Assembly (NCBI RefSeq): GCF_001412595.2
Contig: NZ_CP012640.2
Location: 744,001 to 808,000 of the forward strand
Length of the DNA stretch: 64,000 nucleotides
Source: Massilia sp. WG5
Lineage (GTDB): Bacteria > Pseudomonadota > Gammaproteobacteria > Burkholderiales > Burkholderiaceae_D
Reading direction: 5' to 3'
Positions 1 through 64,000 of this stretch are shown here, in pieces. The notes below the pieces were generated by a model that had not been told where the DNA came from, ran no database searches, and saw only the letters and a program-made list of their open reading frames with translations. Made by a program: the position numbers and the translations under genes. Numbering within the stretch: position 1 is the first letter of the stretch; every line of letters starts with the position of its first letter.

Positions 1-2683
1 CCGCGCCCAGCAGGCCGAACAGCAGGCCCGAGAAGGCGCGCTCCATGGTGCGCACCTGGCCCAGCATCTCGACGGTGGAGCCCTTCGGCACGTCGGCGCG
101 GGTGTCGGCGAGCACCTTGCGGATGTCGGCGGCGACGGCGCCCAGGTCGCGGTCCTGGGTGGTGGCGTGGATCTGCACCATCGGTGCGATATCGTACTGG
201 CTGATCAGGGCGCTGCCGTTGCCGCGCTCGAAGCGGGCCAGGCCGCCGAGGGTGGCGGCGTTGGCGTTGGCGCCGCTGCCGACCGGGAGATTGGCCAGCG
301 CCGCCAGCGAATCGAGCTGGCTCTGCGGGGTCTGCATCACGATCGGATAGGTCACGCCGTTGGCCGGGTTCAGCCAGTAGGTCGGCGATACCTGGCTGGA
401 ACCGGCCAGGTTCACCACCATGCTGTTGGTGACGTCGCGCGTGGTCAGGCCGAGCAGCTGGGCCTGGGTGCGGTCGACCTCCACCTTGAACAGCGGCGCG
501 CGGTTCGACTGCTGGATGCGGGCGTCGGCCACGCCGGGGATCGCGCGGATGCGCTTGAGCAGTTCCGCCGCATAGCCGAAGTTGGCGTCGATGTTCCGGC
601 CGCGCACCTGCACGTCGATCGGCGCCGGCGAGCCGAAGTTCAGGATCTGGCTGACGATGTCGGCCGGCGGGAAGGAGAAGGTGGTGTCGGGGAAGGCGCG
701 CGGCAGCACCTCGCGCAGCTTCTTCACGTAGTCCGCGGTCGGCGCGTGGCCCTCGCCCAGCGCGATCTGGAAGTCGCCGTCATGGGTGCCCATGGTGCCG
801 GTGTTGCCGTAGGTGGTGTTGATGCTCGAGGACGGCATGCCGATATTGTCGACCATGGTCACGATCTCGCGGTTCGGGATCACGCCGCGGATGGCCTGCT
901 CGATCTTCGCGAAGCGCTTCGCGGTCTCCTCGACGCGGGTGCCGATCGGCACGCGCGCGTGGATCAGCACCTGCCCCGAATCGACCGATGGGAAGAAGTT
1001 ACTGCCCAGGAAAGGCACCAGCAGGAAGGACAGCGCCACCACCGCCAGGAAGCCGGCCAGGAAGGGCCGGCGGTGCTCGATCGCATGCTGGAGGATGCCC
1101 TTGTAGCGGTGGCGCAGGCCCTCGAAGCGGGCCTCGAAGCCGCGCTGGAAGCGCTGGAAGGCATTGCGCGGCTTGTGCGCGTGTTCCTCGCGAGGGTCGT
1201 GCGCCCGCAGCAGCCAGTTGGCCATGGTCGGCACCAGGGTGCGCGACAGGATGAAGGAGCACACCAGGGCATAGACCACCGCCTTCGCCATCGGCACGAA
1301 CAGGAAGCCGGCCACGCCCTGCAGGAAGAACATCGGGATGAACACGATGCAGATGCACAGCAGCGAGACCAGGGCCGGGGCCACGATCTGCTGGGCGCCG
1401 TCCATGATCGCCGGTTCGACCGCCTTGCCCTGCTCCAGGTGCCAGTTGATGTTCTCGATGGTGACGGTGGCGTCGTCGACCAGGATGCCGACCGCCAGCG
1501 CCAGCCCGCCCAGCGTCATCAGGTTGAGCGTCTCGCCGGTCGCCGCCAGCGCGATGATCGAGCCCAGGATCGACAGCGGGATCGAGACCGCGATGATCAC
1601 GGTCGAGCGCCAGCTGCCCAGGAACAGCAGGATCATGATGCTGGTCAGCAGCGCCGCGATCGCACCCTCGGTCGCCACGCCCTTGATCGCGGCGCGCACG
1701 AACACCGACTGGTCGTTGATCGGCACCACTTTCAGCGCGTCCGGCAGGCCCGCCCTGATCTGGTCCAGCTTGGCGCGCACGCCGTCGACGATGGCCAGCG
1801 TGGACGCCGAGCCGTTCTTCAGGATCGACATCAGCACCGAGCGGCCGCCGTCGACGTGGACGATATTCGTCTGCGGCGCATTGCCGTCGTGGACGTCGGC
1901 GACGTCGCCCAGGTAGATGGTGGCGCCGTTCACGACCTTCACCGGCAGCCGCGCCAGCTCCTCGATCGCCGAGGGCGCGTTGTTCAGCTGGATCGTGTAT
2001 TCGAAGGCGTCGATCTTCTGGTTGCCGACCGGCGTCAGGACGTTCTGCGCCGCCAGCGCGTTGGCGATGTCCTGGGCCGACAGGCCGCGCGCCTGCAGGG
2101 CGTCCGGCTTGACGTCGATCTGCACCTGGCGCTGCTTGCCGCCGTAGGGCAGCGGGATCGCGGCGCCCGGCACCGTCACCAGCGGGGTGCGGACGGTGTT
2201 CATGCCGAGGTCGAACAGCTGCTGCTCCGACAGGCCCTTGCCGGACAGCGCCAGCTGCAGGATCGGCACGGTGGCGGCGTTGTAGTTGAGGATCAGCGGC
2301 GGCGTGATCCCGGCCGGCATCTGGCGCAGCGCCGACTGCGAGATCGCCGTCACCTGCGCGTTCGCCACCGCGATGTCCACGCCGGGCTGGAAGAAGATCT
2401 TCACCACGCTGATGCCGGGATAGGTGTTCGCCTCGATATGCTCGATGTCGTTGACCGTGGTGGTCAGCGAGCGCTGGAACAGGGTCGAGACCCGCCCCGC
2501 CATCTGGTCCGCCGGCAGGCCGGTGTACTGCCAGGCGACCGCGATCACCGGCATTTTGATGTCCGGGAAGATGTCGGTGGGCGTGCGCACGGCCGCCAGC
2601 GGGCCGATGATCAGCAGGGTGAGCGCCAGCACGACGAAGGTATAGGGCCGACGAAGTGCGACGCGAACAAGGCCAAGCAGCAT
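1..2683 (-). CDS. RND-family efflux transporter permease, 3' end outside window
   Basis: Inner-membrane proton-driven RND (AcrB/MdtB-like) pump subunit. About 894 codons are visible; the C-terminus lies beyond base 1. The N-terminus starts MLLGLVRVALRRPY and runs into the first membrane helix, followed by the porter-domain signature TPTDIFPDI. The paired aspartates of the proton relay (VDDATV) fall near residues 403-404, where AcrB has D407/D408. The start at 2683 is the first ATG in frame and begins the canonical N-terminus. Substrate cannot be inferred: the membrane-fusion and outer-membrane partners are not in the window. A long antisense open frame over this gene is a high-GC shadow. Confidence 0.93.
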   Translation of the reverse strand, partial: MLLGLVRVALRRPYTFVVLALTLLIIGPLAAVRTPTDIFPDIKMPVIAVAWQYTGLPADQMAGRVSTLFQRSLTTTVNDIEHIEANTYPGISVVKIFFQPGVDIAVANAQVTAISQSALRQMPAGITPPLILNYNAATVPILQLALSGKGLSEQQLFDLGMNTVRTPLVTVPGAAIPLPYGGKQRQVQIDVKPDALQARGLSAQDIANALAAQNVLTPVGNQKIDAFEYTIQLNNAPSAIEELARLPVKVVNGATIYLGDVADVHDGNAPQTNIVHVDGGRSVLMSILKNGSASTLAIVDGVRAKLDQIRAGLPDALKVVPINDQSVFVRAAIKGVATEGAIAALLTSIMILLFLGSWRSTVIIAVSIPLSILGSIIALAATGETLNLMTLGGLALAVGILVDDATVTIENINWHLEQGKAVEPAIMDGAQQIVAPALVSLLCICIVFIPMFFLQGVAGFLFVPMAKAVVYALVCSFILSRTLVPTMANWLLRAHDPREEHAHKPRNAFQRFQRGFEARFEGLRHRYKGILQHAIEHRRPFLAGFLAVVALSFLLVPFLGSNFFPSVDSGQVLIHARVPIGTRVEETAKRFAKIEQAIRGVIPNREIVTMVDNIGMPSSSINTTYGNTGTMGTHDGDFQIALGEGHAPTADYVKKLREVLPRAFPDTTFSFPPADIVSQILNFGSPAPIDVQVRGRNIDANFGYAAELLKRIRAIPGVADARIQQSNRAPLFKVEVDRTQAQLLGLTTRDVTNSMVVNLAGSSQVSPTYWLNPANGVTYPIVMQTPQSQLDSLAALANLPVGSGANANAATLGGLARFERGNGSALISQYDIAPMVQIHATTQDRDLGAVAADIRKVLADTRADVPKGSTVEMLGQVRTMERAFSGLLFGLLGA

Positions 2684-2856
2684 GGAATACTCCGGACAAG
2701 GGCACGCTGGCATCGTAGTGCCGCCATCTTCCTGTAATGACGGCCCGACTGGCGCGAAGCCATGGTGCAAACCACATAATATGCGCGAAAACACCGGCGC
2801 TGGCTAGGGCCGGGGCCCGCAAAGCCTCATGAATATTCCGGATGTCAGTACAAATG

Positions 2857-2877
2857 AAAAAGGCGGTGCATGCCGCC
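2857..2877 (-). terminator. Rho-independent terminator after the diguanylate cyclase gene
   Basis: Read on the minus strand this is GGCGG, a six-base loop CATGCA, CCGCC, then a run of five T. It sits about 40 bases beyond the stop of the GGDEF gene and before the RND gene, so it separates the two transcription units. Confidence 0.7.
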
Positions 2878-2914
2878 CCGCCTTCCCGTCACATTCGTAT
2901 GGTCCGGCGCCTGC

Positions 2915-3913
2915 TTACTGCTCGCCGTCGACCACCACCCGGTTGCGTCCGCCGCGCTTGGCGGCATACAGGGCCTGGTCGGCCGCTTCGATCAGGGCCT
3001 TGGGGTCGTCCAGGCGGCCCGTCTCCATGCTGGCCACGCCGATGCTCAGGGTGACGCGGGGATGCACCGCGGACGGCGCATGCGGCAGGTTCAGCGAGGC
3101 CACGTATTCGCGGATGTTCTCGGCGAGCTGGCGCGCCTGCGCCGCATCGGTGTCGGGCAGGATCGCGGCGAATTCCTCGCCGCCGTAGCGCGCGGCGACG
3201 TCGGCCGGGCGCTTCAGGCGGCTTGCCAGGGCCTGCGCCACCGCCGACAGGCAGGTATCGCCGCCCTGGTGGCCGAAGTGGTCGTTGTAGGCCTTGAAGG
3301 AATCGATGTCGGTCAGCAGCAGCGAGAGCGTGCCCTTGATCCGCTGGGCGCGCCGCAGTTCGCGGTCGAGCGCGACGTCGAAGTAGCGGCGGTTGGCGAT
3401 GCCGGTCAGGCCGTCGACGTAGGAGCGGGCGCGCAGCGATTCGGCGTGGTCGAGCAGGCGCCGTTCACGTTCATTGGCGCCGCTGATGTCGCGGATCTCG
3501 ACCAGGCAGAACAGCTCGCCGTCCTCGCGGAAAGGCGACACCGAGACCGCCTGCTCGATCAGCGGGCCGTCGAAGCTGCCGGCGGCGCGAAGCGGGAAGG
3601 GACTGCGGTTGTCGGCGTGGGGAATTGCGGTGGCGGTTTCGTCGGCCAGGGCGGCCAGCACCGCCGCCTCGACGCGCGAGCCGCGCAGCGTGGAAAAGAC
3701 CTCGAACAGCGAATGCCCCATGACGCGCGCCGCGGCGCGGCCGCAGCGCGGCGTCAGCCAGCTGCTCCAGAGCACGATGCGCTGGTCGGCGTCGAGCACG
3801 ATGACGCCGACGTTGACGAGGTTCAGGACGCGTGCGGCAAGGTGGGCAGGATGAGCGACGTCAGCTGCGCGGGCTTCTGGCTTGGTAGTGATCACTTGGC
3901 AGTTCGGTAACAA
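2915..3913 (-). CDS. PAS-GGDEF diguanylate cyclase
   Basis: Predicted to make cyclic-di-GMP from two GTP. No membrane segment or signal peptide is visible, so it should be cytoplasmic. A PAS-like sensory region covers roughly residues 30-140 (VGVIVLDAD ... FCLVEIRDISG), then a GGDEF domain from about 165 to 325. The active-site loop is GGEEF at 244-248. An inhibitory I-site RPAD lies five residues upstream, at the canonical spacing, so product inhibition is expected. The listed start is a TTG without a clear ribosome site; a GTG at 3895 is an alternative. It lies 25 bases downstream of cheV. Confidence 0.88.
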   Translation of the reverse strand: MLPNCQVITTKPEARAADVAHPAHLAARVLNLVNVGVIVLDADQRIVLWSSWLTPRCGRAAARVMGHSLFEVFSTLRGSRVEAAVLAALADETATAIPHADNRSPFPLRAAGSFDGPLIEQAVSVSPFREDGELFCLVEIRDISGANERERRLLDHAESLRARSYVDGLTGIANRRYFDVALDRELRRAQRIKGTLSLLLTDIDSFKAYNDHFGHQGGDTCLSAVAQALASRLKRPADVAARYGGEEFAAILPDTDAAQARQLAENIREYVASLNLPHAPSAVHPRVTLSIGVASMETGRLDDPKALIEAADQALYAAKRGGRNRVVVDGEQ

Positions 3914-3938
3914 ATCGACTGCCCGATCATACCGGAAC

Positions 3939-4904
3939 TCAAGGGCGCAGAACAGCTCGCAGGGTCCGTGACAGGTCTTCGGCCGAGTACTTGGCCACGT
4001 AGGCGTCGGCGCCGACCTTCTTGACGTGTTCCTCGTTGGTGGTGCCCGACAGCGAAGAATGGATCACCACCGGCAGGTTCGAGAAGCGCTGGCTGGTCTT
4101 GATCCGGCGGGTCAGCGTGAAGCCGTCCATTTCCGGCATCTCGAGGTCGGTCAGCACCGCGGCCACCTTGTCGTAGACGCTCTTGCCCTCGGTTTCGGCG
4201 GCGCCGGCGATGGCGTTCAGCTGCTCCCAGCATTCCTTGCCGCTCTTGGTCATGATGAAGGGCAGGCCCATGGCGTCCAGGCCCTGCTCGATCAGGGCGC
4301 GCGCGACCACGGAATCGTCGGCCGCCAGCACCACCGAACCCGGCTTGATCTCGATCCTGCTGCCGACCGCCTGCGCCACCGCCCGGCCCTCGTCTTCCGA
4401 GGCCGGGCTGAGGTCGCGCAGGATGGTCTCGACGTCCAGCACCTGCGCCAGGCGGCCCGGCTGGCCGTCCTGCGGCTCGAGGCGGGCGATGCTGGTCACC
4501 ATGCCGCTGCCGGCGCTGTGCTCGGACGACATCACCTGGCTCCAGTCCAGGCGCACGATCTCTTCCACGCTCTCGACCGCGAAGGCCTGGGTGGTGCGGG
4601 CGAATTCGGTTACCAGCATGATGTTCAGGCCGGTCGCGGGCTTGACCCCGGCGATGCCCGGCAGGTCCAGCACCTGGATGATCTGGCCGCGCAGGTTGAC
4701 CACGCCCAGCACGTGCTTCGGGCTGCCTGCGATCGCGGTGATCTCCGGCATCGCGACGATCTCGCGGATCTTGAACACGTTGATACCGAACAGCTCGCTG
4801 TGCTTGCCGTTCTCGTCGCCGCCGAGGCGGAAAAGTAAAAGCTCGAATTTATTGGTGCCGGTGAGGTTGCTGCGCTCGTCGACTTCCTGCTGAACCGATT
4901 TCAT
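3939..4904 (-). CDS. cheV: chemotaxis coupling protein CheV (CheW domain plus receiver)
   Basis: CheV links chemoreceptors to the CheA kinase and adapts signalling through its receiver domain. The 321-residue protein has an N-terminal CheW-like domain (about 15-165, including VLGVVNLRGQIIQVLDL) and a C-terminal receiver (about 185-318). The phosphoacceptor is D253 in VLTDLEMPEMDG, and the conserved lysine is in YVAKYSAEDL. The start at 4904 opens the conserved N-terminus. No other che genes are in the window, so it acts as a stand-alone coupling gene next to a diguanylate cyclase. Confidence 0.93.
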   Translation of the reverse strand: MKSVQQEVDERSNLTGTNKFELLLFRLGGDENGKHSELFGINVFKIREIVAMPEITAIAGSPKHVLGVVNLRGQIIQVLDLPGIAGVKPATGLNIMLVTEFARTTQAFAVESVEEIVRLDWSQVMSSEHSAGSGMVTSIARLEPQDGQPGRLAQVLDVETILRDLSPASEDEGRAVAQAVGSRIEIKPGSVVLAADDSVVARALIEQGLDAMGLPFIMTKSGKECWEQLNAIAGAAETEGKSVYDKVAAVLTDLEMPEMDGFTLTRRIKTSQRFSNLPVVIHSSLSGTTNEEHVKKVGADAYVAKYSAEDLSRTLRAVLRP

Positions 4905-5036
4905 GTCTTGTCCCGAAAGTGGTGATTCTTCTGGGAAATGATTTTAGAGATGAACGTCGGACCTGTGTCGGTACAAGGCTAAGTCTTGCTCATTTTCATC
5001 AGTTTCTGTTCCAAAAAACCACGGATACCGACACCG

Positions 5037-5522
5037 CTATGAACCGATCGACAAGGCCAGGGTTTCCTTCACCTCCTCCATCACCACATAGCTCTTCGAC
5101 TGCGCCGAATCCGCCAGGTGCAGGATCTCGCCCAGCAGCCGGCGGTACTCCGACATCTCGGGAATCCGCGCCTTGATCAGATAGTCGAAGTCGCCCGACA
5201 CCAGGTGGCATTCCATCACCTCTGGAATGCCCAGCATGGCGCGGCGGAAGCGCTCGAAGGCTTTTTCCGACTTCTGCAGCAGGGTGATCTCGACGAACAC
5301 CAGGATCTGCAGGCCCATCGCCTGCGGATTGACGCGCGCGTAGTAGCCGGCGATCACGCCGTCGCGCTCCATCCTCTTCACGCGTTCGATGCAGGGCGTC
5401 AGCGACAGCCCGACCCGCTCGGCCAGGTCCTTCATCACGATGCGGGCGTCCTGCTGCAGGATGGACAGGATGTGCAGGTCAATCTTGTCGAGTACCCGGC
5501 TCGATTCTTTTTGAACACGCAT
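5037..5522 (-). CDS. dadR: Lrp/AsnC-family regulator, probably DadR
   Basis: A 161-residue regulator with an N-terminal winged helix-turn-helix (about 10-70, LDKIDLHILSILQQDARI ... PCIERVKRMERDGVI) and a C-terminal RAM/AsnC ligand-binding domain (about 75-150, with VSGDFDYLIKARI). It is divergent from dadA with 105 bases between the starts, the usual layout for the Lrp-type activator of D-amino acid dehydrogenase. Alanine as effector is inferred from this position. The name dadR rests on family plus context. Confidence 0.88.
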   Translation of the reverse strand: MRVQKESSRVLDKIDLHILSILQQDARIVMKDLAERVGLSLTPCIERVKRMERDGVIAGYYARVNPQAMGLQILVFVEITLLQKSEKAFERFRRAMLGIPEVMECHLVSGDFDYLIKARIPEMSEYRRLLGEILHLADSAQSKSYVVMEEVKETLALSIGS

Positions 5523-5627
5523 GAAGATTCACCAAATAGGTATTTAAAAATAGGAACAATTATGGCTATACCGGATATAAGATAGCAATAATTCCTGAGC
5601 AATCCAATCACTTTTTTTGAGAACACT
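5523..5627. promoter_or_regulatory. divergent dadR/dadA promoter region
   Basis: A 105-base AT-rich spacer between two divergent starts, in contrast with the GC-rich genes on either side. It carries A/T runs and a TATAAGAT hexamer region near 5575-5583 that could be a -10 element, and is the expected site for Lrp-type binding. No single operator can be fixed by eye. Confidence 0.5.
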
Positions 5628-6920
5628 ATGCGAGTAATCGTGCTGGGCAGCGGTGTGGTCGGCGTCACGACTGCGTATTATCTGGCGAAGAGCGGCCACG
5701 AGGTGACCGTGATCGACCGCCAGCCTGGCGCGGCGCTGGAAACCAGCTTCGCCAACGCCGGCCAGATCTCGCCCGGCTACGCCTCGCCCTGGGCTGCGCC
5801 CGGCATCCCGCTGAAAGCCATGAAGTGGCTGTTCCAGCGCCATGCGCCGCTGGCGATCCGCCCGGACGGCTCGCTGTTCCAGTTGCAGTGGATGTGGGAG
5901 ATGTTCAAGAACTGCGACGCCGAGCGCTATGCCGTCAACAAGGAACGCATGGTGCGCCTGGCCGAGTACAGCCGCGACTGCATCCGCGCACTGCGCAGCG
6001 AAACCGGCATCGACTACGAAGGCCGCCAGCAGGGCACCCTGCAGTTGTTCCGCACCCAGGCCCAGTTCGACGGCGCCGCCAAGGACATCGAGATCCTGCG
6101 CCAGGCCGGCGTGCCCTTCGAGCTGCTCAGCCGCGAACAGCTCGCCAACGCCGAGCCGGCGCTGGCGAAGGTGCGCGACAAGCTGGTCGGCGGCCTGCGC
6201 CTCCCGAACGACGAAACCGGCGATTGCCAGATGTTCACCACCAGGCTGGCCGAGATGGCCCGCGCGCTGGGCGTGCGCTTCGAGTTCGGCGTCGACATCC
6301 ACGCGATCGAGTCGCAGGGCGACCAGATCACCGGCGTGCGCACCGCCAAAGCTACCTTCACCGCCGACCGCTACGTGCTCGCGCTGGGCAGCTATTCGCG
6401 CCTGCTGCTGCGAAAGTATTTCCGCGTTCCCGTGTATCCGCTGAAGGGCTACTCGATCACGGTGCCGATCACCGACGCCGCCCAGGCCCCGGTGTCGACC
6501 ATCCTGGACGAGACCTACAAGATCGCCATCACCCGTTTCGAAAACCGCATCCGCGTCGGCGGCATGGCCGAGATCGCGGGCTACAGCAAGGAACTGAACC
6601 CGCGCCGCCGCGAGACCCTGGAGATGGTCGTGAGCGACCTGTTCCCGGGCGGCGGCGACGTCTCGAAGGCCAGCTTCTGGTCCGGCCTGCGCCCGATGAC
6701 CCCGGACTCGACCCCGATCGTGGGTGCGACCCCGCTGCGCAACCTGTTCCTGAACACCGGCCACGGCACCCTGGGCTGGACCATGTCCTGCGGCTCGGCC
6801 AGCGTGATCGCCGACCTGGTCAGCGGCAAGATCCCGGCCATCCACGCCGACGACCTGGCGATCTTCCGCTACGCCGGTTCGCGCCCGAGCGCCACCCGTC
6901 CCGACTTCGCGAAGGCCTGA
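5628..6920 (+). CDS. dadA: D-amino acid dehydrogenase small subunit DadA
   Basis: FAD-dependent enzyme of the inner membrane face that oxidises D-amino acids, mainly D-alanine, to 2-oxo acids and passes electrons to quinone. The 430-residue protein opens with the dinucleotide-binding motif [17 protein letters not shown] and ends its FAD domain with [16 protein letters not shown], both typical of DadA. Length matches the family. It is followed one base later by alanine racemase, forming the two-step L-alanine to D-alanine to pyruvate pathway. Probably activated by the divergent Lrp-type gene. Confidence 0.95.
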
Positions 6921-6921
6921 G

Positions 6922-8061
6922 ATGGCTGGCGTTGCGAATGGCGCCGCGCAGGGCGTCGCGCATGGAGTTGATGCCGCGCGCGCCGGGGCGGTGCTGACGA
7001 TCGACCTCGATGCGATCCGCGCGAACTATCGCCTGCTGCGTGAAACGGCGGCCGGGGCCAGCTGCGCCGCCGTGATGAAGGCCGACGCCTATGGCCTCGG
7101 CATGGACATCGTGGCGCCCGCGCTGGCGCTCGAAGGCTGCCGCGTGTTCTTCACCGCCCATCTCGAAGAAGGCGTGCGGCTGCGCCAGATTGCGCCCGCG
7201 GACAGCGCCATCTACGTGCTGCACGGCCCGCCGCCCGGCACGGCGGCCGACTTCGTCCGGCATGGACTGGTGCCGGTGCTGAACGACCCGTCCCAGATCG
7301 AGGAATGGCGCCGCGCCGGCAGGCTGCTGCAGCGGCGCCTGCCGGCCGCGCTGCAGTTCGATACCGGCATGTCGCGCATGGGCCTGGCCCCGTGCGACGT
7401 CGACGCCCTGCTCGCCGACCCGGCCTGGAAGGACGAACTCGAGCCGGTGCTGGTGATGAGCCACCTGGCCTGCGCCGACGAGCCCGAGCACCCGATGAAC
7501 GACCTGCAGCGCGCGCGCTTCGCGCAGCTGCGCGCGCGCTTCCCGGGCATCCCGGGCAGCCTGGCGAATTCCTCGGCCGTGTTCCTGGGCCAGGGCTTCC
7601 GCCACGACCTGGTGCGCCCGGGCGCCGCGCTGTACGGCATCAACCCGCAGCCGGGGCATGCCAATCCGCTGCGCCAGGCGGTCTCGCTGCACGCCCGTAT
7701 CGTGCAGTCGCGGATGGTGGCGGCCGGCGACGTCGTCGGCTACGGCGCGCGCCATGCCGTCACCGGGCCGGCGCGGATCGCCACCATCGGCATCGGCTAT
7801 GCGGACGGCTGGCTGCGTTCGCTGTCGGGGCGCGGGCATGCCTGGATCGACGGCATGCGCGTGCCGTTTGCCGGGAACGTGTCGATGGACAGCATCACGC
7901 TGGATGTAAGCGGGATCGACGAGGCGCGGGTGGCGCCGGGGCAGGAAATCGAGCTGCTGGGGTCACACCAGACGGTGGATGAGGTGGCGCGCGAGGCGGG
8001 CACCATTGGCTATGAAGTGCTGACGCGGCTGGGTGGGCGCTTCCATCGCCGCTACGCCTAG
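6922..8061 (+). CDS. alr: alanine racemase (catabolic, dad operon)
   Basis: PLP-dependent enzyme interconverting L- and D-alanine. The PLP lysine is K53 in AAVMKADAYGLG and the second catalytic base is the tyrosine near residue 274 in VVGYGARH. The substrate region ATIGIGYADGW is present. It lies one base after dadA, so it most likely serves alanine catabolism (DadX role). The N-terminus has about 25 extra residues before the conserved TIDLDAIRANY, so the true start may be internal. Its stop overlaps the stop of the convergent polB gene by three bases. Confidence 0.94.
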   Translation: MAGVANGAAQGVAHGVDAARAGAVLTIDLDAIRANYRLLRETAAGASCAAVMKADAYGLGMDIVAPALALEGCRVFFTAHLEEGVRLRQIAPADSAIYVLHGPPPGTAADFVRHGLVPVLNDPSQIEEWRRAGRLLQRRLPAALQFDTGMSRMGLAPCDVDALLADPAWKDELEPVLVMSHLACADEPEHPMNDLQRARFAQLRARFPGIPGSLANSSAVFLGQGFRHDLVRPGAALYGINPQPGHANPLRQAVSLHARIVQSRMVAAGDVVGYGARHAVTGPARIATIGIGYADGWLRSLSGRGHAWIDGMRVPFAGNVSMDSITLDVSGIDEARVAPGQEIELLGSHQTVDEVAREAGTIGYEVLTRLGGRFHRRYA

Positions 8062-10478
8062 AACAGGGCCCCCTGCGGACTGGTCAGCCGCCCGAAGCCA
8101 TCCCCCAGGAAGGGCAGGATCGCATCCGCCACCGGCTCCAGCTGTTTGCTCAGGTAGTGCTCGTAGTCGATCGCCGACATCGTCCCGCCCTCGCGCACGT
8201 CGAGCGGTTCGGGGCCGGCGGTGGTCATGACGTAGCGGATCCAGCCGCCGTTGCGGTACTGGGCCGGGCGCCCCTGGCGCAGGTGGAATTCGTCGGCGAT
8301 GCGCGCCGCGCGCACGTGCGGGGGGACGTTGCGTTCGTATTCGTCCAGCCCGCGGCGCAGGCGCTTGCGGTAGACCAGCAGTTCGTCCAGTTCGCCGCGC
8401 AGGGTGCGCGCCACGTAGTCGCGCACATAGTCTTCATAGGGCTGGCGCTGGAAGATGCGCTCGTACAGGCCCTGCTGGAACTGCTGGGCCAGCGGGGTCC
8501 AGTCGGTGCGCACCGTCTCCAGGCCCTTGTAGATCATCTCGTCGCTGCCGTCGCTGGCGGTCGCCAGGCCGGCGTAGCGCTTCTTGCTGCCCTCGTCCGA
8601 GCCGCGCACGGTCGGCATCAGGAAGCGCCGGAAATGCACGTCGTACTCCAGCTCCAGCGCGCTCTCCAGTCCGAGCTCGTCGCGCAGGGTGGCGCGCCAC
8701 CAGCCGTTCACGTGCTCCACCAGCTCGCGGCCGATCCGCCGCGCCTCCTCGTCCGCATGCGCGCGCCCGAGCCAGACGAAGGTCGAGTCGGTGTCGCCGT
8801 AGATCACCTGGTAGCCGCGCTCCTCGATCAGCTCGCGGGTCCGGTGCATGATCTGGTGCCCGCGCATCGTGATCGAGGACGCCAGGCGCGGATCGAAGAA
8901 GCGGCAGGCGGTGGTGCCCAGCACGCCGTAGAACGCGTTCATGATGATCTTCAGGGCCTGCGAAAGCGGCGCGTTCTTCTCGCGCTTGGCCGCTTCCCTG
9001 CCCGCCCATACACGCGTGACGATGCCGGGCAGGCAGTGCCGGGTGCGCGAGAAGCGCCCGCCGCGGAAGCCCGGCACCGTCGCTTCCTCCGGCTCGGCCA
9101 GCCCCGCCACCAGCCCGACCGGGTCGATCAGGAAGGTGCGGATGATGGACGGGTACAGGCTTTTATAGTCGAGCACCAGTACCGAGTCGTACAGGCCGGA
9201 GCGTGAATCCATGACGAAGCCGCCGGGGCTGTCGGCCCCCGGCACGTCGCCGATGTTCGGCGCGACGAAGCCCTGGCGGTGCATCAGCGGGATGTAGGAG
9301 TGCTCGAAAGCCGCCACCGAGCCGCCGCTGCGGTCGGCTGCCAGGCCGGTCACGCTGGCGCGCTCCAGCAGGAAGGACATCAGCCCGGTCTTCTCGAAGA
9401 TGCGGGTGACCAGCTCGCAGTCCTTCAGGTTGTAGCGCGCCAGGGCCGGCTTGTCCTCGTTGAACATGCGGTCGATCGAGGCCATCCGGTTGTAGGGATT
9501 GTCGATCTCCTTGCCCTCGCCCAGCAGGCTTTGCGCCACCGATTCCAGGCTGAAGGACGGAAAGCTCCAGGTGGCCGAGCGCAGCGCCTCGATGCCGTCG
9601 ATGACCAGGCGGCCGGCGATCCCGGCGAAATAATGCTCCTGCCCGCCCTGACGATCACCCCCATTACGTTCGCGCCATTCCATCGGGCTGCCGTCGCGTC
9701 CCAGGCGCAGCGGGCGATGCAGGGCCTCGGCGTGCTTCTGCAGGACCCGCAGGTCGAACTGGACCAGGCTCCAGCCGATCACCGCGTCCGGATCGTGGAT
9801 GCGGAACCACTCCTCCATCCTGTCCAGCAGCGCCAGCCGGGTGTCGCAGATCTCGTAGGCGAAGTCGAGCCCGCTGGCGTCGCCGTTCGGCGGGCCCAGC
9901 ATGTAGACCTGGCGCTGGCCGCAGCCTTCCAGCGCGATCGAACGCAGCTCGCCCTGCATGGTCGTCTCGATGTCGAGCGAGACGGTGCGGATCGGGGGCC
10001 GGTAGTCGCCGTCGGGTTTCAGCTGGCCGTCGGGCAGCAGCCGCGGGTCGCCTTCGGCCGGTGTCCCGGCAAACAGGACCGGCGCGCTGATGAAGCGCTC
10101 CATCAGGTAGCGCTCGGGCGGCCGCACGTCGGCCTCGTAGACGTCGACGCCATGCTGGCGCAGTCGCTTTTCCAGCCCAAGCAGCTTGCGGTAGTGGCGG
10201 CAGTACAGGCCGAGCACCGGGCGGTGGTGGAAGTCGGTCAGCGCGAGTTCGCGCAATTCGCAGCCCCGTTCCCCGCGCAGGACGAATTCGGCCTGCTCGC
10301 GCTGCTCGCGCGGGATGAAGGCGACCGCGTGCTGGCCCGGCACGCGCACCCGCCGCGGCCCCTCTTCCGTCGCCAGCCAGAACTCCAGCTCGACGCCGGC
10401 GTCGAGGTCGCGCCAGTGCCGCGTCAGCAGGAAGCCGCGCGGATGCTTGCCCTGACTGGAATCGTTCGCCTCGTCCAT
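8058..10478 (-). CDS. polB: DNA polymerase II (family B)
   Basis: Translesion/repair DNA polymerase with 3'-5' proofreading, usually SOS-induced in proteobacteria. The 806-residue protein shows the ExoI motif SLDIETT (about 167), polymerase motif A DYKSLYPSIIR (about 436), motif B KIIMNAFYGVLG and motif C YGDTDSTF (about 560), all intact. A longer frame begins at 10517, but that start would overlap the upstream gene. The ATG at 10478 leaves ten bases after the upstream stop and is preferred. No LexA box could be placed, because the promoter would lie upstream of the co-directional DUF455 gene. Confidence 0.93.
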   Translation of the reverse strand: MDEANDSSQGKHPRGFLLTRHWRDLDAGVELEFWLATEEGPRRVRVPGQHAVAFIPREQREQAEFVLRGERGCELRELALTDFHHRPVLGLYCRHYRKLLGLEKRLRQHGVDVYEADVRPPERYLMERFISAPVLFAGTPAEGDPRLLPDGQLKPDGDYRPPIRTVSLDIETTMQGELRSIALEGCGQRQVYMLGPPNGDASGLDFAYEICDTRLALLDRMEEWFRIHDPDAVIGWSLVQFDLRVLQKHAEALHRPLRLGRDGSPMEWRERNGGDRQGGQEHYFAGIAGRLVIDGIEALRSATWSFPSFSLESVAQSLLGEGKEIDNPYNRMASIDRMFNEDKPALARYNLKDCELVTRIFEKTGLMSFLLERASVTGLAADRSGGSVAAFEHSYIPLMHRQGFVAPNIGDVPGADSPGGFVMDSRSGLYDSVLVLDYKSLYPSIIRTFLIDPVGLVAGLAEPEEATVPGFRGGRFSRTRHCLPGIVTRVWAGREAAKREKNAPLSQALKIIMNAFYGVLGTTACRFFDPRLASSITMRGHQIMHRTRELIEERGYQVIYGDTDSTFVWLGRAHADEEARRIGRELVEHVNGWWRATLRDELGLESALELEYDVHFRRFLMPTVRGSDEGSKKRYAGLATASDGSDEMIYKGLETVRTDWTPLAQQFQQGLYERIFQRQPYEDYVRDYVARTLRGELDELLVYRKRLRRGLDEYERNVPPHVRAARIADEFHLRQGRPAQYRNGGWIRYVMTTAGPEPLDVREGGTMSAIDYEHYLSKQLEPVADAILPFLGDGFGRLTSPQGALF

Positions 10479-10488
10479 GCGCACATTC

Positions 10489-11313
10489 TCAGGCGTCGAA
10501 GGAAACGCTGTCGCCACGGTAGCGCGCCAGTTCCGCTTCCGTGAAGCCGGCGCGGCGGCGCGCCTCCAGGTTGAACGGCCCCTTCAGCAGCGGCGCCTTG
10601 TATTCGACTGCCAGCGCCTCGTAGGTGCCGACCGGGTCCAGGCCGCGCGCGGCGCACAGCTGCAGATACCAGCGGTTGCCGATCTCGACGTGGCCGACCT
10701 CGTCGCGCAGGATGATGTCCAGGATCTCGGCGGCGGCCAGGTCGCCGGCCTGGGCCAGCTTGGCGCGCAGCGGCGGGATCGCGTCCAGTCCGCGCGCCTC
10801 CAGCGTGCGCGGCACCAGGGCCATGCGCGCCAGGATGTCGCCGCTGGTCTTCGCGACCATCTCCCACAGGCTGTCGTGGCCGGGGAAGTCGCCGTAGCCA
10901 TGGCCGAGCGTGGCCAGGTGGGCGTCCAGCAGCGAGAAGTGATAAGCCTCTTCCCTGGCTACCCGCAGCCAGTCGGCGTAGTACGCCGGCGGCATGCCGG
11001 GGAAGCGCCAGAGCGCGTCCAGGGCCAGGTTGATGGCGTTGAACTCGATGTGGGCCAGGGCGTGGACCAGCATGGCGCGGCCCTCGGGCGTGACCATCGA
11101 ACGGCGCCCGACCAGGCGCGGCGGCACCAGCTCGGGTTTGTCCGGACGGCCGGGAATGCTTCCCGCCGGGTCGAGGGCGGCGGCGGGATCGACGGCCAGG
11201 CTGCCTTCGGCGTGGGCGTGCGCCAGGGCCGCCACGCCCGCGCATTTGCGGCGCGGGTCCGTTTCAAGCAGGGAGATCAGTGCGCCTGCGCGCAGCTCGG
11301 GCGGTGCGGACAT
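10489..11313 (-). CDS. DUF455 ferritin-like domain protein
   Basis: A 274-residue soluble protein of the DUF455 ferritin-like family, whose biochemical role is not established. A four-helix di-iron site is suggested by HALAHIEFNAINLALD, REEAYHFSLL and RDEVGHVEIGNRWY, which carry the expected E...E/H and E...H pairs. The ATG at 11313 is preferred over a TTG at 11328. It ends ten bases before the polB start and may be cotranscribed with it. Whether it stores iron or acts as an oxygenase is unknown. Confidence 0.85.
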   Translation of the reverse strand: MSAPPELRAGALISLLETDPRRKCAGVAALAHAHAEGSLAVDPAAALDPAGSIPGRPDKPELVPPRLVGRRSMVTPEGRAMLVHALAHIEFNAINLALDALWRFPGMPPAYYADWLRVAREEAYHFSLLDAHLATLGHGYGDFPGHDSLWEMVAKTSGDILARMALVPRTLEARGLDAIPPLRAKLAQAGDLAAAEILDIILRDEVGHVEIGNRWYLQLCAARGLDPVGTYEALAVEYKAPLLKGPFNLEARRRAGFTEAELARYRGDSVSFDA

Positions 11314-11368
11314 CGTGGAGAGGTGCAAAAGACGCAGTGTACCAAATCCGCGGCCGGCGCCGCCATGC

Positions 11369-11755
11369 TCAGTCCCGGCCGCCCGCGACCTGTTTTCCCT
11401 GCAGCGCGGGCTCGTCGCTGGCCTGCTCGTCCTTCAGCTCCTTGCCGAGGAAGTAGTTGAGCGCGGTCCGGATCACCGCGATGGCCGCCAGCTTGCCGAT
11501 CCGCTCCCAGGTCGGCGCCACCGAGGTCGACAGGATGTCGGCCGCCAGCTGCAGTTCCAGCGCCAGGGTCAGGTAGCGTGCGAAAGCCAGCCGGATCGGC
11601 ACGAAGCTGCTGCCGCGCCCGGCCAGCAGGTGCCGGACCAGGGAGACGACGACAATCAGCACCCCCGCCGCGATCACGAGCGCGCCCAGCGCCTCCACCA
11701 GCAGGCGCAGCCACTCGACAGCGTTGCGTACCTGCCCTTCGACCAGTTCGAACAT
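11369..11755 (-). CDS. DUF1622 small membrane protein
   Basis: A 128-residue integral membrane protein matching the DUF1622 family, which has no assigned function. Two or three hydrophobic segments are visible (ALGALVIAAGVLIVVVSLV near 22-42, and LTLALELQLAADILS in the middle). A conserved-looking arginine-rich stretch, RLAFARYLTLALE, lies between them. A good ribosome site (GAGGGAAG) precedes the start. It is the last gene of the oxidase cluster, 13 bases after the cytochrome c gene, so a role in the respiratory membrane is possible but unproven. Confidence 0.8.
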   Translation of the reverse strand: MFELVEGQVRNAVEWLRLLVEALGALVIAAGVLIVVVSLVRHLLAGRGSSFVPIRLAFARYLTLALELQLAADILSTSVAPTWERIGKLAAIAVIRTALNYFLGKELKDEQASDEPALQGKQVAGGRD

Positions 11756-11768
11756 CGCTTCCCTCGCC

Positions 11769-12131
11769 TTACTGGTTGTACAGATAGGCCGCCATGTCGC
11801 GCGCCTCGGCTTCGCTCACGCCCAGCTCGGGCATCGCTGTGTTCGGGCTGTAGGCGCGCGGATGGACGATCCACTTGATCAGGTTGCCGGCGCTGTTCGG
11901 CAGCACGCCGCCGACGTAGCCGCGGTCGCGGATCTCGGTCAGCGAGGGCCCGACCTTGCTGTCGGCATGGGCGATACCCTTGATCTCGTGGCAGGCCGCG
12001 CAGCCGTAGCGCGCCATGAGCTGCTGGCCGGTGCGCGGATTGCCGCCGGTGAGCGGATCGTAAGCGGGCGGCTGCTTCGAACAGCCGGCCAGCGCGGCCA
12101 GCAGGAACAGGAAGCCTGCATGTCTCATCAT
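11769..12131 (-). CDS. lipoprotein c-type cytochrome
   Basis: A 120-residue class I cytochrome c. The signal peptide ends in the lipobox LAGC (about 14-17), so the mature protein should be a membrane-anchored periplasmic lipoprotein. Heme attaches at CAACH, and the distal methionine is in NTAMPELGVSE. The first ATG overlaps the stop of ctaG as ATGA, fixing the start. It probably donates electrons to, or is a subunit of, the adjacent oxidase. Confidence 0.9.
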   Translation of the reverse strand: MMRHAGFLFLLAALAGCSKQPPAYDPLTGGNPRTGQQLMARYGCAACHEIKGIAHADSKVGPSLTEIRDRGYVGGVLPNSAGNLIKWIVHPRAYSPNTAMPELGVSEAEARDMAAYLYNQ

Positions 12132-13033
12132 GGCCGTCTTCCCGCCGCCGAAGCCTGCGGCGTGCGCGCCAGCCAGCGCGCGCACAGCACCAGACCGGCC
12201 GCCACATAGGCCAGGCCGCCGGGGATCCACATGATCAGGCCGCCGAGCTGCTGGTCTTCCAGCGCCGTCAAGCCGAAGGCCTGGGCCTTGCTGCCATAGT
12301 AGGGATACCAGATCGTCTCGGACATCGTGAACATCGCCCCGAGGGCGCCGGTATGCATCATGGTCGTGAACAGGTAGACGACCGCCGCCCCCTTCCCCTG
12401 CGCGCCGCCCTGGCGGCCCAGCACCGCCCACCAGAACAGCAGGGCCGAGAACAGGAAACTCGCATGCTGCAGCGCGTGCACGCTGTTGCTGGCCAGGCCG
12501 GCCTGGAAGGTGGCGGGGACATGCCACATCCATAGCGCGGCGAAATGCAGCAGCCAGGCGTTCAGCGGCCGGGTCAGCGCATCCCAGGCGGCGCTCACGG
12601 CCGCGTTGCGGGTGGCCGAACCGGTGCGCCGGCGCCAGCCCGCGGGCAGGCTCCAGACCCAGATCCCGAGCGGACGCCCCAGCACCAGCATGGGCGCCGC
12701 CACGATCATCAGGAACTCGTGCTGGACCATGTGGGCGGCGAAGGAAAAGCTGCCGGCCGAATCCAGCGGCGAGGCCAGCGCCAGGGCCAGCGCGATCCAT
12801 CCGGCGCCGAACCAGGCGGCCTGGCGCGCCAGCGGGCGGCGCGACTGGCGCGAGCGCGGCCACAGGCGGCGCAGGCCCACCGCATACAGGACCAGGGCCA
12901 GCGCCAGCAGGAACAGCACCCAGGGCTCGGCGCCCCAGGACAGCGCGTCGGCGGCCGTGTACTGGCCCTCGACGTCGTGGGCAAAAGCGCAAGCCGGCGC
13001 CAGGACAAGGCAGAGCGGCGTCAGCTTGCGCAT
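12128..13033 (-). CDS. ctaG: caa3-type oxidase assembly protein, CtaG family
   Basis: A 301-residue polytopic membrane protein of the CtaG/caa3 assembly family, needed in Bacillus for active cytochrome caa3. A cleavable signal (MRKLTPLCLVLAPACAFA) is followed by about seven membrane helices. Conserved histidine-containing segments include HMVQHEFLMIVAAPMLVLG, LWMWHVP, LQHASFL and TTMMHTGALGAM, candidate copper ligands. The start at 13033 lies inside the end of the upstream gene (13-base overlap), and the stop overlaps the cytochrome start. Confidence 0.9.
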   Translation of the reverse strand: MRKLTPLCLVLAPACAFAHDVEGQYTAADALSWGAEPWVLFLLALALVLYAVGLRRLWPRSRQSRRPLARQAAWFGAGWIALALALASPLDSAGSFSFAAHMVQHEFLMIVAAPMLVLGRPLGIWVWSLPAGWRRRTGSATRNAAVSAAWDALTRPLNAWLLHFAALWMWHVPATFQAGLASNSVHALQHASFLFSALLFWWAVLGRQGGAQGKGAAVVYLFTTMMHTGALGAMFTMSETIWYPYYGSKAQAFGLTALEDQQLGGLIMWIPGGLAYVAAGLVLCARWLARTPQASAAGRRP

Positions 13034-13374
13034 GGCGACAGCACCCATTGCGGAAACCACATCGCCAGCACGGCCAGGCAGGACAGCGTCCCGACCATGG
13101 TCGCCACCAGCGCCAGGAAAGGTGCACGGTCGGGCGCGTCGTCGGTTTCTCCGGCCGTCGGCTGCCCGGCGCGGCCGTCTCCATCGCGTGCGGCGCGCCA
13201 GTTGCGCCAGGCGCTCCAGCTCATCCAGGCGCAGGCCAGCAGGAAGCACGCGCTCGCCAGATGCGGCGCCAGCATGCTCTGGCGCGCGCACGAGGGCGTG
13301 ACCAGCGCATATGTCACCGCCAGGTTCGTCAGCGCCAGCGATGGCGCCACCAGCAGGGCCGGCCAGTTTCCCAT
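13021..13374 (-). CDS. small membrane protein of the oxidase operon
   Basis: A 117-residue protein with three hydrophobic segments (ALLVAPSLALTNLAVTYAL, LASACFLLACAWM and LALVATMVGTLSCLAVLAMW) and no recognisable family. The ATG at 13374 is one base after the subunit III stop, which fixes it as an operon member. The position matches small accessory subunits (subunit IV-like) of other caa3/aa3 operons. That role is inference from position and topology only. Confidence 0.8.
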   Translation of the reverse strand: MGNWPALLVAPSLALTNLAVTYALVTPSCARQSMLAPHLASACFLLACAWMSWSAWRNWRAARDGDGRAGQPTAGETDDAPDRAPFLALVATMVGTLSCLAVLAMWFPQWVLSPCAS

Positions 13375-13375
13375 A

Positions 13376-14032
13376 TCAGTATCGCGCTCCGAAATAGACA
13401 ACGGCATAGATCGGCAGCCAGCTCAATACAACGAAGTACCAGTAGGCCGCGTTCTCGCTCACGTCCACATAGCGCTTGCCCTCCATCGGCCCGGTGAAGG
13501 TCAGGGTCGTCAGCACCGCGGAATCGTAGGCGTCGGTGATCAGGTGCGTAGTGTGCAGGCCCATCAGCATCCAGACCACGGAACCGTAGGCGTTGCTGTC
13601 CCAGCGCGTGTTCAGCGTCGTGAATTCCAGCGCGCGCACGCCCAGGAACACGAAGGAGAACACCAGGCAGACCACCAGCCACAGCCTCACTTTCTGCAGG
13701 TCGAGCCGTTCGGCGGCCTGCTTGGCGAAGTGGTTCGGAATCGCGCTGGCCAGCATCACCGCGGTGTTGATATTGCCCCAGATGAGATCCGGCGGGAATG
13801 TCGACATCGGCCAGGTCGCGGCGTGGCTGCGCAGGTAGAAATAGCTCATGATGGTGAGGGCGAACACCGTCCCCTCGATCAGCATCAGGCCCATGGTGCC
13901 CCACCACATCGGGCTGCGGTGGCCGAAGGCGAAGGTCGGCAGGGTCGAGATGTCGAGCACGCGGCCTTCCTCGACCAGGCGGCCGTCCGTATGCGGGTCG
14001 CGCGGCTCCTGGCCGCTGACCTGCGGGCTCAT
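13376..14032 (-). CDS. ctaE: cytochrome c oxidase subunit III
   Basis: Heme-copper oxidase subunit III, 218 residues, a membrane subunit that stabilises subunit I and its proton uptake. Five hydrophobic helices are visible. Family segments include WWGTMGLMLIEGTVFALTIM, YGSVVWMLMGLHTTHLI and WYFVVLSWLPIYAVVYF. It starts as ATGA over the ctaD stop. At about 218 residues it resembles the shorter five-helix subunits of caa3-like enzymes rather than the seven-helix mitochondrial type. Confidence 0.93.
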   Translation of the reverse strand: MSPQVSGQEPRDPHTDGRLVEEGRVLDISTLPTFAFGHRSPMWWGTMGLMLIEGTVFALTIMSYFYLRSHAATWPMSTFPPDLIWGNINTAVMLASAIPNHFAKQAAERLDLQKVRLWLVVCLVFSFVFLGVRALEFTTLNTRWDSNAYGSVVWMLMGLHTTHLITDAYDSAVLTTLTFTGPMEGKRYVDVSENAAYWYFVVLSWLPIYAVVYFGARY

Positions 14033-15984
14033 GGCAACAGCTCCGAATCGACGCGCTCGCCGACGATGTCGCGCTTCGGCCAGAACCAGGCCGTCGTCGC
14101 GATCGCCACGGGAACTGCCGCCCACACCACGGCCCAGGGCGTGAAGATCGAACCGACGAACAGGATGGTGGTCGCCACCGCCGCCAGGAAGGGCCAGTAG
14201 GTGGAACTCGGCAGCCACAGGCGGTGATCGACCCTGGCGTCGGCCACGGAGGTGACCAGGACTTCGCGGTAATCGTTCGCCAGGCCGGTCACGTGCAGCG
14301 GCTCGCGCGGCGCCTGCCACAGCGGGTAGCGGCCATGCACGACCGGCACCAGCTTGAAGTTCGCCATCGGCGGCGGCGAGGGCACGCTCCATTCCAGCGT
14401 GCCGGCGCCCCAGGGGTCGCTCGGCGCAAGCGCCCCGTAGCGGCGGCTGTGCAGCACGTTGATGATGAACAGCAGCACACTGAGTGCGATGACGGCGCCG
14501 CCCGCGGTCGCCAGCAGATTCAGCTGGCCCCATCCCATCTCCTCGGGATAGGTGTAGACCCGGCGCGGCATCCCCTGCAGTCCGAGCACGTGCATCGGGA
14601 AGAAGGCGACGTTGAAGCCGATGAAGAACAGCCAGAAGTTCCAGCGGCCCAGGCGCTCGCTCAGCATGCGGCCGGTGAACTTCGGGAACCAGTAATAGAA
14701 GGCGCCGAACAGCGGAAACACGGCGCCGCCCAGCAGCACGTAATGCAGGTGGGCGACCACGAAGTAGGTATCGTGCAGCTGGTAGTCGAGCGAGACCGAG
14801 GCCAGCATCAGGCCGGTCAGGCCGCCCAGCAGCAGGATCGCGAAGAAGGCCAGCACGAACAGCAGCGGCGTCTTGAAGTTGATGCGCCCCAGCCAGAGCG
14901 TCGCGATCCAGCAGAAGATCTGGACCGAGGTCGGGATCGCGATCATCAGGCTGGCCGCGGTAAAGAAGGTCTTGCCCAGCTCAGGCAGGTTGGTCGCGAA
15001 CATATGGTGGACCCACAGGCCGAAGGCGAGGAAGGCGGTGCCGATCAGGGCCAGCACCATCGCCGGGTAGCCGACCACCGGCCGGCGCGAGAAGGTGGCG
15101 ATGATGCTGGAGATGAAGCCGAGCGGCGGAATGAAGATCAGGTAGACCTCGGGGTGGCCGAAGAACCAGAACAGGTGCTGCCACAGCAGCGCGTCGCCGC
15201 CCTTGTCCGGATTGTAGAAATGGGTGCCGACCAGGCGGTCCGTGATCAGGGCGGTACTGGACAGCATCACGGCTGGCATCGCGAACAGGATCATGAAGGA
15301 CGTTACCAGCACGGTCCAGACGAACAGCGGCATGCGGTTGAGCGTCATGCCCGGGGCGCGCATCTTGAGGATGGTGGTGATCAGGACGATCGCCTCCATC
15401 AGGCCCGACAGCTCGGTGAAGGTGATCATCTGGGCCCAGAAATCGACACGCTTGCCGGGCGAGTACTGCGGGCCGGACAGCGGCACGTAGGCGAACCAGC
15501 CGGCATCCGGCCCGATGTCGAGGAAGAAGGCGACGTACAGCATGATCCCGCCCATCGTGAAGATCCACCAGGCGAAGGCGTTCATGCGCGGGAAGGCCAG
15601 GCTGCGCGCGCCGATCATCAGCGGCACCAGGTAGCTCGCGACCGCCTGCATCACCGGCACCGCGAACAGGAACATCATGGTCGAGCCGTGCATCGTGAAG
15701 ACCTGGTTGTACAGGTCGGCGCCGAGCAGCTTGCCGTCCGGCCGGGCCAACTGCAGGCGGATCGCCAGCGCCAGCAGGCCGCCGAGCAGGAAGAAGATGA
15801 AGGTGGTGACCATGAAGCGCCTGGCGATGGTCTTGTGGTTGATCGCCGAGAACCAGCCGATGATGCCGGGCGGATCGCTCCAGGTCTGTTCGAGGGCCTG
15901 CGCGGCGCCCGGCGGCAGGCCGGGGCCCGCAGGGTCGGGCCAGGTCCCCAGGGCCGGCCGGTCGGTATCGCCGCGGAGGGTCAT
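14029..15984 (-). CDS. ctaD: cytochrome c oxidase subunit I with C-terminal extension
   Basis: Catalytic subunit carrying the low-spin heme and the heme/CuB centre. Ligand motifs are intact: TMHGSTMMF (low-spin heme), FGHPEVYLIF (CuB and cross-linked tyrosine), WVHHMFAT (CuB pair) and VAHLHYVL (both hemes). At 651 residues it is about 100 longer than a standard aa3 subunit I. The extra C-terminus holds a soluble stretch (about 530-585) and two more helices (TYWPFLAAVATTILFVGSIF, WAVVWAAVPVAIATTAWFW), as in caa3-like enzymes with a fused tail. Overlaps ctaC by ATGA. Confidence 0.95.
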   Translation of the reverse strand: MTLRGDTDRPALGTWPDPAGPGLPPGAAQALEQTWSDPPGIIGWFSAINHKTIARRFMVTTFIFFLLGGLLALAIRLQLARPDGKLLGADLYNQVFTMHGSTMMFLFAVPVMQAVASYLVPLMIGARSLAFPRMNAFAWWIFTMGGIMLYVAFFLDIGPDAGWFAYVPLSGPQYSPGKRVDFWAQMITFTELSGLMEAIVLITTILKMRAPGMTLNRMPLFVWTVLVTSFMILFAMPAVMLSSTALITDRLVGTHFYNPDKGGDALLWQHLFWFFGHPEVYLIFIPPLGFISSIIATFSRRPVVGYPAMVLALIGTAFLAFGLWVHHMFATNLPELGKTFFTAASLMIAIPTSVQIFCWIATLWLGRINFKTPLLFVLAFFAILLLGGLTGLMLASVSLDYQLHDTYFVVAHLHYVLLGGAVFPLFGAFYYWFPKFTGRMLSERLGRWNFWLFFIGFNVAFFPMHVLGLQGMPRRVYTYPEEMGWGQLNLLATAGGAVIALSVLLFIINVLHSRRYGALAPSDPWGAGTLEWSVPSPPPMANFKLVPVVHGRYPLWQAPREPLHVTGLANDYREVLVTSVADARVDHRLWLPSSTYWPFLAAVATTILFVGSIFTPWAVVWAAVPVAIATTAWFWPKRDIVGERVDSELLP

Positions 15985-16967
15985 TTCAGGGTCTCCAGGT
16001 AAGCCAGCAGGGCTTGCAGGTCGTCGGGGGGCAGCTTATTGGCCGGCATGTTCACGCCCGGCTTGAGCGATTGCGGATCGGCGATCCAGCCGCCCAGGTG
16101 CCCGCGGTTGTTCGGGAACATGCCGGCGGCGATGGTGCGGCGGCTCGCCAGGTGGCTCAGGTCGGGGCCGAGGCGCGCGTTGGCGGCGGTGCCGGCGATC
16201 GTGTGGCACCTCGCGCAGGACCTCGAGAGGAAGACCTCGCGGCCGCGCTGTGCGAGCGCGTCGGCGGGCGCCGCGGCCGGCTGGCGCTGGCCGGCGGCCC
16301 AGGCCTCGTAGCGCTCGTTCGGCTCGGCCTCCACCAGCAGCGCCATCATCGCGTGCTCCAGGCCGCAGAACTCGGCGCACTGGCCGCGGTAGCTGCCGGC
16401 ACGATCGGCGCGCAGGCGCAGGGTCGCGGTGCGGCCCGGGATCAGGTCCTTCTTGCCCTGCAGGTTAGGAATCCACAGGCTGTGGATCACGTCCTCGCTG
16501 CGCAGGGTCACCACCACCGGCCGCCCGACCGGGATGTGCAGCTCGTTCGCGGTGGAGAACTCGCGGGCAGGGTCGGGGTCGCGGTAGCGCGCCTCCCACC
16601 ACCACATGTGGCCGACCAGTTCGATGTTGACGGCGTCCCGCAGCGGCATGCGCGCCAGCGCGCGGCTGGTCAGCACGTCGCCGACCAGCAGCGCCACCAG
16701 GCCGACGGTCGCCGCGGCGGTCGCCCATTTGATGGTGCGCCAGGTGCGCCGTTCGGGCTGGGTCAGCGACCTCAGGTCCGGCGCCGTGCCCGCCTCCGCA
16801 CGCGGCGCGCGCCACAGCGCGAACAGGCAGGCGCCCAGCACCAGCACGAACACCAGCGTGCACAGGCCCAGGGTCAGGTTCCACAGACTGCCGATGTGGT
16901 CGGCCTGGACGCCCGCCGTATGCAGCGCGTCCTGCAGGGGTTGGGGATCGAAGAAGGCCGCGCTCAT
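15981..16967 (-). CDS. ctaC: cytochrome c oxidase subunit II fused to cytochrome c
   Basis: Subunit II with the CuA electron-entry site and a covalently fused cytochrome c domain, the hallmark of caa3 oxidases. The 328-residue protein has two N-terminal helices, then the cupredoxin domain with CuA ligands in GQCAEFCGLEHAMM. After a Pro/Ala-rich linker comes a cytochrome c domain with CARCH and the ligand region GVNMPANKLP. The ATG at 16967 opens the first helix. First intact gene of the oxidase operon; no cleavable signal is obvious. Confidence 0.94.
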   Translation of the reverse strand: MSAAFFDPQPLQDALHTAGVQADHIGSLWNLTLGLCTLVFVLVLGACLFALWRAPRAEAGTAPDLRSLTQPERRTWRTIKWATAAATVGLVALLVGDVLTSRALARMPLRDAVNIELVGHMWWWEARYRDPDPAREFSTANELHIPVGRPVVVTLRSEDVIHSLWIPNLQGKKDLIPGRTATLRLRADRAGSYRGQCAEFCGLEHAMMALLVEAEPNERYEAWAAGQRQPAAAPADALAQRGREVFLSRSCARCHTIAGTAANARLGPDLSHLASRRTIAAGMFPNNRGHLGGWIADPQSLKPGVNMPANKLPPDDLQALLAYLETLK

Positions 16968-17091
16968 CTGCACTGCTCCGCCGCAGGGATGGCTTTCCGG
17001 ACCGGCTCGGCCGCCTGCAGCGTGTCGCTGCGCCTGGGCGCGACCGAACCAATCGATTGCGCGCTCATCGACCGCATGCGCGCCACCAGCA

Positions 17092-17292
17092 TCAGCGCCG
17101 GCCCCATATTGCCGCGGCCCGCCGCGTGGCGGCCGTCGTCCTGATGTTGTCCAGCGGGCTGAAACGGGCTTTCGCATGATCCCGGGCCGCCATCGGCCAT
17201 TCCCCGTCCTTGCTCGGCTTGGCCTGCGCCTGCTTTCCTCCTGTGATGTCAGCCGCCAGCACGGCGTGCATCAACAGACGCCGAATCCGCAT
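17092..17292 (-). pseudogene. N-terminal remnant of a PQQ-dependent dehydrogenase
   Basis: A 66-codon frame with a strong ribosome site (GGGGAGGG) just before ATG 17292. After an N-terminal leader it reads DGEWPMAARDHAKARFSPLD and then NIRTT. This resembles the first blade of quinoprotein alcohol/methanol dehydrogenases (typical DGxWxMxAxxYxxTRFSxL). The frame then stops and the remaining several hundred residues are absent. I read it as a dehydrogenase reduced by deletion to its promoter-proximal end, heading the oxidase operon. It could instead be a short leader peptide. Confidence 0.45.
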
Positions 17293-17467
17293 AGCCCTCC
17301 CCTTTTTGAGGCATATTTATTGATATATTCGTAACATAACGCCTTTCCCGTCGCGCTGACGCACGAATGACGGATCAGCGGATTCGCACGCTGTCGCAGA
17401 GCAGCGCGTCGTACTGCTCGGTCTTATTCGTGAAGTAATTGTTAAATCAGGCGCGGCTGTAAGGCAT
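17293..17467 (-). promoter_or_regulatory. probable promoter region of the cytochrome oxidase operon
   Basis: A 175-base AT-richer gap upstream of the oxidase operon and downstream of the kinase-like gene. It contains TTGATATATTCGTAACATAA-like AT sequence near 17317-17340. No FNR box or clear terminator was found. Promoter location is inferred only from gene layout. Confidence 0.35.
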
Positions 17468-18280
17468 TCAAGCCAGCGGCAGCTCGAGCACGAAGCTGCC
17501 GCATCGCGTGCCGGTGCTGTATGCGGCAAGCGTGCCGCCATGACTCTCGGTGAGCTCGCGCACCGCTTTTAGCCCGACGCCGATCGCGAACGGCTCGAAG
17601 GCAGGCCCGGGCAAAGCGGGCGCCGTGCCGGTCCCGCGGTCCGAGACGGTACAACGCAGCATCGCGCCCCGGGTTTCCACCCACACGCGGATCGTGCCGC
17701 CCTCCGGCGTGGCTTTCGAGGCGTTGTTGATGAGATAGGCAACGACTTGCACCAGTTGGGTAAAGTTCCCATCGACTACCTGGCCACGGGCTGGCGCCGC
17801 GACGACGATGCGATGCGCACGCGCCGCGATCCGCGGCGTGACCTGCTCGACGGCTGCGCGCAGCACATCGTCGAACAGCAAGTTGCGCACATTCGGACCA
17901 GGCCGGGCGCGATCGGCGATGCGCGCAAGCAAATCTTCCGCCGACATGCCAACGCAGTCTTCCGGGACCTCCAGCACATGCTCCAGTCCCAGGAGCGGTA
18001 TGGCGCGATCCGCATGGCCGCCGCGCGGCGTCCTGAGCCCGATGACGGCCGCGCCCACGGATTGCGCGCTGGCCATCGCCGTAGCCAGCTCGGACAGAGT
18101 CACCGTTTCCAGGCCAATCAGGAGGACCTGCGGCGCCTCGCCCGACCCCGGCGGCATCTCGCCGCCAGGGCCGAGCGGCAGCACCCGTACGCCGGCTCCT
18201 GCCGCCAGCATCGCGGCGGCCCGGGCTCCCACCTTGTAAACGACCACCTCAACGTCGGCGGGCGGCCTTGACGCTTGCAT
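17468..18280 (-). CDS. receiver-like plus HATPase domain protein without histidine box
   Basis: A 270-residue soluble protein. Residues 1-125 resemble a degenerate receiver fold (VVVYKVGARAAAML ... VLLIGLETVTL). Residues about 135-268 form a histidine-kinase-type ATPase with N box LINNASKATPEGG, G1 box VSDRGTGTA and G2-like GVGLKAVRELTESHGG. No HisKA dimerisation helix with a phospho-histidine was found. It could be an anti-sigma/ATPase-type switch or a kinase using an atypical site. It is the last gene of the secretion block, and a good ribosome site (AGGAG) precedes the start. Confidence 0.75.
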   Translation of the reverse strand: MQASRPPADVEVVVYKVGARAAAMLAAGAGVRVLPLGPGGEMPPGSGEAPQVLLIGLETVTLSELATAMASAQSVGAAVIGLRTPRGGHADRAIPLLGLEHVLEVPEDCVGMSAEDLLARIADRARPGPNVRNLLFDDVLRAAVEQVTPRIAARAHRIVVAAPARGQVVDGNFTQLVQVVAYLINNASKATPEGGTIRVWVETRGAMLRCTVSDRGTGTAPALPGPAFEPFAIGVGLKAVRELTESHGGTLAAYSTGTRCGSFVLELPLA

Positions 18281-18318
18281 GACTGCTCCTGTTGGAATGA
18301 ATGGTGAATAGCGGCCAG

Positions 18319-18954
18319 CTAGCGGTCCGACGGCGTCTCGGCGCCTGCCGTCTCCTGCGCGCTGCGGTTGCGCCGGTAGCGAGACTGCACCTGCTCGACA
18401 TACCGTATCGTCTCCTTGAAGGGCGGTATCTTCCTGCCGTATTTGAGCAGCGCTTTCTCGCCCGCGTTGTAGGCCGCAAGGACGATATCGAGCTGGTTGT
18501 CGTATTTGTCGAGCAGATATCTGAGGTAGCGTGCGCCGCCGTTGATGTTTTGTACCGGATCGAAGACGTCCGCGGCGCCGAAATCCCTCGCGGTGTCCGG
18601 CATCAGCTGCATCAAACCGGCGGCGCCTCGCGGCGAGAGCGCCTGCACCCTGTATCCGGATTCAACGGCGATGATTGCATGCAGGAGCGCGCCATCGAGC
18701 CCGAATGCCCGCGCGGCCGCATCGATCGTGCCGTCGAAGCGCGAACGCTTCCCTGCGGCGCCCGGCTGCCGGTCCGGTGGCAGCGCCGGCACAGGACGCT
18801 CGGCCACCAGTACCTCGGCCGCCTGGTTCTGCGGCCTGGAATTGGTGAGCACGATGACCTTGTCGCTTCCAACGTAGGTGTAGACGTCGGCGTTCGCGGC
18901 CGGCACTGCGCCGGCGAGCACGTACGCTGCGACAAAACTCCCATATCGTCCCAT
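18319..18954 (-). CDS. lytic transglycosylase with DUF4124-like N-terminus
   Basis: Periplasmic SLT-type lytic transglycosylase, 211 residues, cleaving peptidoglycan glycan strands. A signal peptide ends at ANA (about 22), followed by a short DUF4124-like segment (DVYTYVGSDKVIVLTN) and the catalytic domain. The catalytic glutamate is in HAIIAVESGYRVQA, with the family motifs GAAGLMQLMPDTA, NINGGARYLRYLLDKYD and LAAYNAGE. Its place right after a secretion operon fits a role in opening the cell wall for machine assembly, as with other T2SS/T3SS-associated transglycosylases; this is inferred from context. Confidence 0.9.
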   Translation of the reverse strand: MGRYGSFVAAYVLAGAVPAANADVYTYVGSDKVIVLTNSRPQNQAAEVLVAERPVPALPPDRQPGAAGKRSRFDGTIDAAARAFGLDGALLHAIIAVESGYRVQALSPRGAAGLMQLMPDTARDFGAADVFDPVQNINGGARYLRYLLDKYDNQLDIVLAAYNAGEKALLKYGRKIPPFKETIRYVEQVQSRYRRNRSAQETAGAETPSDR

Positions 18955-19029
18955 GAACCCGGCTCCCGCGTCGATACGCCAGACTATACGCAGGGTGCTG
19001 CATTGCCGGAATCGGGGAAAGCCTGTATT

Positions 19030-19698
19030 TCAGTGGTCGCCGAATGTGTGGCCGAGCAGCCCCTGGTCGATCGCGAAGGCCGTCAGCGCCGAAGCGTTAT
19101 GCATGTTCAGCTTCTGCATCAGGTTCGACCGGTGCTTTTCGACCGTCTTGACGCTGAGGGTGAAGTAGTCGGCGATGTACTTGTTGGTGTGGCCTTCCGC
19201 GATCAGCTTGAGGACCTGGCGCTCGCGGTGGGTCAGCTCACCGAGCGGCGTCGGCGTCGCTTCCCGCCCCGCGTTCAGGTAGCGCTGTATCACTTCGCCG
19301 GAGACGTCGGGACTCAGGTAGGTCTTCCCCGACAGCACGCTGCGGATCGCCACCTGGAGTTCTTCGTGTGTCGCATCCTTCAGCAGGTAGCCGTCGGCGC
19401 CGGCGCGCAGGCTCGAATGGATGTACTCGTCCGCCCGGTGGATGGTGACGATGATGATCCGGATGCGCGGGTAGCGCTTCTTGATATCGATGACGGCTTC
19501 GATGCCGCTCATGCCGGGCATCGAGATATCCATCAGGATCAGGTCTGGCGTCAGGGTTCGCAGCGCCGCGATCGCATCGTGCGCATTTCCGAGGTCGCCC
19601 ACCACTTCCAGGTTCGGATCCATCGAGATCAGGGAGCGCATCCCCGCGCGCAGCAGCGCATGGTTCTCGACGATCAGAATCTTTCCGGTCTTTTCCAT
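19030..19698 (-). CDS. NarL/FixJ-family response regulator
   Basis: A 222-residue two-component response regulator. The receiver (about 6-120) carries the phosphoacceptor in DLILMDISMPGMSG. The LuxR-type helix-turn-helix (about 150-215) includes LTHRERQVLKLIAEGHTNK and SVKTVEKHRSNLMQKL. The ATG at 19698 follows GGGAGA. No kinase is adjacent; the nearest NarX-type kinase is at 45167-45973, at the far end of the same co-directional block. It probably regulates the secretion/multicopper genes. Confidence 0.92.
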   Translation of the reverse strand: MEKTGKILIVENHALLRAGMRSLISMDPNLEVVGDLGNAHDAIAALRTLTPDLILMDISMPGMSGIEAVIDIKKRYPRIRIIIVTIHRADEYIHSSLRAGADGYLLKDATHEELQVAIRSVLSGKTYLSPDVSGEVIQRYLNAGREATPTPLGELTHRERQVLKLIAEGHTNKYIADYFTLSVKTVEKHRSNLMQKLNMHNASALTAFAIDQGLLGHTFGDH

Positions 19699-19712
19699 GT
19701 GATCTCCCGTTC

Positions 19713-20234
19713 TTATGGCCTTGCGGGTTGCGGCGGCAATGCGGTGTAGCGTCCCGGCGAAAACACGAATACCCATTCCGCGTAGGTGCGCGCGCCGGCG
19801 AAGGCACGGTCGGCGAGCGCGAAATTGTTCTGCTTGAGCGGTTCGCCCGGAGCACGGCTGTACACGCCCATGATCTCCCCGGCAGCGGTTTTCACGAGAC
19901 CCCAATCATCCTTTCCCGTCATCGGATCGCGGTAGACTTCCCGCAGGTGCCGGACCGTGTTCGGCTGGCGCGGATCACGCAACAGGTCCGCCAGCGACAT
20001 GGGAAACTTCGGCGCCTGCGGCGGCGCATGTTCGTAGTAATGGACGATCGCGTTTCGGATCTGGTGCCCTGCAAACAGCAACTGCTTCTCGCGCTCGCGC
20101 TGCGCACTATCATGCCACCCATCCGTGAACTTGGCCAGAGCGAGCCCGGTCCCGGCGATCATCATCATGACGAGCAGGTAGGCGAATCCGCCGTGCCGGA
20201 CGGTGGGCTTGCCTGGTCTGCGCATGTTTGCCAT
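19713..20234 (-). CDS. pseudopilin-like protein of the atypical type II secretion system
   Basis: A 173-residue protein with a single N-terminal hydrophobic helix after a basic leader (HGGFAYLLVMMMIAGTGLALA). This resembles a prepilin signal with G-F at the cleavage point, but lacks the usual glutamate at +5. The soluble domain is pseudopilin-sized and includes DPMTGKDDWGLVKTAAGEIMGVYS, much like the C-terminal calcium-loop region of GspG. The start overlaps the preceding pseudopilin gene by one base (TAATG). Third of three pseudopilin genes in the operon. Lack of Glu5 suggests a minor, tip-type subunit (GspK-like). Confidence 0.75.
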   Translation of the reverse strand: MANMRRPGKPTVRHGGFAYLLVMMMIAGTGLALAKFTDGWHDSAQREREKQLLFAGHQIRNAIVHYYEHAPPQAPKFPMSLADLLRDPRQPNTVRHLREVYRDPMTGKDDWGLVKTAAGEIMGVYSRAPGEPLKQNNFALADRAFAGARTYAEWVFVFSPGRYTALPPQPARP

Positions 20235-20632
20235 TACCAGTCTCCGTAGGCACTGCCGTCGAGCGCCTTGCCGACCGCGCCGCTGTGCAGGTCGGCAACG
20301 CCACCCTTCTCCGGCGTATCCGGCGGCACCACTACCCAGGTGTCGCTCTTTCCTGTCAGCGGATCCACCGGAACCGCGCGCAGATAATGACCGCTGACCA
20401 GCGTGTCCAGCGATTCCGGATACACGCCGCGATCCTCGTAATACTTGTCGAGCACGTGGCGCAAGGAGGCCAGGTTAGCGCGCAGCACCTGCTCGCGCGA
20501 CAAATCGAGGCTGTGGAAGTAGCGCGGGATTCCGATCGTCAGCAGCAGTGCGATGATGCTCAGCACGACCAGCAGCTCGACCAGTGTGAATCCGTACGCG
20601 CGGCCCCTGGAGGGTTTCACGCTCGTCACCAT
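20234..20632 (-). CDS. GspG-like major pseudopilin
   Basis: A 132-residue type II secretion pseudopilin. The prepilin peptidase site is GFTLVELLVVLSI, with Glu at +5, followed by the N-terminal helix. A GspG-like C-terminal region contains VDPLTGKSDTWVVVPPDTPE. No prepilin peptidase gene is in the window, so processing must use one encoded elsewhere. Seven-base overlap with the upstream pseudopilin gene. It is the closest match here to Geobacter OxpG, judged by motif only. Confidence 0.88.
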   Translation of the reverse strand: MVTSVKPSRGRAYGFTLVELLVVLSIIALLLTIGIPRYFHSLDLSREQVLRANLASLRHVLDKYYEDRGVYPESLDTLVSGHYLRAVPVDPLTGKSDTWVVVPPDTPEKGGVADLHSGAVGKALDGSAYGDW

Positions 20633-21096
20633 AGCCGGTAGGGCACGCCATTGATGCCCGTCGCTTCGCTGCGCGAATGCACATCGAATACGTCATCGCC
20701 TTCGCGCGGCTCGTCGGCGCTGCTCGCATACGCCCGTTTCGCCCAGGTCGCATCGTTGTCGAGGGCGGGATCGGTCGCCATCGGGTCGCGCGGAATACTG
20801 CGCAGGAAGTACAGACGCGCCTTGCCGTTCGGGTCGGACGCATCGCGCTCGCCTTCCACGAGGACCGCCAGGCTGGGAGGATAGCCGGAACTGCGTGCCG
20901 GACGGACGATCCGTCCTTCCTCGACCGCCCGGTGGTACGCGTCGATCGCTTCGCGCAGGCCGACCAGGGTGCGCCGCAGTTCCGTCTCGCGCTCGCGCTT
21001 GACCGCGAGTTCCGCCATCGGGAAGGCGACGCTCGCCAGCAGCCCGACGATCGCCAGGGTGACGACCATTTCGATCAGGGTGAAGCCGCGGCTCAT
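20626..21096 (-). CDS. type II secretion pseudopilin
   Basis: A 156-residue pseudopilin with an unusually short leader (MSRG) before the cleavage site FTLIEMVVTLAIVG, with Glu at +5. The soluble domain has the GspG-like segment RSIPRDPMATDPALDNDATW. The ATG overlaps the secretin stop (ATGA). Together with the next two genes it supplies the pseudopilus that pushes substrates through the secretin. Confidence 0.88.
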   Translation of the reverse strand: MSRGFTLIEMVVTLAIVGLLASVAFPMAELAVKRERETELRRTLVGLREAIDAYHRAVEEGRIVRPARSSGYPPSLAVLVEGERDASDPNGKARLYFLRSIPRDPMATDPALDNDATWAKRAYASSADEPREGDDVFDVHSRSEATGINGVPYRLW

Positions 21097-23405
21097 AGCG
21101 AAGTCTCCAGGGTCAGCGGCGCGCTCGCGTTGACCGGGACGGCCTGGCCGCCGGCGTCCGTGCCGGCCGGGCTGCCGGCCTTGATCTGGGTCTGCGGCGC
21201 GGCGGAGATGACCTCGAACGTAGCGCTGACGACACTGCCGGCGCCACTGGAGCCTGCGGGTCCCTGATTGGCGAGGGCGATCGCGATCTGCCCGTTACCC
21301 GCTCCCAGGTTCTTCGTGAACTGCGACGGCGTGCCGCCCTGGCTGACGAAGTTCCCTTCGCTCACGTCCACCGGACGCAGGACCGCCGGATCGTACTCCA
21401 GGGTCAGGGCGAGCGATTTGAGCGCCTGCGCGCTCTGGGCATTCAGGGTGACGCTGAGCTTTTCTCCCACCTTGGCCTGGCTCGGGCCCTGCCAGGTCAG
21501 GACCACCGGCTGTCCAGAGGGCACGGCCGGCGCCGGCGGCGCCGAGGGCTGGCCGGCAACCAGCGCGGTATGCGGCCCGGGGCGCGCCCCGCCGGTCGTC
21601 GACGTGCTGACCTGGCCGAACGAGCGCGCCATCAGGCTGCCGTTGCGCGGCGTGGCCTCCGTGCCGGCCCAGAACTCGGCGTTGCGGGCGTCCGCGCTGC
21701 GCCTGCTGCCGACCACGTGCGGAGTGATCGACAGCACGATCTCGGTCTTGCGCCTGTCGTTCTTCCGGCTGGAGAACAAGGCCCCGAGCACCGGCAGGCT
21801 CCCCAGGCCAGGAACCCGGCTTGCGCTGTCGCGGTCCTCGTCGTTGATGAGGCCTGCGAGGATCTGCGTCTCGCCGTCCTTCAGGCGCAATACGGTGGTC
21901 GCGTTGCGCGTGCCGACCTGGTAGGCGAGCGTGCCCGACACCGTGTTCTGGACCTCCTTGACGATCGAGCTCACTTCGAGATTCACCTTGATGCTGACAT
22001 CGTTGTCCAGGTGGATTTCCGGCTCGACCTCCAGTTTCAGGCCGACGTCGAGATACTGCACGTTGCCGGTCACCACCGGCGTTCCGGTCGACACCGGCGT
22101 GATCGCGTTCGTGATGACGGGCACGCGGTCGCCGATCATGACCTTCGCCTTCTCATGGTTGCGCGCCCGGATCCGCGGGCTGGCCAGCAGGTTCGAATCG
22201 CCGTCCTGCCACAACATGTTCAGCGTTATCGCCGGAACCGGGCTGACGACGATGTTATCGCCATTGAGATGCCTGAAGGCCTCGACCGGCAAGCCGGCAT
22301 TGAGTCCGTTGGCCTGCAGCGAGAAGTTCAGCGCAGACGGATAGTTGACGCCGATCTCGGACAGCTTCGACCTCGCGATCTCGAGCACCTCCACCTCGAG
22401 CATGACCTCGGGGTCGGCGATATCCTGGTCCTCGACCAGGCGCCCGGCCAGTTCGATCACGTCCGGGGTATCGCGCATGATGATCGAATTCGTCTTCTCA
22501 TGCACGAAGATGTCCTTGGTCTTCAGCAGCGTCTTGATCATCGTGACCAGCTGCTTGGCGTCCGCGTTAACGAGGTGGAAACTGCGGATCTTCAGGTCCT
22601 GGAATTCCTTGATCTTGGCCGCGGTGTTCTGGTAGACCAGGATGGTGTTGTCGCTCAGGAGCTTCTTCTCCAGCTGGGTCTGCAACAGGATCAGGTCGAC
22701 CGCGTCGGCCACCGCGATGTCCTTGACGAAGATCGAGATCTTGGTGTCGGCCTTGACCTCCTTGTCGAGCAGGACATTGATCCCGCTGGAACGGGCAAGT
22801 GCTTCGAAGACCACTTTCAGGGTCGCGTCGCGGAACTGCAGCGACACCGGGCGCCGGAACTTGGCGTTCAGGCCGGTGCCCGATGCCAGGATGTTCGCGC
22901 GCTGCTCGTCGATTTGCCGCTTCAGTGCCAGCGCGCCCGGGTGCCGCTCGTCTTCCAGCAGGATGCGGTGAAGATAGGTCTGGGCGGCGTCGAAGTCGTT
23001 GTTCTTCGACGCCGCGGCGGCCGCTTCGAGCCACCCCGCATGGCGCTGCGCGCGCTCCAGCGCGTCCAGCCCGGCGCGCGCGCCGCGGTCCATCGGTGCG
23101 ATCCGCAAGGCCCTGGCATACAGTTCGCGCGCGGTCTGGTCGTGGTTGGCCGCGCGTTCGGCATCGGCGCGCTCCAGCAGCGCAGCCGTGATCTCGGCCC
23201 GCTGGCGCAGCAGGTTCGCGCGGTAGCTGGCATTGGTGGGCTCGATCGCGCTCGACTCGTCGAGCTTGCGCAAGCCTTCCTCGGGCTTGCCCGATCCGAT
23301 CAGTTCCATGCCTTCGCGTTGGAGGCGCTCGGCGGCGCACCCGCCCAGCAGCAGGGCAACGGTGCTGCACAGGACGGTCAGGCGGCGGGCGGAGGAAGTC
23401 ATCAT
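21093..23405 (-). CDS. gspD: secretin (GspD/PilQ-like lipoprotein) with cohesin-like C-terminal domain
   Basis: Outer-membrane secretin channel, 770 residues. The signal peptide ends in the lipobox LLGGC. Residues about 25-170 look like TPR repeats, followed by a secretin N-domain (SLQFRDATLKVVFEALARSS ...) and the secretin core with GDRVPVITNA and the C-terminal signature GLGSLPVLGALFSS. After a Pro-rich linker the last about 130 residues resemble a cohesin fold (VGEKLSVTLNAQSA ... LTLEYDPAVLRPVDVSEG). MM at 23405/23402 is the start, ten bases after the upstream stop. Confidence 0.92.
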   Translation of the reverse strand: MMTSSARRLTVLCSTVALLLGGCAAERLQREGMELIGSGKPEEGLRKLDESSAIEPTNASYRANLLRQRAEITAALLERADAERAANHDQTARELYARALRIAPMDRGARAGLDALERAQRHAGWLEAAAAASKNNDFDAAQTYLHRILLEDERHPGALALKRQIDEQRANILASGTGLNAKFRRPVSLQFRDATLKVVFEALARSSGINVLLDKEVKADTKISIFVKDIAVADAVDLILLQTQLEKKLLSDNTILVYQNTAAKIKEFQDLKIRSFHLVNADAKQLVTMIKTLLKTKDIFVHEKTNSIIMRDTPDVIELAGRLVEDQDIADPEVMLEVEVLEIARSKLSEIGVNYPSALNFSLQANGLNAGLPVEAFRHLNGDNIVVSPVPAITLNMLWQDGDSNLLASPRIRARNHEKAKVMIGDRVPVITNAITPVSTGTPVVTGNVQYLDVGLKLEVEPEIHLDNDVSIKVNLEVSSIVKEVQNTVSGTLAYQVGTRNATTVLRLKDGETQILAGLINDEDRDSASRVPGLGSLPVLGALFSSRKNDRRKTEIVLSITPHVVGSRRSADARNAEFWAGTEATPRNGSLMARSFGQVSTSTTGGARPGPHTALVAGQPSAPPAPAVPSGQPVVLTWQGPSQAKVGEKLSVTLNAQSAQALKSLALTLEYDPAVLRPVDVSEGNFVSQGGTPSQFTKNLGAGNGQIAIALANQGPAGSSGAGSVVSATFEVISAAPQTQIKAGSPAGTDAGGQAVPVNASAPLTLETSL

Positions 23406-23415
23406 GGCAAGCTGT

Positions 23416-23997
23416 CTAAACCGGATCGGCAATTGGAAGGGACTGGCGCAGCTGCAGCGGCAGATAGGTCATCACCAGGCCGCCCGGCGCAATCCTGTCG
23501 AGGCGGTAGGCGTGGTCGATGGTATCGCCCTGCTGGACCAGCAGCAGCTGTTCGCCGCGCAGCAGGATCACGGTCTGGCGCGGACCGTCCTGGTAGCTGC
23601 CTACATACACGAAGGGATTCGGCGGCGCCGCCGGGGCCGGCGGCGGTACGGCGGCGGCTGCGGGCGCAGGCGGCGGGGCGGCGGCGGCCACCGCCGGCGC
23701 AGGCGGCGGCGCCCACGAGGTCGCGGCAAAGGGGTCGGCCGTGCTGGCCCCCGCCGGCGCAGGCGCCGGTTCCAAGGGGGCCGGGCCTGGCCGCAGCGCG
23801 GCGGGCAGCGGCGCGGCGGCCGGAGCCCGGGCGCTCGTCGCCGGCGGCGCGATGGCGGCGACGGCATGCTTCGGGGCGGCCGGCGCGGCTTCGGAAACCT
23901 GCACGACCTGCCGTTCGGGCTGCCAGCATGCGGCCAGCAGGCTGGCGAGCGCCAGTCCGCGCAACGCAGGGCGGTGAAGACGCAGGCCGGCGATCAT
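23416..23997 (-). CDS. Pro/Ala-rich periplasmic secretion protein (PilP/GspC-like, 'secretion system X')
   Basis: A 193-residue protein with an N-terminal signal or lipoprotein leader (LALASLLAACWQPE), a long Pro/Ala linker (about 40-130) and a small C-terminal domain (FVYVGSYQDGPRQTVILLRG ... GDTIDHAYRLDRI). That domain resembles the PilP/GspC module that contacts the secretin. Related proteins in Geobacter-type systems carry the misleading name 'secretion system X translation initiation factor'. ATGA overlap with the PilO-like gene. It probably links the inner-membrane platform to the secretin. Confidence 0.78.
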   Translation of the reverse strand: MIAGLRLHRPALRGLALASLLAACWQPERQVVQVSEAAPAAPKHAVAAIAPPATSARAPAAAPLPAALRPGPAPLEPAPAPAGASTADPFAATSWAPPPAPAVAAAAPPPAPAAAAVPPPAPAAPPNPFVYVGSYQDGPRQTVILLRGEQLLLVQQGDTIDHAYRLDRIAPGGLVMTYLPLQLRQSLPIADPV

Positions 23998-24581
23998 GGC
24001 GAAGCCCTCATGAAGTAGGCCAGCTTGACTACGGCTTCGAGCGCCGGGTCGCTGATCCTGGCGCGGCGGAACTGGACGTCGACCAGGGCCACGGCCTTTT
24101 CGCGCGCCAGCACCGCGGCGGCGAAACGCCGGACCTGCGGGTAGCTGCCATGCAGCGGCAGCGTTACCTCGTAGCGCACCACCTGGCCGTGCGCCTCCCG
24201 GGCGACCGCGTAAGCGCCGTCGTTCAGCAGGAGGCCGGCCTCTCCCGCATACTGCACCAGCTGGTCCAGCCTGTCCGGAAACTGCCTTTCGTCCGCGAGC
24301 GCGGCCTGCAGCTGGTCCAGCGGAGCCTGCGGCGCCGGCGCCGCGGCGGCCGGCGCCCTGCGCTGGGGAACGGCCAGGCGCTGCCGGGCGTCGACGATCA
24401 GCGCCAGCGAAGGTTCGATCGACAGCAAATAAATCCCGGCCCCGATCGACGCCAGCAGCACGGCCGCGGTTCCCTGCTGTCCCAACCTCGTCCGGTAGCG
24501 CTGCAGCCGCCGCCAGAGCGCACCCGGCCTGCCCGCCAGGGTGGCGAACCGCAGGCCGGCCATGGACATCGATTTGTTCAT
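23994..24581 (-). CDS. PilO/GspM-like inner-membrane platform protein
   Basis: A 195-residue bitopic protein. A short cytoplasmic N-terminus precedes one membrane helix (TAAVLLASIGAGIYLLSI). The periplasmic part has a coiled-coil-like stretch and a ferredoxin-like domain (YEVTLPLHGSYPQVRRFAAAV), the PilO/GspM architecture. It starts as ATGA over the PilN-like gene, and the M-N-O-like gene order supports the assignment. A longer frame upstream is a shadow. Confidence 0.82.
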   Translation of the reverse strand: MNKSMSMAGLRFATLAGRPGALWRRLQRYRTRLGQQGTAAVLLASIGAGIYLLSIEPSLALIVDARQRLAVPQRRAPAAAAPAPQAPLDQLQAALADERQFPDRLDQLVQYAGEAGLLLNDGAYAVAREAHGQVVRYEVTLPLHGSYPQVRRFAAAVLAREKAVALVDVQFRRARISDPALEAVVKLAYFMRASP

Positions 24582-25120
24582 GTCCCTCGCTCCCATTTCA
24601 GTTCCATCGAAAACCGTACCGGCTGCTGGGGGTCCGCCGGGTCGACATGGTGTTCGCGCAGGTAAACCCTGGAATACGCGCCGCCTCCCTGCAGCCGCTT
24701 CAGGAATGCCAGCAGCGCTCCCATGTTGCGGGCCTCGCCGCCGAGGTTCAGTTGCCCGCGGCCCGGCAAAGGCGCCAGCGACAGCAGGCTGACGTCGGGC
24801 CCGGCGGCGCCTTCGATCGCGCCGAACAGCCGCTCCCAGGGCGTCGCCAGTTCGGCGCGCACCTGTCCGGCCAGGCGTTCTTCCGCCAGCGCGTCGGCGC
24901 CGCGCACCGGCGTCCGCCGCGGCGCCGGCGTGGCGCTGGCCGCCCGTTCGCGCTCCTGCGCGCGCTGCTGCAGATCGGCCGCGGTATCCGCCAACTGGAA
25001 CGCATACAAGGCCAGGGCGCCGCAGCCGGCCAGGGCGCCGGCGAGCAGCAGCGCCGGCGCGCGAAGCCAGGACGGCATGCGGCGGCCATGATCCAGCCGG
25101 AGCGCGTGCACGCGCGTCAT
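24578..25120 (-). CDS. PilN/GspL-C-like platform protein
   Basis: A 180-residue bitopic inner-membrane protein with one helix near 20-43 (ALLLAGALAGCGALALYAF), a coiled-coil segment (LQQRAQERERAA) and a periplasmic domain including ARNMGALLAFLKRLQGG. This is the PilN layout. ATGA overlap with the PilM-like gene. It forms the platform with the PilM- and PilO-like proteins. Confidence 0.82.
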   Translation of the reverse strand: MTRVHALRLDHGRRMPSWLRAPALLLAGALAGCGALALYAFQLADTAADLQQRAQERERAASATPAPRRTPVRGADALAEERLAGQVRAELATPWERLFGAIEGAAGPDVSLLSLAPLPGRGQLNLGGEARNMGALLAFLKRLQGGGAYSRVYLREHHVDPADPQQPVRFSMELKWERGT

Positions 25121-25903
25121 GCGCCCTCCCCGGCGCGCTCCGCGGCGCGCAGCTCCTGGACGCGCCAGCCCTGCATCTCCGGCATGCCGCCAGCGGCGCC
25201 GCTGGCGTCCTCGATGTAGACGGCGGCGGCTTCGCGCTGCCCGTCGTGCAGGCACTCCTCGCGGGCAAGCAGCGCCGGCAGCACGGCACGCCAACGGTGG
25301 TCGACGCGGAAGCTGCGCGCGCACATCCAGGCGCCATCCTCCCAGCGCGCCATCGACAGGAGCCCGGCATCGTGGTACAGCAGCCAGCCGGCCGGCTCCT
25401 TCAGCCTGGACAGGTGGCGGCCGACGGTATCGGCCAGCGCCGGCACCACCGAACGCAGGCGGATGCCGCGTGCGCGCAACAGCTCTCCGAGCGCCGCGAG
25501 CTGGGCCGGGTCGACGGCGCTGGCGATGCGCGCGCGTTCGCCATGCTGGCGGTCGACGCGGATATCCCACTCTGCCGTGCCGGCATCGTAGAGCTGGCCA
25601 AAGCGATGCCGCAGGAACACGGCTTCCTCCTCAACACCTGCGAGCGCCGGATTCCATGGCACCACCGCGTAACGCACCATGCTGTCGGACAGGACCACGC
25701 GGGCGCGTGCTCCCGGCGCGCGCGCCTGTCCCAGCTGTTGCAGCAGCCCGTCCAGCGCGGCCGGCCATGCGGCGCCCGCGCCGCGATCCGGGCCTTCGCA
25801 TGGCGCCAGGCCAACGCTGTCGCTGCGCTGCCAGCCGCGCAAGCCCAGTCTGGCCCGGCGGCGCCGCACCATGACGGCGGCGTGGCCGATCCGGATATCC
25901 CAC

Positions 25904-25926
<23 letters not shown>
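25117..25926 (-). CDS. PilM/GspL-N-like cytoplasmic platform protein
   Basis: A 269-residue protein without membrane segments, in the PilM position of the operon. The actin-like fold is only partly recognisable (VVLSDSMVRYAVVPW, and ARIASAVDPAQLAALGELLR followed by LRSVVPALADTV). It starts at a GTG that overlaps the ATPase gene by 23 bases. It should recruit the PilN-like tail to the inner membrane. Assignment rests on order and weak motifs. Confidence 0.78.
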
Positions 25927-27579
<1,653 letters not shown>

Positions 27580-27583
<4 letters not shown>

Positions 27584-28770
27584 TGGATATTCCCCGCCAG
27601 GTCGAAGATCGGGAGGTACATCAAGACCACGATGCCGCCGATCATGGCGCCGATGACGATCATGAGGATGGGCTCGAACAGCTTGGTGAAGCGTTCAATC
27701 CAGCGCGCCAGCTCTTCCTCGTAGAATCCGGCGATCCGCTCCATCATCTCGCCCATCTGGCCGGTACGTTCGCCGACCCGCATCATGCGCGCCGCCACGG
27801 GGGTCGTCAGACCGCAGCGCTCCATGGACAGCGAGATCGCATGTCCTTCGCCGATATGGTCAGCCGCCCTGGCCAACTGGGCGCGCATCTGCGTCTGCAG
27901 CAGCGCGCCGGCCATCGGCAGCGCGGTCGCGACCGGCAGCCCGCCGCGCAGCAGCATGCCGAGGGTGCGGTAGACCCGCGACAGGTAGAACAGCCGCAGG
28001 CGCTCGCCGAGCGCCGGCAGTTTCCACACGCGCCGCTGGCACCAGGCCCTGACGGGACCAAGGCGCGCGGCGTAGGCGGCGGCGGCGAGGCAGGCGCCGG
28101 CGGACCCGAGGATAGCCAGCCGGTTCTCGCCGAGGAACCGCCCTGCCCCCATCAGCAGGCGCGAGGCCCAGGGCAGCTCGCCGCCGATGTCGGCGTAGAC
28201 CATGCTGAAGCGCGGCACCACGTACATCATCAGGAAGGTCGTCACCAGCACCCCCACGACGGCCAGGACTGCCGGATAGATCGAGGCGCCCACCAGGTGG
28301 CTCCGGAGGCGGTCGACCTGTCCCTGGTATTCGATGTAGCGGCCGAGCGCCTCTTCCAGCGCGCCGGTGCGCTCGCTGGCGCGCAAGGTGGCGACGTACA
28401 GGGGCGGGATCGCCGCGCCGCCGTGCTCGATGGCATAGGACAGCGGCCGGCCTTCGTACAGGAGCCCAACGATTCGCCGGAGCACGCGCGCCACTTCCGG
28501 CCGGCTTTCCTTGTCGGCAAGGGTCTCCAGGGCTTCGACGACGGCGAGGCCAGCCCGGAGCAGCGCCAGCAGCTCCTGGCTGAACAGGGCGAGCGGGAAG
28601 CGCGGCGCGCGGCGTCCCGGCATGGTCCGCCAGGCCGCCCTGGCCCGCAGCGACAGCAGGACCAGTCCCTGTCCCGCCACTTGCCGGAGGGCGTCGTCGC
28701 GGTCGACGGCGTCGATGTCGAGGATCGCGATATCGGCGCCGCCGCGGATCACCTTGGCGTCGAACTTCAT
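27580..28770 (-). CDS. gspF: type II secretion/type IV pilus inner-membrane protein F (PilC/GspF)
   Basis: A 396-residue polytopic platform protein with two GspF repeats, the first about 60-185 and the second about 260-385. Three helices are seen (ASIYPAVLAVVGVLVTTFLM, an internal one and EPILMIVIGAMIGGIVVLMY). Family motifs include FSQELLALLRAGLAVVEALE and MMRVGERTGQMGEMMERIA. It is the first gene of the secretion sub-operon, 156 bases after the SCO gene. Confidence 0.95.
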
Positions 28771-28882
28771 CGCGGCACCCTGGTGCCGGCGAACGCTACG
28801 CGACGGTCTTGACGGTAAGGACGGCGATGCATGACAGGCCCGCTTTTGTGGATCGGCATGCAGCCAATGTACTAAATCACGC

Positions 28883-28944
28883 CGTATGCGCCCCTAGACG
28901 GCGAACCCTATTTCCGCCTACAGGATTCACCGTATTTCCCCTAC
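28883..28944. repeat. three imperfect direct repeats with 24-base period upstream of the secretion operon
   Basis: TAT triplets at 28885, 28909 and 28933 are exactly 24 bases apart. Each is followed by a pyrimidine-rich block ending in CCTA: TATGCGCCCCTAG, TATTTCCGCCTAC and TATTTCCCCTAC. They lie about 110-175 bases upstream of the gspF start and run into the 3' end of the SCO gene. The spacing suggests a multi-site operator; the binding protein is unknown, and the NarL-type regulator of the block is a candidate. Confidence 0.4.
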
Positions 28945-29589
28945 TGCGACAGCGCCGGCCACGCGTACGGCCGGTGCCGCCCTCAGCTCGTCGAGGAGCT
29001 GTGCGGCGCTCGGGAAGCCCTCCAGCCGCACCCAGGCGCCGCCGTGTCCCGGGCGCACCAGCGTCACCGGAGCATGGTTCATCTTGTCGCCGCGATACAG
29101 GTCGAAGGCGCTCTGCGCGGCTGCGCTGGCATCGACGCTGCCGGTATAGAAGCGCCAGTCCGGACCGGCGCCGAACTTCCGGGCATAGGCCCGCAGCACC
29201 GCCGGGGTGTCGTTCAGGGGATCGAGCGAGATCGAGATCATGAGGACGCGCTCACCGTGCGCCAGTTTCGCCTGTACTTCGGCGAAGGTCCGGCTGGCGA
29301 TCGGACAGACCGCCGAGCAGGTGGTGAACACGAAATTCAGGAGCACCGGACCGTCGAAGGCCAGTTCATCCGCCAGGGAGACCCGCTTGCCGTCGGCGCG
29401 GGTGAGCGCAATCGGCGCGGCCGCGGGGCGGTACAGGCCGGCGCTGCGCGCAAGCGCCGGCGGCGATGCCGGCGCAGCATGCGGCGCCCCCGGATGGCAG
29501 AGCGCCGCCGGCGGCATCAGCGCGGCCTGCAGCAGCACGGCAGCACCCAGCCGCCGGCCGCGGCCGGAACCTGGAAAGAACATAGTCAT
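28927..29589 (-). CDS. SCO1/SenC-family copper chaperone
   Basis: A 220-residue periplasmic thioredoxin-fold protein delivering copper, classically to CuA of cytochrome oxidase. After an N-terminal signal it has the copper-binding CxxxC in FTTCSAVCPI and the distal histidine in KMNHAPVTLV. The ATG at 29589 follows GGAGG closely. It sits inside the multicopper block rather than with the oxidase genes at 11-17 kb, so it may metallate the neighbouring cupredoxin proteins. Confidence 0.9.
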   Translation of the reverse strand: MTMFFPGSGRGRRLGAAVLLQAALMPPAALCHPGAPHAAPASPPALARSAGLYRPAAAPIALTRADGKRVSLADELAFDGPVLLNFVFTTCSAVCPIASRTFAEVQAKLAHGERVLMISISLDPLNDTPAVLRAYARKFGAGPDWRFYTGSVDASAAAQSAFDLYRGDKMNHAPVTLVRPGHGGAWVRLEGFPSAAQLLDELRAAPAVRVAGAVAVGEIR

Positions 29590-29622
29590 GACATCCTCCG
29601 TACAGACGAGGGGTTGGCGGGC

Positions 29623-31230
29623 TCACGGGCTCGCGGCGGCCACGGATGCGCTCACCGGTTCCACGGCGCCGCCCACGTAGACTTCGTGCGCCGCCACCCG
29701 CATGTCACGGCCGAGGCTGAGATGCGGGTGCATGGAAGGCAGTACCGTGACATTGATACTGTGTTCGACCAGTTCGAGGAAATACTCGCGCGAAAAACTG
29801 TCCAGCATGTGCATCATCGCTTCGCCGACCATCGACAGTGCGAACAAGGCGTCGACCTGCACCTCTTCTTCTTCGCCGGCGAAGATGGCGCGCGCCTTCA
29901 GCCAGTCGCGTGCGCGCCGCACGCGGCGCTCGTGTTCCGGGCCGCTGTCCCAGCGCGAGACCAGCACGGCGCGCTGCCAGGACGGCGGCGGCGCCGGCGC
30001 CAGGGACCCGGCAAGGTACAGCGGCCGGTCCGGAGGCGGCGTCAGCCCTTCCAGCCCGTGCCCGTCCAGCCACAGCACGGTGGCCGCATCGCCGTCGCGG
30101 CCCGGGCGCTGGCCGGCGGCAGGCTGCGCCGCCAGCACCTGGTCGGCGACCTCGACGCCGCCAGCCGCGAGCGCGCGGCGCAGCGCATCCGCTGCGGCCT
30201 GCGCGAGCGGATCGCCGGCGCGGTAGACCTGGGTTACGCGACCACGCGCATGCTGGGCGGCCAGCTGCTGCGCGATGCCTTCCGCTTCGAGCCGGATGCC
30301 GTCCGAAAAATAGATCGTGTACGCATTCGGCAGCGCGGACGCCGGCAGCAGGGTCTGGGGCAGGATGCAGGGCAGCTTGCGCCGCTCGCCGAAGGCGTGC
30401 ACCGGCGTCCAGTCCTGGTCGCCCAGCCCGGACACCAGGGCGAATACGGGCTGCGTCCGGTACAAGCGTTCGAGCTGTCCGCCCCATTGCGCGGGCGCGC
30501 CTTCGAGCTGCCAGACATGTGGCACCCAGCGTCGGTATGCACGCTGCATGCGCATGGCGCCAGCGTTGCGCCGGGCCGGCTCGGAGCGCACCGCCGCGTT
30601 CTTGTCGCGGATGAAGGCGTCCAGCACCGCCAGCAGCGCCGCGCGCCGCGCCGGGGCCACGCCAGGCTGGATCACGGTGGCAAGATGCACGTCCTCGCCG
30701 TCCACGCCTTCCGGCGGCGTGGCGCCGAGCACGTGCAGGTAGGCGCCCAGGTCGCGCATGTCGGCCGGGCCCAGCGGATAGTGCGGCATCAGTCCGCCGA
30801 GCGGCCGCCCGTTCACGTCGATACCGCTGCGTACTGCGGCTGCCAGGCTTCGCTCGTCATACGGCGGCCGCTGGGGCTTGCCGATCTGGTGGGCGATGCG
30901 CGGGGTTGGCGCCGCCGGCGCGCGCTCCTGGAACAGGTCGTTTGCCGTGATCGGGCGCACCACGAAGGCGCCTTCCGCGGTGCCGAAGCCGCTGCGCCGG
31001 TGGCATTGGCTGCAGGCCGCTTCCTGCCCCGTCAGCACCGCGCCGTTCAGGCCCATGCCACGTACCGGCCTGCCGTCGCGGGTGAGCCCTTCGCGGTAGA
31101 TCCGCTCCCCCGCCGCGGCGTCGCCGGCTGGCGCGGCGGCGGACGCCGGCGCCCCCGCCAGGCCCGGCCCGAGCAGGAGGAAAGCCGCCAGCACGGCGGC
31201 GCAACGCAGGCCATGTGGGAAGATGTGCAT
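29623..31230 (-). CDS. cytochrome c fused to a periplasmic binding-protein-like domain
   Basis: A 535-residue exported protein. A signal peptide (to about 33) is followed by a cytochrome c domain with one heme site CSQCHRRSG and a likely methionine ligand in GGLMPHYPLGPADM (domain about 35-170). The remaining about 360 residues resemble a type 1 periplasmic binding protein of the branched-chain amino acid/ABC family (AYRRWVPHVWQLEG, CILPQTLLPASALPN, DALFALSMVGEAMMHML). The fusion is unusual and suggests ligand-linked electron transfer or a redox sensor. Eight bases follow the protease stop. Confidence 0.85.
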   Translation of the reverse strand: MHIFPHGLRCAAVLAAFLLLGPGLAGAPASAAAPAGDAAAGERIYREGLTRDGRPVRGMGLNGAVLTGQEAACSQCHRRSGFGTAEGAFVVRPITANDLFQERAPAAPTPRIAHQIGKPQRPPYDERSLAAAVRSGIDVNGRPLGGLMPHYPLGPADMRDLGAYLHVLGATPPEGVDGEDVHLATVIQPGVAPARRAALLAVLDAFIRDKNAAVRSEPARRNAGAMRMQRAYRRWVPHVWQLEGAPAQWGGQLERLYRTQPVFALVSGLGDQDWTPVHAFGERRKLPCILPQTLLPASALPNAYTIYFSDGIRLEAEGIAQQLAAQHARGRVTQVYRAGDPLAQAAADALRRALAAGGVEVADQVLAAQPAAGQRPGRDGDAATVLWLDGHGLEGLTPPPDRPLYLAGSLAPAPPPSWQRAVLVSRWDSGPEHERRVRRARDWLKARAIFAGEEEEVQVDALFALSMVGEAMMHMLDSFSREYFLELVEHSINVTVLPSMHPHLSLGRDMRVAAHEVYVGGAVEPVSASVAAASP

Positions 31231-31237
31231 CGCCGCC

Positions 31238-33475
31238 TCACTGGACCTTGACCGTCACCGTGGCACTGTTCGACCACTGTCCCATGGTGTTTTTCACACG
31301 GTAGGTAAAGGTTTCCGTGCCGCTGAAACGCAGCGCCGGCGTATACGCGATCGTGCCGTTGCTGCCGACCCTGGCGGTGCCGCCCTTTGCGGGAGCACTT
31401 ACGATCTCGACGGTGGCGGCCGCGATCGTTCCGCCGTTCGCATTGTCGTTGGCGAGAACGGCAAGGCTCCGGGCGGCATACGGCGAGCTGCGGTAGACCG
31501 GCGCAGTGTAGCTGTCCGCCACCGCAACCGGCGGCTTGGTGGCGGCGGGCTGGACCGTCAGGCTGACGCTGGTCACGGCGCTGCTTGCCGCGGCATCGGC
31601 TGCCCGGTAGCTGAAACCGTCGGCGCCGCTGTAGCCGGCAGCCGGGGTATAGCGGAAGCTGCCGGCCGGGTCGAGCACCAGGGTGCCGTGCGCCGGCGCG
31701 CCCACCAGCACCGCGTGCATGGCGTCGCCGTCGGCGTCGCGGTCGTTGCCCAGCACGCCCGGGGCGGCGACACTGAGGACCTTGCCGGCGCCGGTGGTAT
31801 AGCTGTCGGCGTTCGCCACCGGCGCGCTATTCAGCGCGGCGACGGTGACGGTAAATCCCTGCGTAGCCAGCAATCCGCGCGGATCGGCCACCTGCGCCAC
31901 TGCGCCGTTCGCGCCTGTCTGGGCATGCGTCGGCACCCAGGAGATCAGGCCGGTCGCCGCGTCGATGCTCATCCCGGCCGGCGCGCTCTTCAGGCTGTAG
32001 GCCAGGGCGCCGCCGTCCGCATCGCTGGCCTGCAGCGCGTACTGGTAGCGCTGCCCTTCGACTGCCGTGGCGGGCGCGGTCGAGGTGATGACCGGTGCGG
32101 CGCCACCGGCGCGGGACGCCAGCAGCTCGCGGGCTGCGCCCACGTCCACGATGCCGTAGCCGTACTGGTTGTCGGCGCCGGGCTCGCCGAGGTCGCGCGC
32201 ACTGTCGATCAGGGCGGTTTCGATGGTCGCCATCGGCGCCGCCGGAAACGCGGACGCCAGCAGCGCCAGCGCGCCGGCGACGTGGGGCGCGGCGAACGAG
32301 GTGCCGCTCACCGTGGCGTACAACGGCAGGCCGCCGAAGGACAGGTCGGTGCTCACCACGTTGACGCCGGGCGCCACCAGCTTCGGGAACACGCCGCCGT
32401 CGCAGGCCGAGGGTCCGCGGCTGCTGTACGGGTCGAGCGCGAGAGCGGCATCGAGCGAGCCGACCCCGATCGCGCCGGGGTTCGACGCCGGGCTGACGGC
32501 CGTCGCCGGGTCCGGCCCGTTATTGCCGCCAGCGAAGACGATGGAGATGCCGGCCGCCTTGAGGGCCAGGATGTCGTCCGCGAACTCCGTGTTGCAGCTG
32601 CCGGGCGCGATCCCGTTCAGGCCCCACGAGGCGTTGACCACGTTGGGGGCGTCCAGGGTGGCGACGTTGCCGTCGGGGTCGAGCAGCCACTGGAAAGCGA
32701 GGTGGATCCTGCTCATGGTGCCGTTGCCGCTGTCGTCGAATACCCTGGCCGCGATCCAGCGCGCACCGGGCGCCATGCCGACCGGGACACCGCTTGCGGA
32801 AGCGCCGACCATCAGCCCCATGGTCTGGGTGCCGTGGCCATTGGCGTCGTAGGGCGTGGCGTGCTGGCTGTAGGGATCGTACCAGCTGTTGGCGCCGCCG
32901 CGCCAGCTGGCCGCCAGGTCGGGATGGCTCGCATCGACCCCGGTGTCGAGGCTGGCGACCACGGCGCCGCCGCCGTTCAGGCCCATGGCCCAGAGGGCGG
33001 GAGCCGCGACGGCGTCGAGGTTCCAGCTCCCCGACGGGACGGCAGCCGCTTTCGGCGCGCTCGCGAACGGGACCGGACCGTCGTAGCCGATCCGGCCCAC
33101 CAGCGGATTGCGCGCCAGTTCCTGCACCGCCCATACCGGCAGCGTGACGGCCACCGCGTTGACGATCCAGAGCTGTTGCAGGCTCGCGATGCCGAACTGC
33201 GCAAGCAGCGGCGTCAGCCTGGCGGCGCTGGCGGCGCCGCGCGACTTGAGCGCCTTGAACACCGCGTTGTCGCGCTTGCGGCGGTCGCTCACCCTGAAGC
33301 CCGACAGGTCGAGGCGATCGGGCATCTGGATGATGACCGGCAGCCGGTCCGACGAGGTGCGCTCCGCGATCTTCGCCGCGAGTTCGGGCGTCAGCACGCC
33401 GGCGCCGGCCGGCGGCGCCAGCATGGATGCCAGCAGGCCGGCAGCCAGACCGTACCGATACGGTTTTCTCATCAT
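31238..33475 (-). CDS. secreted S8 (subtilisin-like) serine protease with Ig/cadherin-like repeats
   Basis: A 745-residue exported protease. Signal peptide to about 25, an inhibitor-like propeptide, then the catalytic triad: D177 (SLDTGVD), H214 (NGHGTQT) and S393 (GTSFAAPH). The C-terminal half holds a putative-Ig domain (about 465-540) and two cadherin/VCBS-like repeats, ending in a module also found at the end of the neighbouring 33959-36097 protein. It may process the other exported proteins of the block or degrade external protein. Tandem ATGs (33475, 33472) follow AGGAG. Confidence 0.92.
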   Translation of the reverse strand: MMRKPYRYGLAAGLLASMLAPPAGAGVLTPELAAKIAERTSSDRLPVIIQMPDRLDLSGFRVSDRRKRDNAVFKALKSRGAASAARLTPLLAQFGIASLQQLWIVNAVAVTLPVWAVQELARNPLVGRIGYDGPVPFASAPKAAAVPSGSWNLDAVAAPALWAMGLNGGGAVVASLDTGVDASHPDLAASWRGGANSWYDPYSQHATPYDANGHGTQTMGLMVGASASGVPVGMAPGARWIAARVFDDSGNGTMSRIHLAFQWLLDPDGNVATLDAPNVVNASWGLNGIAPGSCNTEFADDILALKAAGISIVFAGGNNGPDPATAVSPASNPGAIGVGSLDAALALDPYSSRGPSACDGGVFPKLVAPGVNVVSTDLSFGGLPLYATVSGTSFAAPHVAGALALLASAFPAAPMATIETALIDSARDLGEPGADNQYGYGIVDVGAARELLASRAGGAAPVITSTAPATAVEGQRYQYALQASDADGGALAYSLKSAPAGMSIDAATGLISWVPTHAQTGANGAVAQVADPRGLLATQGFTVTVAALNSAPVANADSYTTGAGKVLSVAAPGVLGNDRDADGDAMHAVLVGAPAHGTLVLDPAGSFRYTPAAGYSGADGFSYRAADAAASSAVTSVSLTVQPAATKPPVAVADSYTAPVYRSSPYAARSLAVLANDNANGGTIAAATVEIVSAPAKGGTARVGSNGTIAYTPALRFSGTETFTYRVKNTMGQWSNSATVTVKVQ

Positions 33476-33481
33476 CTTCTC

Positions 33482-33949
33482 CTATTCGACCTGCAGCCGG
33501 GCCAGTGGCTGGCCGTCGACCGCGAGCTGCACCGTTTCGCCCGCCTTGACCGCGTGACCCGGGTTGACGAACAGGACAAAGTAATCGCGGTCCTGGTACA
33601 GCACGTGGTTGCGGGCGGTCTGGCGCATCGGCCCGATGACGGGCGATTCCGGCACGCCCAGGGCCGCATGCCGGCGCGGGTCGAGCAGCTGCACCTTTTT
33701 CTTCGGGTCCAGCAGCACGGCCGCCTTGGCCGGATCGGTCACGCGGTAGCGCAGATCGAGCATGGAGCCGTGCGCGGTCAGGTGCAGGCCGTGCACGGCG
33801 ATGCCGAGCGAATCCTGCACCGCCGCCTGGTCGGCCGGCGCGGGCGATGCCGGCACGGCCGGCGCCGATGCGCAAGCCGACAGCGTCGCCATGCCGGCCA
33901 GGCAGGCCGCGGCGGCGAAGCGGCGCAGACAAGGCTGGGGTCGGTTCAT
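33482..33949 (-). CDS. hypothetical exported lipoprotein
   Basis: A 155-residue protein with a lipoprotein signal ending LSACAS, a short Pro/Ala linker and a compact domain (GIAVHGLHLTAHGSMLDLRYR ... KAGETVQLAVDG). I recognise no family. A good ribosome site (AGGAG) precedes the ATG. It lies six bases before the protease gene and ten after the cupredoxin gene, so it is part of the operon. A role as outer-membrane anchor or chaperone for the exported proteins is possible but unsupported. Confidence 0.78.
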   Translation of the reverse strand: MNRPQPCLRRFAAAACLAGMATLSACASAPAVPASPAPADQAAVQDSLGIAVHGLHLTAHGSMLDLRYRVTDPAKAAVLLDPKKKVQLLDPRRHAALGVPESPVIGPMRQTARNHVLYQDRDYFVLFVNPGHAVKAGETVQLAVDGQPLARLQVE

Positions 33950-33958
33950 GGTCGTCTC

Positions 33959-36097
33959 CTATTGGACCTGGATGGTCACCGTGGCCCAGCCATTGCTGTT
34001 GGTGCTGCCCGACTCCTTGCCCAGTCGGTCCTTGACCCGGTATTCGAAGGTGTCGGTGCCGGTGAAGTTGTAGCGCGGTGTATAGGTGACGCCGGTGCCG
34101 CTGATGGTGACGGTGCCCCTCTGGGCCGTTGCAGTGCCGGACGTGCTGCCGCTCCCGGTGCTGCCCGGCTGGCGCACCCTCGCCACCGCCAGCGGCAGCT
34201 GGTTGGCCGCATCCATCGTCGCGCTGTCCGGGTCCGAGTCGTTGGCCGCCGGCGCCAGGGCCACCGGCTTGTACGCGCCGGCGCCGGTCTTGCAGACCTC
34301 GCTGCCCTGCCTCACGCGGAAGGTGCAGGGCGTCGCCTGGAACGCGTCGGGGGCCGCGACCGGCGCGCGGTTGCCGATCACCTGGATCGTCGCCAGCGTA
34401 TCGGCGCTCTGGAGCGCCGCGGCGCCGGTGCCGGTCTGGGCCCGGTAGGTCACGCGCAGTTCGTTGGTGCTGGTCGACGAGGTCAGCGTCAGGCCGCCGT
34501 TCGGATTCACGCCAACCCGGTTCGATGTGGTATTGCAGGCGCCGTTGACGACCGTACATTCCTTGATCTTCAGCGCGCTCATGGCCTGCCCGCCGGGCGC
34601 GCTGTCGTTGGCGAGCACGCCCGGCGCGGCCAGCGATTGGTTGCCGAGGCTGGCGGAGTGGGCGATCGCGGTAAAGCTGTCCGGCGCCCCCACCGGCGCC
34701 CCGCCGCCGCCCGCCTGGCTGGCCGTCAGCGTATATTGCTGGTCGGCGAACAGAGTCGGGGTGGTCTGGTCGGTGGCACGCAGGGTCAGCGCGTAGCTGC
34801 CTGCGGCCGGCGAGGGCCAGCTCACCAGGCCGGTGCCCGCCGCCACCGTCATGCCGGCCGGCGCGCCGCTCAGGCTGTACTGGACGGCGTGCCCCGCAGA
34901 GGCGGTCGCATGGGCCGCATAGCTGTACGGCGTGCCGACCGTGGCCGTGGTTGGCGGCACGGTGTCGAACACCGGCGGCGCTGCCACCGCGGGCGCGACC
35001 GCCAGCCGGAACTGCATGCCGCCGTTCGGGTTCCCGTTGCTGGTGTCATAGAAGCGGCTGTCGAACACCGCGAACCTGACCGTCTCGTCGGCGCTGGGGG
35101 AGACCGGCTTGAGCAGCACGTCGAGCGTCTTTGCCGGCGGCAGGAAGGCCGTGTACTGCTGGCGCGGATTCGACAGGAAGGGAACCGGATTGCCGTCCTC
35201 CGCGACCACCTGCCAGTACTGCCCGTTGATGGTCGGGACGTGCGATTTCAGGCCCGCATTGAGGAAGCGGATCAGCAGGTTGCTGCCGGCCGGCACGCCA
35301 GTCGCGCCTGGCGCCAGGGTCGGGACGACGAGCGGATCCAGGCCCGGTCCGGGAAACGGCGTGCCATTGATCAGGAAGAGCTTCGGGTGGTATTCGAGGG
35401 TGCTGCTGCGGGGGCTGCCCTTGCCCCCGTAGGCCCCGGAGGCGACGTCGGCATGCATCGCCGGATCGATCTCGCTGTAGACCAGCGTGACCTGGTTGGC
35501 GTACACGATGTTGGTGGCGCCGCTGCTGTAGGCGACCTTGCCGGTGCCGGCGTCCTTGGTCATGGCGCCGTACAGGCCCATCTGCACCTGGACCTGCGGA
35601 TGGGTGCCGCTGCTGTACAGGTAGGTGCCGGGCCGTATGCTGGCCCAGGTATAGGTGGCGGTCCCGCCGCCCGGCCCCGCCTCGCGGTCGAAGGAGCGGA
35701 CCCGCGCGGTGGTATTGCCGGCCGGGCGCGCGCCGGCGTAGGTGGTGACGCCGTCCGCGTCGAGCCAGACCGGCTGCATGGCTTCCTGCTTGACCTGGCT
35801 GGCGATGACCAGCGAAGTCGGCTCGGGCAAGGTATTGGTCAGGTGGACCACCAGCCCCTCCCCGGGTGGCACCGTCAGTGGCGGCCCGGGCACGGTGACC
35901 GGGGCGTCGCAGGCGGCCGGTGCGGTACTGCCGGTGCCGCACAGCGCATAGCCCCACATCGGCACGCCGGCAACCGTGGCGGTGCCGGTCTGCAGCCAGT
36001 ATTCGACGGCGCCGGCGCCGCCGCTCCATCCCCCGAGTCCGGCCAGCGCCAGCAGCACGGCCGCGGTACGGATCGATGTCGATCGCTTCTCGTTCAT
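33959..36097 (-). CDS. multicopper-oxidase-like cupredoxin protein with Ig-like C-terminal domains
   Basis: A 712-residue exported protein. Signal peptide (to about 30), two to three cupredoxin-like domains (about 35-370), a putative-Ig domain (about 378-460) and two VCBS/cadherin-like domains. The cupredoxin segment keeps the framework GTYLYSS..H...VQMGLYGA, but the HxH and HCH copper motifs of active oxidases are missing, so it is probably non-catalytic or binds copper differently. The ATG at 36097 (AGGA upstream) is preferred over a frame start at 36124 inside the upstream gene. Third of three paralogous cupredoxin genes. Confidence 0.85.
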   Translation of the reverse strand: MNEKRSTSIRTAAVLLALAGLGGWSGGAGAVEYWLQTGTATVAGVPMWGYALCGTGSTAPAACDAPVTVPGPPLTVPPGEGLVVHLTNTLPEPTSLVIASQVKQEAMQPVWLDADGVTTYAGARPAGNTTARVRSFDREAGPGGGTATYTWASIRPGTYLYSSGTHPQVQVQMGLYGAMTKDAGTGKVAYSSGATNIVYANQVTLVYSEIDPAMHADVASGAYGGKGSPRSSTLEYHPKLFLINGTPFPGPGLDPLVVPTLAPGATGVPAGSNLLIRFLNAGLKSHVPTINGQYWQVVAEDGNPVPFLSNPRQQYTAFLPPAKTLDVLLKPVSPSADETVRFAVFDSRFYDTSNGNPNGGMQFRLAVAPAVAAPPVFDTVPPTTATVGTPYSYAAHATASAGHAVQYSLSGAPAGMTVAAGTGLVSWPSPAAGSYALTLRATDQTTPTLFADQQYTLTASQAGGGGAPVGAPDSFTAIAHSASLGNQSLAAPGVLANDSAPGGQAMSALKIKECTVVNGACNTTSNRVGVNPNGGLTLTSSTSTNELRVTYRAQTGTGAAALQSADTLATIQVIGNRAPVAAPDAFQATPCTFRVRQGSEVCKTGAGAYKPVALAPAANDSDPDSATMDAANQLPLAVARVRQPGSTGSGSTSGTATAQRGTVTISGTGVTYTPRYNFTGTDTFEYRVKDRLGKESGSTNSNGWATVTIQVQ

Positions 36098-36104
36098 GAC
36101 GTCC

Positions 36105-37469
36105 TCACTCAGTAATCGCGACACCGGGCGCTTCGATGATCAGGAAAGTCTTCATCCCGCCGGGGAACACGTTGTTGGTCGTGATTTCCTTTTCGTTGTG
36201 CGAATGCCAGATGTGGAAATAGCCGCCGTTTTCGCTCAGGCCGGGATGGCCCTGCGGCAGCACCCCGAAAGTGCCGATGTAGGGACTGCCGCTGTAGTAC
36301 TCGCCGAAGGCGACGTCCTGCTGGTTCGGCAGGATCACCGGGAAGGGCTTGCCGTGGTCGGCGCACCATTCGTGGGTCGGGCTGAAGCCGCCCGCATCCG
36401 GCACGCAGGTGTGGCCGTCGCTGGTGCCATAGATATCCCAGCCGATCCCCTTGCCGGTCCACTCGAAGATCAGGTCGGCGGTCTGGCCCGGGATGCTGCG
36501 GATCGTGAAATCGGGCGAAGCCAGGTCCGGCCCGCTGCCGGGTGCGCTTTCGAGCACCCTGGCGTCGCGCGCGAGCGGCTGCATGTGGGCGCCGTGGTGG
36601 TGGAAGGGATGCAGGTCGCGGCCTGCGTTCAGCTCGCGCACCAACACCTTGTCGCCGGGGTGCATGATGGGCGCCGCGTTGTACGGCTGGTTCGGCAGCC
36701 ACGGCACGCCGGCCGCCAGCAGCGTGTCGGGCGCGTTGCGGCCGTTGATGAACCACATGGTGGCGTAGAACGCCGACGTATCGACGTCGATCGGCTGGTG
36801 CTTGCGCACCTGGTTCGCGATCGTGTCGTGCATGGCCGCGTCCATGTCCGTCAACAGCAGCAGGAATTCGCGATCGAATTCGGTTCCCGCCTGGTTGTAG
36901 GCCTTGCGGGTCGCCGTGGCGGACGGGTCGAAGCCGGCCGGACGCACGATCAGCGCACCCAGCAGGCCCATTTCAACCTCCAGCGAGGGCTGCGACCCGC
37001 TGTGGTACAGGTAGGTGCCGGGCTGGCCCGCGACGAAGGTGTAGCTGACGCTGCCGTTGCGCCCCGCTTCCTTGGTCAGGAGCCCGTCCGAACAGGCCGC
37101 CGCGCCTGCCGCACAGCTGGCGGCGACGCCGATCTGGCCGGGAAACACCGCCGATACCGCCAACCCGTCGACGGGCAGCTGGTTGACCAGGTTGACCGTC
37201 ACCGTGTCGCCCTGCTGCACGATCAGCGTCGGGCCGGGGTATTGCATGATCCCGGTCGCGGCATCGGCATAGCCCCAGGCATAGACCGTGTTGCCGTCGC
37301 CGGTGACGAGGCTGGCCTCGGTGGCGACCAGGTTGAAGGTGCGCGGGCTGCTCGGGGTCCCGGCCCCGCTGCCGGTGATTCCGTCGATCTTTGCCAGCGC
37401 ATTGCCGGCCAGCGCGGCCAGGCAGAGGGTGAGCGCGGCCGCGCGCCGCGCCTTGTCGGCGATGTTCAT
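36105..37469 (-). CDS. multicopper-oxidase-like protein with C-terminal copper motifs, type-1 Cys replaced by Ser
   Basis: A 454-residue exported protein with a signal peptide (to about 26) and cupredoxin domains. The N-terminal domain has YHSGSQPS in place of the HCH motif. The C-terminal domain has HPFHHHGAH (287-295), like the HPxHxHG trinuclear motif of laccases. Its second motif is WHSHNEKEI (421-429), where the type-1 copper cysteine is Ser423 (codon TCG). A trinuclear copper site may form, but a standard blue copper should not. Overlaps the upstream paralogue by ATGA, suggesting coupled synthesis. Confidence 0.9.
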   Translation of the reverse strand: MNIADKARRAAALTLCLAALAGNALAKIDGITGSGAGTPSSPRTFNLVATEASLVTGDGNTVYAWGYADAATGIMQYPGPTLIVQQGDTVTVNLVNQLPVDGLAVSAVFPGQIGVAASCAAGAAACSDGLLTKEAGRNGSVSYTFVAGQPGTYLYHSGSQPSLEVEMGLLGALIVRPAGFDPSATATRKAYNQAGTEFDREFLLLLTDMDAAMHDTIANQVRKHQPIDVDTSAFYATMWFINGRNAPDTLLAAGVPWLPNQPYNAAPIMHPGDKVLVRELNAGRDLHPFHHHGAHMQPLARDARVLESAPGSGPDLASPDFTIRSIPGQTADLIFEWTGKGIGWDIYGTSDGHTCVPDAGGFSPTHEWCADHGKPFPVILPNQQDVAFGEYYSGSPYIGTFGVLPQGHPGLSENGGYFHIWHSHNEKEITTNNVFPGGMKTFLIIEAPGVAITE

Positions 37470-38695
37470 GTCGGATCCCCCGTGATCACGATTTCCGTCA
37501 TCATCCCGCCATAGTCCTGGTCGTTATTGCTGAGGAAATTCAGATTGGTCGTATAGAAGAAATAGGTGCCGGCCGGGACCGACGAGGCGTCGATCATGAC
37601 CTCGACCGACTCGCCGCCGCCCAGCGTCACCGAGGCGGTGTCGTAGTACAGGTCCTTGCCGGTCGGCCCGCGCAGCTGGCGCGCACCGGCCCCGACGACG
37701 GTCATCGGCAGGCCTTGCGCGGTGACCGTGTAGTAGTCCGCCACGCCCAGGTTCGAGAGCCGCAGCAGCAGGCGCGAACCCTCGGTGCGGCGGTCCAGGG
37801 TCACCAGCGAGCTTGTCTTTTGCGACTGGAATGTGGTGCCGGAGGTATACGGGTCGACCTGGGTCGGCGGCAGTGCGGCGGGATTGACGGTGTCCGGATA
37901 GCCGCGTCCGTTGATCATCGGGTAGACCGTCTTCATCTGGTTGAACGGAATCGGCTGGATGCCGAAATCGGCTTCGTGCGTGGCCGTGTCGAAGGCGGTC
38001 AGCTGCAGCGCGACCGCCTTGCTGTAGCCGGTCGAACCGTCGCCGTCGTTGTAGACGAACTTGGTGTAGGTCTTGCCCTTGTACGTCTTGCTGGTGCCGT
38101 CCTGGCGCGGCTTGACGAACAACTGGCCCTGCATCCCCATCTGGATGTGCTCGGCCGCCTCGACGTGGCAGTGGTACATATAGGTGCCGGGTTCGTTCAG
38201 GTTGTAGAAATACGTGACGCTGGCGCCCATGCTGACTGTCATGGCGCCCTCCGGCACGCCATCGAAGATCGGCGCCTGGTTGGCGAAGCCGTGGAAGTGG
38301 ACGCTGTGGGTATCGAACAGGTCGGGACGCGCCACCATCCCGACATTGCTGAGCGTCAGATAAAAGTGATCTCCTTCGTTCAGCTCGATCAGCGGGGCCA
38401 CGAAGTTCGCGTGCGCCAGGTTCAGCACGACGTCCTTGGCGAGGGTGCCGGTGACGTCGTCGAAGCCGAAGGAGTACATCTGCCGCCCGTCGGCCATGGT
38501 GACGAAGCCGTCGCCTCCCGTCAGGTGCTTGCACACCGTATTCGCCGGACGCACCTCGCGCCCGGTCCATGTGGCGTCGCCGTTGGTATCGCCGGGACAC
38601 TGGACGAACACCCCGGCCCGGGCGGCGCCGGGCAGCCATGCGAGGGCCGCGAGCAAGGCCGGCCCACCGAGTTTCCTGATGATCTTCACGTTCAC
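37466..38695 (-). CDS. multicopper-oxidase-domain protein with intact HCH motif
   Basis: A 409-residue exported protein. Signal peptide to about 27, then a short cysteine-containing segment with the calcium-loop-like PGDTNGDATWTG. Cupredoxin domains follow, with HSVHFHG (about 130-136) and YHCHVEAAEHIQMGM (about 172-186). The second carries the type-1 Cys-His-Met set in the spacing found in this bacterial family. No HPxHxHG/HCHxxxH pair is seen near its C-terminus; those motifs are in the next gene. It may act with that gene product as a two-chain enzyme. Confidence 0.9.
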   Translation of the reverse strand: MNVKIIRKLGGPALLAALAWLPGAARAGVFVQCPGDTNGDATWTGREVRPANTVCKHLTGGDGFVTMADGRQMYSFGFDDVTGTLAKDVVLNLAHANFVAPLIELNEGDHFYLTLSNVGMVARPDLFDTHSVHFHGFANQAPIFDGVPEGAMTVSMGASVTYFYNLNEPGTYMYHCHVEAAEHIQMGMQGQLFVKPRQDGTSKTYKGKTYTKFVYNDGDGSTGYSKAVALQLTAFDTATHEADFGIQPIPFNQMKTVYPMINGRGYPDTVNPAALPPTQVDPYTSGTTFQSQKTSSLVTLDRRTEGSRLLLRLSNLGVADYYTVTAQGLPMTVVGAGARQLRGPTGKDLYYDTASVTLGGGESVEVMIDASSVPAGTYFFYTTNLNFLSNNDQDYGGMMTEIVITGDPT

Positions 38696-38725
38696 GATAA
38701 GCTCCTTCGAGTGGACCGGTTGGCG

Positions 38726-41700
38726 TCAGGGGACGGTGCCGCCGGCAAAGTCGTCGATGTGGCCGTTAGCCGGCTCCACCACACCGATCCGTCCGGCGCC
38801 GGCGACGAAGGCGTTCCCGCCGCTCACCGGCAGCGTCGCGCTTCCCAGCAGGGCCGGCACGCCGCCCTGCACCTTCCACACGGTCACGGTGCCGGACGCG
38901 CTGCACTGCGCCAGCAGGGTGTCGCCGCTTGCCAGGGTCACGCCGCTGGCGACCGTCGCGGTGTTGGCGAAGGACAGGCCGCCGGTGGTCGTGGTATCGA
39001 CCACGATCGAGTTGTTGTTGTAGCGCACCCGGACATAGCTGGTGTAGGTGCCGAGCACGAAATTGCCGGCAGCTTTCAGCAATAGCCCGACGCCGTTCAA
39101 CTGCCCCCCGCCCAGCACCGCGGACGCAGCCTGGCTGGGGCCGAACTGGTCCTTCCAGAACGCCACGCCAGCCAGCGTAGCTGCCGCTTGCTGGGCGTTG
39201 AGACGGATCGCCGCCGCACCGAACAGCACCCCTTGCTGCCAGCTGGCGCCAAGGGTATTGGCATTGGCCCGGTTGAAGTTGTCCAGCACCGTCAGCGTCG
39301 GCGCCGTGGCCGGAGGCGGCGCGCTGCCGCCGCCGACCTCGTCGGCGCCGATGTCGATCTTCGCCGCGTTGCGGCTCTGGCCGTCGTAGTCGGCGTCGGG
39401 CACGCCATTGCTGGCGGTGCGGTTCAGGCCCTTGTCGACCGCCGGTGACGTCGCCTTCAGGTGGTAGTCGCCGAACAGCGGGCAATTCGCTGCGCTCTGG
39501 GGCGACTTGGCCTTGCCGTCGCTGCCCATGCAGTTCCACGGGGTCAGCGGACCATAGCGGACATCGATGTAGTTGCCGCCCTCGTCGCTGGTGGCGGCGG
39601 TGTCGATGGTCGTCGAGAAGCCCGGAATGAACGGGGTCGGCTTGCGGTCGCCGTTCGGATAGGCCGCCACGAACAGCGGGTCGTCCGCCAGGTTGCCGTT
39701 GCCGCCATAGCCGCCGGCGCCCAGCAGGTCCGACAGGATGCTGTGGTCGGGGCTCAGCTTGTCCTTGCCGCTCTCCACATACTTGCCGGCGAAGGTGCCC
39801 TGCTTGGCGGTGCCGATCACCGCGAGGTCCACATAGACCGGATTCTTGCCCATCAGCGAAGCGGTGTTGCAGCCGCCGCCCGGATCGGCGTCGAACAGGC
39901 CGAATTCACCCGCCCCGCTGCCGGTAATGGCCCAGCAGCCGACCCGGTTGTGCCACAGGATGTCATTGTGCAGTACCGGATTGGAGAACAGGTAACTGTT
40001 GCGCTTGCCCTGCGCAATCGCCGCGACCAGTCCGCCGCTGCTGGCCTGCGATACCAGGCCGGCCGGCTGCGGGCTCGATTGCGGGTCGCCCGGATGGGAA
40101 AAGGCTTCCTGCGCGGTCGCGGTGGTGTCGTTGAAGGCGATCGTGTTGTTCGAGGCGTTCACCTTGAGCGCATCGACGATCGCCACGCCGCCGCCGGCAA
40201 ACCCCGAGACGTTGTCGACGATGATGTTGTTGACCATCGTGACCGTATTCCAGGTCGACTCGTTGTTCGGTGCGCGGCTCACGTCGAGGCCGTTCACCTG
40301 CGCCAGGCGGACACCGCCGCCGGCGCCGGAGCCGGCATTGTTGCCCTGGATGAGGTTCTGCTGCAGGCTGACCGAACCGGTGCCCGCCGACAGCGCGCCG
40401 GCATTCAGCGGCGGCGCACCGCCGATGAACACGCCGCCGCCGGTCGAATTCGCGGACTGGTTGAAGACCTGGTTGAACAGGATGCGGTTGTTGGCGATCA
40501 GGCCGCCGTCCGCCAGGCCGAGCTGGGCGACGCCGCCGCCGTGACCGAGCGTGAAGTTGCCGCACACATGGTTGTTCACGACCTGGTAGTTGCTCGCGCC
40601 ATTGCCCAGGCCGATGCCGCCGCCCACGCCGGATTCGGTGCCGCCATTCTGCACGACCCAGTTATGGTGGATGTTGGCGTTCGGGTCGACCGAATCGGTA
40701 TAGCCGCCGTAGGCCGTATTGTTCTGGTCCAGCAGGTCGACGTGGCCGATGCGGATGCCGCCGGCGTAGGTGCCGGAATTCCCGACCACGCGGTTGTTCG
40801 CGATCTGCACGTTGCGGCCGTAGCCGCTGACCAGGATCCCGCCGCCGCCATCGGCGCCGGTGATGGTCAGGCCGTCGATGCGGGCCGGATTGGTGGCGTT
40901 GAAGTGGCCGTTGCCGGAACCGCTCGACGCGGCCTTGCCGACCACCAGCACGCCCGGGGCTTCATCGGCGCCGAACAGGATCGGTTCGTTGTCGCTGAGG
41001 TTGCCGCCCAGGGACTGGCCGGGCAGCAGGTCGAAGGTCCGGTTGGGGCCGGCGTTCAGGGTATTGACGCCGGTATCCGGATCGATGACCGGCGGGCTCG
41101 CCGGCCTGGCGTCGATCTTGCGGTCGATCAGGCGCCGCCATTTTTGGAGCGTGTCGTTCCCCAGCTTCGCGGCATTGATCATGGTCGACATGGCGCCCCA
41201 GCCCTGCAGCTGCACTTTCTTGTCCATGATGACCGGCGTGTTATAGATGCCGGGCGGAACGATGATCAGGTCGCCGTCGCTGGTGGTCGGCGCGTCGATG
41301 ACGGCCTGGATGCTGCCGCCGGCCGGGACGTACTTCGGCGCCGACCCGCCGACGGTCACCGTCAGGCCGACGGGCGAGACGACGCCGTCGCGCGTGATCA
41401 GCAGCTGACCGGTGGCGGCCTTCGCCGGTACCGACACCACGACCAGGTCGTTGGCCCAGCTCACCACGGGCAATTCGAGCCCGCCGAGGGTCACCTTGCT
41501 GTTCGGCCCGGCGGGACCGAAGCCGAAGTCGCGCTTGACCAGGCGCGGCGTGCCGTCGCCCGGGTCATAGTAGGGATTGAGGACATCGAGGCTGCCGGCG
41601 GACACGATCGTCAGGGTACGGTTGCCGCTGGCCGGCACCCAGGGACCGCTGTTGCTGTCGCCGGTGACGCTGTAGATCATCGGCACGCCATCGCCGAATT

Positions 41701-44700
41701 CGCAGTCGACCGGATTCTGCGACGGGCCGGCAAAGGCGGCGACCGGCACCACCGGGGTGTCCAGGTAGGTGGTCTTGCCCGGCAGGTACTGGAAGGTGTA
41801 GCAGAACTGGCTGTAGCGGCGGTCGAAGTAGGGATCGATCACCATCTTCGGGCTGCCGTCCGGATTGGTGGCGCCGCTCGGGTCGGCGATCGGGCCCGGC
41901 GAGTTCATGCACGAGGTAATCATGCTCGGCGAGACGCCGGACGGGAACGGCGGATTGATCGTGAAGGTCGACGGCACCAGGAAGTTGAAGGAACCGAATT
42001 CATCGGCATACACGCGGCCGATTTCCCTGCCGCTCCAGTCCAGCAGCGAGACCGGCAGGTGCGGCGGCGCGTGCTTTTCGCCGAAGGTCGGCGCATTCAC
42101 GTCGAATTCGCTCGAGAGGTCGTCGAGGATGAAGCCGACACCGTGGCCGGCGACCGGGGCTTCCGTGTACAGGAAGAAGTTCGGGGCCGGGTTGCGGCCG
42201 GGCTGCATGTCGACCAGCTTCATGTCGCACTTCTTCCAGGTCTGGCCGGCGCCCTTGAACAGCGGGTTGCCCTGTCCCTGCCCCGGGAACAGGGTCAGGT
42301 AGGCCGGCACCGGCAGGTCGCGTCCGACGCAGGGGAAAGGCTCGGCCTGGGGCGTCGGCGAGATGACGTCGCCGAAGACGACATTCTTGTCGCCATTACC
42401 CTGGTGGAAATAGCCTGGTGGCGCGACGGCTTCGAGGATGTATTTCACGTTGGGCAGGTTGGCCTGTCCGGCCACGCTGCCGAAGGCATAGCCGCCGTCG
42501 AACACGGCGGGACGCGCCTGGTTCCAGTTGCGCAGGCCGTCATAGCAGTCGAGCGCTTTGCCGGCGTCCGTTCCATACGGAACCTTGTACGCTTCGCCCG
42601 GGCACCCCGAAGGTTGCGCATCGTCCCAACCGTCGGTCTTGCCCAGGCCGACGTAGGGACGGTTGCCGTCGTCGGAGTTGGCGCCCCACTTGAACACATC
42701 GCCGTAGCTGAATTCCTCCGGGCCGCCCTGGTGGCTGCGCTTGACGTCTTCCGGTCCTTTCTCCGGCGCCGATTTGCCGCAGGAAGCCGGATCGCGCCAG
42801 CAGAACGGGTAGTTGTCGACGTCCGGAGGATCGTAGGCGTAGCCCTCGCTGCTGCGCGACTCGCAGCTGCCGTCACCGGCCGCGGACGGCTTGTCGGGCT
42901 TGCCGTCGCCGTCGCAATCGAGGAACAGGTTGACCTGCACGCGCGGGATCCCCGGCTCCCAGTTCTCGGCGGTCGCGTACTTGGGATCGTCCTCCGCGCG
43001 CGTGATGCCGTATTGGACGATACCGGCGATGCCGCCGTTTTCCTGTCCCGAATAGGCCTTCTTGCCATACTCGATATGGTTGGTCTGGCCCAGGAAGGTC
43101 TGCATCCCTTCCAGCAGGACCACGCCGTGCTCGACCCGGTACGGCATGGTCTGCCCGACGTCGTGGCACAGGTTCGGATTGCTGTTGCCGGGGTTGGCAT
43201 CCACGTCTTCCTGGGTGCAGGTATACACCTGTGGCGACAGCCGGTCGAACGAGGGGGTGGTCCAGCCGTTGTGCGGCGGAACAGCGCCGCCGCCGTCGAC
43301 GACCACGGTGGCGCCGGTCGCCTTGAAGCGCGAGTAGTCGACTTCGCCGATCATCCAGTTAAAGAAGGGGAAAAACTCGTTGAACTTGAACTCCCCCTTC
43401 GAATCCGTCAGGGTCGACTGATAGATGCTGCCGTCGCGGAAGCGGATATTCATTGCCTGGTTGGCAATACCAACTTCATTGGCGTCCGGGAATCCATCGC
43501 CGTTCGTATCGAAGAACACCCTGCCTTCATAACGGGCGAACCAGTTAAAGACCGGCACGTTACCGAGCGCCAGCGTGCTTGCGCCCGGCGCCACCGTGAC
43601 CGGTGCGGTGGCAATGATCAGGTCGAGGGCTTCGTCGAAGACAACCAGCTCCCAGGTGCCGGCCGGGACTTTCGGTATCGAGAACGTGCTGTCGGCGTTG
43701 CACGGCGCCGCGTACAGCGCGCGCCTGGTGCCGGTAGCCTCGTTCAGGCCGATCCAGCACCCCGGGAACGGCGCGCCGTCATGGAAGCTGTAGTCGGGCG
43801 GGCGCGAATTGTGGATGTTGACGATCTTGCCGGTGATGGTGGCGGTGCCGTTTAGGACTGGCGTGTTGCCATTCTTGGCTAGGACGCCCTTGTGCGTAAA
43901 GCCCGTGAATACGTGGTGTCCCGGCGGTCCGAACTCCTGGAAGAACGGGGGTTCGCCGTTGCGCACCCAGGCGTCGTCGCCCTTGGTGCCTTCGATCGTC
44001 GTGGTCTGTTGCCAGTCGGTGCCGGTCGGCGGTACGACTTGCACCGTGTACTTGGCGGGGTACAGGTTGCGGATGACCGCAATGCCGTCGGCGCCCGATT
44101 TGATGATGCCGCTGCCACGTGCGAGCATGACCGGTTTGCCGTTAGCGTAGCAATAGCCTGCCGTTAACGTCTCACCGGCGCCGCAACTGGTCTTGTAGGT
44201 CGTCCCGAGGGGGTTGCCGAACGCGTCCTGGGTTACCTGCCCGCCCGATGCCCCATAGGTGCCGCCGGCTTCGGTCAGGAGAATGGTGAAGCCGGCCAGG
44301 CCCTGCTCCTGCGGCAGGTCGGGCGCCCCGTTCAGGGGACTGTTGTCGTTGAAGACGAATACCGAGAGCTGCGCCGCCGGCAGGGGATACTTGTTGACGT
44401 AGACCGTGACCGAGGTGGCGCCGGCGGGAATCGCCGCGCCACCCATCGCGTAGCCATCCTCGGGCAGGATCGATATATAGTGGCGTTTGCTGCGGTCGAG
44501 CGCCGGCAGCGGCATGTATTTTCGGTCTGGATCGAGGCAGGCCACCGAAGCCGGTTCGCTGCAGTCGTTCCCGACGACCGGCGTGCCGTCCGCCATCTTG
44601 CCCGCCGCAAGCACCGGCATGTAACTCGAGTGGAAGCTGAACGAGTAGCTGTCGCGTGTAGCGTGCTGCCCCGGTATCGATTCCTTGCTGGTGTCCTGCT

Positions 44701-44890
44701 CGATCGTCCACCGGTAACTCGTGACCTCCTTTACCGCCCCCGACGGGTCGACACCCATCACTTTAACCTGCAGGGGACCCGGTTCCGCCAGCGCCGGACT
44801 TCCTGCGCACGCAAGCAAGACCATGAAAACGGGCATGAGCAGGCATTTCACCATGCCCGAAACCGCCCTGGTGATGATATGTAGATCCAT
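38726..44890 (-). CDS. giant secreted protein with SdrD-B-like, IPT/TIG and parallel beta-helix regions
   Basis: A 2054-residue exported protein, the largest in the window. The signal peptide ends near LAEPG. The N-terminal 1100 residues contain SdrD-B/CNA-B-like segments with calcium loops DTNGDGFPDANE and DCDGDGKPDKP and many cysteines. An IPT/TIG-like region follows (about 1145-1240), then a pectin-lyase-like beta-helix (about 1240-1700) with repeated asparagine-rich rungs (IANNRVVGNSGTYAGG, NNHVCGNFTLGHGGG). The C-terminus is a concanavalin-like domain beginning DNFNRANANTLGASWQ. ATG 44890 follows GGGAG. Function unknown; likely a surface scaffold. Confidence 0.9.
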   Translation of the reverse strand: MDLHIITRAVSGMVKCLLMPVFMVLLACAGSPALAEPGPLQVKVMGVDPSGAVKEVTSYRWTIEQDTSKESIPGQHATRDSYSFSFHSSYMPVLAAGKMADGTPVVGNDCSEPASVACLDPDRKYMPLPALDRSKRHYISILPEDGYAMGGAAIPAGATSVTVYVNKYPLPAAQLSVFVFNDNSPLNGAPDLPQEQGLAGFTILLTEAGGTYGASGGQVTQDAFGNPLGTTYKTSCGAGETLTAGYCYANGKPVMLARGSGIIKSGADGIAVIRNLYPAKYTVQVVPPTGTDWQQTTTIEGTKGDDAWVRNGEPPFFQEFGPPGHHVFTGFTHKGVLAKNGNTPVLNGTATITGKIVNIHNSRPPDYSFHDGAPFPGCWIGLNEATGTRRALYAAPCNADSTFSIPKVPAGTWELVVFDEALDLIIATAPVTVAPGASTLALGNVPVFNWFARYEGRVFFDTNGDGFPDANEVGIANQAMNIRFRDGSIYQSTLTDSKGEFKFNEFFPFFNWMIGEVDYSRFKATGATVVVDGGGAVPPHNGWTTPSFDRLSPQVYTCTQEDVDANPGNSNPNLCHDVGQTMPYRVEHGVVLLEGMQTFLGQTNHIEYGKKAYSGQENGGIAGIVQYGITRAEDDPKYATAENWEPGIPRVQVNLFLDCDGDGKPDKPSAAGDGSCESRSSEGYAYDPPDVDNYPFCWRDPASCGKSAPEKGPEDVKRSHQGGPEEFSYGDVFKWGANSDDGNRPYVGLGKTDGWDDAQPSGCPGEAYKVPYGTDAGKALDCYDGLRNWNQARPAVFDGGYAFGSVAGQANLPNVKYILEAVAPPGYFHQGNGDKNVVFGDVISPTPQAEPFPCVGRDLPVPAYLTLFPGQGQGNPLFKGAGQTWKKCDMKLVDMQPGRNPAPNFFLYTEAPVAGHGVGFILDDLSSEFDVNAPTFGEKHAPPHLPVSLLDWSGREIGRVYADEFGSFNFLVPSTFTINPPFPSGVSPSMITSCMNSPGPIADPSGATNPDGSPKMVIDPYFDRRYSQFCYTFQYLPGKTTYLDTPVVPVAAFAGPSQNPVDCEFGDGVPMIYSVTGDSNSGPWVPASGNRTLTIVSAGSLDVLNPYYDPGDGTPRLVKRDFGFGPAGPNSKVTLGGLELPVVSWANDLVVVSVPAKAATGQLLITRDGVVSPVGLTVTVGGSAPKYVPAGGSIQAVIDAPTTSDGDLIIVPPGIYNTPVIMDKKVQLQGWGAMSTMINAAKLGNDTLQKWRRLIDRKIDARPASPPVIDPDTGVNTLNAGPNRTFDLLPGQSLGGNLSDNEPILFGADEAPGVLVVGKAASSGSGNGHFNATNPARIDGLTITGADGGGGILVSGYGRNVQIANNRVVGNSGTYAGGIRIGHVDLLDQNNTAYGGYTDSVDPNANIHHNWVVQNGGTESGVGGGIGLGNGASNYQVVNNHVCGNFTLGHGGGVAQLGLADGGLIANNRILFNQVFNQSANSTGGGVFIGGAPPLNAGALSAGTGSVSLQQNLIQGNNAGSGAGGGVRLAQVNGLDVSRAPNNESTWNTVTMVNNIIVDNVSGFAGGGVAIVDALKVNASNNTIAFNDTTATAQEAFSHPGDPQSSPQPAGLVSQASSGGLVAAIAQGKRNSYLFSNPVLHNDILWHNRVGCWAITGSGAGEFGLFDADPGGGCNTASLMGKNPVYVDLAVIGTAKQGTFAGKYVESGKDKLSPDHSILSDLLGAGGYGGNGNLADDPLFVAAYPNGDRKPTPFIPGFSTTIDTAATSDEGGNYIDVRYGPLTPWNCMGSDGKAKSPQSAANCPLFGDYHLKATSPAVDKGLNRTASNGVPDADYDGQSRNAAKIDIGADEVGGGSAPPPATAPTLTVLDNFNRANANTLGASWQQGVLFGAAAIRLNAQQAAATLAGVAFWKDQFGPSQAASAVLGGGQLNGVGLLLKAAGNFVLGTYTSYVRVRYNNNSIVVDTTTTGGLSFANTATVASGVTLASGDTLLAQCSASGTVTVWKVQGGVPALLGSATLPVSGGNAFVAGAGRIGVVEPANGHIDDFAGGTVP

Positions 44891-45089
44891 GTTGATTCTC
44901 CCGGCCACCCTTGGTTTTGCGAAATTCTATTTGGACCAATACAGTCGCGTTACGCCAATACCGCTTCAAACCAGTATGGCGGAAGGCTTTTGTCCACACA
45001 GGGAGGCAAAGTCTGCAGTTCAGGAGAGGAAACTACGTACGCAAAGGTATGTTTTACGGTAGCCGCAGCTACTGTGCCGACACAAAATG
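44891..45089 (-). promoter_or_regulatory. probable promoter region of the multicopper operon
   Basis: A 199-base AT-richer region between the terminator and the first ATG of the giant protein gene. It includes an ATTGGTCCAAAT dyad near 44927-44938 and a TAGAAT hexamer that could be a -10 box. The assignment is from layout; no -35 at standard spacing could be fixed. Confidence 0.4.
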
Positions 45090-45116
45090 AAAATGGCCGC
45101 ATTTGCGGCCATTTTT
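45090..45116 (-). terminator. bidirectional Rho-independent terminator after the sensor kinase gene
   Basis: A nine-base perfect stem, ATGGCCGCA / TGCGGCCAT, with a two-base loop, flanked by A and T runs on both sides. It lies about 50 bases past the kinase stop and separates it from the giant-protein gene, which therefore must have its own promoter in 44891-45089. Confidence 0.85.
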
Positions 45117-45166
45117 CTATTCCTGCATCGTGATCCACGCGCCCGGATGTTCCCTTGGCTGGAGAT

Positions 45167-45973
45167 TCAGCAAAGCGGTTTCATGTTCCATTCCACACCG
45201 ATCCTGGTGCCGGTTCCGGCATCGCTGGATATTGCGATGGTCCCTCCCGATGCATGCACCCGGCGTATCATGCCGCAAATGCCCGAGGAAGGCCGACATT
45301 CCTGGACCCAGGCCGGAGAAATACCTTCGCCGTCATCCTCGATGATTAGCGTGAGGCAATCATTGCTTTTATAAAAGACTAGCGTGATTTGCCGCGCATC
45401 CGCATGCTTCAGGGCATTATTTACTGCCTCCTGCACAATACGGTAAGCCACGATCCGCAGGGCCGAAGGCACATCGCTGTCGCTCACCGCGATATTCGAT
45501 GCGATCCTCAACTGGGGCTGGGCCTGGCGCGCCTCCCGCAGGATCGAGGAGATGCTGGCCACGAGGCCCAGGTCGTCGAGCATCGACGGATACAGGTTCA
45601 TGACCGAACGGCGCAACTCGTCGATGGCCTGGCGCGCTCCGGCACACGCGCGTTCCAGCGCCAGGCCCAGCGCGGGCGCAAGCGCATTACAGGCCACGGC
45701 CGCGGTTTTCGCGCTGCGCAGCTCGATCGTCAGAATCGTCAGCATCTGCCCCAGGCCATCGTGCAATTCCGAGGCAATCCGGCGCCGCTCATTTTCCTGT
45801 ACCGCCGCTGCGTAATCGACCCAGTCCATTTTATAGTCCTGCCCGGCTTCCGGCGGATAATCCCTCCCTTTATCGGTTATCGGCAATGTCGATCGGAATT
45901 CATGTAGCTGCCCGGCCGAATGGCCAGTCTTAAAGGACATTACATCCGCGAAGTTTATCGAATGATCTCCCAT
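45167..45973 (-). CDS. soluble NarX-type sensor histidine kinase (HisKA_3)
   Basis: A 268-residue kinase without membrane segments. The HisKA_3 phospho-site is in ERRRIASELHDGLGQ. The ATPase has N box QEAVNNALKHA, G1 IIEDDGEGIS and GICGMIRRVHASGG. About 65 residues precede the kinase core with no recognisable sensor domain, so signal input is unclear; it may work through a partner. HisKA_3 kinases pair with NarL-type regulators, and the one at 19030-19698 is the only orphan here. The start has a GGGGAG ribosome site. Confidence 0.9.
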   Translation of the reverse strand: MGDHSINFADVMSFKTGHSAGQLHEFRSTLPITDKGRDYPPEAGQDYKMDWVDYAAAVQENERRRIASELHDGLGQMLTILTIELRSAKTAAVACNALAPALGLALERACAGARQAIDELRRSVMNLYPSMLDDLGLVASISSILREARQAQPQLRIASNIAVSDSDVPSALRIVAYRIVQEAVNNALKHADARQITLVFYKSNDCLTLIIEDDGEGISPAWVQECRPSSGICGMIRRVHASGGTIAISSDAGTGTRIGVEWNMKPLC

Positions 45974-46334
45974 GTTTCTCCCCTTGGCCGTTTTGACATT
46001 TTAAGTATCGGTCTATCCGTAAGCTGCGGTTACATATTACTCACATCCGCTGGTCGCGTATGTAGTAAATACGCAATTTATCACCATTATTTTATATAAC
46101 AATTTCTTCACAATTGATTAAAGAAAACATTTACATTAAAAGACTTTAATACCTCCACCGCTGTTACTTGCGAAGGAAAGCGTGGATGAGAGAAATGAGA
46201 ATTAGCCGATTTACGCATAAGCGGCAAATGGCATTGACCACCTGTCCGGAAATAGCGACAGGCGTTCGGGTAAATTTATGGAGTGGCCGAAGATTATTGC
46301 GCAGTGCGCGCGAGGGCGCTGCGGGCCCGGGTAT
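45974..46334. promoter_or_regulatory. 361-base AT-rich intergenic region upstream of the sensor kinase
   Basis: Strikingly AT-rich for this window, with no convincing gene. It holds the kinase promoter (minus strand) and the 3' end of the acyl-reductase operon. A perfect dyad GCGTAT-N7-ATACGC sits at 46056-46074, 83-101 bases upstream of the kinase start, and is a good operator candidate. No strong terminator was seen. Confidence 0.5.
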
Positions 46335-47855
46335 TCAGGCGGCGGCCTCTGGCTTGGCCAGGGATTGCCGGGCCGGCGCCCCGGCCGGCACGCGGTCGCC
46401 CGGCGTCCGCTCTTCCCTGCGCTTGAGCGCATACCGGTTCAGCCCCGCCATGTGCACCCGGCACAGATAGTCTTCCCAGTCGATCAGCCGCGCGTCGACC
46501 GGATAGACGGCACGCTCGGCGGCGCCCAGGCGCGCGGCCAGGGCCAGCAGTTCGCCGTTATGGAAACGGTAGCGCGGCTGGGCATAGAAGGAAAAGGTGA
46601 TCGCCAGCAGGCGGGTGGTGCGCAGCTTTTCCGTCGCCGCAGTCGCGCCGGGCTGGCCTGCCAGGCGGCGCAGGCCGCTCCAGGCCAGCGCGCCCAGCGC
46701 CACCCCGGCCATCGCCAGGCGGAAGCGGACATTGCCGACCACCCGGAACCTGTGCTTCGGCTCCTTGTAGAACAGCTTGTCGTAGTGCCGCCAGTTGCGC
46801 TTCGCTTCGTCCTGCAGCAGGCGGATCAGGTCGCCGACCAGGATCGGGTTGTTGCCGCCGCTGCAGCACTGGTAGATGCGCTGCCGCGCCGGCGCGGACA
46901 GCGCTTCCGCTGCCGCCAGCAGGATCGCGTTCGCGACCAGGTCGGCCGGGATCACGTCGATGATCCCTGCCGGGCGCGCCGGGAAGAAGCTGGTGCGGCC
47001 GCGCGCGTAGGCCAGGATCACGGCGTCGGCCACCTTCACGCCCTCCAGCCAGCCGGGCACCGGTCCCTTCAGCGTGCTTTCGATGATCGAGGGCCGCACG
47101 ATGGTGAGGGGGCGCCCGCGCATGCCCCGCATCGCGAGCTGCTCGCCCATCCACTTGGTGAAGGTATAGGTGTCGTTCCAGCCGTGGCGGTTGGCTTCGC
47201 GGATGCCCAGCGCGGTCAGGGCGTCCTCCTGCGCCGGTGAATCCGTGTAGCGCGCCTTGACCGTGTCGATCTTGCGCTGCAGGGCGTCGATGAGCGCCTC
47301 GACATCGCCGTGCCCGTCCTTGTGGCCTTCGTCCTCGAAGATGTCGCCGCGCCGGTAGCCGTTCACGTAGCAGGTCGAGACCTGGACCAGAGGCGCATCG
47401 GCGGCGCGCGCCAGCTCGCCCAGGTGGCGCAGGCTGAGCGTGTTGATCCGCAGGGCCTGGTCGAGCGGTTCGCGGAAGTTCACGCTGGCGGCGGCGTTGA
47501 CCACCAGGTCCGTGCGTGACGCCAGTTCGCGGAAGCCATCCTCGCCCAGGCCGAAATGCGGTTCCGTGATTTCGCCGGTGAGGCACTCGATCCGCTCGGC
47601 GAAGAAGCTCTCCAGCCACGCGCCGCGCTCGGCGCGCAGGCTGTCGAAGATCGAGGACGACGCCACCTGGCGCTGGAAGCGCTCGCGCGCATTGCCGTCC
47701 GGGCCGCCGCGGATCAGGAGGACCACGCCCCCGAGCCCGGGCACGGTGCGGATCAGTTTCTCGAGCACGACCTTGGCCAGGAAGCCGGTCGCGCCGGTCA
47801 GCAGGATGCGCTTGCCGGACAGGGCGGCCGGCACGCTCAATGGAGTGATTGTCAT
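46335..47855 (-). CDS. fatty acyl-CoA/thioester reductase (SDR, male-sterility type)
   Basis: A 506-residue NAD(P)H-dependent reductase of acyl thioesters to aldehyde or alcohol. Nucleotide-binding motif GATGFLAKVVLEKLIR, SDR catalytic Tyr-Lys in YTFTKWMGEQ and substrate-side VRPSIIEST are all visible. A FAR_C-like C-terminal region (about 370-480) follows. It is the last gene of a four-gene operon headed by the CqsA-like synthase, three bases after the DUF2156 gene. The product could be a tailored fatty aldehyde or alcohol. Confidence 0.87.
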   Translation of the reverse strand: MTITPLSVPAALSGKRILLTGATGFLAKVVLEKLIRTVPGLGGVVLLIRGGPDGNARERFQRQVASSSIFDSLRAERGAWLESFFAERIECLTGEITEPHFGLGEDGFRELASRTDLVVNAAASVNFREPLDQALRINTLSLRHLGELARAADAPLVQVSTCYVNGYRRGDIFEDEGHKDGHGDVEALIDALQRKIDTVKARYTDSPAQEDALTALGIREANRHGWNDTYTFTKWMGEQLAMRGMRGRPLTIVRPSIIESTLKGPVPGWLEGVKVADAVILAYARGRTSFFPARPAGIIDVIPADLVANAILLAAAEALSAPARQRIYQCCSGGNNPILVGDLIRLLQDEAKRNWRHYDKLFYKEPKHRFRVVGNVRFRLAMAGVALGALAWSGLRRLAGQPGATAATEKLRTTRLLAITFSFYAQPRYRFHNGELLALAARLGAAERAVYPVDARLIDWEDYLCRVHMAGLNRYALKRREERTPGDRVPAGAPARQSLAKPEAAA

Positions 47856-47858
47856 GGT

Positions 47859-48875
47859 TCAGATGATGCGGGTGAGCCGGAACATGGCCGTCATCGCCAG
47901 CGCCGGCATGGCGTTGCGGTGGCAGCAGTAGGTCTTTTCGATACGCCCCTGGAAGCGCGACTTGGCGAACTCCAGGCCCTTGAAGTTGTACAGGAAGTCC
48001 ATCCTTTCCCGGATCGCCGACATCGCCATGCGCAGCAGCCGCGACTCCTGCGGCTCGAGCTCGCCGCCCATCTGCAGCGGCACCAGGCCGAGGTCGACGC
48101 AGGGCACGCCCTCCTCCTTGAACACGGACAGCGCATGCGCCATCAGCGCATACCACAGGCCCTGGCGGAAGTTGGCGGACGAGCGCGAGATGTTCGGCGC
48201 ATAGCCGGCCAGGCGGCCGTCGCGCCAGATCGGGTCGAAGAAGATGAAGCCGACCGCCTCGCCATGCAGGTAGGCGTAGAAGTAGCGCGTGCCTTCGCGG
48301 TAGTCGACGATCATCGGCCGGATCAGGAAGCGGATCTCCTTGTCCTTGCAGCGCCGGGTGCGGATCCAGGCGTCCGAGATGCGCCTGACGTCATGGTCGA
48401 AGCCGCCCTCCCGGATCTCGATGCCGGCGCCGGCGGCGCCGTTGACGGCGGTGCGGATGATCTGCTTGCGCGCGCCGCGCAGGCTCCAGCCGGCGAGGTC
48501 GATCTTCGATTCGCTGCCGAACTGGGTGCCGTAGTAGCCGTGGCGCCCATGCAGGTGGTCGACCACCGCCTTGCTCACCTGGACGAACACGGCGCGCGGG
48601 AAGCGCGCGAGGAAGCGGTCGAGCAGCTGTTCGCGCTGCTGGGGCGCGCAGACCGGATCGGCCAGCGCGAACTGCATGCCCCAGTACTGCGCGTAGGCGA
48701 TGTAGCCGACCCCGGGCAGCTCGAAGTAGGCCATGTCCGGCTGCATGGTCGAGAAGGACATCGGGTGGCTGCCGTACTGCTTCAGGCAGGCGATGCGGTT
48801 CGCCAGGCCGGCCTGGACGGCGGTATCGAGGTGGGCGGCGGCCGGCCGCCCCAGCGCGAGGGCGGACTCGCTCAT
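47859..48875 (-). CDS. DUF2156 (phosphatidylglycerol lysyltransferase C-terminal-like) protein
   Basis: A 338-residue soluble protein matching the DUF2156/LPG-synthetase C-terminal fold, a tandem GNAT-like acyltransferase. Segments include YFELPGVGYIAYAQYWGMQF, GYYGTQFGSESKIDLAGW and GFIFFDPIWRDGRLAGYAPN. Unlike MprF it has no membrane flippase half. ATGA overlap with the methyltransferase gene. An aminoacyl- or acyl-transfer role on a lipid is inferred from family; substrate unknown. Confidence 0.82.
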   Translation of the reverse strand: MSESALALGRPAAAHLDTAVQAGLANRIACLKQYGSHPMSFSTMQPDMAYFELPGVGYIAYAQYWGMQFALADPVCAPQQREQLLDRFLARFPRAVFVQVSKAVVDHLHGRHGYYGTQFGSESKIDLAGWSLRGARKQIIRTAVNGAAGAGIEIREGGFDHDVRRISDAWIRTRRCKDKEIRFLIRPMIVDYREGTRYFYAYLHGEAVGFIFFDPIWRDGRLAGYAPNISRSSANFRQGLWYALMAHALSVFKEEGVPCVDLGLVPLQMGGELEPQESRLLRMAMSAIRERMDFLYNFKGLEFAKSRFQGRIEKTYCCHRNAMPALAMTAMFRLTRII

Positions 48876-49534
48876 GCGGCCGGCTTTTCGCCCAGCACCG
48901 ACCAGTAGCAGTTCAGGAGCAGCAGCCTGTAGTGCTTCTGCTCCTGGATCCGCAGCCCCAGCTTCTTCATCCACTCCGGATAGTTGTAGATGTTGTGGAA
49001 GGCATTCCCGGCAAACAGCCAGAAGAAGCCGACCGCGCCATACCAGTACAGGGTCTTCACCAGGCGGCTCAGGACGTTCCCGGTCGGGAAGGAGAAGTCG
49101 CCGACCACCACCCGCGCACCCGGCTTGCCGAGCCGGATCAGGTGCTGCAGCACGCGCACCATCATGTCTTCGTCGAACACGTTGAGGAAGAAGTTCGCCA
49201 CCACCATGTCGTAGCGCTCGACTTCCTCGACCTGCATGATGTCGCTGTGGACCTGGCGGATCGGGAGCGCCAGTCCCTCTTCCACGCCCTCCTTCGCCAG
49301 GTTGGCCGAGAACTTCTTCAACATGGTCTCGGACAGGTCGACCACGGTGACCTCGGCGCCGCGCTGGGCGGCGTACACGGCATCCCGGCCGTGGCCGACG
49401 CCGGCGAACAGCACCCTGTCGCCGGGCTGGAGCCGATCGAGCATCGCGATCTTGCACTTGTGGATGGATTTGCCGCTGTAGAAGGCACTCAGCCAATCGT
49501 AGATCGGCCCAACCAGCTTGTATTTGTCTTGCAC
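48872..49534 (-). CDS. class I SAM-dependent methyltransferase
   Basis: A 220-residue methyltransferase with the SAM motif DRVLFAGVGHGRDAVYAA and acidic strand VTVVDLSETML. The frame extends upstream to a TTG at 49591, but a strong AAGGAG lies six bases before GTG 49534, which is chosen as the start. A hydrophobic C-terminal stretch (YWYGAVGFFWLFAG) could contact membrane lipid. Second gene of the cqsA-headed operon; substrate unknown. Confidence 0.88.
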   Translation of the reverse strand: MQDKYKLVGPIYDWLSAFYSGKSIHKCKIAMLDRLQPGDRVLFAGVGHGRDAVYAAQRGAEVTVVDLSETMLKKFSANLAKEGVEEGLALPIRQVHSDIMQVEEVERYDMVVANFFLNVFDEDMMVRVLQHLIRLGKPGARVVVGDFSFPTGNVLSRLVKTLYWYGAVGFFWLFAGNAFHNIYNYPEWMKKLGLRIQEQKHYRLLLLNCYWSVLGEKPAA

Positions 49535-49653
49535 GCTTGTCTCCTTCGCACCACTTAATAATTTTTTATCAAGCGTAAGCGAAAGCGCCAAACCTCCACG
49601 ATTTTGTGCCTGCCTTTAGGAGCCAACTTTCTGGCTTTGTGAGTCAGAAGCAA

Positions 49654-50892
49654 TCAATGCACGCGGCGCCGGCGCAGGGTCGAGGTCCAGCTCTCGAGCC
49701 CGACCTCCTCGCGCATGTCGGCGCAGGCGGCCAGCAGCTTCACGATCTCGTGCCTGCGCAGGCCGGCGTTGAGGGTCAGGCGCACCAGCGCGCGGTTCTT
49801 CGGCGTGGCGGGAGAGCAGAACACGGCGCCCTGGATGCCGCGGTTCTCCAGCGCCTTGCGCAGCACCAGGGTCCGCGGTTCGGTTCCCACTTCGAGCGCG
49901 ATGATCTGCTCGCTGCCCTCGTCGATGCAGTAGCCGAGCTGTCCCAGGCCGGCGCGCACCTCGTCCGTGATACGGCGCAGCGCGGCGCGGCGCAGATCGG
50001 CGCGCTCGACCACGTCGATGGCGGCGTCGAACCAGGCCAGTTCGTGGTTCAGCAGGCAGGAGCTGAAGATGGCCGGCCGCGACTCGGACAGGAAATACGG
50101 CTTGAAACGGCTGGAGCAAGTGATGATGCCGGCGCGGCCGGCGAAAGCCTTGGCCAGCGAGGCAGTGCGGAAATGGACGCGCTCCTCCAGCCCGGCCCCG
50201 ATCACCAGGCCCGCCCCGCGCGGACCATGGGTGCCGAGCGAATGGGATTCGTCGACCACCAGCACGCTGCCGGTCTTTTCCGCCAGCGCCACCACGTCGT
50301 GCAGCGGCGCCAGGCTGCCGTCGGTGCTGTACAGGGCATCGACCACGATCACGCCGGCGCCATGCTTGTTCAGCTGGCGCTGCAGGTGATCCATGTTGTT
50401 ATGCAGGAAGGGTACGGCCCTGGCCCCGCCCAGCGCCACGCCGTCCCACAGCGACGCATGCGCCATGATGTCCAGGTAGACCGGCACGCCCGGCTCGGCA
50501 ATGCTGTGCATCAGGCCCACATTCGCCGCCCAGCCGGACTGGGCCAGGATCGTTTCCTCGCAGCCGAGGAAATCGGCAAACTTTTCTTCCAGCCGGTGCT
50601 GCTGGCTGCCCGCCTGCAGGTAGACAGCCGACATCAGGGCCTGGCCGACGCTGTCCTGCAGGCTGCGGAGCTGGGCGTCGACCAGGCTTTGTTCGCGCGA
50701 CAGGCACAGGTAGTCGTTACCCGCAAGTATGACTGCGCCCGGCCCCGGGCGCTTCCAGACATGCACGTGTTCGCCGCCCATCAGTTGCTCGATCCGGGTG
50801 ACATGGTGCTCGTCCATCCTGCGCGCAACGAAGGCGGGCATGTGCAGGGTAGCGCTGCGGTGCAGGGCTTGGGCGGTGCTGATCGTGGTCAT
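49654..50892 (-). CDS. cqsA: alpha-hydroxyketone quorum-sensing autoinducer synthase (CqsA/LqsA/JqsA family)
   Basis: PLP-dependent alpha-oxoamine synthase-type enzyme making an alpha-hydroxyketone signal from an acyl-CoA and an amino acid or SAM. The 412-residue protein has the PLP lysine K248 in ASLAKAFAG, the VVDESHSLGTHGPRG motif and NDYLCLS. The ATG at 50892 follows GGAGA. It is divergent from a CqsS/LqsS-like kinase and its regulator, the arrangement of JQS in Janthinobacterium and Massilia. The signal's chain length cannot be read from sequence. Confidence 0.92.
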   Translation of the reverse strand: MTTISTAQALHRSATLHMPAFVARRMDEHHVTRIEQLMGGEHVHVWKRPGPGAVILAGNDYLCLSREQSLVDAQLRSLQDSVGQALMSAVYLQAGSQQHRLEEKFADFLGCEETILAQSGWAANVGLMHSIAEPGVPVYLDIMAHASLWDGVALGGARAVPFLHNNMDHLQRQLNKHGAGVIVVDALYSTDGSLAPLHDVVALAEKTGSVLVVDESHSLGTHGPRGAGLVIGAGLEERVHFRTASLAKAFAGRAGIITCSSRFKPYFLSESRPAIFSSCLLNHELAWFDAAIDVVERADLRRAALRRITDEVRAGLGQLGYCIDEGSEQIIALEVGTEPRTLVLRKALENRGIQGAVFCSPATPKNRALVRLTLNAGLRRHEIVKLLAACADMREEVGLESWTSTLRRRRVH

Positions 50893-50959
50893 ATTTTTTC
50901 TCCAAAAAAATTTCATTGTGTCCATACACAAGGCATGAGCTCGCCAGTTCGACGCACAA

Positions 50960-50973
50960 TTGACCGAGATCAA
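50960..50973. promoter_or_regulatory. FNR/CRP-like dyad TTGAC-CGAG-ATCAA
   Basis: A 14-base dyad, one half-site base away from the FNR consensus TTGAT-N4-ATCAA. It lies between the synthase (start 50892) and kinase (start 51077) genes, about 68 bases from the synthase start. A second copy follows 51 bases away. Confidence 0.55.
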
Positions 50974-51010
50974 CCTGGGCTGAGCGATTTCCGTCAAGCT
51001 CAACCGAGAA

Positions 51011-51024
51011 TTGAGTGAGATCAA
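51011..51024. promoter_or_regulatory. FNR/CRP-like dyad TTGAG-TGAG-ATCAA
   Basis: Second 14-base dyad in the synthase/kinase spacer, 51 bases centre to centre from the first, close to five helical turns. Same architecture as the boxes at 59527 and 62224. It overlaps an in-frame TTG of the kinase frame, a reason to place the kinase start further downstream. Confidence 0.55.
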
Positions 51025-51076
51025 TTTCGAATTGACAAGTATCGAACACAGACGGTCCAGGACCGGGAGTTGCCGA

Positions 51077-52438
51077 GTGAAGAATCTGCTGTACAGGAGT
51101 TTTGCGCGCATCAGTGCGCCGATCAGGGCGCGCTTGCAGACGACCCGGCCTGCCATGCTGAGGTGGCTGCTGCGCCAGGAGCTGCAGCAGGAAAACGCCG
51201 TCGTACGCCTGCATTTCCTGGCCTGGGTCGGCTGCATCGGCATGCCGGCCTACTACCTCATCTGGACAAGCTGGTTCCCGCAAAAGTTCGAGAGCTTGGA
51301 CCTGCGGATGTTGGGATTCGTTCTTTGCCTTCCGGCTTTGTTGTTCCCGCGCAAATTCAAGGGAAATTGCTTACGGATTTACGAATTCGTCAGCGTGACC
51401 TATGTGATGCCGTTTTTCTTCAGTTACATGTTCTTGATGAACCACGGCTCCGCGGTGTGGGGCGAGTCGCTGCTGCTCTCCCTGATCCTGCTGTTTCAGT
51501 TCGACTCGCTGTGGGCGCTCGCTTCCTGCACCACCGGCGCGCTGCTGGCCTGCATCCTGTACATCGGGTTCGGCGATCCGCAGGCCGCCGCCGACGGCTT
51601 CCACGCCTTTCCGCTGGTGCTGGAGCAGGCGCCGATCTATGTCTTCACGATCGTGATCGTGGCCCTCACGAAGATCGGGCGGCGGGTGCTGGCGCGCGAA
51701 AAACTGGCCGGCATGGCGCAGGCGCTGGGGATGGTGTCGCACGAGCTGCGCACGCCCCTGATCAGCATTTCCGCCAACGTGCGCGGAATCGAGCGCGCGG
51801 CCTCCGGCTGGGAGGACGGCGTGCCGGGCGCGCTGGCCCGGATCCGTTTCGAGGTGCGCCACATGAACCAGATGATCGACCTGTTCCTGCTGTCGGCAGC
51901 GGCGATGAACCAGCAGATGGCGCCCAGCGAGCGGGTCTGGATGGCCGACATGGTGCAGGCGGTGATCGAGCGCTACCCCTTCGTCACCGAGGAACAGCGC
52001 CAGCAGGTGAACGTGGTGGTGCGCAGCGACTTCGCCTTCCTGGGCCGCCAGGAGCTCGGCGCGGTGGTGCTGCTCAACCTGCTGCGCAATGCGCTGAAGG
52101 CCCTGCAGCGCGCCGGCAAGGGCAAGGTCCGCATCATCGTCGACGGCGCCCGCAAGCGCCCGCGCCTGCTGCTGATGGACAGCGGCTGCGGGATCCCGGC
52201 CAGGCAGCTGCCCTACATCTTCGAGCGCTTCTATTCGTATCCGGCGCATACCGGCGCCGGCATCGGCCTGGCCCTGTGCAAGGACATCGTGCACGCCTGG
52301 CACGGAAAGATCCGCTGCCGCTCGCGCGAACAGGTCTACACCGTGTTCGCGATCGAGTTCCCGCCGGCACGGCGCGCGGCCGATGCGCTTTCTCCGCTTT
52401 CTCCGCTTTCTCCGCTCTCTCCTGGAGACCCGACATGA
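51077..52438 (+). CDS. quorum-sensing membrane histidine kinase (CqsS/LqsS/JqsK-like)
   Basis: A 453-residue sensor kinase for the alpha-hydroxyketone signal. About six membrane helices occupy residues 35-205 (LHFLAWVGCIGMPAYYLIW, MLGFVLCLPALLF, FVSVTYVMPFFFSYMFLM and others). Then come HisKA H222 in MVSHELRTPL and an ATPase with LLRNALKAL, DSGCGIP and GAGIGLALCKDI. A GTG at 51077 with GGGAG upstream is chosen over the TTG at 51011. The C-terminus ends in an SPL repeat encoded by a 9-base tandem repeat. The stop overlaps the regulator start (ATGA). Confidence 0.9.
   Translation: MKNLLYRSFARISAPIRARLQTTRPAMLRWLLRQELQQENAVVRLHFLAWVGCIGMPAYYLIWTSWFPQKFESLDLRMLGFVLCLPALLFPRKFKGNCLRIYEFVSVTYVMPFFFSYMFLMNHGSAVWGESLLLSLILLFQFDSLWALASCTTGALLACILYIGFGDPQAAADGFHAFPLVLEQAPIYVFTIVIVALTKIGRRVLAREKLAGMAQALGMVSHELRTPLISISANVRGIERAASGWEDGVPGALARIRFEVRHMNQMIDLFLLSAAAMNQQMAPSERVWMADMVQAVIERYPFVTEEQRQQVNVVVRSDFAFLGRQELGAVVLLNLLRNALKALQRAGKGKVRIIVDGARKRPRLLLMDSGCGIPARQLPYIFERFYSYPAHTGAGIGLALCKDIVHAWHGKIRCRSREQVYTVFAIEFPPARRAADALSPLSPLSPLSPGDPT
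52387..52422 (+). repeat. four tandem 9-base repeats at the end of the kinase gene
   Basis: Three copies of GCTTTCTCC and one GCTCTCTCC in direct tandem, encoding the repeated Leu-Ser-Pro tail of the kinase. The unit is a multiple of three, so copy-number change would alter tail length without shifting frame. It sits 12 bases before the translationally coupled regulator start. Confidence 0.85.
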
Positions 52439-53436
52439 CGCTCCCGATCTACCAGCACCCGACCATGACCGTCCTGGTCGACGACAGCCCCAGCTTCCTG
52501 CACAGCCTGCGCTACCAGCTCGGGCCGTCCTTCCCCAGCATCGGCTTCAGCGACACCAGCGCCGCGATCGCCTGGCTGCGCGAGCACGGTGCCACAGCGG
52601 GCGCGCCGGCCGGACTGCTCTCGCCCAGCGTCGACACCTACACGCTGTCGCCCCAGCCCTACAACATCGCCCTGCACGTCGAGGAGGTGTGCGCGATCCG
52701 TCGCCGCGCGCAGCGCTTCATGACGCCCTCGGTGCTGGTGGTCGACTATTCGATGCCGGGGATGGACGGCATCGAGTTCTGCGAAGCCGTGCACGACCTG
52801 CCGTGCCGGAAGATCCTGCTGACCGGCGTCGCCGACGAGCGGATCGCCATCGAAGCCTTCAACCGCGGCCTGATCGACCGCTACGTTCGCAAAAGCGACG
52901 TCCATGCCCTCGACCGGCTGGAGGCCGACCTCACCGAGCTCCAGGAAGGCTACTTCCAGTCGCAGTCGGCAGCGCTGCGCATGCTGCTCTCGCTGCACGA
53001 CTTCAGCTTCGTCAACGACCCGGCGATCTGCGGCCTGGTGCGCGAGCTCGGCGCGCGCCACAAGATCGTCGAACACTATCTGTACAAGGCCCCGCCGGGC
53101 TTCCTGATGTATGACCGCGACGCCCGCCCCTGGCTGCTGGCGGTCGAGACCGAGCAGAGCATGAACGCCCAGTTCGAGATCGCGCTCGACGGCGGCGCCC
53201 CGGCCTCGCTGCTGGAGGCGCTCGAACAGCGCCGCGTGGTGCCGAACTTCAGCGACGGCGACGGCATGTACTCGCTGGTGCGGCACAAGGAATGGCACCG
53301 CTTCACCGCGCCCGCCCAGACCTGCCACGGCCGCGAACTGTATTACTGGGCCATGTTCGCGCTCGATCCGGAGCTCCTGGAGGGGCCAGTGGAGTCCTTT
53401 GCGGCCTTCCTGCGCCGGCATCCCGGGAGCGCCTGA
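52435..53436 (+). CDS. quorum-sensing response regulator, LqsR/JqsR-like
   Basis: A 333-residue regulator. The N-terminal receiver (about 10-165) has phosphoacceptor D104 in LVVDYSMPGMDGIEF and a lysine in YVRKSDVHAL. The receiver contains an inserted segment (about 55-80) between the first acidic strand and D104. The C-terminal half (about 170-320) has no recognisable helix-turn-helix, as in LqsR of Legionella, so output is not obviously DNA binding. Translationally coupled to the kinase by an ATGA overlap. Confidence 0.88.
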   Translation: MTLPIYQHPTMTVLVDDSPSFLHSLRYQLGPSFPSIGFSDTSAAIAWLREHGATAGAPAGLLSPSVDTYTLSPQPYNIALHVEEVCAIRRRAQRFMTPSVLVVDYSMPGMDGIEFCEAVHDLPCRKILLTGVADERIAIEAFNRGLIDRYVRKSDVHALDRLEADLTELQEGYFQSQSAALRMLLSLHDFSFVNDPAICGLVRELGARHKIVEHYLYKAPPGFLMYDRDARPWLLAVETEQSMNAQFEIALDGGAPASLLEALEQRRVVPNFSDGDGMYSLVRHKEWHRFTAPAQTCHGRELYYWAMFALDPELLEGPVESFAAFLRRHPGSA

Positions 53437-53524
53437 TCCGGAACGCCGGCCCCCCCCACGCTGTCGGCTGGCTTCTGTTCCTTGCCTGGCCATTGTCGGT
53501 TAGTTGCAAATACTCGAAAGGCCG

Positions 53525-53546
53525 CCGGGGCCCATGACGGCCCCGG
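53525..53546. terminator. hairpin between convergent regulator and EamA genes
   Basis: Eight-base perfect stem CCGGGGCC / GGCCCCGG with a six-base loop, three bases from the EamA stop and 89 past the regulator stop. No long T run follows on either strand, so it may be a weak or Rho-assisted bidirectional terminator. Confidence 0.45.
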
Positions 53547-53548
53547 AT

Positions 53549-54448
53549 TCACCTGCGTCCCGCCGTGCGCCCGGTCCTCGGCCCTTCGCGCCCGCCGAGC
53601 ACCAGCCCGATCCCGCCCAGGATCGCCAGCGCCGCAATGCCAAGCCGCAGCGTGAAGGCCTCGCCCAGCAGCAGCGTCCCGCCCACGGCCGCGATCAGCG
53701 GCACCGACAGCTGCACCGCCGCCGCCCGCATCGCCGTCAGGCGGCGCAGCGCCGCATACCACACCACATAGCCCAACCCGGACGTGATCGCACCGGAGGC
53801 GATCGCCAGCCCCACCCCGCGCGCGTCCACGTGCAGGCGCGGCGCGAAGGCCAGCGCCAGCAGCACGCCCATCGGCGCGGCGCGGATGAAGCCGGCGGCG
53901 CTGGCGGCCAGCGGATCGGCCGCACCACGGCCGCGCAGCGAGTACCCGCCCCAGGCCACCCCGGCGCCCGCCATCAGCACCGCCCCGGCCGGCGAAGGCG
54001 CTGCGGCGCCCGGCAGCAGCAGCACCGCAAGACCGCCCATGGCCAGCGCCAGCCCGAGCCAGCCGGCCGGCGCGAAGCGTTCGCCGCGCAGCAGGCCCAC
54101 GCCCAGCATGGTCAGCTGCACGGCGCCGAACAGGATCAGGGCGCCGGTGCCGGCGGCCAGGGAGACGTAAGCGAAGGAAAACAGGGCCACGTAGGCGAAC
54201 AGCAGCGCCGCCGAGCGCCAGCCGCCGTCTTCTGCCCGGGGCCGGCGGCCGATGCGCACCGCGCAGGCCAGCACCAGCGCGCCGGCCAGCAGCCGCACCG
54301 CGCCGAAACTGGCGGGGTCGATGCGGTCCTGCTGCAGCGCCAGCCGGCACAGCAGGGAGTTGGCGGCGAAGGCCAGCATCGCCAGCGCGGTCAGCCCGGC
54401 CGCGCCCAGCCGGGGCCCGGCAGCCTCAGGATCCGCGCGACGGAACAT
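53549..54448 (-). CDS. EamA-family DMT transporter
   Basis: A 299-residue membrane protein with ten hydrophobic helices in two EamA repeats (first about 15-140, second about 150-285), the drug/metabolite transporter fold. Representative helices: LTALAMLAFAANSLLCRLAL and VPLIAAVGGTLLLGEAFTL. The ATG at 54448 has TGGAG upstream; a longer frame is not needed. Divergent from zwf. Substrate cannot be predicted from sequence. Confidence 0.9.
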   Translation of the reverse strand: MFRRADPEAAGPRLGAAGLTALAMLAFAANSLLCRLALQQDRIDPASFGAVRLLAGALVLACAVRIGRRPRAEDGGWRSAALLFAYVALFSFAYVSLAAGTGALILFGAVQLTMLGVGLLRGERFAPAGWLGLALAMGGLAVLLLPGAAAPSPAGAVLMAGAGVAWGGYSLRGRGAADPLAASAAGFIRAAPMGVLLALAFAPRLHVDARGVGLAIASGAITSGLGYVVWYAALRRLTAMRAAAVQLSVPLIAAVGGTLLLGEAFTLRLGIAALAILGGIGLVLGGREGPRTGRTAGRR

Positions 54449-54511
54449 GGTCGAACTCCATTGGACAGCCTCCCGGGAAGATGCTTGAGGATTCCCTAAA
54501 TCCCGTCCAGA

Positions 54512-54533
54512 TTGTAAGCTATGCGATTTACAA
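54512..54533. promoter_or_regulatory. TTGTAA-N10-TTACAA dyad between EamA and zwf
   Basis: A perfect six-base inverted repeat with a ten-base spacer in the divergent intergenic region, 121 bases upstream of the zwf start. The half-sites match those of HexR (TGTAA/TTACA), a known zwf regulator, but the usual HexR spacer is about five bases, so the binding protein is uncertain. Confidence 0.45.
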
Positions 54534-54653
54534 GATAAACGCGCGCCATGCCCTGCCAAAAGCAGGGTGGAACGAGCGCATCCGCCGCCCTTCTGCTACC
54601 GTATGGAGCTTGCCGGCTCAGCGCCCACTTCAACTTCTTTGACTGAACACGAC

Positions 54654-56120
<1,467 letters not shown>

Positions 56121-56128
56121 GATAGAAC

Positions 56129-56148
56129 GGGAGGGGGCGCCCCCTCCC
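56129..56148. terminator. 20-base perfect palindrome between zwf and maeB
   Basis: GGGAGGGGGC followed directly by its reverse complement, in the 38-base gap between convergent zwf and maeB stops. It probably acts as a shared transcription-blocking hairpin, although no T tract follows on either strand. Confidence 0.6.
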
Positions 56149-56158
56149 GCGGCCGTCT

Positions 56159-58402
56159 TCAGGCGTCGGCCTTGACGTCGGCCACCGCCAGCGCCGTCAT
56201 GTTGACGATCCGGCGCACGGTGGCGCTGGGGCTGAGGATGTGCACCGACTTCGCCGCGCCCAGCAGGATCGGGCCCACCGTCACGCCCTTGCCGGAGGAA
56301 ACCTTCAGCACGTTGAACAGGATGTTGGCGGCGTCCAGCGAGGGCATCACCAGCAGGTTGGCGCTGCCTTCGAAGCTGTTCTGCCCGGCCGGCAGGTAGA
56401 CAGCGCGGATGTTCTCGTCCAGCGCGGCGTCGCCGTGCACTTCACCCAGCACCGCCAGTTCCGGCGCTTCCTTCGCCAGGATCTCGCGCGCCTCGCGCAT
56501 GCGCTGCGCGGACGGACGCTGCGAGGAACCGAAGATCGAGTGCGACACCAGCGCGACCTTCGGATCCAGGCCGAACTGGCGCAGCTCATCCGAGGCCAGG
56601 CGCGTGATCGCCGCCAGTTCCTTGCCGGACGGCTGGTCGTTGACGTAGGTGTCGGTGATGAACAGGGTGCCCTTGTCCAGCACCAGTGCGTTCATCGCCG
56701 CCATCACCTCGGCGCCCGGCGCCAGGCCGATGTCGCGCTGCACGTGCGCCAGGTGGCTGTCGTAGCTGCCCTTCATGCCGCAGATCAGGGCATCGACTTC
56801 GCCCGCCGCCAGCATCGCGGTGCCGCGCGCGGTCGTGTCATCGCCGCATTCGGCGAGGGTGTAGTCGGCGTCGCGTCGCAGGCGCAGGCCGGATTGCCTG
56901 ATCGCCTGCTCGATCTCGGCGCCGCGGCCGATCAGCACGGGCTTGCCGAGGCCCTCGTCGACCACGGTCTGCACCGCGCGCAGCACGCGCGGATCCGCGC
57001 CTTCCGCATAGGCGACGCGGCGCAGGTCGGAAGCATTGAGCGCGCGCGCCTTGGCGAACACCGGCCGCATGAAGAAGCTGGTGTGGTAGGTCAAGGCCGC
57101 GAGCTGTTCGCGGTAGGCGCCCATGTCCTCGATCGGGCGCGTGGCGACGCCGGAAGCCTGGGCCGCGGCGGCCACGGCCGGGGCGATCGCCGCCATCAGG
57201 CGCGGATCGAAGGGTTTCGGGATGATGTAGTCGGGGCCGAAGCTCAGGTCCTGGCCGGCGTAGGCGGCGGCCACGGCGTCATTCGCCTCGGCCTCGGCGA
57301 GTTCCGCGATCGCGGTCACGCAGGCCAGCTTCATCTCGGTGGTGATGCGGGTCGCCCCGCAGTCCAGGGCGCCGCGGAAGATGTAGGGGAAGCACAGCAC
57401 GTTGTTGACCTGGTTCGGGTAGTCCGAACGGCCGGTCGCGACGATGCAGTCCGGACGCGCGGCCTTCGCCACTTCCGGACGGATCTCGGGTTCCGGATTG
57501 GCCAGCGCCAGGATCACCGGACGCGCCGCCATGGTCCTGACCATGTCGGCGGTCAGCACGCCGGCGGTCGAGCAGCCGAGGAAGACGTCGGCGCCGTCCA
57601 CGATATCCGCCAGGCTGCGCGCGGAGGTGTCCTGGGCATAGCGCGCCTTGTTGGCTTCCATGTTCGCCTCGCGGCCCTTCCAGATCACGCCGCGCGAGTC
57701 GGTGACGTAGATGTTCTGCTGCCGGACGCCCAGGCTGACCATCATGTCCAGGCAGGCGATCGCCGCGGCGCCGGCGCCGGACGCCACCAGCTTCACCGCG
57801 CCGATGTCCTTGCCGACCACCTTCAGGGCGTTCAGCAGGGCCGCGCTGGAGATGATCGCGGTGCCGTGCTGGTCGTCGTGGAAGACCGGGATGTTCATGC
57901 GCTCGGAGAGCTTCTTCTCGATGTAGAAGCATTCCGGGGCCTTGATGTCTTCCAGGTTGATGCCGCCGACGGTCGGCTCGAGCATGGCGATCGCTTCGAT
58001 CAGCTTGTCCGGGTCGTTCTCGGCCAGCTCGAGGTCGAACACGTCGACGCCCGCGAATTTCTTGAAGAGGCAGCCCTTGCCCTCCATCACTGGCTTGGAC
58101 GCCAGCGGGCCGATATTGCCCAGGCCCAGCACGGCGGTGCCGTTCGAGATCACGGCCACCAGGTTGCCGCGCGAGGTGTACTCGGCGGCCATGGCCGGAT
58201 TGGCGGCGATTTCTTCGCAGGCGTAGGCGACGCCAGGGGAATAGGCCAGCGACAGGTCGCGCTGGTTGGACAGCGGCTTGGTGGCGACGACCTCGATCTT
58301 GCCGCGCACGGGGCTGCGGTGGTAATCGAGGGCGTCGGCGCGCAGCTGCGCGTCCTTGCCCGGTTCCTGGATGCCGCTATCGAGGCTGCTTTCGGTGCTC
58401 AT
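56159..58402 (-). CDS. maeB: NADP-dependent malic enzyme with phosphotransacetylase-like domain
   Basis: Oxidative decarboxylation of malate to pyruvate with NADPH. The 747-residue protein has the malic-enzyme half (about 15-440) with [37 protein letters not shown] and the dinucleotide motif [15 protein letters not shown]. It is fused to a C-terminal phosphate acetyltransferase-like half (about 450-740), the MaeB architecture in which that half is regulatory. ATG 58402 follows GGGAG. Confidence 0.95.
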
Positions 58403-58490
58403 GGGTTCTCCCTTTGTTTCGAATGGCTATCATGTTCTCAGAAACGGCCGTGCCGCGCACGGGACGGCCTCGAACGGCGCAGCCTGCCGC

Positions 58491-58790
58491 TCAGAAAGCG
58501 TCGTGCGCCACGGTCAGGTGGGTGACGTTCGGGGCGCCGTCGAAGCAATGCCCGACCAGGGCGCGCCAGGCCTGGAAGTCTTCGCTGCCGCGGAAATGCA
58601 CGGTATGGTCTTCCAGCGTCGCCCACTCCACCAGCAGGCGGTAGGCGCGCGGGTTCTCGACGCCGCGCATCACCCGCATGCCCTGGCAGCCCTGCGCCCG
58701 CTTGAACAGCGGCGCGGCCTGGCGCACGCCCTCCTCGAACGCCGCCTCCATCCCTTCCTTCACCAGGATCTCCGCACTTTCCAGCACCAT
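58491..58790 (-). CDS. antibiotic biosynthesis monooxygenase (ABM) domain protein
   Basis: A 99-residue single-domain protein of the ABM/dimeric alpha-beta barrel family (MVLESAEILVKEGMEAAFEE ... MRVMRGVENPRAYRLLVEW). Such small proteins include quinol monooxygenases and heme-degrading enzymes; no catalytic residue decides between them. Divergent from a flavin reductase, which could supply reduced flavin, but this link is only positional. Confidence 0.85.
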   Translation of the reverse strand: MVLESAEILVKEGMEAAFEEGVRQAAPLFKRAQGCQGMRVMRGVENPRAYRLLVEWATLEDHTVHFRGSEDFQAWRALVGHCFDGAPNVTHLTVAHDAF

Positions 58791-58888
58791 ATCGCTTTCC
58801 TTTCGTTAGTTTGAATACACAGGATCAGGACGATTATGCCAGTTGCGCCCGGATGCGGTATCGTGACGGTCCCGTTCCAGGAGCCCCC

Positions 58889-59509
58889 ATGACGACAGCG
58901 TTTCATTTCTACGAGCCGCGCCACGGCCACGGCCTGCCGCACGATCCCTTCAACGCCATCGTCGGCCCGCGTCCGATCGGCTGGATCTCCTCGCGCAGCC
59001 GGTCCGGCATCCTCAACCTCGCGCCCTACAGCTTCTTCAACGCCTTCAACTACGTGCCGCCGATCGTCGGCTTCGCCAGCATCGGCTGGAAGGACACGGT
59101 GCGCAACATCGAAGAGACGGGCGAGTTCTGCTGGAACCTGGCCACGCGGCCGCTGGCCGAACAGATGAACCGGAGCTGCGCCGCGGTCCCGCCCGAGACC
59201 GACGAATTCGCGCTCGCGGGCCTCAGCCCGGCGCCCTCGCGCGTGGTCGGCGCGCCGCGCGTGGCCGAGACCCCGGTCTCGATGGAATGCCGCCTGACCC
59301 AGCTGCTGCAGCTGCAGCGCGCCGACGGCAGCCAGGTGCCGACCTGGCTGGTGCTGGGCGAGGTGGTCGGCGTGCACATCGACCGCGCCCTGCTCAGGGA
59401 TGGGGTCTACGACACCGCGGCCGGTCAGCCCATCCTGCGCGGCGGCGGCCCGGCCGATTACTTCTCGATCGGCCCCGATCAGCTCTTCAGGATGTTCAGG
59501 CCGGGCTGA
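58889..59509 (+). CDS. flavin reductase family protein
   Basis: A 206-residue FMN-binding split-barrel protein of the flavin reductase family. Motifs: PRPIGWISSRSRSGILNLAP and YSFFNAFNYVPP (flavin and NAD(P)H region), and VLGEVVGVHIDRALL near the C-terminus. ATG 58889 has AGGAG upstream; an earlier frame start at 58811 is discarded. It may reduce flavin for monooxygenases such as the divergent ABM protein. Confidence 0.9.
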   Translation: MTTAFHFYEPRHGHGLPHDPFNAIVGPRPIGWISSRSRSGILNLAPYSFFNAFNYVPPIVGFASIGWKDTVRNIEETGEFCWNLATRPLAEQMNRSCAAVPPETDEFALAGLSPAPSRVVGAPRVAETPVSMECRLTQLLQLQRADGSQVPTWLVLGEVVGVHIDRALLRDGVYDTAAGQPILRGGGPADYFSIGPDQLFRMFRPG

Positions 59510-59526
59510 AGGAATTCCAAGGAATT

Positions 59527-59540
59527 TTGATCTACATCAA
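59527..59540 (+). promoter_or_regulatory. perfect FNR/Anr box TTGAT-CTAC-ATCAA
   Basis: An exact match to the FNR consensus TTGAT-N4-ATCAA, 70 bases before the universal-stress gene start at 59610. The position suits activation under low oxygen. Confidence 0.8.
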
Positions 59541-59609
59541 GATCGGTTTTGACAGCGGCAAGCGCTAGGCATACAGTGTCTTTCAGTGCTTCGGGGAGGA
59601 ACCGAGACC

Positions 59610-60455
59610 ATGTACAAGACCATCCTCATCCACGTCGACGGCGGCGCCCGCCAGGACAGCCGGCTGCGCGCCGCCGCCCTGCTCGCCGTCCGGCACGGCG
59701 CCCACCTGATCGGCAGCAGCGCCACCGGCATCTCGTGGATGGACTTCAGCCTGCTGACCGCCTCGATGGCGGCCCCGGTCATCGCCGACGACTACCAGCG
59801 CCTGCGCGATGCAGCCGCCGCCCGCCTCGAATCCTTCCGCCTCGCCGCCGAACACCTGGGCGTGGCCGCGCCCGAAGTCCGCCTGGCCGAGGACGATCCG
59901 CGCTTTGCCCTGCTGCTGCAGTCGCGCTATGTCGACCTGGTGGTGCTCAGCCAGAACGGCGACGAGGTGCAGGAATCGGGCCTGCCGGTGCGCGTGCGCG
60001 CCCTGCCCGAGCACCTGGCCCTGCGCGGCGCCAGGCCGGTGCTGGTGGTGCCCGGCGACTATCAGGGCGAACCGATTCCCGGCACCGCGGTCGCGGCCTG
60101 GGACGGCGGCATCCCGGCGCTGCGGGCGATCACCGCGGCCCTGCCGCTGCTGGCGCTGGCCGCCAGCGTCAAGCTGGCGGTCGTCAACCCCGATGCCCTG
60201 TCCGAGCTGCACGGCGAACAGCCCGGCGCCGACATCGCGCTCTGGCTGGCGCGCCACGGCGCGCGGGTCGAGGTCGTCGTCGAACGCAGCCGCACCACCG
60301 CCGGCGCCGCCCTGTGCGGACTGGCGCGCGACTGCGGCGCCGGGCTGATGGTGGCCGGCGCCTTCGGCCACAGCCGCTACCGCGAATGGATCCTGGGCGG
60401 CACCACCCGCGAGCTGCTCGAACGCGCCCCGGTACCGCTGCTGATCGCGCACTGA
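59610..60455 (+). CDS. tandem-domain universal stress protein (UspA family)
   Basis: A 281-residue protein with two UspA-like halves (about 1-145 and 150-280). The ATP-binding-type motif is present in the second half (GLMVAGAFGHSRYREWILGGTTRELL, cf. Gx2Gx9GS/T). ATG 59610 with GGGAGGA upstream is preferred over 59586. A perfect FNR box upstream suggests induction in hypoxia, as for stress proteins of the Anr regulon. Followed 12 bases later by a second Usp gene. Confidence 0.9.
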   Translation: MYKTILIHVDGGARQDSRLRAAALLAVRHGAHLIGSSATGISWMDFSLLTASMAAPVIADDYQRLRDAAAARLESFRLAAEHLGVAAPEVRLAEDDPRFALLLQSRYVDLVVLSQNGDEVQESGLPVRVRALPEHLALRGARPVLVVPGDYQGEPIPGTAVAAWDGGIPALRAITAALPLLALAASVKLAVVNPDALSELHGEQPGADIALWLARHGARVEVVVERSRTTAGAALCGLARDCGAGLMVAGAFGHSRYREWILGGTTRELLERAPVPLLIAH

Positions 60456-60467
60456 GGACCCGCGCCG

Positions 60468-61847
60468 ATGACGCCGCGCCGCCCGCCGCAAGCGCCGCCG
60501 GCCTACAGCGCGGCGCTGCGCCATGCGCGCCGCCAGCTCTGCAGCCGTCTGGCGCGCTGCGCCGGCGCGCCGGACGAGTGCTTCGTGCGCGAGTACGCGG
60601 ACATCGTGGCCGAGGTCGAAGCCCACCTGCACCACGAGGAAGTCGTGATGGAAGCCTGCCGCGTGCAGCGGCTGGAGGAAAGGGTGCACGAGAAGCGCCA
60701 GGAAAACGCGGCCATCCTCGCCGCCCTGCACCACACGCTGCCCCAGGTCGAGGACGGCGAGCTCGGCATGGCGCGCCGGCTGGTCGCCGCGCTCGCCGGC
60801 ATCCTGTCCCTGCACCGCATCAGTGCCGACCTGGCCCTGCCGCACCGGCCGCCGGCGCCGGCCGGGCCGCCGCGCATGCGCGGACGGGCGGCGCGCCCGC
60901 CCGCACCCATGCCCGCGCGCACGCCGCCGCGCGCCGCGCGCCGTCTCCGTTCCCGCGACGCGCCGGAACGCTTTTCCTTCCCAACGGAGATCCCGATGTC
61001 GCTGCAGTCCATCCTGGTCCATGCCGACCTGTCCCGGCACGCGCCGGCCCGCATCCATGCGGCCGCGCTGCTGGCCCGCGAACACGGCGCGCACCTGACC
61101 GGGGCCGCCATGATGGGCGTTTCGCGCGCCATCTTCCCCGATGGCTACCAGGAGCGGCCCGGCTCCCTGAGCGCCGCCTGCTTCGACCCGCTGGCGGAAA
61201 ACGCCCGCCTGGCGCTGTCGCGCTTCGAGGAAATCGCCAGCGCGCTCGGTGTCCCGCACGACACCCGGCTGGTGCCGGACGACGTCGACGACGGGCTGGC
61301 GATGCTGTCGCGCTTCGCCGACCTGGTCGTGGTCAGCCAGGACGATCCGGACGAATCGACCTCCGACCGCGTGCTGCGCATGCCCGATTACGTGGTCCTG
61401 AACAGTCCGCGCCCGGTGCTGGTGATCCCGCGCGACGCGACGCCGGAAGACGGCCTGGGACGGCGCATCCTGCTGGGCTGGGACGGCAGCCGCGAAGCCG
61501 CGGCGGCGATGGGCGCCGCGCTGCCGCTGCTGCGCCGGGCGGACGCGGTGACGGTGGCGATGCTGTCCGGACCCGGACTGGCGCCGGCCGACTGCGCGGC
61601 CCAGCAGCAGGAACTGCTCGCCTTCCTGGGCCGGCACCGGGTCCGGCCCGCGGTGCTGGTGCGCGATTGCCGGGCCGAGTATGGCGGCGACACCGGCCGC
61701 GCCCTGCTGGCGATGGCGGACGAGCGTGCGGCCGACCTGCTGGTGATGGGCTGCTACGGCCACAGCCGCCTGCGCGAACTGTGCCTGGGCGGCGCCAGCC
61801 GCACGGTGCTGGCCGAAGCGCGCATCGCGACCTTGCTGGTTCACTGA
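60468..61847 (+). CDS. hemerythrin-like domain joined to a tandem UspA protein
   Basis: One 459-codon frame. Residues 1-130 have hemerythrin-like spacing of iron ligands (RHARRQL, HLHHEEVVME, VHEKRQEN, LSLHRISAD). Residues 130-175 are Pro/Arg-rich and look like untranslated spacer. Residues 177-459 are a tandem UspA with GCYGHSRLRELCLGGASRTVL. ATG 60996 has GGAG seven bases upstream, so two proteins, a small hemerythrin and a 283-residue Usp, could be made instead of or beside a fusion. Likely under the same FNR box as the previous gene. Confidence 0.75.
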   Translation: MTPRRPPQAPPAYSAALRHARRQLCSRLARCAGAPDECFVREYADIVAEVEAHLHHEEVVMEACRVQRLEERVHEKRQENAAILAALHHTLPQVEDGELGMARRLVAALAGILSLHRISADLALPHRPPAPAGPPRMRGRAARPPAPMPARTPPRAARRLRSRDAPERFSFPTEIPMSLQSILVHADLSRHAPARIHAAALLAREHGAHLTGAAMMGVSRAIFPDGYQERPGSLSAACFDPLAENARLALSRFEEIASALGVPHDTRLVPDDVDDGLAMLSRFADLVVVSQDDPDESTSDRVLRMPDYVVLNSPRPVLVIPRDATPEDGLGRRILLGWDGSREAAAAMGAALPLLRRADAVTVAMLSGPGLAPADCAAQQQELLAFLGRHRVRPAVLVRDCRAEYGGDTGRALLAMADERAADLLVMGCYGHSRLRELCLGGASRTVLAEARIATLLVH

Positions 61848-62215
61848 GCGGCGCGGCGTCGGGCGCGCCGCCCGATCCAGGCATACAGCGCCGCATTCAG
61901 GACCAGCACCCCGACGCCCAGCCCGAGCTGCAGCGTGCGCGTCAGCCCGGGCGGATAGATCAGCGGCACGAGGTAGTGGTCGATGAAGCCACCGCGATAG
62001 CCGGCCTCACCTGCCAGCGTGCGGAAAGCCAGCTCGGCCCAGGTCAGCGGGCAGACCGCGCCGGCCGCCTCCACCAGGAAGCCCCAGCCGGCCGCGGCGA
62101 GATGCAGGGGCAGCCAGCAGCGCCGGCGCGCCACCAGCAGCGCGCCGAACACGACGAACAGGATGAAGCCGAGGTGCAGCAGTAGAACGGCATCGGCCAA
62201 CAAGCGGTAGAGCAT
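61841..62215 (-). CDS. DUF2784 membrane protein
   Basis: A 124-residue integral membrane protein of the DUF2784 family with three or four helices. Markers are LLHLGFILFVVFGALLV, VCPLTWAELAFR and the C-terminal GLGVGVLVLNAALYAWI. Function unknown. Its 3' end overlaps the convergent Usp gene by seven bases, and its start faces the SYLF gene across 77 bases holding an FNR-like box. Confidence 0.87.
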   Translation of the reverse strand: MLYRLLADAVLLLHLGFILFVVFGALLVARRRCWLPLHLAAAGWGFLVEAAGAVCPLTWAELAFRTLAGEAGYRGGFIDHYLVPLIYPPGLTRTLQLGLGVGVLVLNAALYAWIGRRARRRAAQ

Positions 62216-62223
62216 AGTCCCAA

Positions 62224-62237
62224 TTGAGCGACATCAA
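62224..62237. promoter_or_regulatory. near-consensus FNR box TTGAG-CGAC-ATCAA
   Basis: One mismatch from TTGAT-N4-ATCAA, located in the 77-base divergent spacer, 9 bases upstream of the DUF2784 start and 56 upstream of the SYLF start. The half-sites match the second dyad in the quorum-sensing spacer. Confidence 0.5.
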
Positions 62238-62292
62238 ACGCGTAGTGTCATACCCACCTATTCTGCCTATGAACCGCAGGAAGGAGAACAAC

Positions 62293-63027
62293 ATGCCATC
62301 CAGAATCGTATTCCAGCGGACTGCCTGCCTCGGCGTCGCGGCCCTGCTGCTGTCGGGCGCCTACCCGCACGCCACGGCGCACACGCCTGCCGATCAGGAC
62401 CAGCAGGCCGGGCATGCAGGCGGCAGCGATACCGCCACCCGGCGCCAGCAGGCCGCCGTCAAGCGCATCGGCGACGCGGTCGGTGTGGTCAACGCCATGC
62501 TGCAGGAACCCGGCATGCAGGACCTGCTGTCGCGCGCGCGCGGCGTGTACATCGTGCCGACCTACGGACGCGCCGCGCTCGGGGTCGGCGGCGAAGGCGG
62601 CTCCGGCGTGCTGATGGTGAGGCGCGCCGACGGCAACTGGGGCAACCCGGCCTTTTTCAATATCGGCGGCGTCAGCGTCGGCTTGCAGGTCGGCGTCGAG
62701 GGCGGCCCGCTCGCCCTGCTGCTGATGAACCAGAAGGCGGTCGACCATTTCCGCAACAAGAACAATTTCTCGCTGAGCGCGGACGTCGGCCTGACCGTCG
62801 TGAACTATACCCGCCTGGCGCAGGGCATGGCGACCGGCGACGTGGTCGCCTGGTCCGGCCACAAGGGTCTGTTCGGCAATGCCGCGACGCTGGCGATCAA
62901 TGACATCCGCTACAACCAGCGCCTGAACGAAGCTTATTACGGCAAGGCAATGACGGCGCTGCAGACGATCGACAGCACCGAGAAAAATTCCCAGGCCGAT
63001 GCCCTGCGCAAAGTGCTTGGAAAGTAG
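62293..63027 (+). CDS. SYLF-domain lipid-binding protein (YSC84 family)
   Basis: A 244-residue exported protein. Signal peptide to about 29, then a SYLF/YSC84 domain (about 55-240) with ARGVYIVPTYGRAALGVGG, GNPAFFNIGGVSVGLQVGVE and VVAWSGHKGLFGN. The family binds phospholipid; its bacterial role is unknown. ATG 62293 has AAGGAG upstream and opens the signal peptide. Possibly under FNR-type control from the box at 62224. Confidence 0.88.
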   Translation: MPSRIVFQRTACLGVAALLLSGAYPHATAHTPADQDQQAGHAGGSDTATRRQQAAVKRIGDAVGVVNAMLQEPGMQDLLSRARGVYIVPTYGRAALGVGGEGGSGVLMVRRADGNWGNPAFFNIGGVSVGLQVGVEGGPLALLLMNQKAVDHFRNKNNFSLSADVGLTVVNYTRLAQGMATGDVVAWSGHKGLFGNAATLAINDIRYNQRLNEAYYGKAMTALQTIDSTEKNSQADALRKVLGK

Positions 63028-63150
63028 AAATATCCCGGCGTATAAGCACTTGGCCGGCCGCAAATGCGCATGCCGATCGTCCCGTGCGGGGATTCGCACG
63101 CGCGCGGCAATGGCGTACATTGCAGTCTTCCTGATTGAGAAGAGACCGCC

Positions 63151-64000
63151 ATGTACGCAACGAACTGGAACACCTTCGGCACCCTCGGTGCCATGGCCCT
63201 CAAGCAGATGGACCGCAGCCGCCAGGCGCGCGGCCAGATGCTGGAGCGCGCCGGCTATGGCCCGCAGCCGACCCCATCCACGATCCTGCACAGCGAGCCC
63301 GGCCTGAACCTGCGCCGCTTCGGCCCGCAGCACGCCGAAGGCCCGGCGGTACTGCTGGTGCCGGCGCCGATCAAGCGCGCCTATATCTGGGACATGGCGC
63401 CCGAAGTCAGCGTGGTGCAGCGCTGGCTGGAGCGCGGCTACCGGGTCTACCTGGCCGAATGGACGCAAGCGGACGAGACCGAATCCGACGAAGGCTTCGG
63501 CCTGGCGGGCTACGCCGACCGCCTGCTGGTCGCCTGCCGCGCCGCCATCGCAGCCGACGGCGCCACCGGCAAGCCGGCCATCGTCGGCCACTCGCTGGGC
63601 GGGATCCTGGCCGCGATCCACAGCTGCCTGTATCCGGACCAGCTGCGCGCCACCATCCTGCTGGAGTCGCCGCTGCACTTCCAGCCCGGCTCCTGCTGCT
63701 TCAACAAGCTGGTGCAGGCCACGCCCGATGCGCGCGAGATCGCCTCGACCTTCGGGCGGGTGCCCGGCGTGTTCCTGAACACCATGAGCGCGATGGCCGA
63801 GCCGCAGGCTTTCCAGTGGGAACGATGGACCGACCGCTGGCTGTCGCTGGGGGACCCGCAAGCCCTCGCGACCCACATGCGGGTCGAGCGCTGGACCCAC
63901 GACGAATTCGCGCTGCCGGGCAAGCTGTTCATCGACCTCGTCGAATCGCTCTACCGCAGGGACGAGCTGATGCAGGGCGAACTCGACATCGGCGGCCGGC
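63151..64000 (+). CDS. alpha/beta hydrolase related to PHA synthases, 3' end outside window
   Basis: About 283 codons of an alpha/beta hydrolase are visible. The nucleophile motif is IVGHSLGGILAAIH, with serine where class III PHA synthases (PhaC) have cysteine (GxCxG). The region PAVLLVPAPIKRAYIWDM and YRVYLAEWTQADE are like PhaC. So a hydrolase or depolymerase is more likely than a polymerase, but the C-terminal Asp/His of the triad lie outside the window. Confidence 0.85.
   Translation, partial: MYATNWNTFGTLGAMALKQMDRSRQARGQMLERAGYGPQPTPSTILHSEPGLNLRRFGPQHAEGPAVLLVPAPIKRAYIWDMAPEVSVVQRWLERGYRVYLAEWTQADETESDEGFGLAGYADRLLVACRAAIAADGATGKPAIVGHSLGGILAAIHSCLYPDQLRATILLESPLHFQPGSCCFNKLVQATPDAREIASTFGRVPGVFLNTMSAMAEPQAFQWERWTDRWLSLGDPQALATHMRVERWTHDEFALPGKLFIDLVESLYRRDELMQGELDIGGR

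Follow-up and report, generated by a model that had tools for sequence, protein, structure and literature searches.

Three tandem genes in the window, the 64,000-nucleotide stretch of Massilia sp. WG5 DNA analyzed here, encode paralogous two-domain multicopper oxidases (MCOs), designated A, B, and C, that have reciprocally lost their copper sites. Judging from the sequences, A and B would belong to a heteromer, probably A:B:C, with one composite active site. An earlier note on this DNA had described three multicopper-type proteins. The label is right as to fold family and hides a copper site that two of the proteins divide between them, each holding one half of the trinuclear set, and that the third lacks.

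Gene content of the block

By open frames and Pfam, the genes form a single-strand block on the minus strand, from 45973 to 17468; several plus-strand frames gave no match in a Pfam scan. The same evidence bears out the joining of secretion genes to multicopper genes in a one-strand block, as the earlier note had it, and Pfam recovers the protease (an S8 subtilase), the SCO chaperone (SCO1), and the regulators (a kinase and a LuxR-type regulator) that it listed. The features are as follows.

45167..45973, minus: sensor kinase, HisKA_3 and HATPase_c (Pfam; NCBIfam UhpB/MctS/NarQ-like below cut-off)
38726..44890, minus: giant SdrD_B-domain protein ("SdrB") (Pfam PF17210; NCBIfam choice_anch_Q below cut-off)
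37466..38695, minus: protein A, two-domain MCO (Pfam, homolog alignments, structure model versus 3g5w/2zwn)
36105..37469, minus: protein B, two-domain MCO (Pfam, homolog alignments, structure model versus 3g5w/2zwn)
33959..36097, minus: protein C, two-domain MCO relative with Ig-like (Big_9) tail (Pfam, ligand alignment)
33482..33949, minus: small lipoprotein-like protein, lipobox LSAC (lipobox from sequence; kept in cluster)
31238..33475, minus: S8 subtilase with Ig/cadherin-like repeats (Pfam)
29623..31230, minus: MofC-like fusion, CxxCH plus periplasmic-binding domain (PF13458 below cut-off; architecture as described in PMC5566968, available text)
28927..29589, minus: SCO1/SenC copper chaperone (Pfam PF02630)
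27580..28770, minus: GspF/PilC-like inner-membrane protein (Pfam PF00482; below NCBIfam GspF cut-off)
25904..27583, minus: GspE/PilB-like ATPase (Pfam PF00437, PF05157; below NCBIfam GspE cut-off)
25117..25926, minus: PilM-position protein (gene order only)
24578..25120, minus: PilN-like protein (Pfam PilN, E 0.012)
23994..24581, minus: PilO-position protein (gene order, conserved profile)
23416..23997, minus: Pro/Ala-rich PilP-position protein (gene order, conserved profile)
21093..23405, minus: secretin with TPR, STN, Secretin_N, Secretin, and cohesin (Pfam; lipobox LGGC from sequence)
20626..21096, minus: pseudopilin 1 (Pfam N_methyl)
20234..20632, minus: pseudopilin 2 (Pfam N_methyl)
19713..20234, minus: pseudopilin-like protein 3 (conserved profile; no Pfam match)
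19030..19698, minus: NarL/LuxR-type response regulator (Pfam, NCBIfam)
18319..18954, minus: SLT transglycosylase (Pfam)
17468..18280, minus: HATPase_c protein (Pfam)

The giant SdrD_B protein, for which the sequence suggests a beta-helix, is a probable surface stalk or adhesin. It is fused to C in 9 of the 21 A-B-C loci collected and is encoded separately in this window. Both the small lipoprotein-like gene and the CxxCH fusion are kept across the cluster in relatives. For the latter, read by the earlier note as a cytochrome joined to a binding protein, a single CxxCH at residue 73 stands for the cytochrome part; a Pfam search returned no cytochrome match, and the periplasmic-binding domain scores below the Pfam cut-off.

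A copper site divided between two paralogs

Domain 1 of A holds the type-1 copper ligands (H130, C176, H183, and M188) together with four trinuclear histidines (H133, H135, H175, and H177), and copper ligands are absent from its domain 2. B is the complement: its trinuclear histidines (H290, H292, H422, and H424; also H287) lie in domain 2, which has no type-1 Cys, and its domain 1 has no copper site. In C, ligand alignment finds no copper site in either domain. This ligand pattern rules out A, B, and C as three separate multicopper oxidases. Among the matches listed, the ligand sites are invariant in 120/120 homologs of A and in 120/120 homologs of B, and it would be surprising to see exactly these eight complementary histidines kept so strictly unless the two halves came together. 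Remnants of the lost sites are seen in B domain 1, with a His at residue 156 in the window and in 2 of the 120 homologs listed, and in A, with a His at residue 322 in 8 of the 120 listed. Structure models of A and of B align to 3g5w and 2zwn across both domains; A modeled alone reaches a mean pLDDT of only 67, with part of the ligand loops below 50. EXXE motifs occur three times in A, twice in the fusion, and once in the giant protein, with none in B and C; they are too short to be meaningful and were set aside as evidence.

A and B share the same 10 of 369 genomes sampled from the class, neither being found alone, and A-B-C stand in tandem in all 21 loci. A homolog search with A, in which 7995 of 8000 scored candidates pass 1e-20, points to thousands of database matches, Noviherbaspirillum pedocola and Glaciimonas immobilis being among the names listed. 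A scan of genome contigs with A alone gave one locus, in a Ramlibacter MAG (L050), which is not enough to compare gene order among named genomes. As part of the fuller reading given below, an oxidase of this type may, tentatively, be widespread in Burkholderiales and other groups. An apparent fusion of the giant protein to A in G505 (a 2347-aa open frame) was rejected, as the translated part before A is out of frame.

A type II secretion-like machine linked to the copper genes

The neighboring machine comprises E, F, a secretin, pseudopilins, and an N-like protein. It differs from canonical type II secretion systems in its Pil-like M/N/O/P order, in a secretin that bears TPR and cohesin, and in its D, E, F, and G proteins, all of which score under the NCBIfam equivalog cut-offs (bits versus cut-off: GspD, 158/351; GspE, 474/630; GspF, 262/424; GspG, 48/89). 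No GspC, L, or M was recognized within the block by Pfam. Gene order upholds the PilM/N/O-like and PilP-like set of the earlier note, with a PilM-position protein that finds no Pfam support for PilM and a weak PilN assignment (E 0.012 in the window; 4/5 aligned members match Pfam PilN). A PKS_DE match on the PilM-position protein, below cut-off, was disregarded. Two of the three pseudopilins claimed are recognized by Pfam N_methyl, and the third has no Pfam match. A further pseudopilin precedes F in 15/15 machines of the lineage in which the region before F is covered and is missing from the window's machine. The nearest such gene in this genome, at C1:5175764 and 4.4 Mb off, belongs to a second machine; the genome carries a second copy of a close machine relative.

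Machine genes fall within the fetched stretch of 10 of the 21 A-B-C loci, and together with the unbroken tandem this linkage exceeds chance, so the association seen by the earlier note recurs in other genomes. It is not universal. Secretins scoring >1000 bits occur in 7/7 A-positive and 0/188 A-negative genomes of the family (n = 195), four of these seven having built the query profile, so that their high scores arise by construction. The other three genomes (G164, G186, and G083) are of one genus and have machine and cluster on different contigs. Of the 82 family genomes whose secretin passes 1e-60, 75 lack A, as do 8/11 secretin-positive genomes of the class sample; in that sample, 7 of 10 A-positive genomes have no secretin at 1e-60. 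Two of those seven, G505 and G544, carry an unrelated machine beside the cluster, which indicates that the link between cluster and machine arose at least twice; the 35 kb contig of G512 shows no machine. In the ATPase tree, machines linked to MCOs cluster poorly (4 changes; 41/500 shuffles gave a count this low).

Proposed model and alternatives

On balance we favor, with some reserve, a secreted multicopper oxidase whose active site is built from two polypeptides. The ancestor of A, B, and C would have been a homotrimeric type-C two-domain oxidase, with each trinuclear site formed where domain 1 of a subunit faces domain 2 of its neighbor. Once the gene had duplicated, A would have retained the half in domain 1 (the type-1 copper and four His) and B the half in domain 2 (four His), with C keeping neither, and the sole working interface of an A:B:C ring would be that of A domain 1 with B domain 2. 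C may then be a structural subunit that anchors the oxidase to the giant SdrD_B stalk; in many relatives C and the stalk are one fused protein. SCO1 would load the copper, and the type II secretion-like machine would carry the complex across the outer membrane. A donor outside the cell, most likely Fe(II)/Mn(II) in minerals, would feed electrons to the type-1 copper and the composite site would reduce O2, while the periplasmic MofC-like fusion may receive or sense electrons. The surface copper-redox role put forward in the earlier note is retained as the best guess. The fuller reading, a widespread heterotrimeric MCO with one composite four-copper site and a dead subunit linking it to the giant surface stalk, exported by the secretion machine to act on the outer surface as an Fe(II)/Mn(II) mineral oxidase, is a possibility that we advance tentatively.

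Alternatively, A might carry electrons on its type-1 copper and perhaps bind some copper through its other histidines, B and C being structural or metal-binding and the composite site absent; A would then take electrons from the mineral and hand them to the cytochrome-like fusion. Each of A and B alone does hold half a trinuclear set, the CxxCH fusion is kept in the cluster, and the A model has low quality near some of its ligands. This account is nevertheless unlikely, as it fits poorly with both the complementary histidines invariant across the 120 A and 120 B homologs listed and the strict co-occurrence of A and B in tight tandem. For an oxidase acting on organic phenols or polymers instead of metals, the precedent is a two-domain laccase that oxidizes phenols (available text of PMC13151041), and the A homologs listed include the soil heterotrophs Paraburkholderia, Cupriavidus, and Collimonas. 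Such a laccase-like role seems rather improbable beside the similar proteins of a chemolithotroph, strain ES-1, whose level on magnetite exceeds that on Fe(II)-citrate (PMC12016527, available text), and the MofC-like and SCO neighbors, which recall Mn/Fe clusters (PMC5566968, available text).

The machine, too, could be a neighbor with its own cargo, or a pilus, with A-B-C leaving by another route. Close relatives of the machine without A, including the second copy in this genome, speak for this, as do the A-positive class genomes lacking a secretin at 1e-60 and the missing pseudopilin before F. The origin of the linkage on two or more occasions, each time with a different, unrelated machine, argues the other way, as does the restriction of secretins above 1000 bits to A-positive family genomes, four of them in the profile, and we regard export of A-B-C by another route as somewhat unlikely.

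The three genes named here are candidates for the uptake of electrons from solid minerals, above all by routes that do not use multiheme cytochromes. The composite-site model predicts, at the level of residues, that A or B alone cannot be a full oxidase. If it is true, single-gene expression of A or B would wrongly mark the family inactive, and a homotrimeric enzyme would have become a heteromer by reciprocal half-site loss, its dead subunit reused as an anchor.

Comparison with known systems

In type-C two-domain MCOs (PDB 3g5w and 2zwn), alignments place both site halves on each chain, whereas in the window the halves are on different chains, A and B, and a third chain, C, has none. A and B have the two cupredoxin domains of the type-C fold; none of A, B, and C combines type-1 copper and trinuclear ligands from both domains on one chain.

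The earlier note had likened the block to the Oxp/OmpB type of Geobacter, whose atypical type II secretion system was reportedly described by Mehta in 2006. That assignment is not supported, membership being unproved, and was dropped: the machine lacks the pseudopilin that precedes F, its D, E, F, and G proteins are below cut-offs, and the similar ES-1 triplet is described as having no homology to the metal oxidoreductases proposed before it (PMC5566968, available text). OmpB/MofA, an extracellular MCO, lies in clusters that share MofC-like fusion and SCO1 neighbors with the window (PMC5566968, available text). Unlike those clusters, the block has no MofB-like gene recognized by Pfam. None of A, B, and C has all four of the Cu motifs by which a single MCO of the OmpB/MofA type is described.

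A literature search for a link between MCOs and secretion matched PMC5566968 alone; the mof operon is treated in PMC8218464, in the available text of which "secretion system" does not occur. At the level of titles and abstract openings, no heteromeric or split-site MCO was found among the papers listed by one search, and a second, narrow search matched no paper; "heterotrimer" appears once in PMC10673308. Cupriavidus necator oxidizes Fe(II) smectite (PMC3863755), a paper set aside as support because "multicopper" is absent from its available text.

The same kind of multicopper cluster has been published for the chemolithotroph Sideroxydans lithotrophicus ES-1 (Slit_1812-1818; Keffer 2025, PMC12016527; He 2017, PMC5566968). 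As described in the available portions of these papers, it has three adjoining cupredoxin/MCO genes, SCO1, a predicted cytochrome, and small proteins. One cupredoxin protein is large and motif-less, with adhesin- and polysaccharide-lyase-like parts, so that by published description the cluster resembles the fused-C loci. The window is like it, again by description, in its three adjoining cupredoxin genes, one of them motif-less, with SCO1 and a MofC-like gene, and differs in encoding the large adhesin-like part by a gene of its own. A literature search for the Slit locus tags matched PMC12016527 alone. Two of the ES-1 proteins are called canonical MCOs, and neither a split site nor secretion genes come up in the same portions (no word starting with "secret" occurs in the main text of PMC12016527). 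What the window adds to the available portions of these ES-1 accounts is the reciprocal split of the copper site and the link of the cluster to a secretion machine.

Organization of the block

The earlier note had described a co-directional block of secretion and multicopper genes, and open frames and Pfam matches bear it out: a single minus-strand block is present in the window (G000:C1:744001-808000; 6.2-Mb genome). From its upstream end, it comprises a sensor kinase, a giant SdrD_B protein, the three paralogous multicopper-oxidase-type proteins A, B, and C, a small lipoprotein-like protein, an S8 subtilase, a CxxCH plus periplasmic-binding fusion, and SCO1. There follow the type II secretion-like machine, namely F, E, PilM/N/O/P-position genes, secretin, and three pseudopilin-like genes, and, at the downstream end, a response regulator, SLT, and HATPase. 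Cytochrome c oxidase genes just downstream are probably ordinary:
Window 11769-17177, minus strand: COX2 plus cytochrome c, COX1, COX3, and a cytochrome c protein

Distribution of A, B, and C

Among 195 family genomes, a strong A homolog occurs in seven, the window's and six others (E 6.7e-42 or better; next-best match 8.5e-12). The 12 further genomes sampled from the window's genus all lack a strong match (best 7.7e-7), yet L050, a Ramlibacter MAG, carries A and B 82% and 74% identical to those of the window; the distribution thus looks sporadic, and the cluster has perhaps moved horizontally. In the class sample (369 genomes), A is found in 10 genomes and B in those same 10, each at 13 loci that are pairwise adjacent, with no A-only or B-only genome at 1e-25. 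The phylum sample (398 genomes) has A in two, the window and G789. At 1e-20, 7995 of 8000 scored database candidates match as A-type and 3382 of 8000 as B-type; organisms among the 120 A-type and 120 B-type matches listed include Paraburkholderia, Ralstonia, Cupriavidus, Collimonas, Gallionellaceae, and Steroidobacteraceae.

The 21 loci compared (7 family, L050, 12 further class loci, and G789) all hold an A-B-C tandem, C being cut by the contig end in G270 and G295b. The A-B gap is -37 to 53 bp in 20 of them and 199 bp in G083, where the chosen B start is probably too late. We consider it likely that A and B together form a composite copper site; that C is the third member of a ring is slightly favored.

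Two layouts of C and the giant protein

In 9 of the 21 loci (G096, G077, G097, G164, G186, G083, G433a, G407, and G295c), a single open frame of 2561-2939 aa spans both proteins, C and the giant one, which argues that the two belong together. They are separate, with the giant gene upstream of A, in 10 (window, L050, G505, G433b, G544, G331, G202, G295a, G512, and G789), and the layout is cut off in two (G270 and G295b). Both layouts coexist within G433 (L058-L060). An apparent giant protein-A fusion in G505 is an artifact. All eight separate-layout loci covered beyond C carry an S8 protease gene (window, L050, G505, G433b, G544, G331, G512, and G789); the nine fused loci have none, showing Ig-type matches only (the G295c contig stops soon after). 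A maturation role for this protease is possible.

Linkage of the secretion machine

The machine order pseudopilin, F, E, M, N, O, P, secretin, and three pseudopilins recurs in other genomes. The linkage of secretion and multicopper genes that the earlier note read from the window also recurs, with machine genes within the fetched stretch at 10 of the 21 loci (window, G096, G077, G097, G433a, G407, G789, L050, G505, and G544), partial in L050, whose contig is cut within the pseudopilins; in G505 and G544 the adjoining machine is of an unrelated lineage. At three loci it lies on another contig, and at eight none is seen in the fetched stretch (G433b, G331, G512, G270, G202, G295a, G295b, and G295c); the last five are on contigs of <17 kb, and G433 has a machine elsewhere in its genome.

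In the family sample, the secretin profile scores >1000 bits in G000, G077, G096, G097, G164, G186, and G083, precisely those genomes that carry A, and <=718 bits in the other 75 matching genomes; four of the seven served to build the profile, and the remaining three are of a single genus with the machine on a different contig from A-B-C. At 1e-60, 11 class genomes match, of which three (window, G433, and G407) have A, beside the machine, and eight lack it; seven A-positive class genomes have no secretin match at this threshold. The linked label requires two changes on the secretin tree (as low in 0 of 500 shuffles; 19 rows, 11 labeled linked, including three with the machine on another contig) and four on the 18-row ATPase tree (41 of 500); some rows are closely related to one another, which favors clustering. 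Together, locus counts and trees indicate that the link is real, not obligatory, and made at least twice. We consider export by the linked machine fairly probable.

In both trees, a machine in G211 (C12, L079), accompanied by SLT and a response regulator, is sister to the A-B-C-linked machine of G407; the G211 genome has no A match at 1e-25. Several related family secretins (e.g., G160:C65, G051:C167, and G133:C7) contain in-frame stops and are decaying copies or sequence errors.

A pseudopilin precedes F in all 15 machines of the window's lineage covered there (G096, G077, G407, G433, G186, G083, G164, the second copy G000b in the window's genome, G211, G366, G141, G130, G301, G532, and G789). 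The window machine lacks it, SCO1 occupying the place, and the nearest such gene in the genome belongs to a second, unlinked machine of the same layout, with no A-B-C in the fetched 20 kb:
Window 28770-28927: place before F, between F and SCO1, where the pseudopilin is missing
G000:C1:5175764-5176156: pseudopilin gene, 66% identical to the G433 copy
G000:C1:5172001-5192000 (L078): second machine
The window machine must borrow a pseudopilin, work without one, or be impaired.

Function and relation to known clusters

In the most likely reading, the cluster would use O2 to oxidize mineral Fe(II) or Mn(II) outside the cell. We rate a metal substrate as an even chance; phenols are possible. As an overall guide, rather than a product of its parts, the interpretation as a whole is narrowly favored as the best explanation. 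Its fullest form, an A:B:C heterotrimer with a single composite site, exported by the machine as a surface mineral Fe(II)/Mn(II) oxidase, is put forward tentatively and is rather doubtful.

Our literature searches, which mostly covered listings of matching papers, showed no mention of a split copper site or secretion link. Clusters of this type, and their association with solid Fe(II), are already published for Sideroxydans ES-1. There, He 2017 (PMC5566968) describes a tandem of three MCO genes accompanied by a MofC-like gene and a SCO gene. Keffer 2025 (PMC12016527) reports higher levels of Slit_1812-1818 in late cultures on magnetite than in those on Fe(II)-citrate, with MCO motifs in two proteins and a larger third without motifs; clusters of similar kind are noted in Paraburkholderia, Ralstonia, Anaeromyxobacter, and Steroidobacteraceae.
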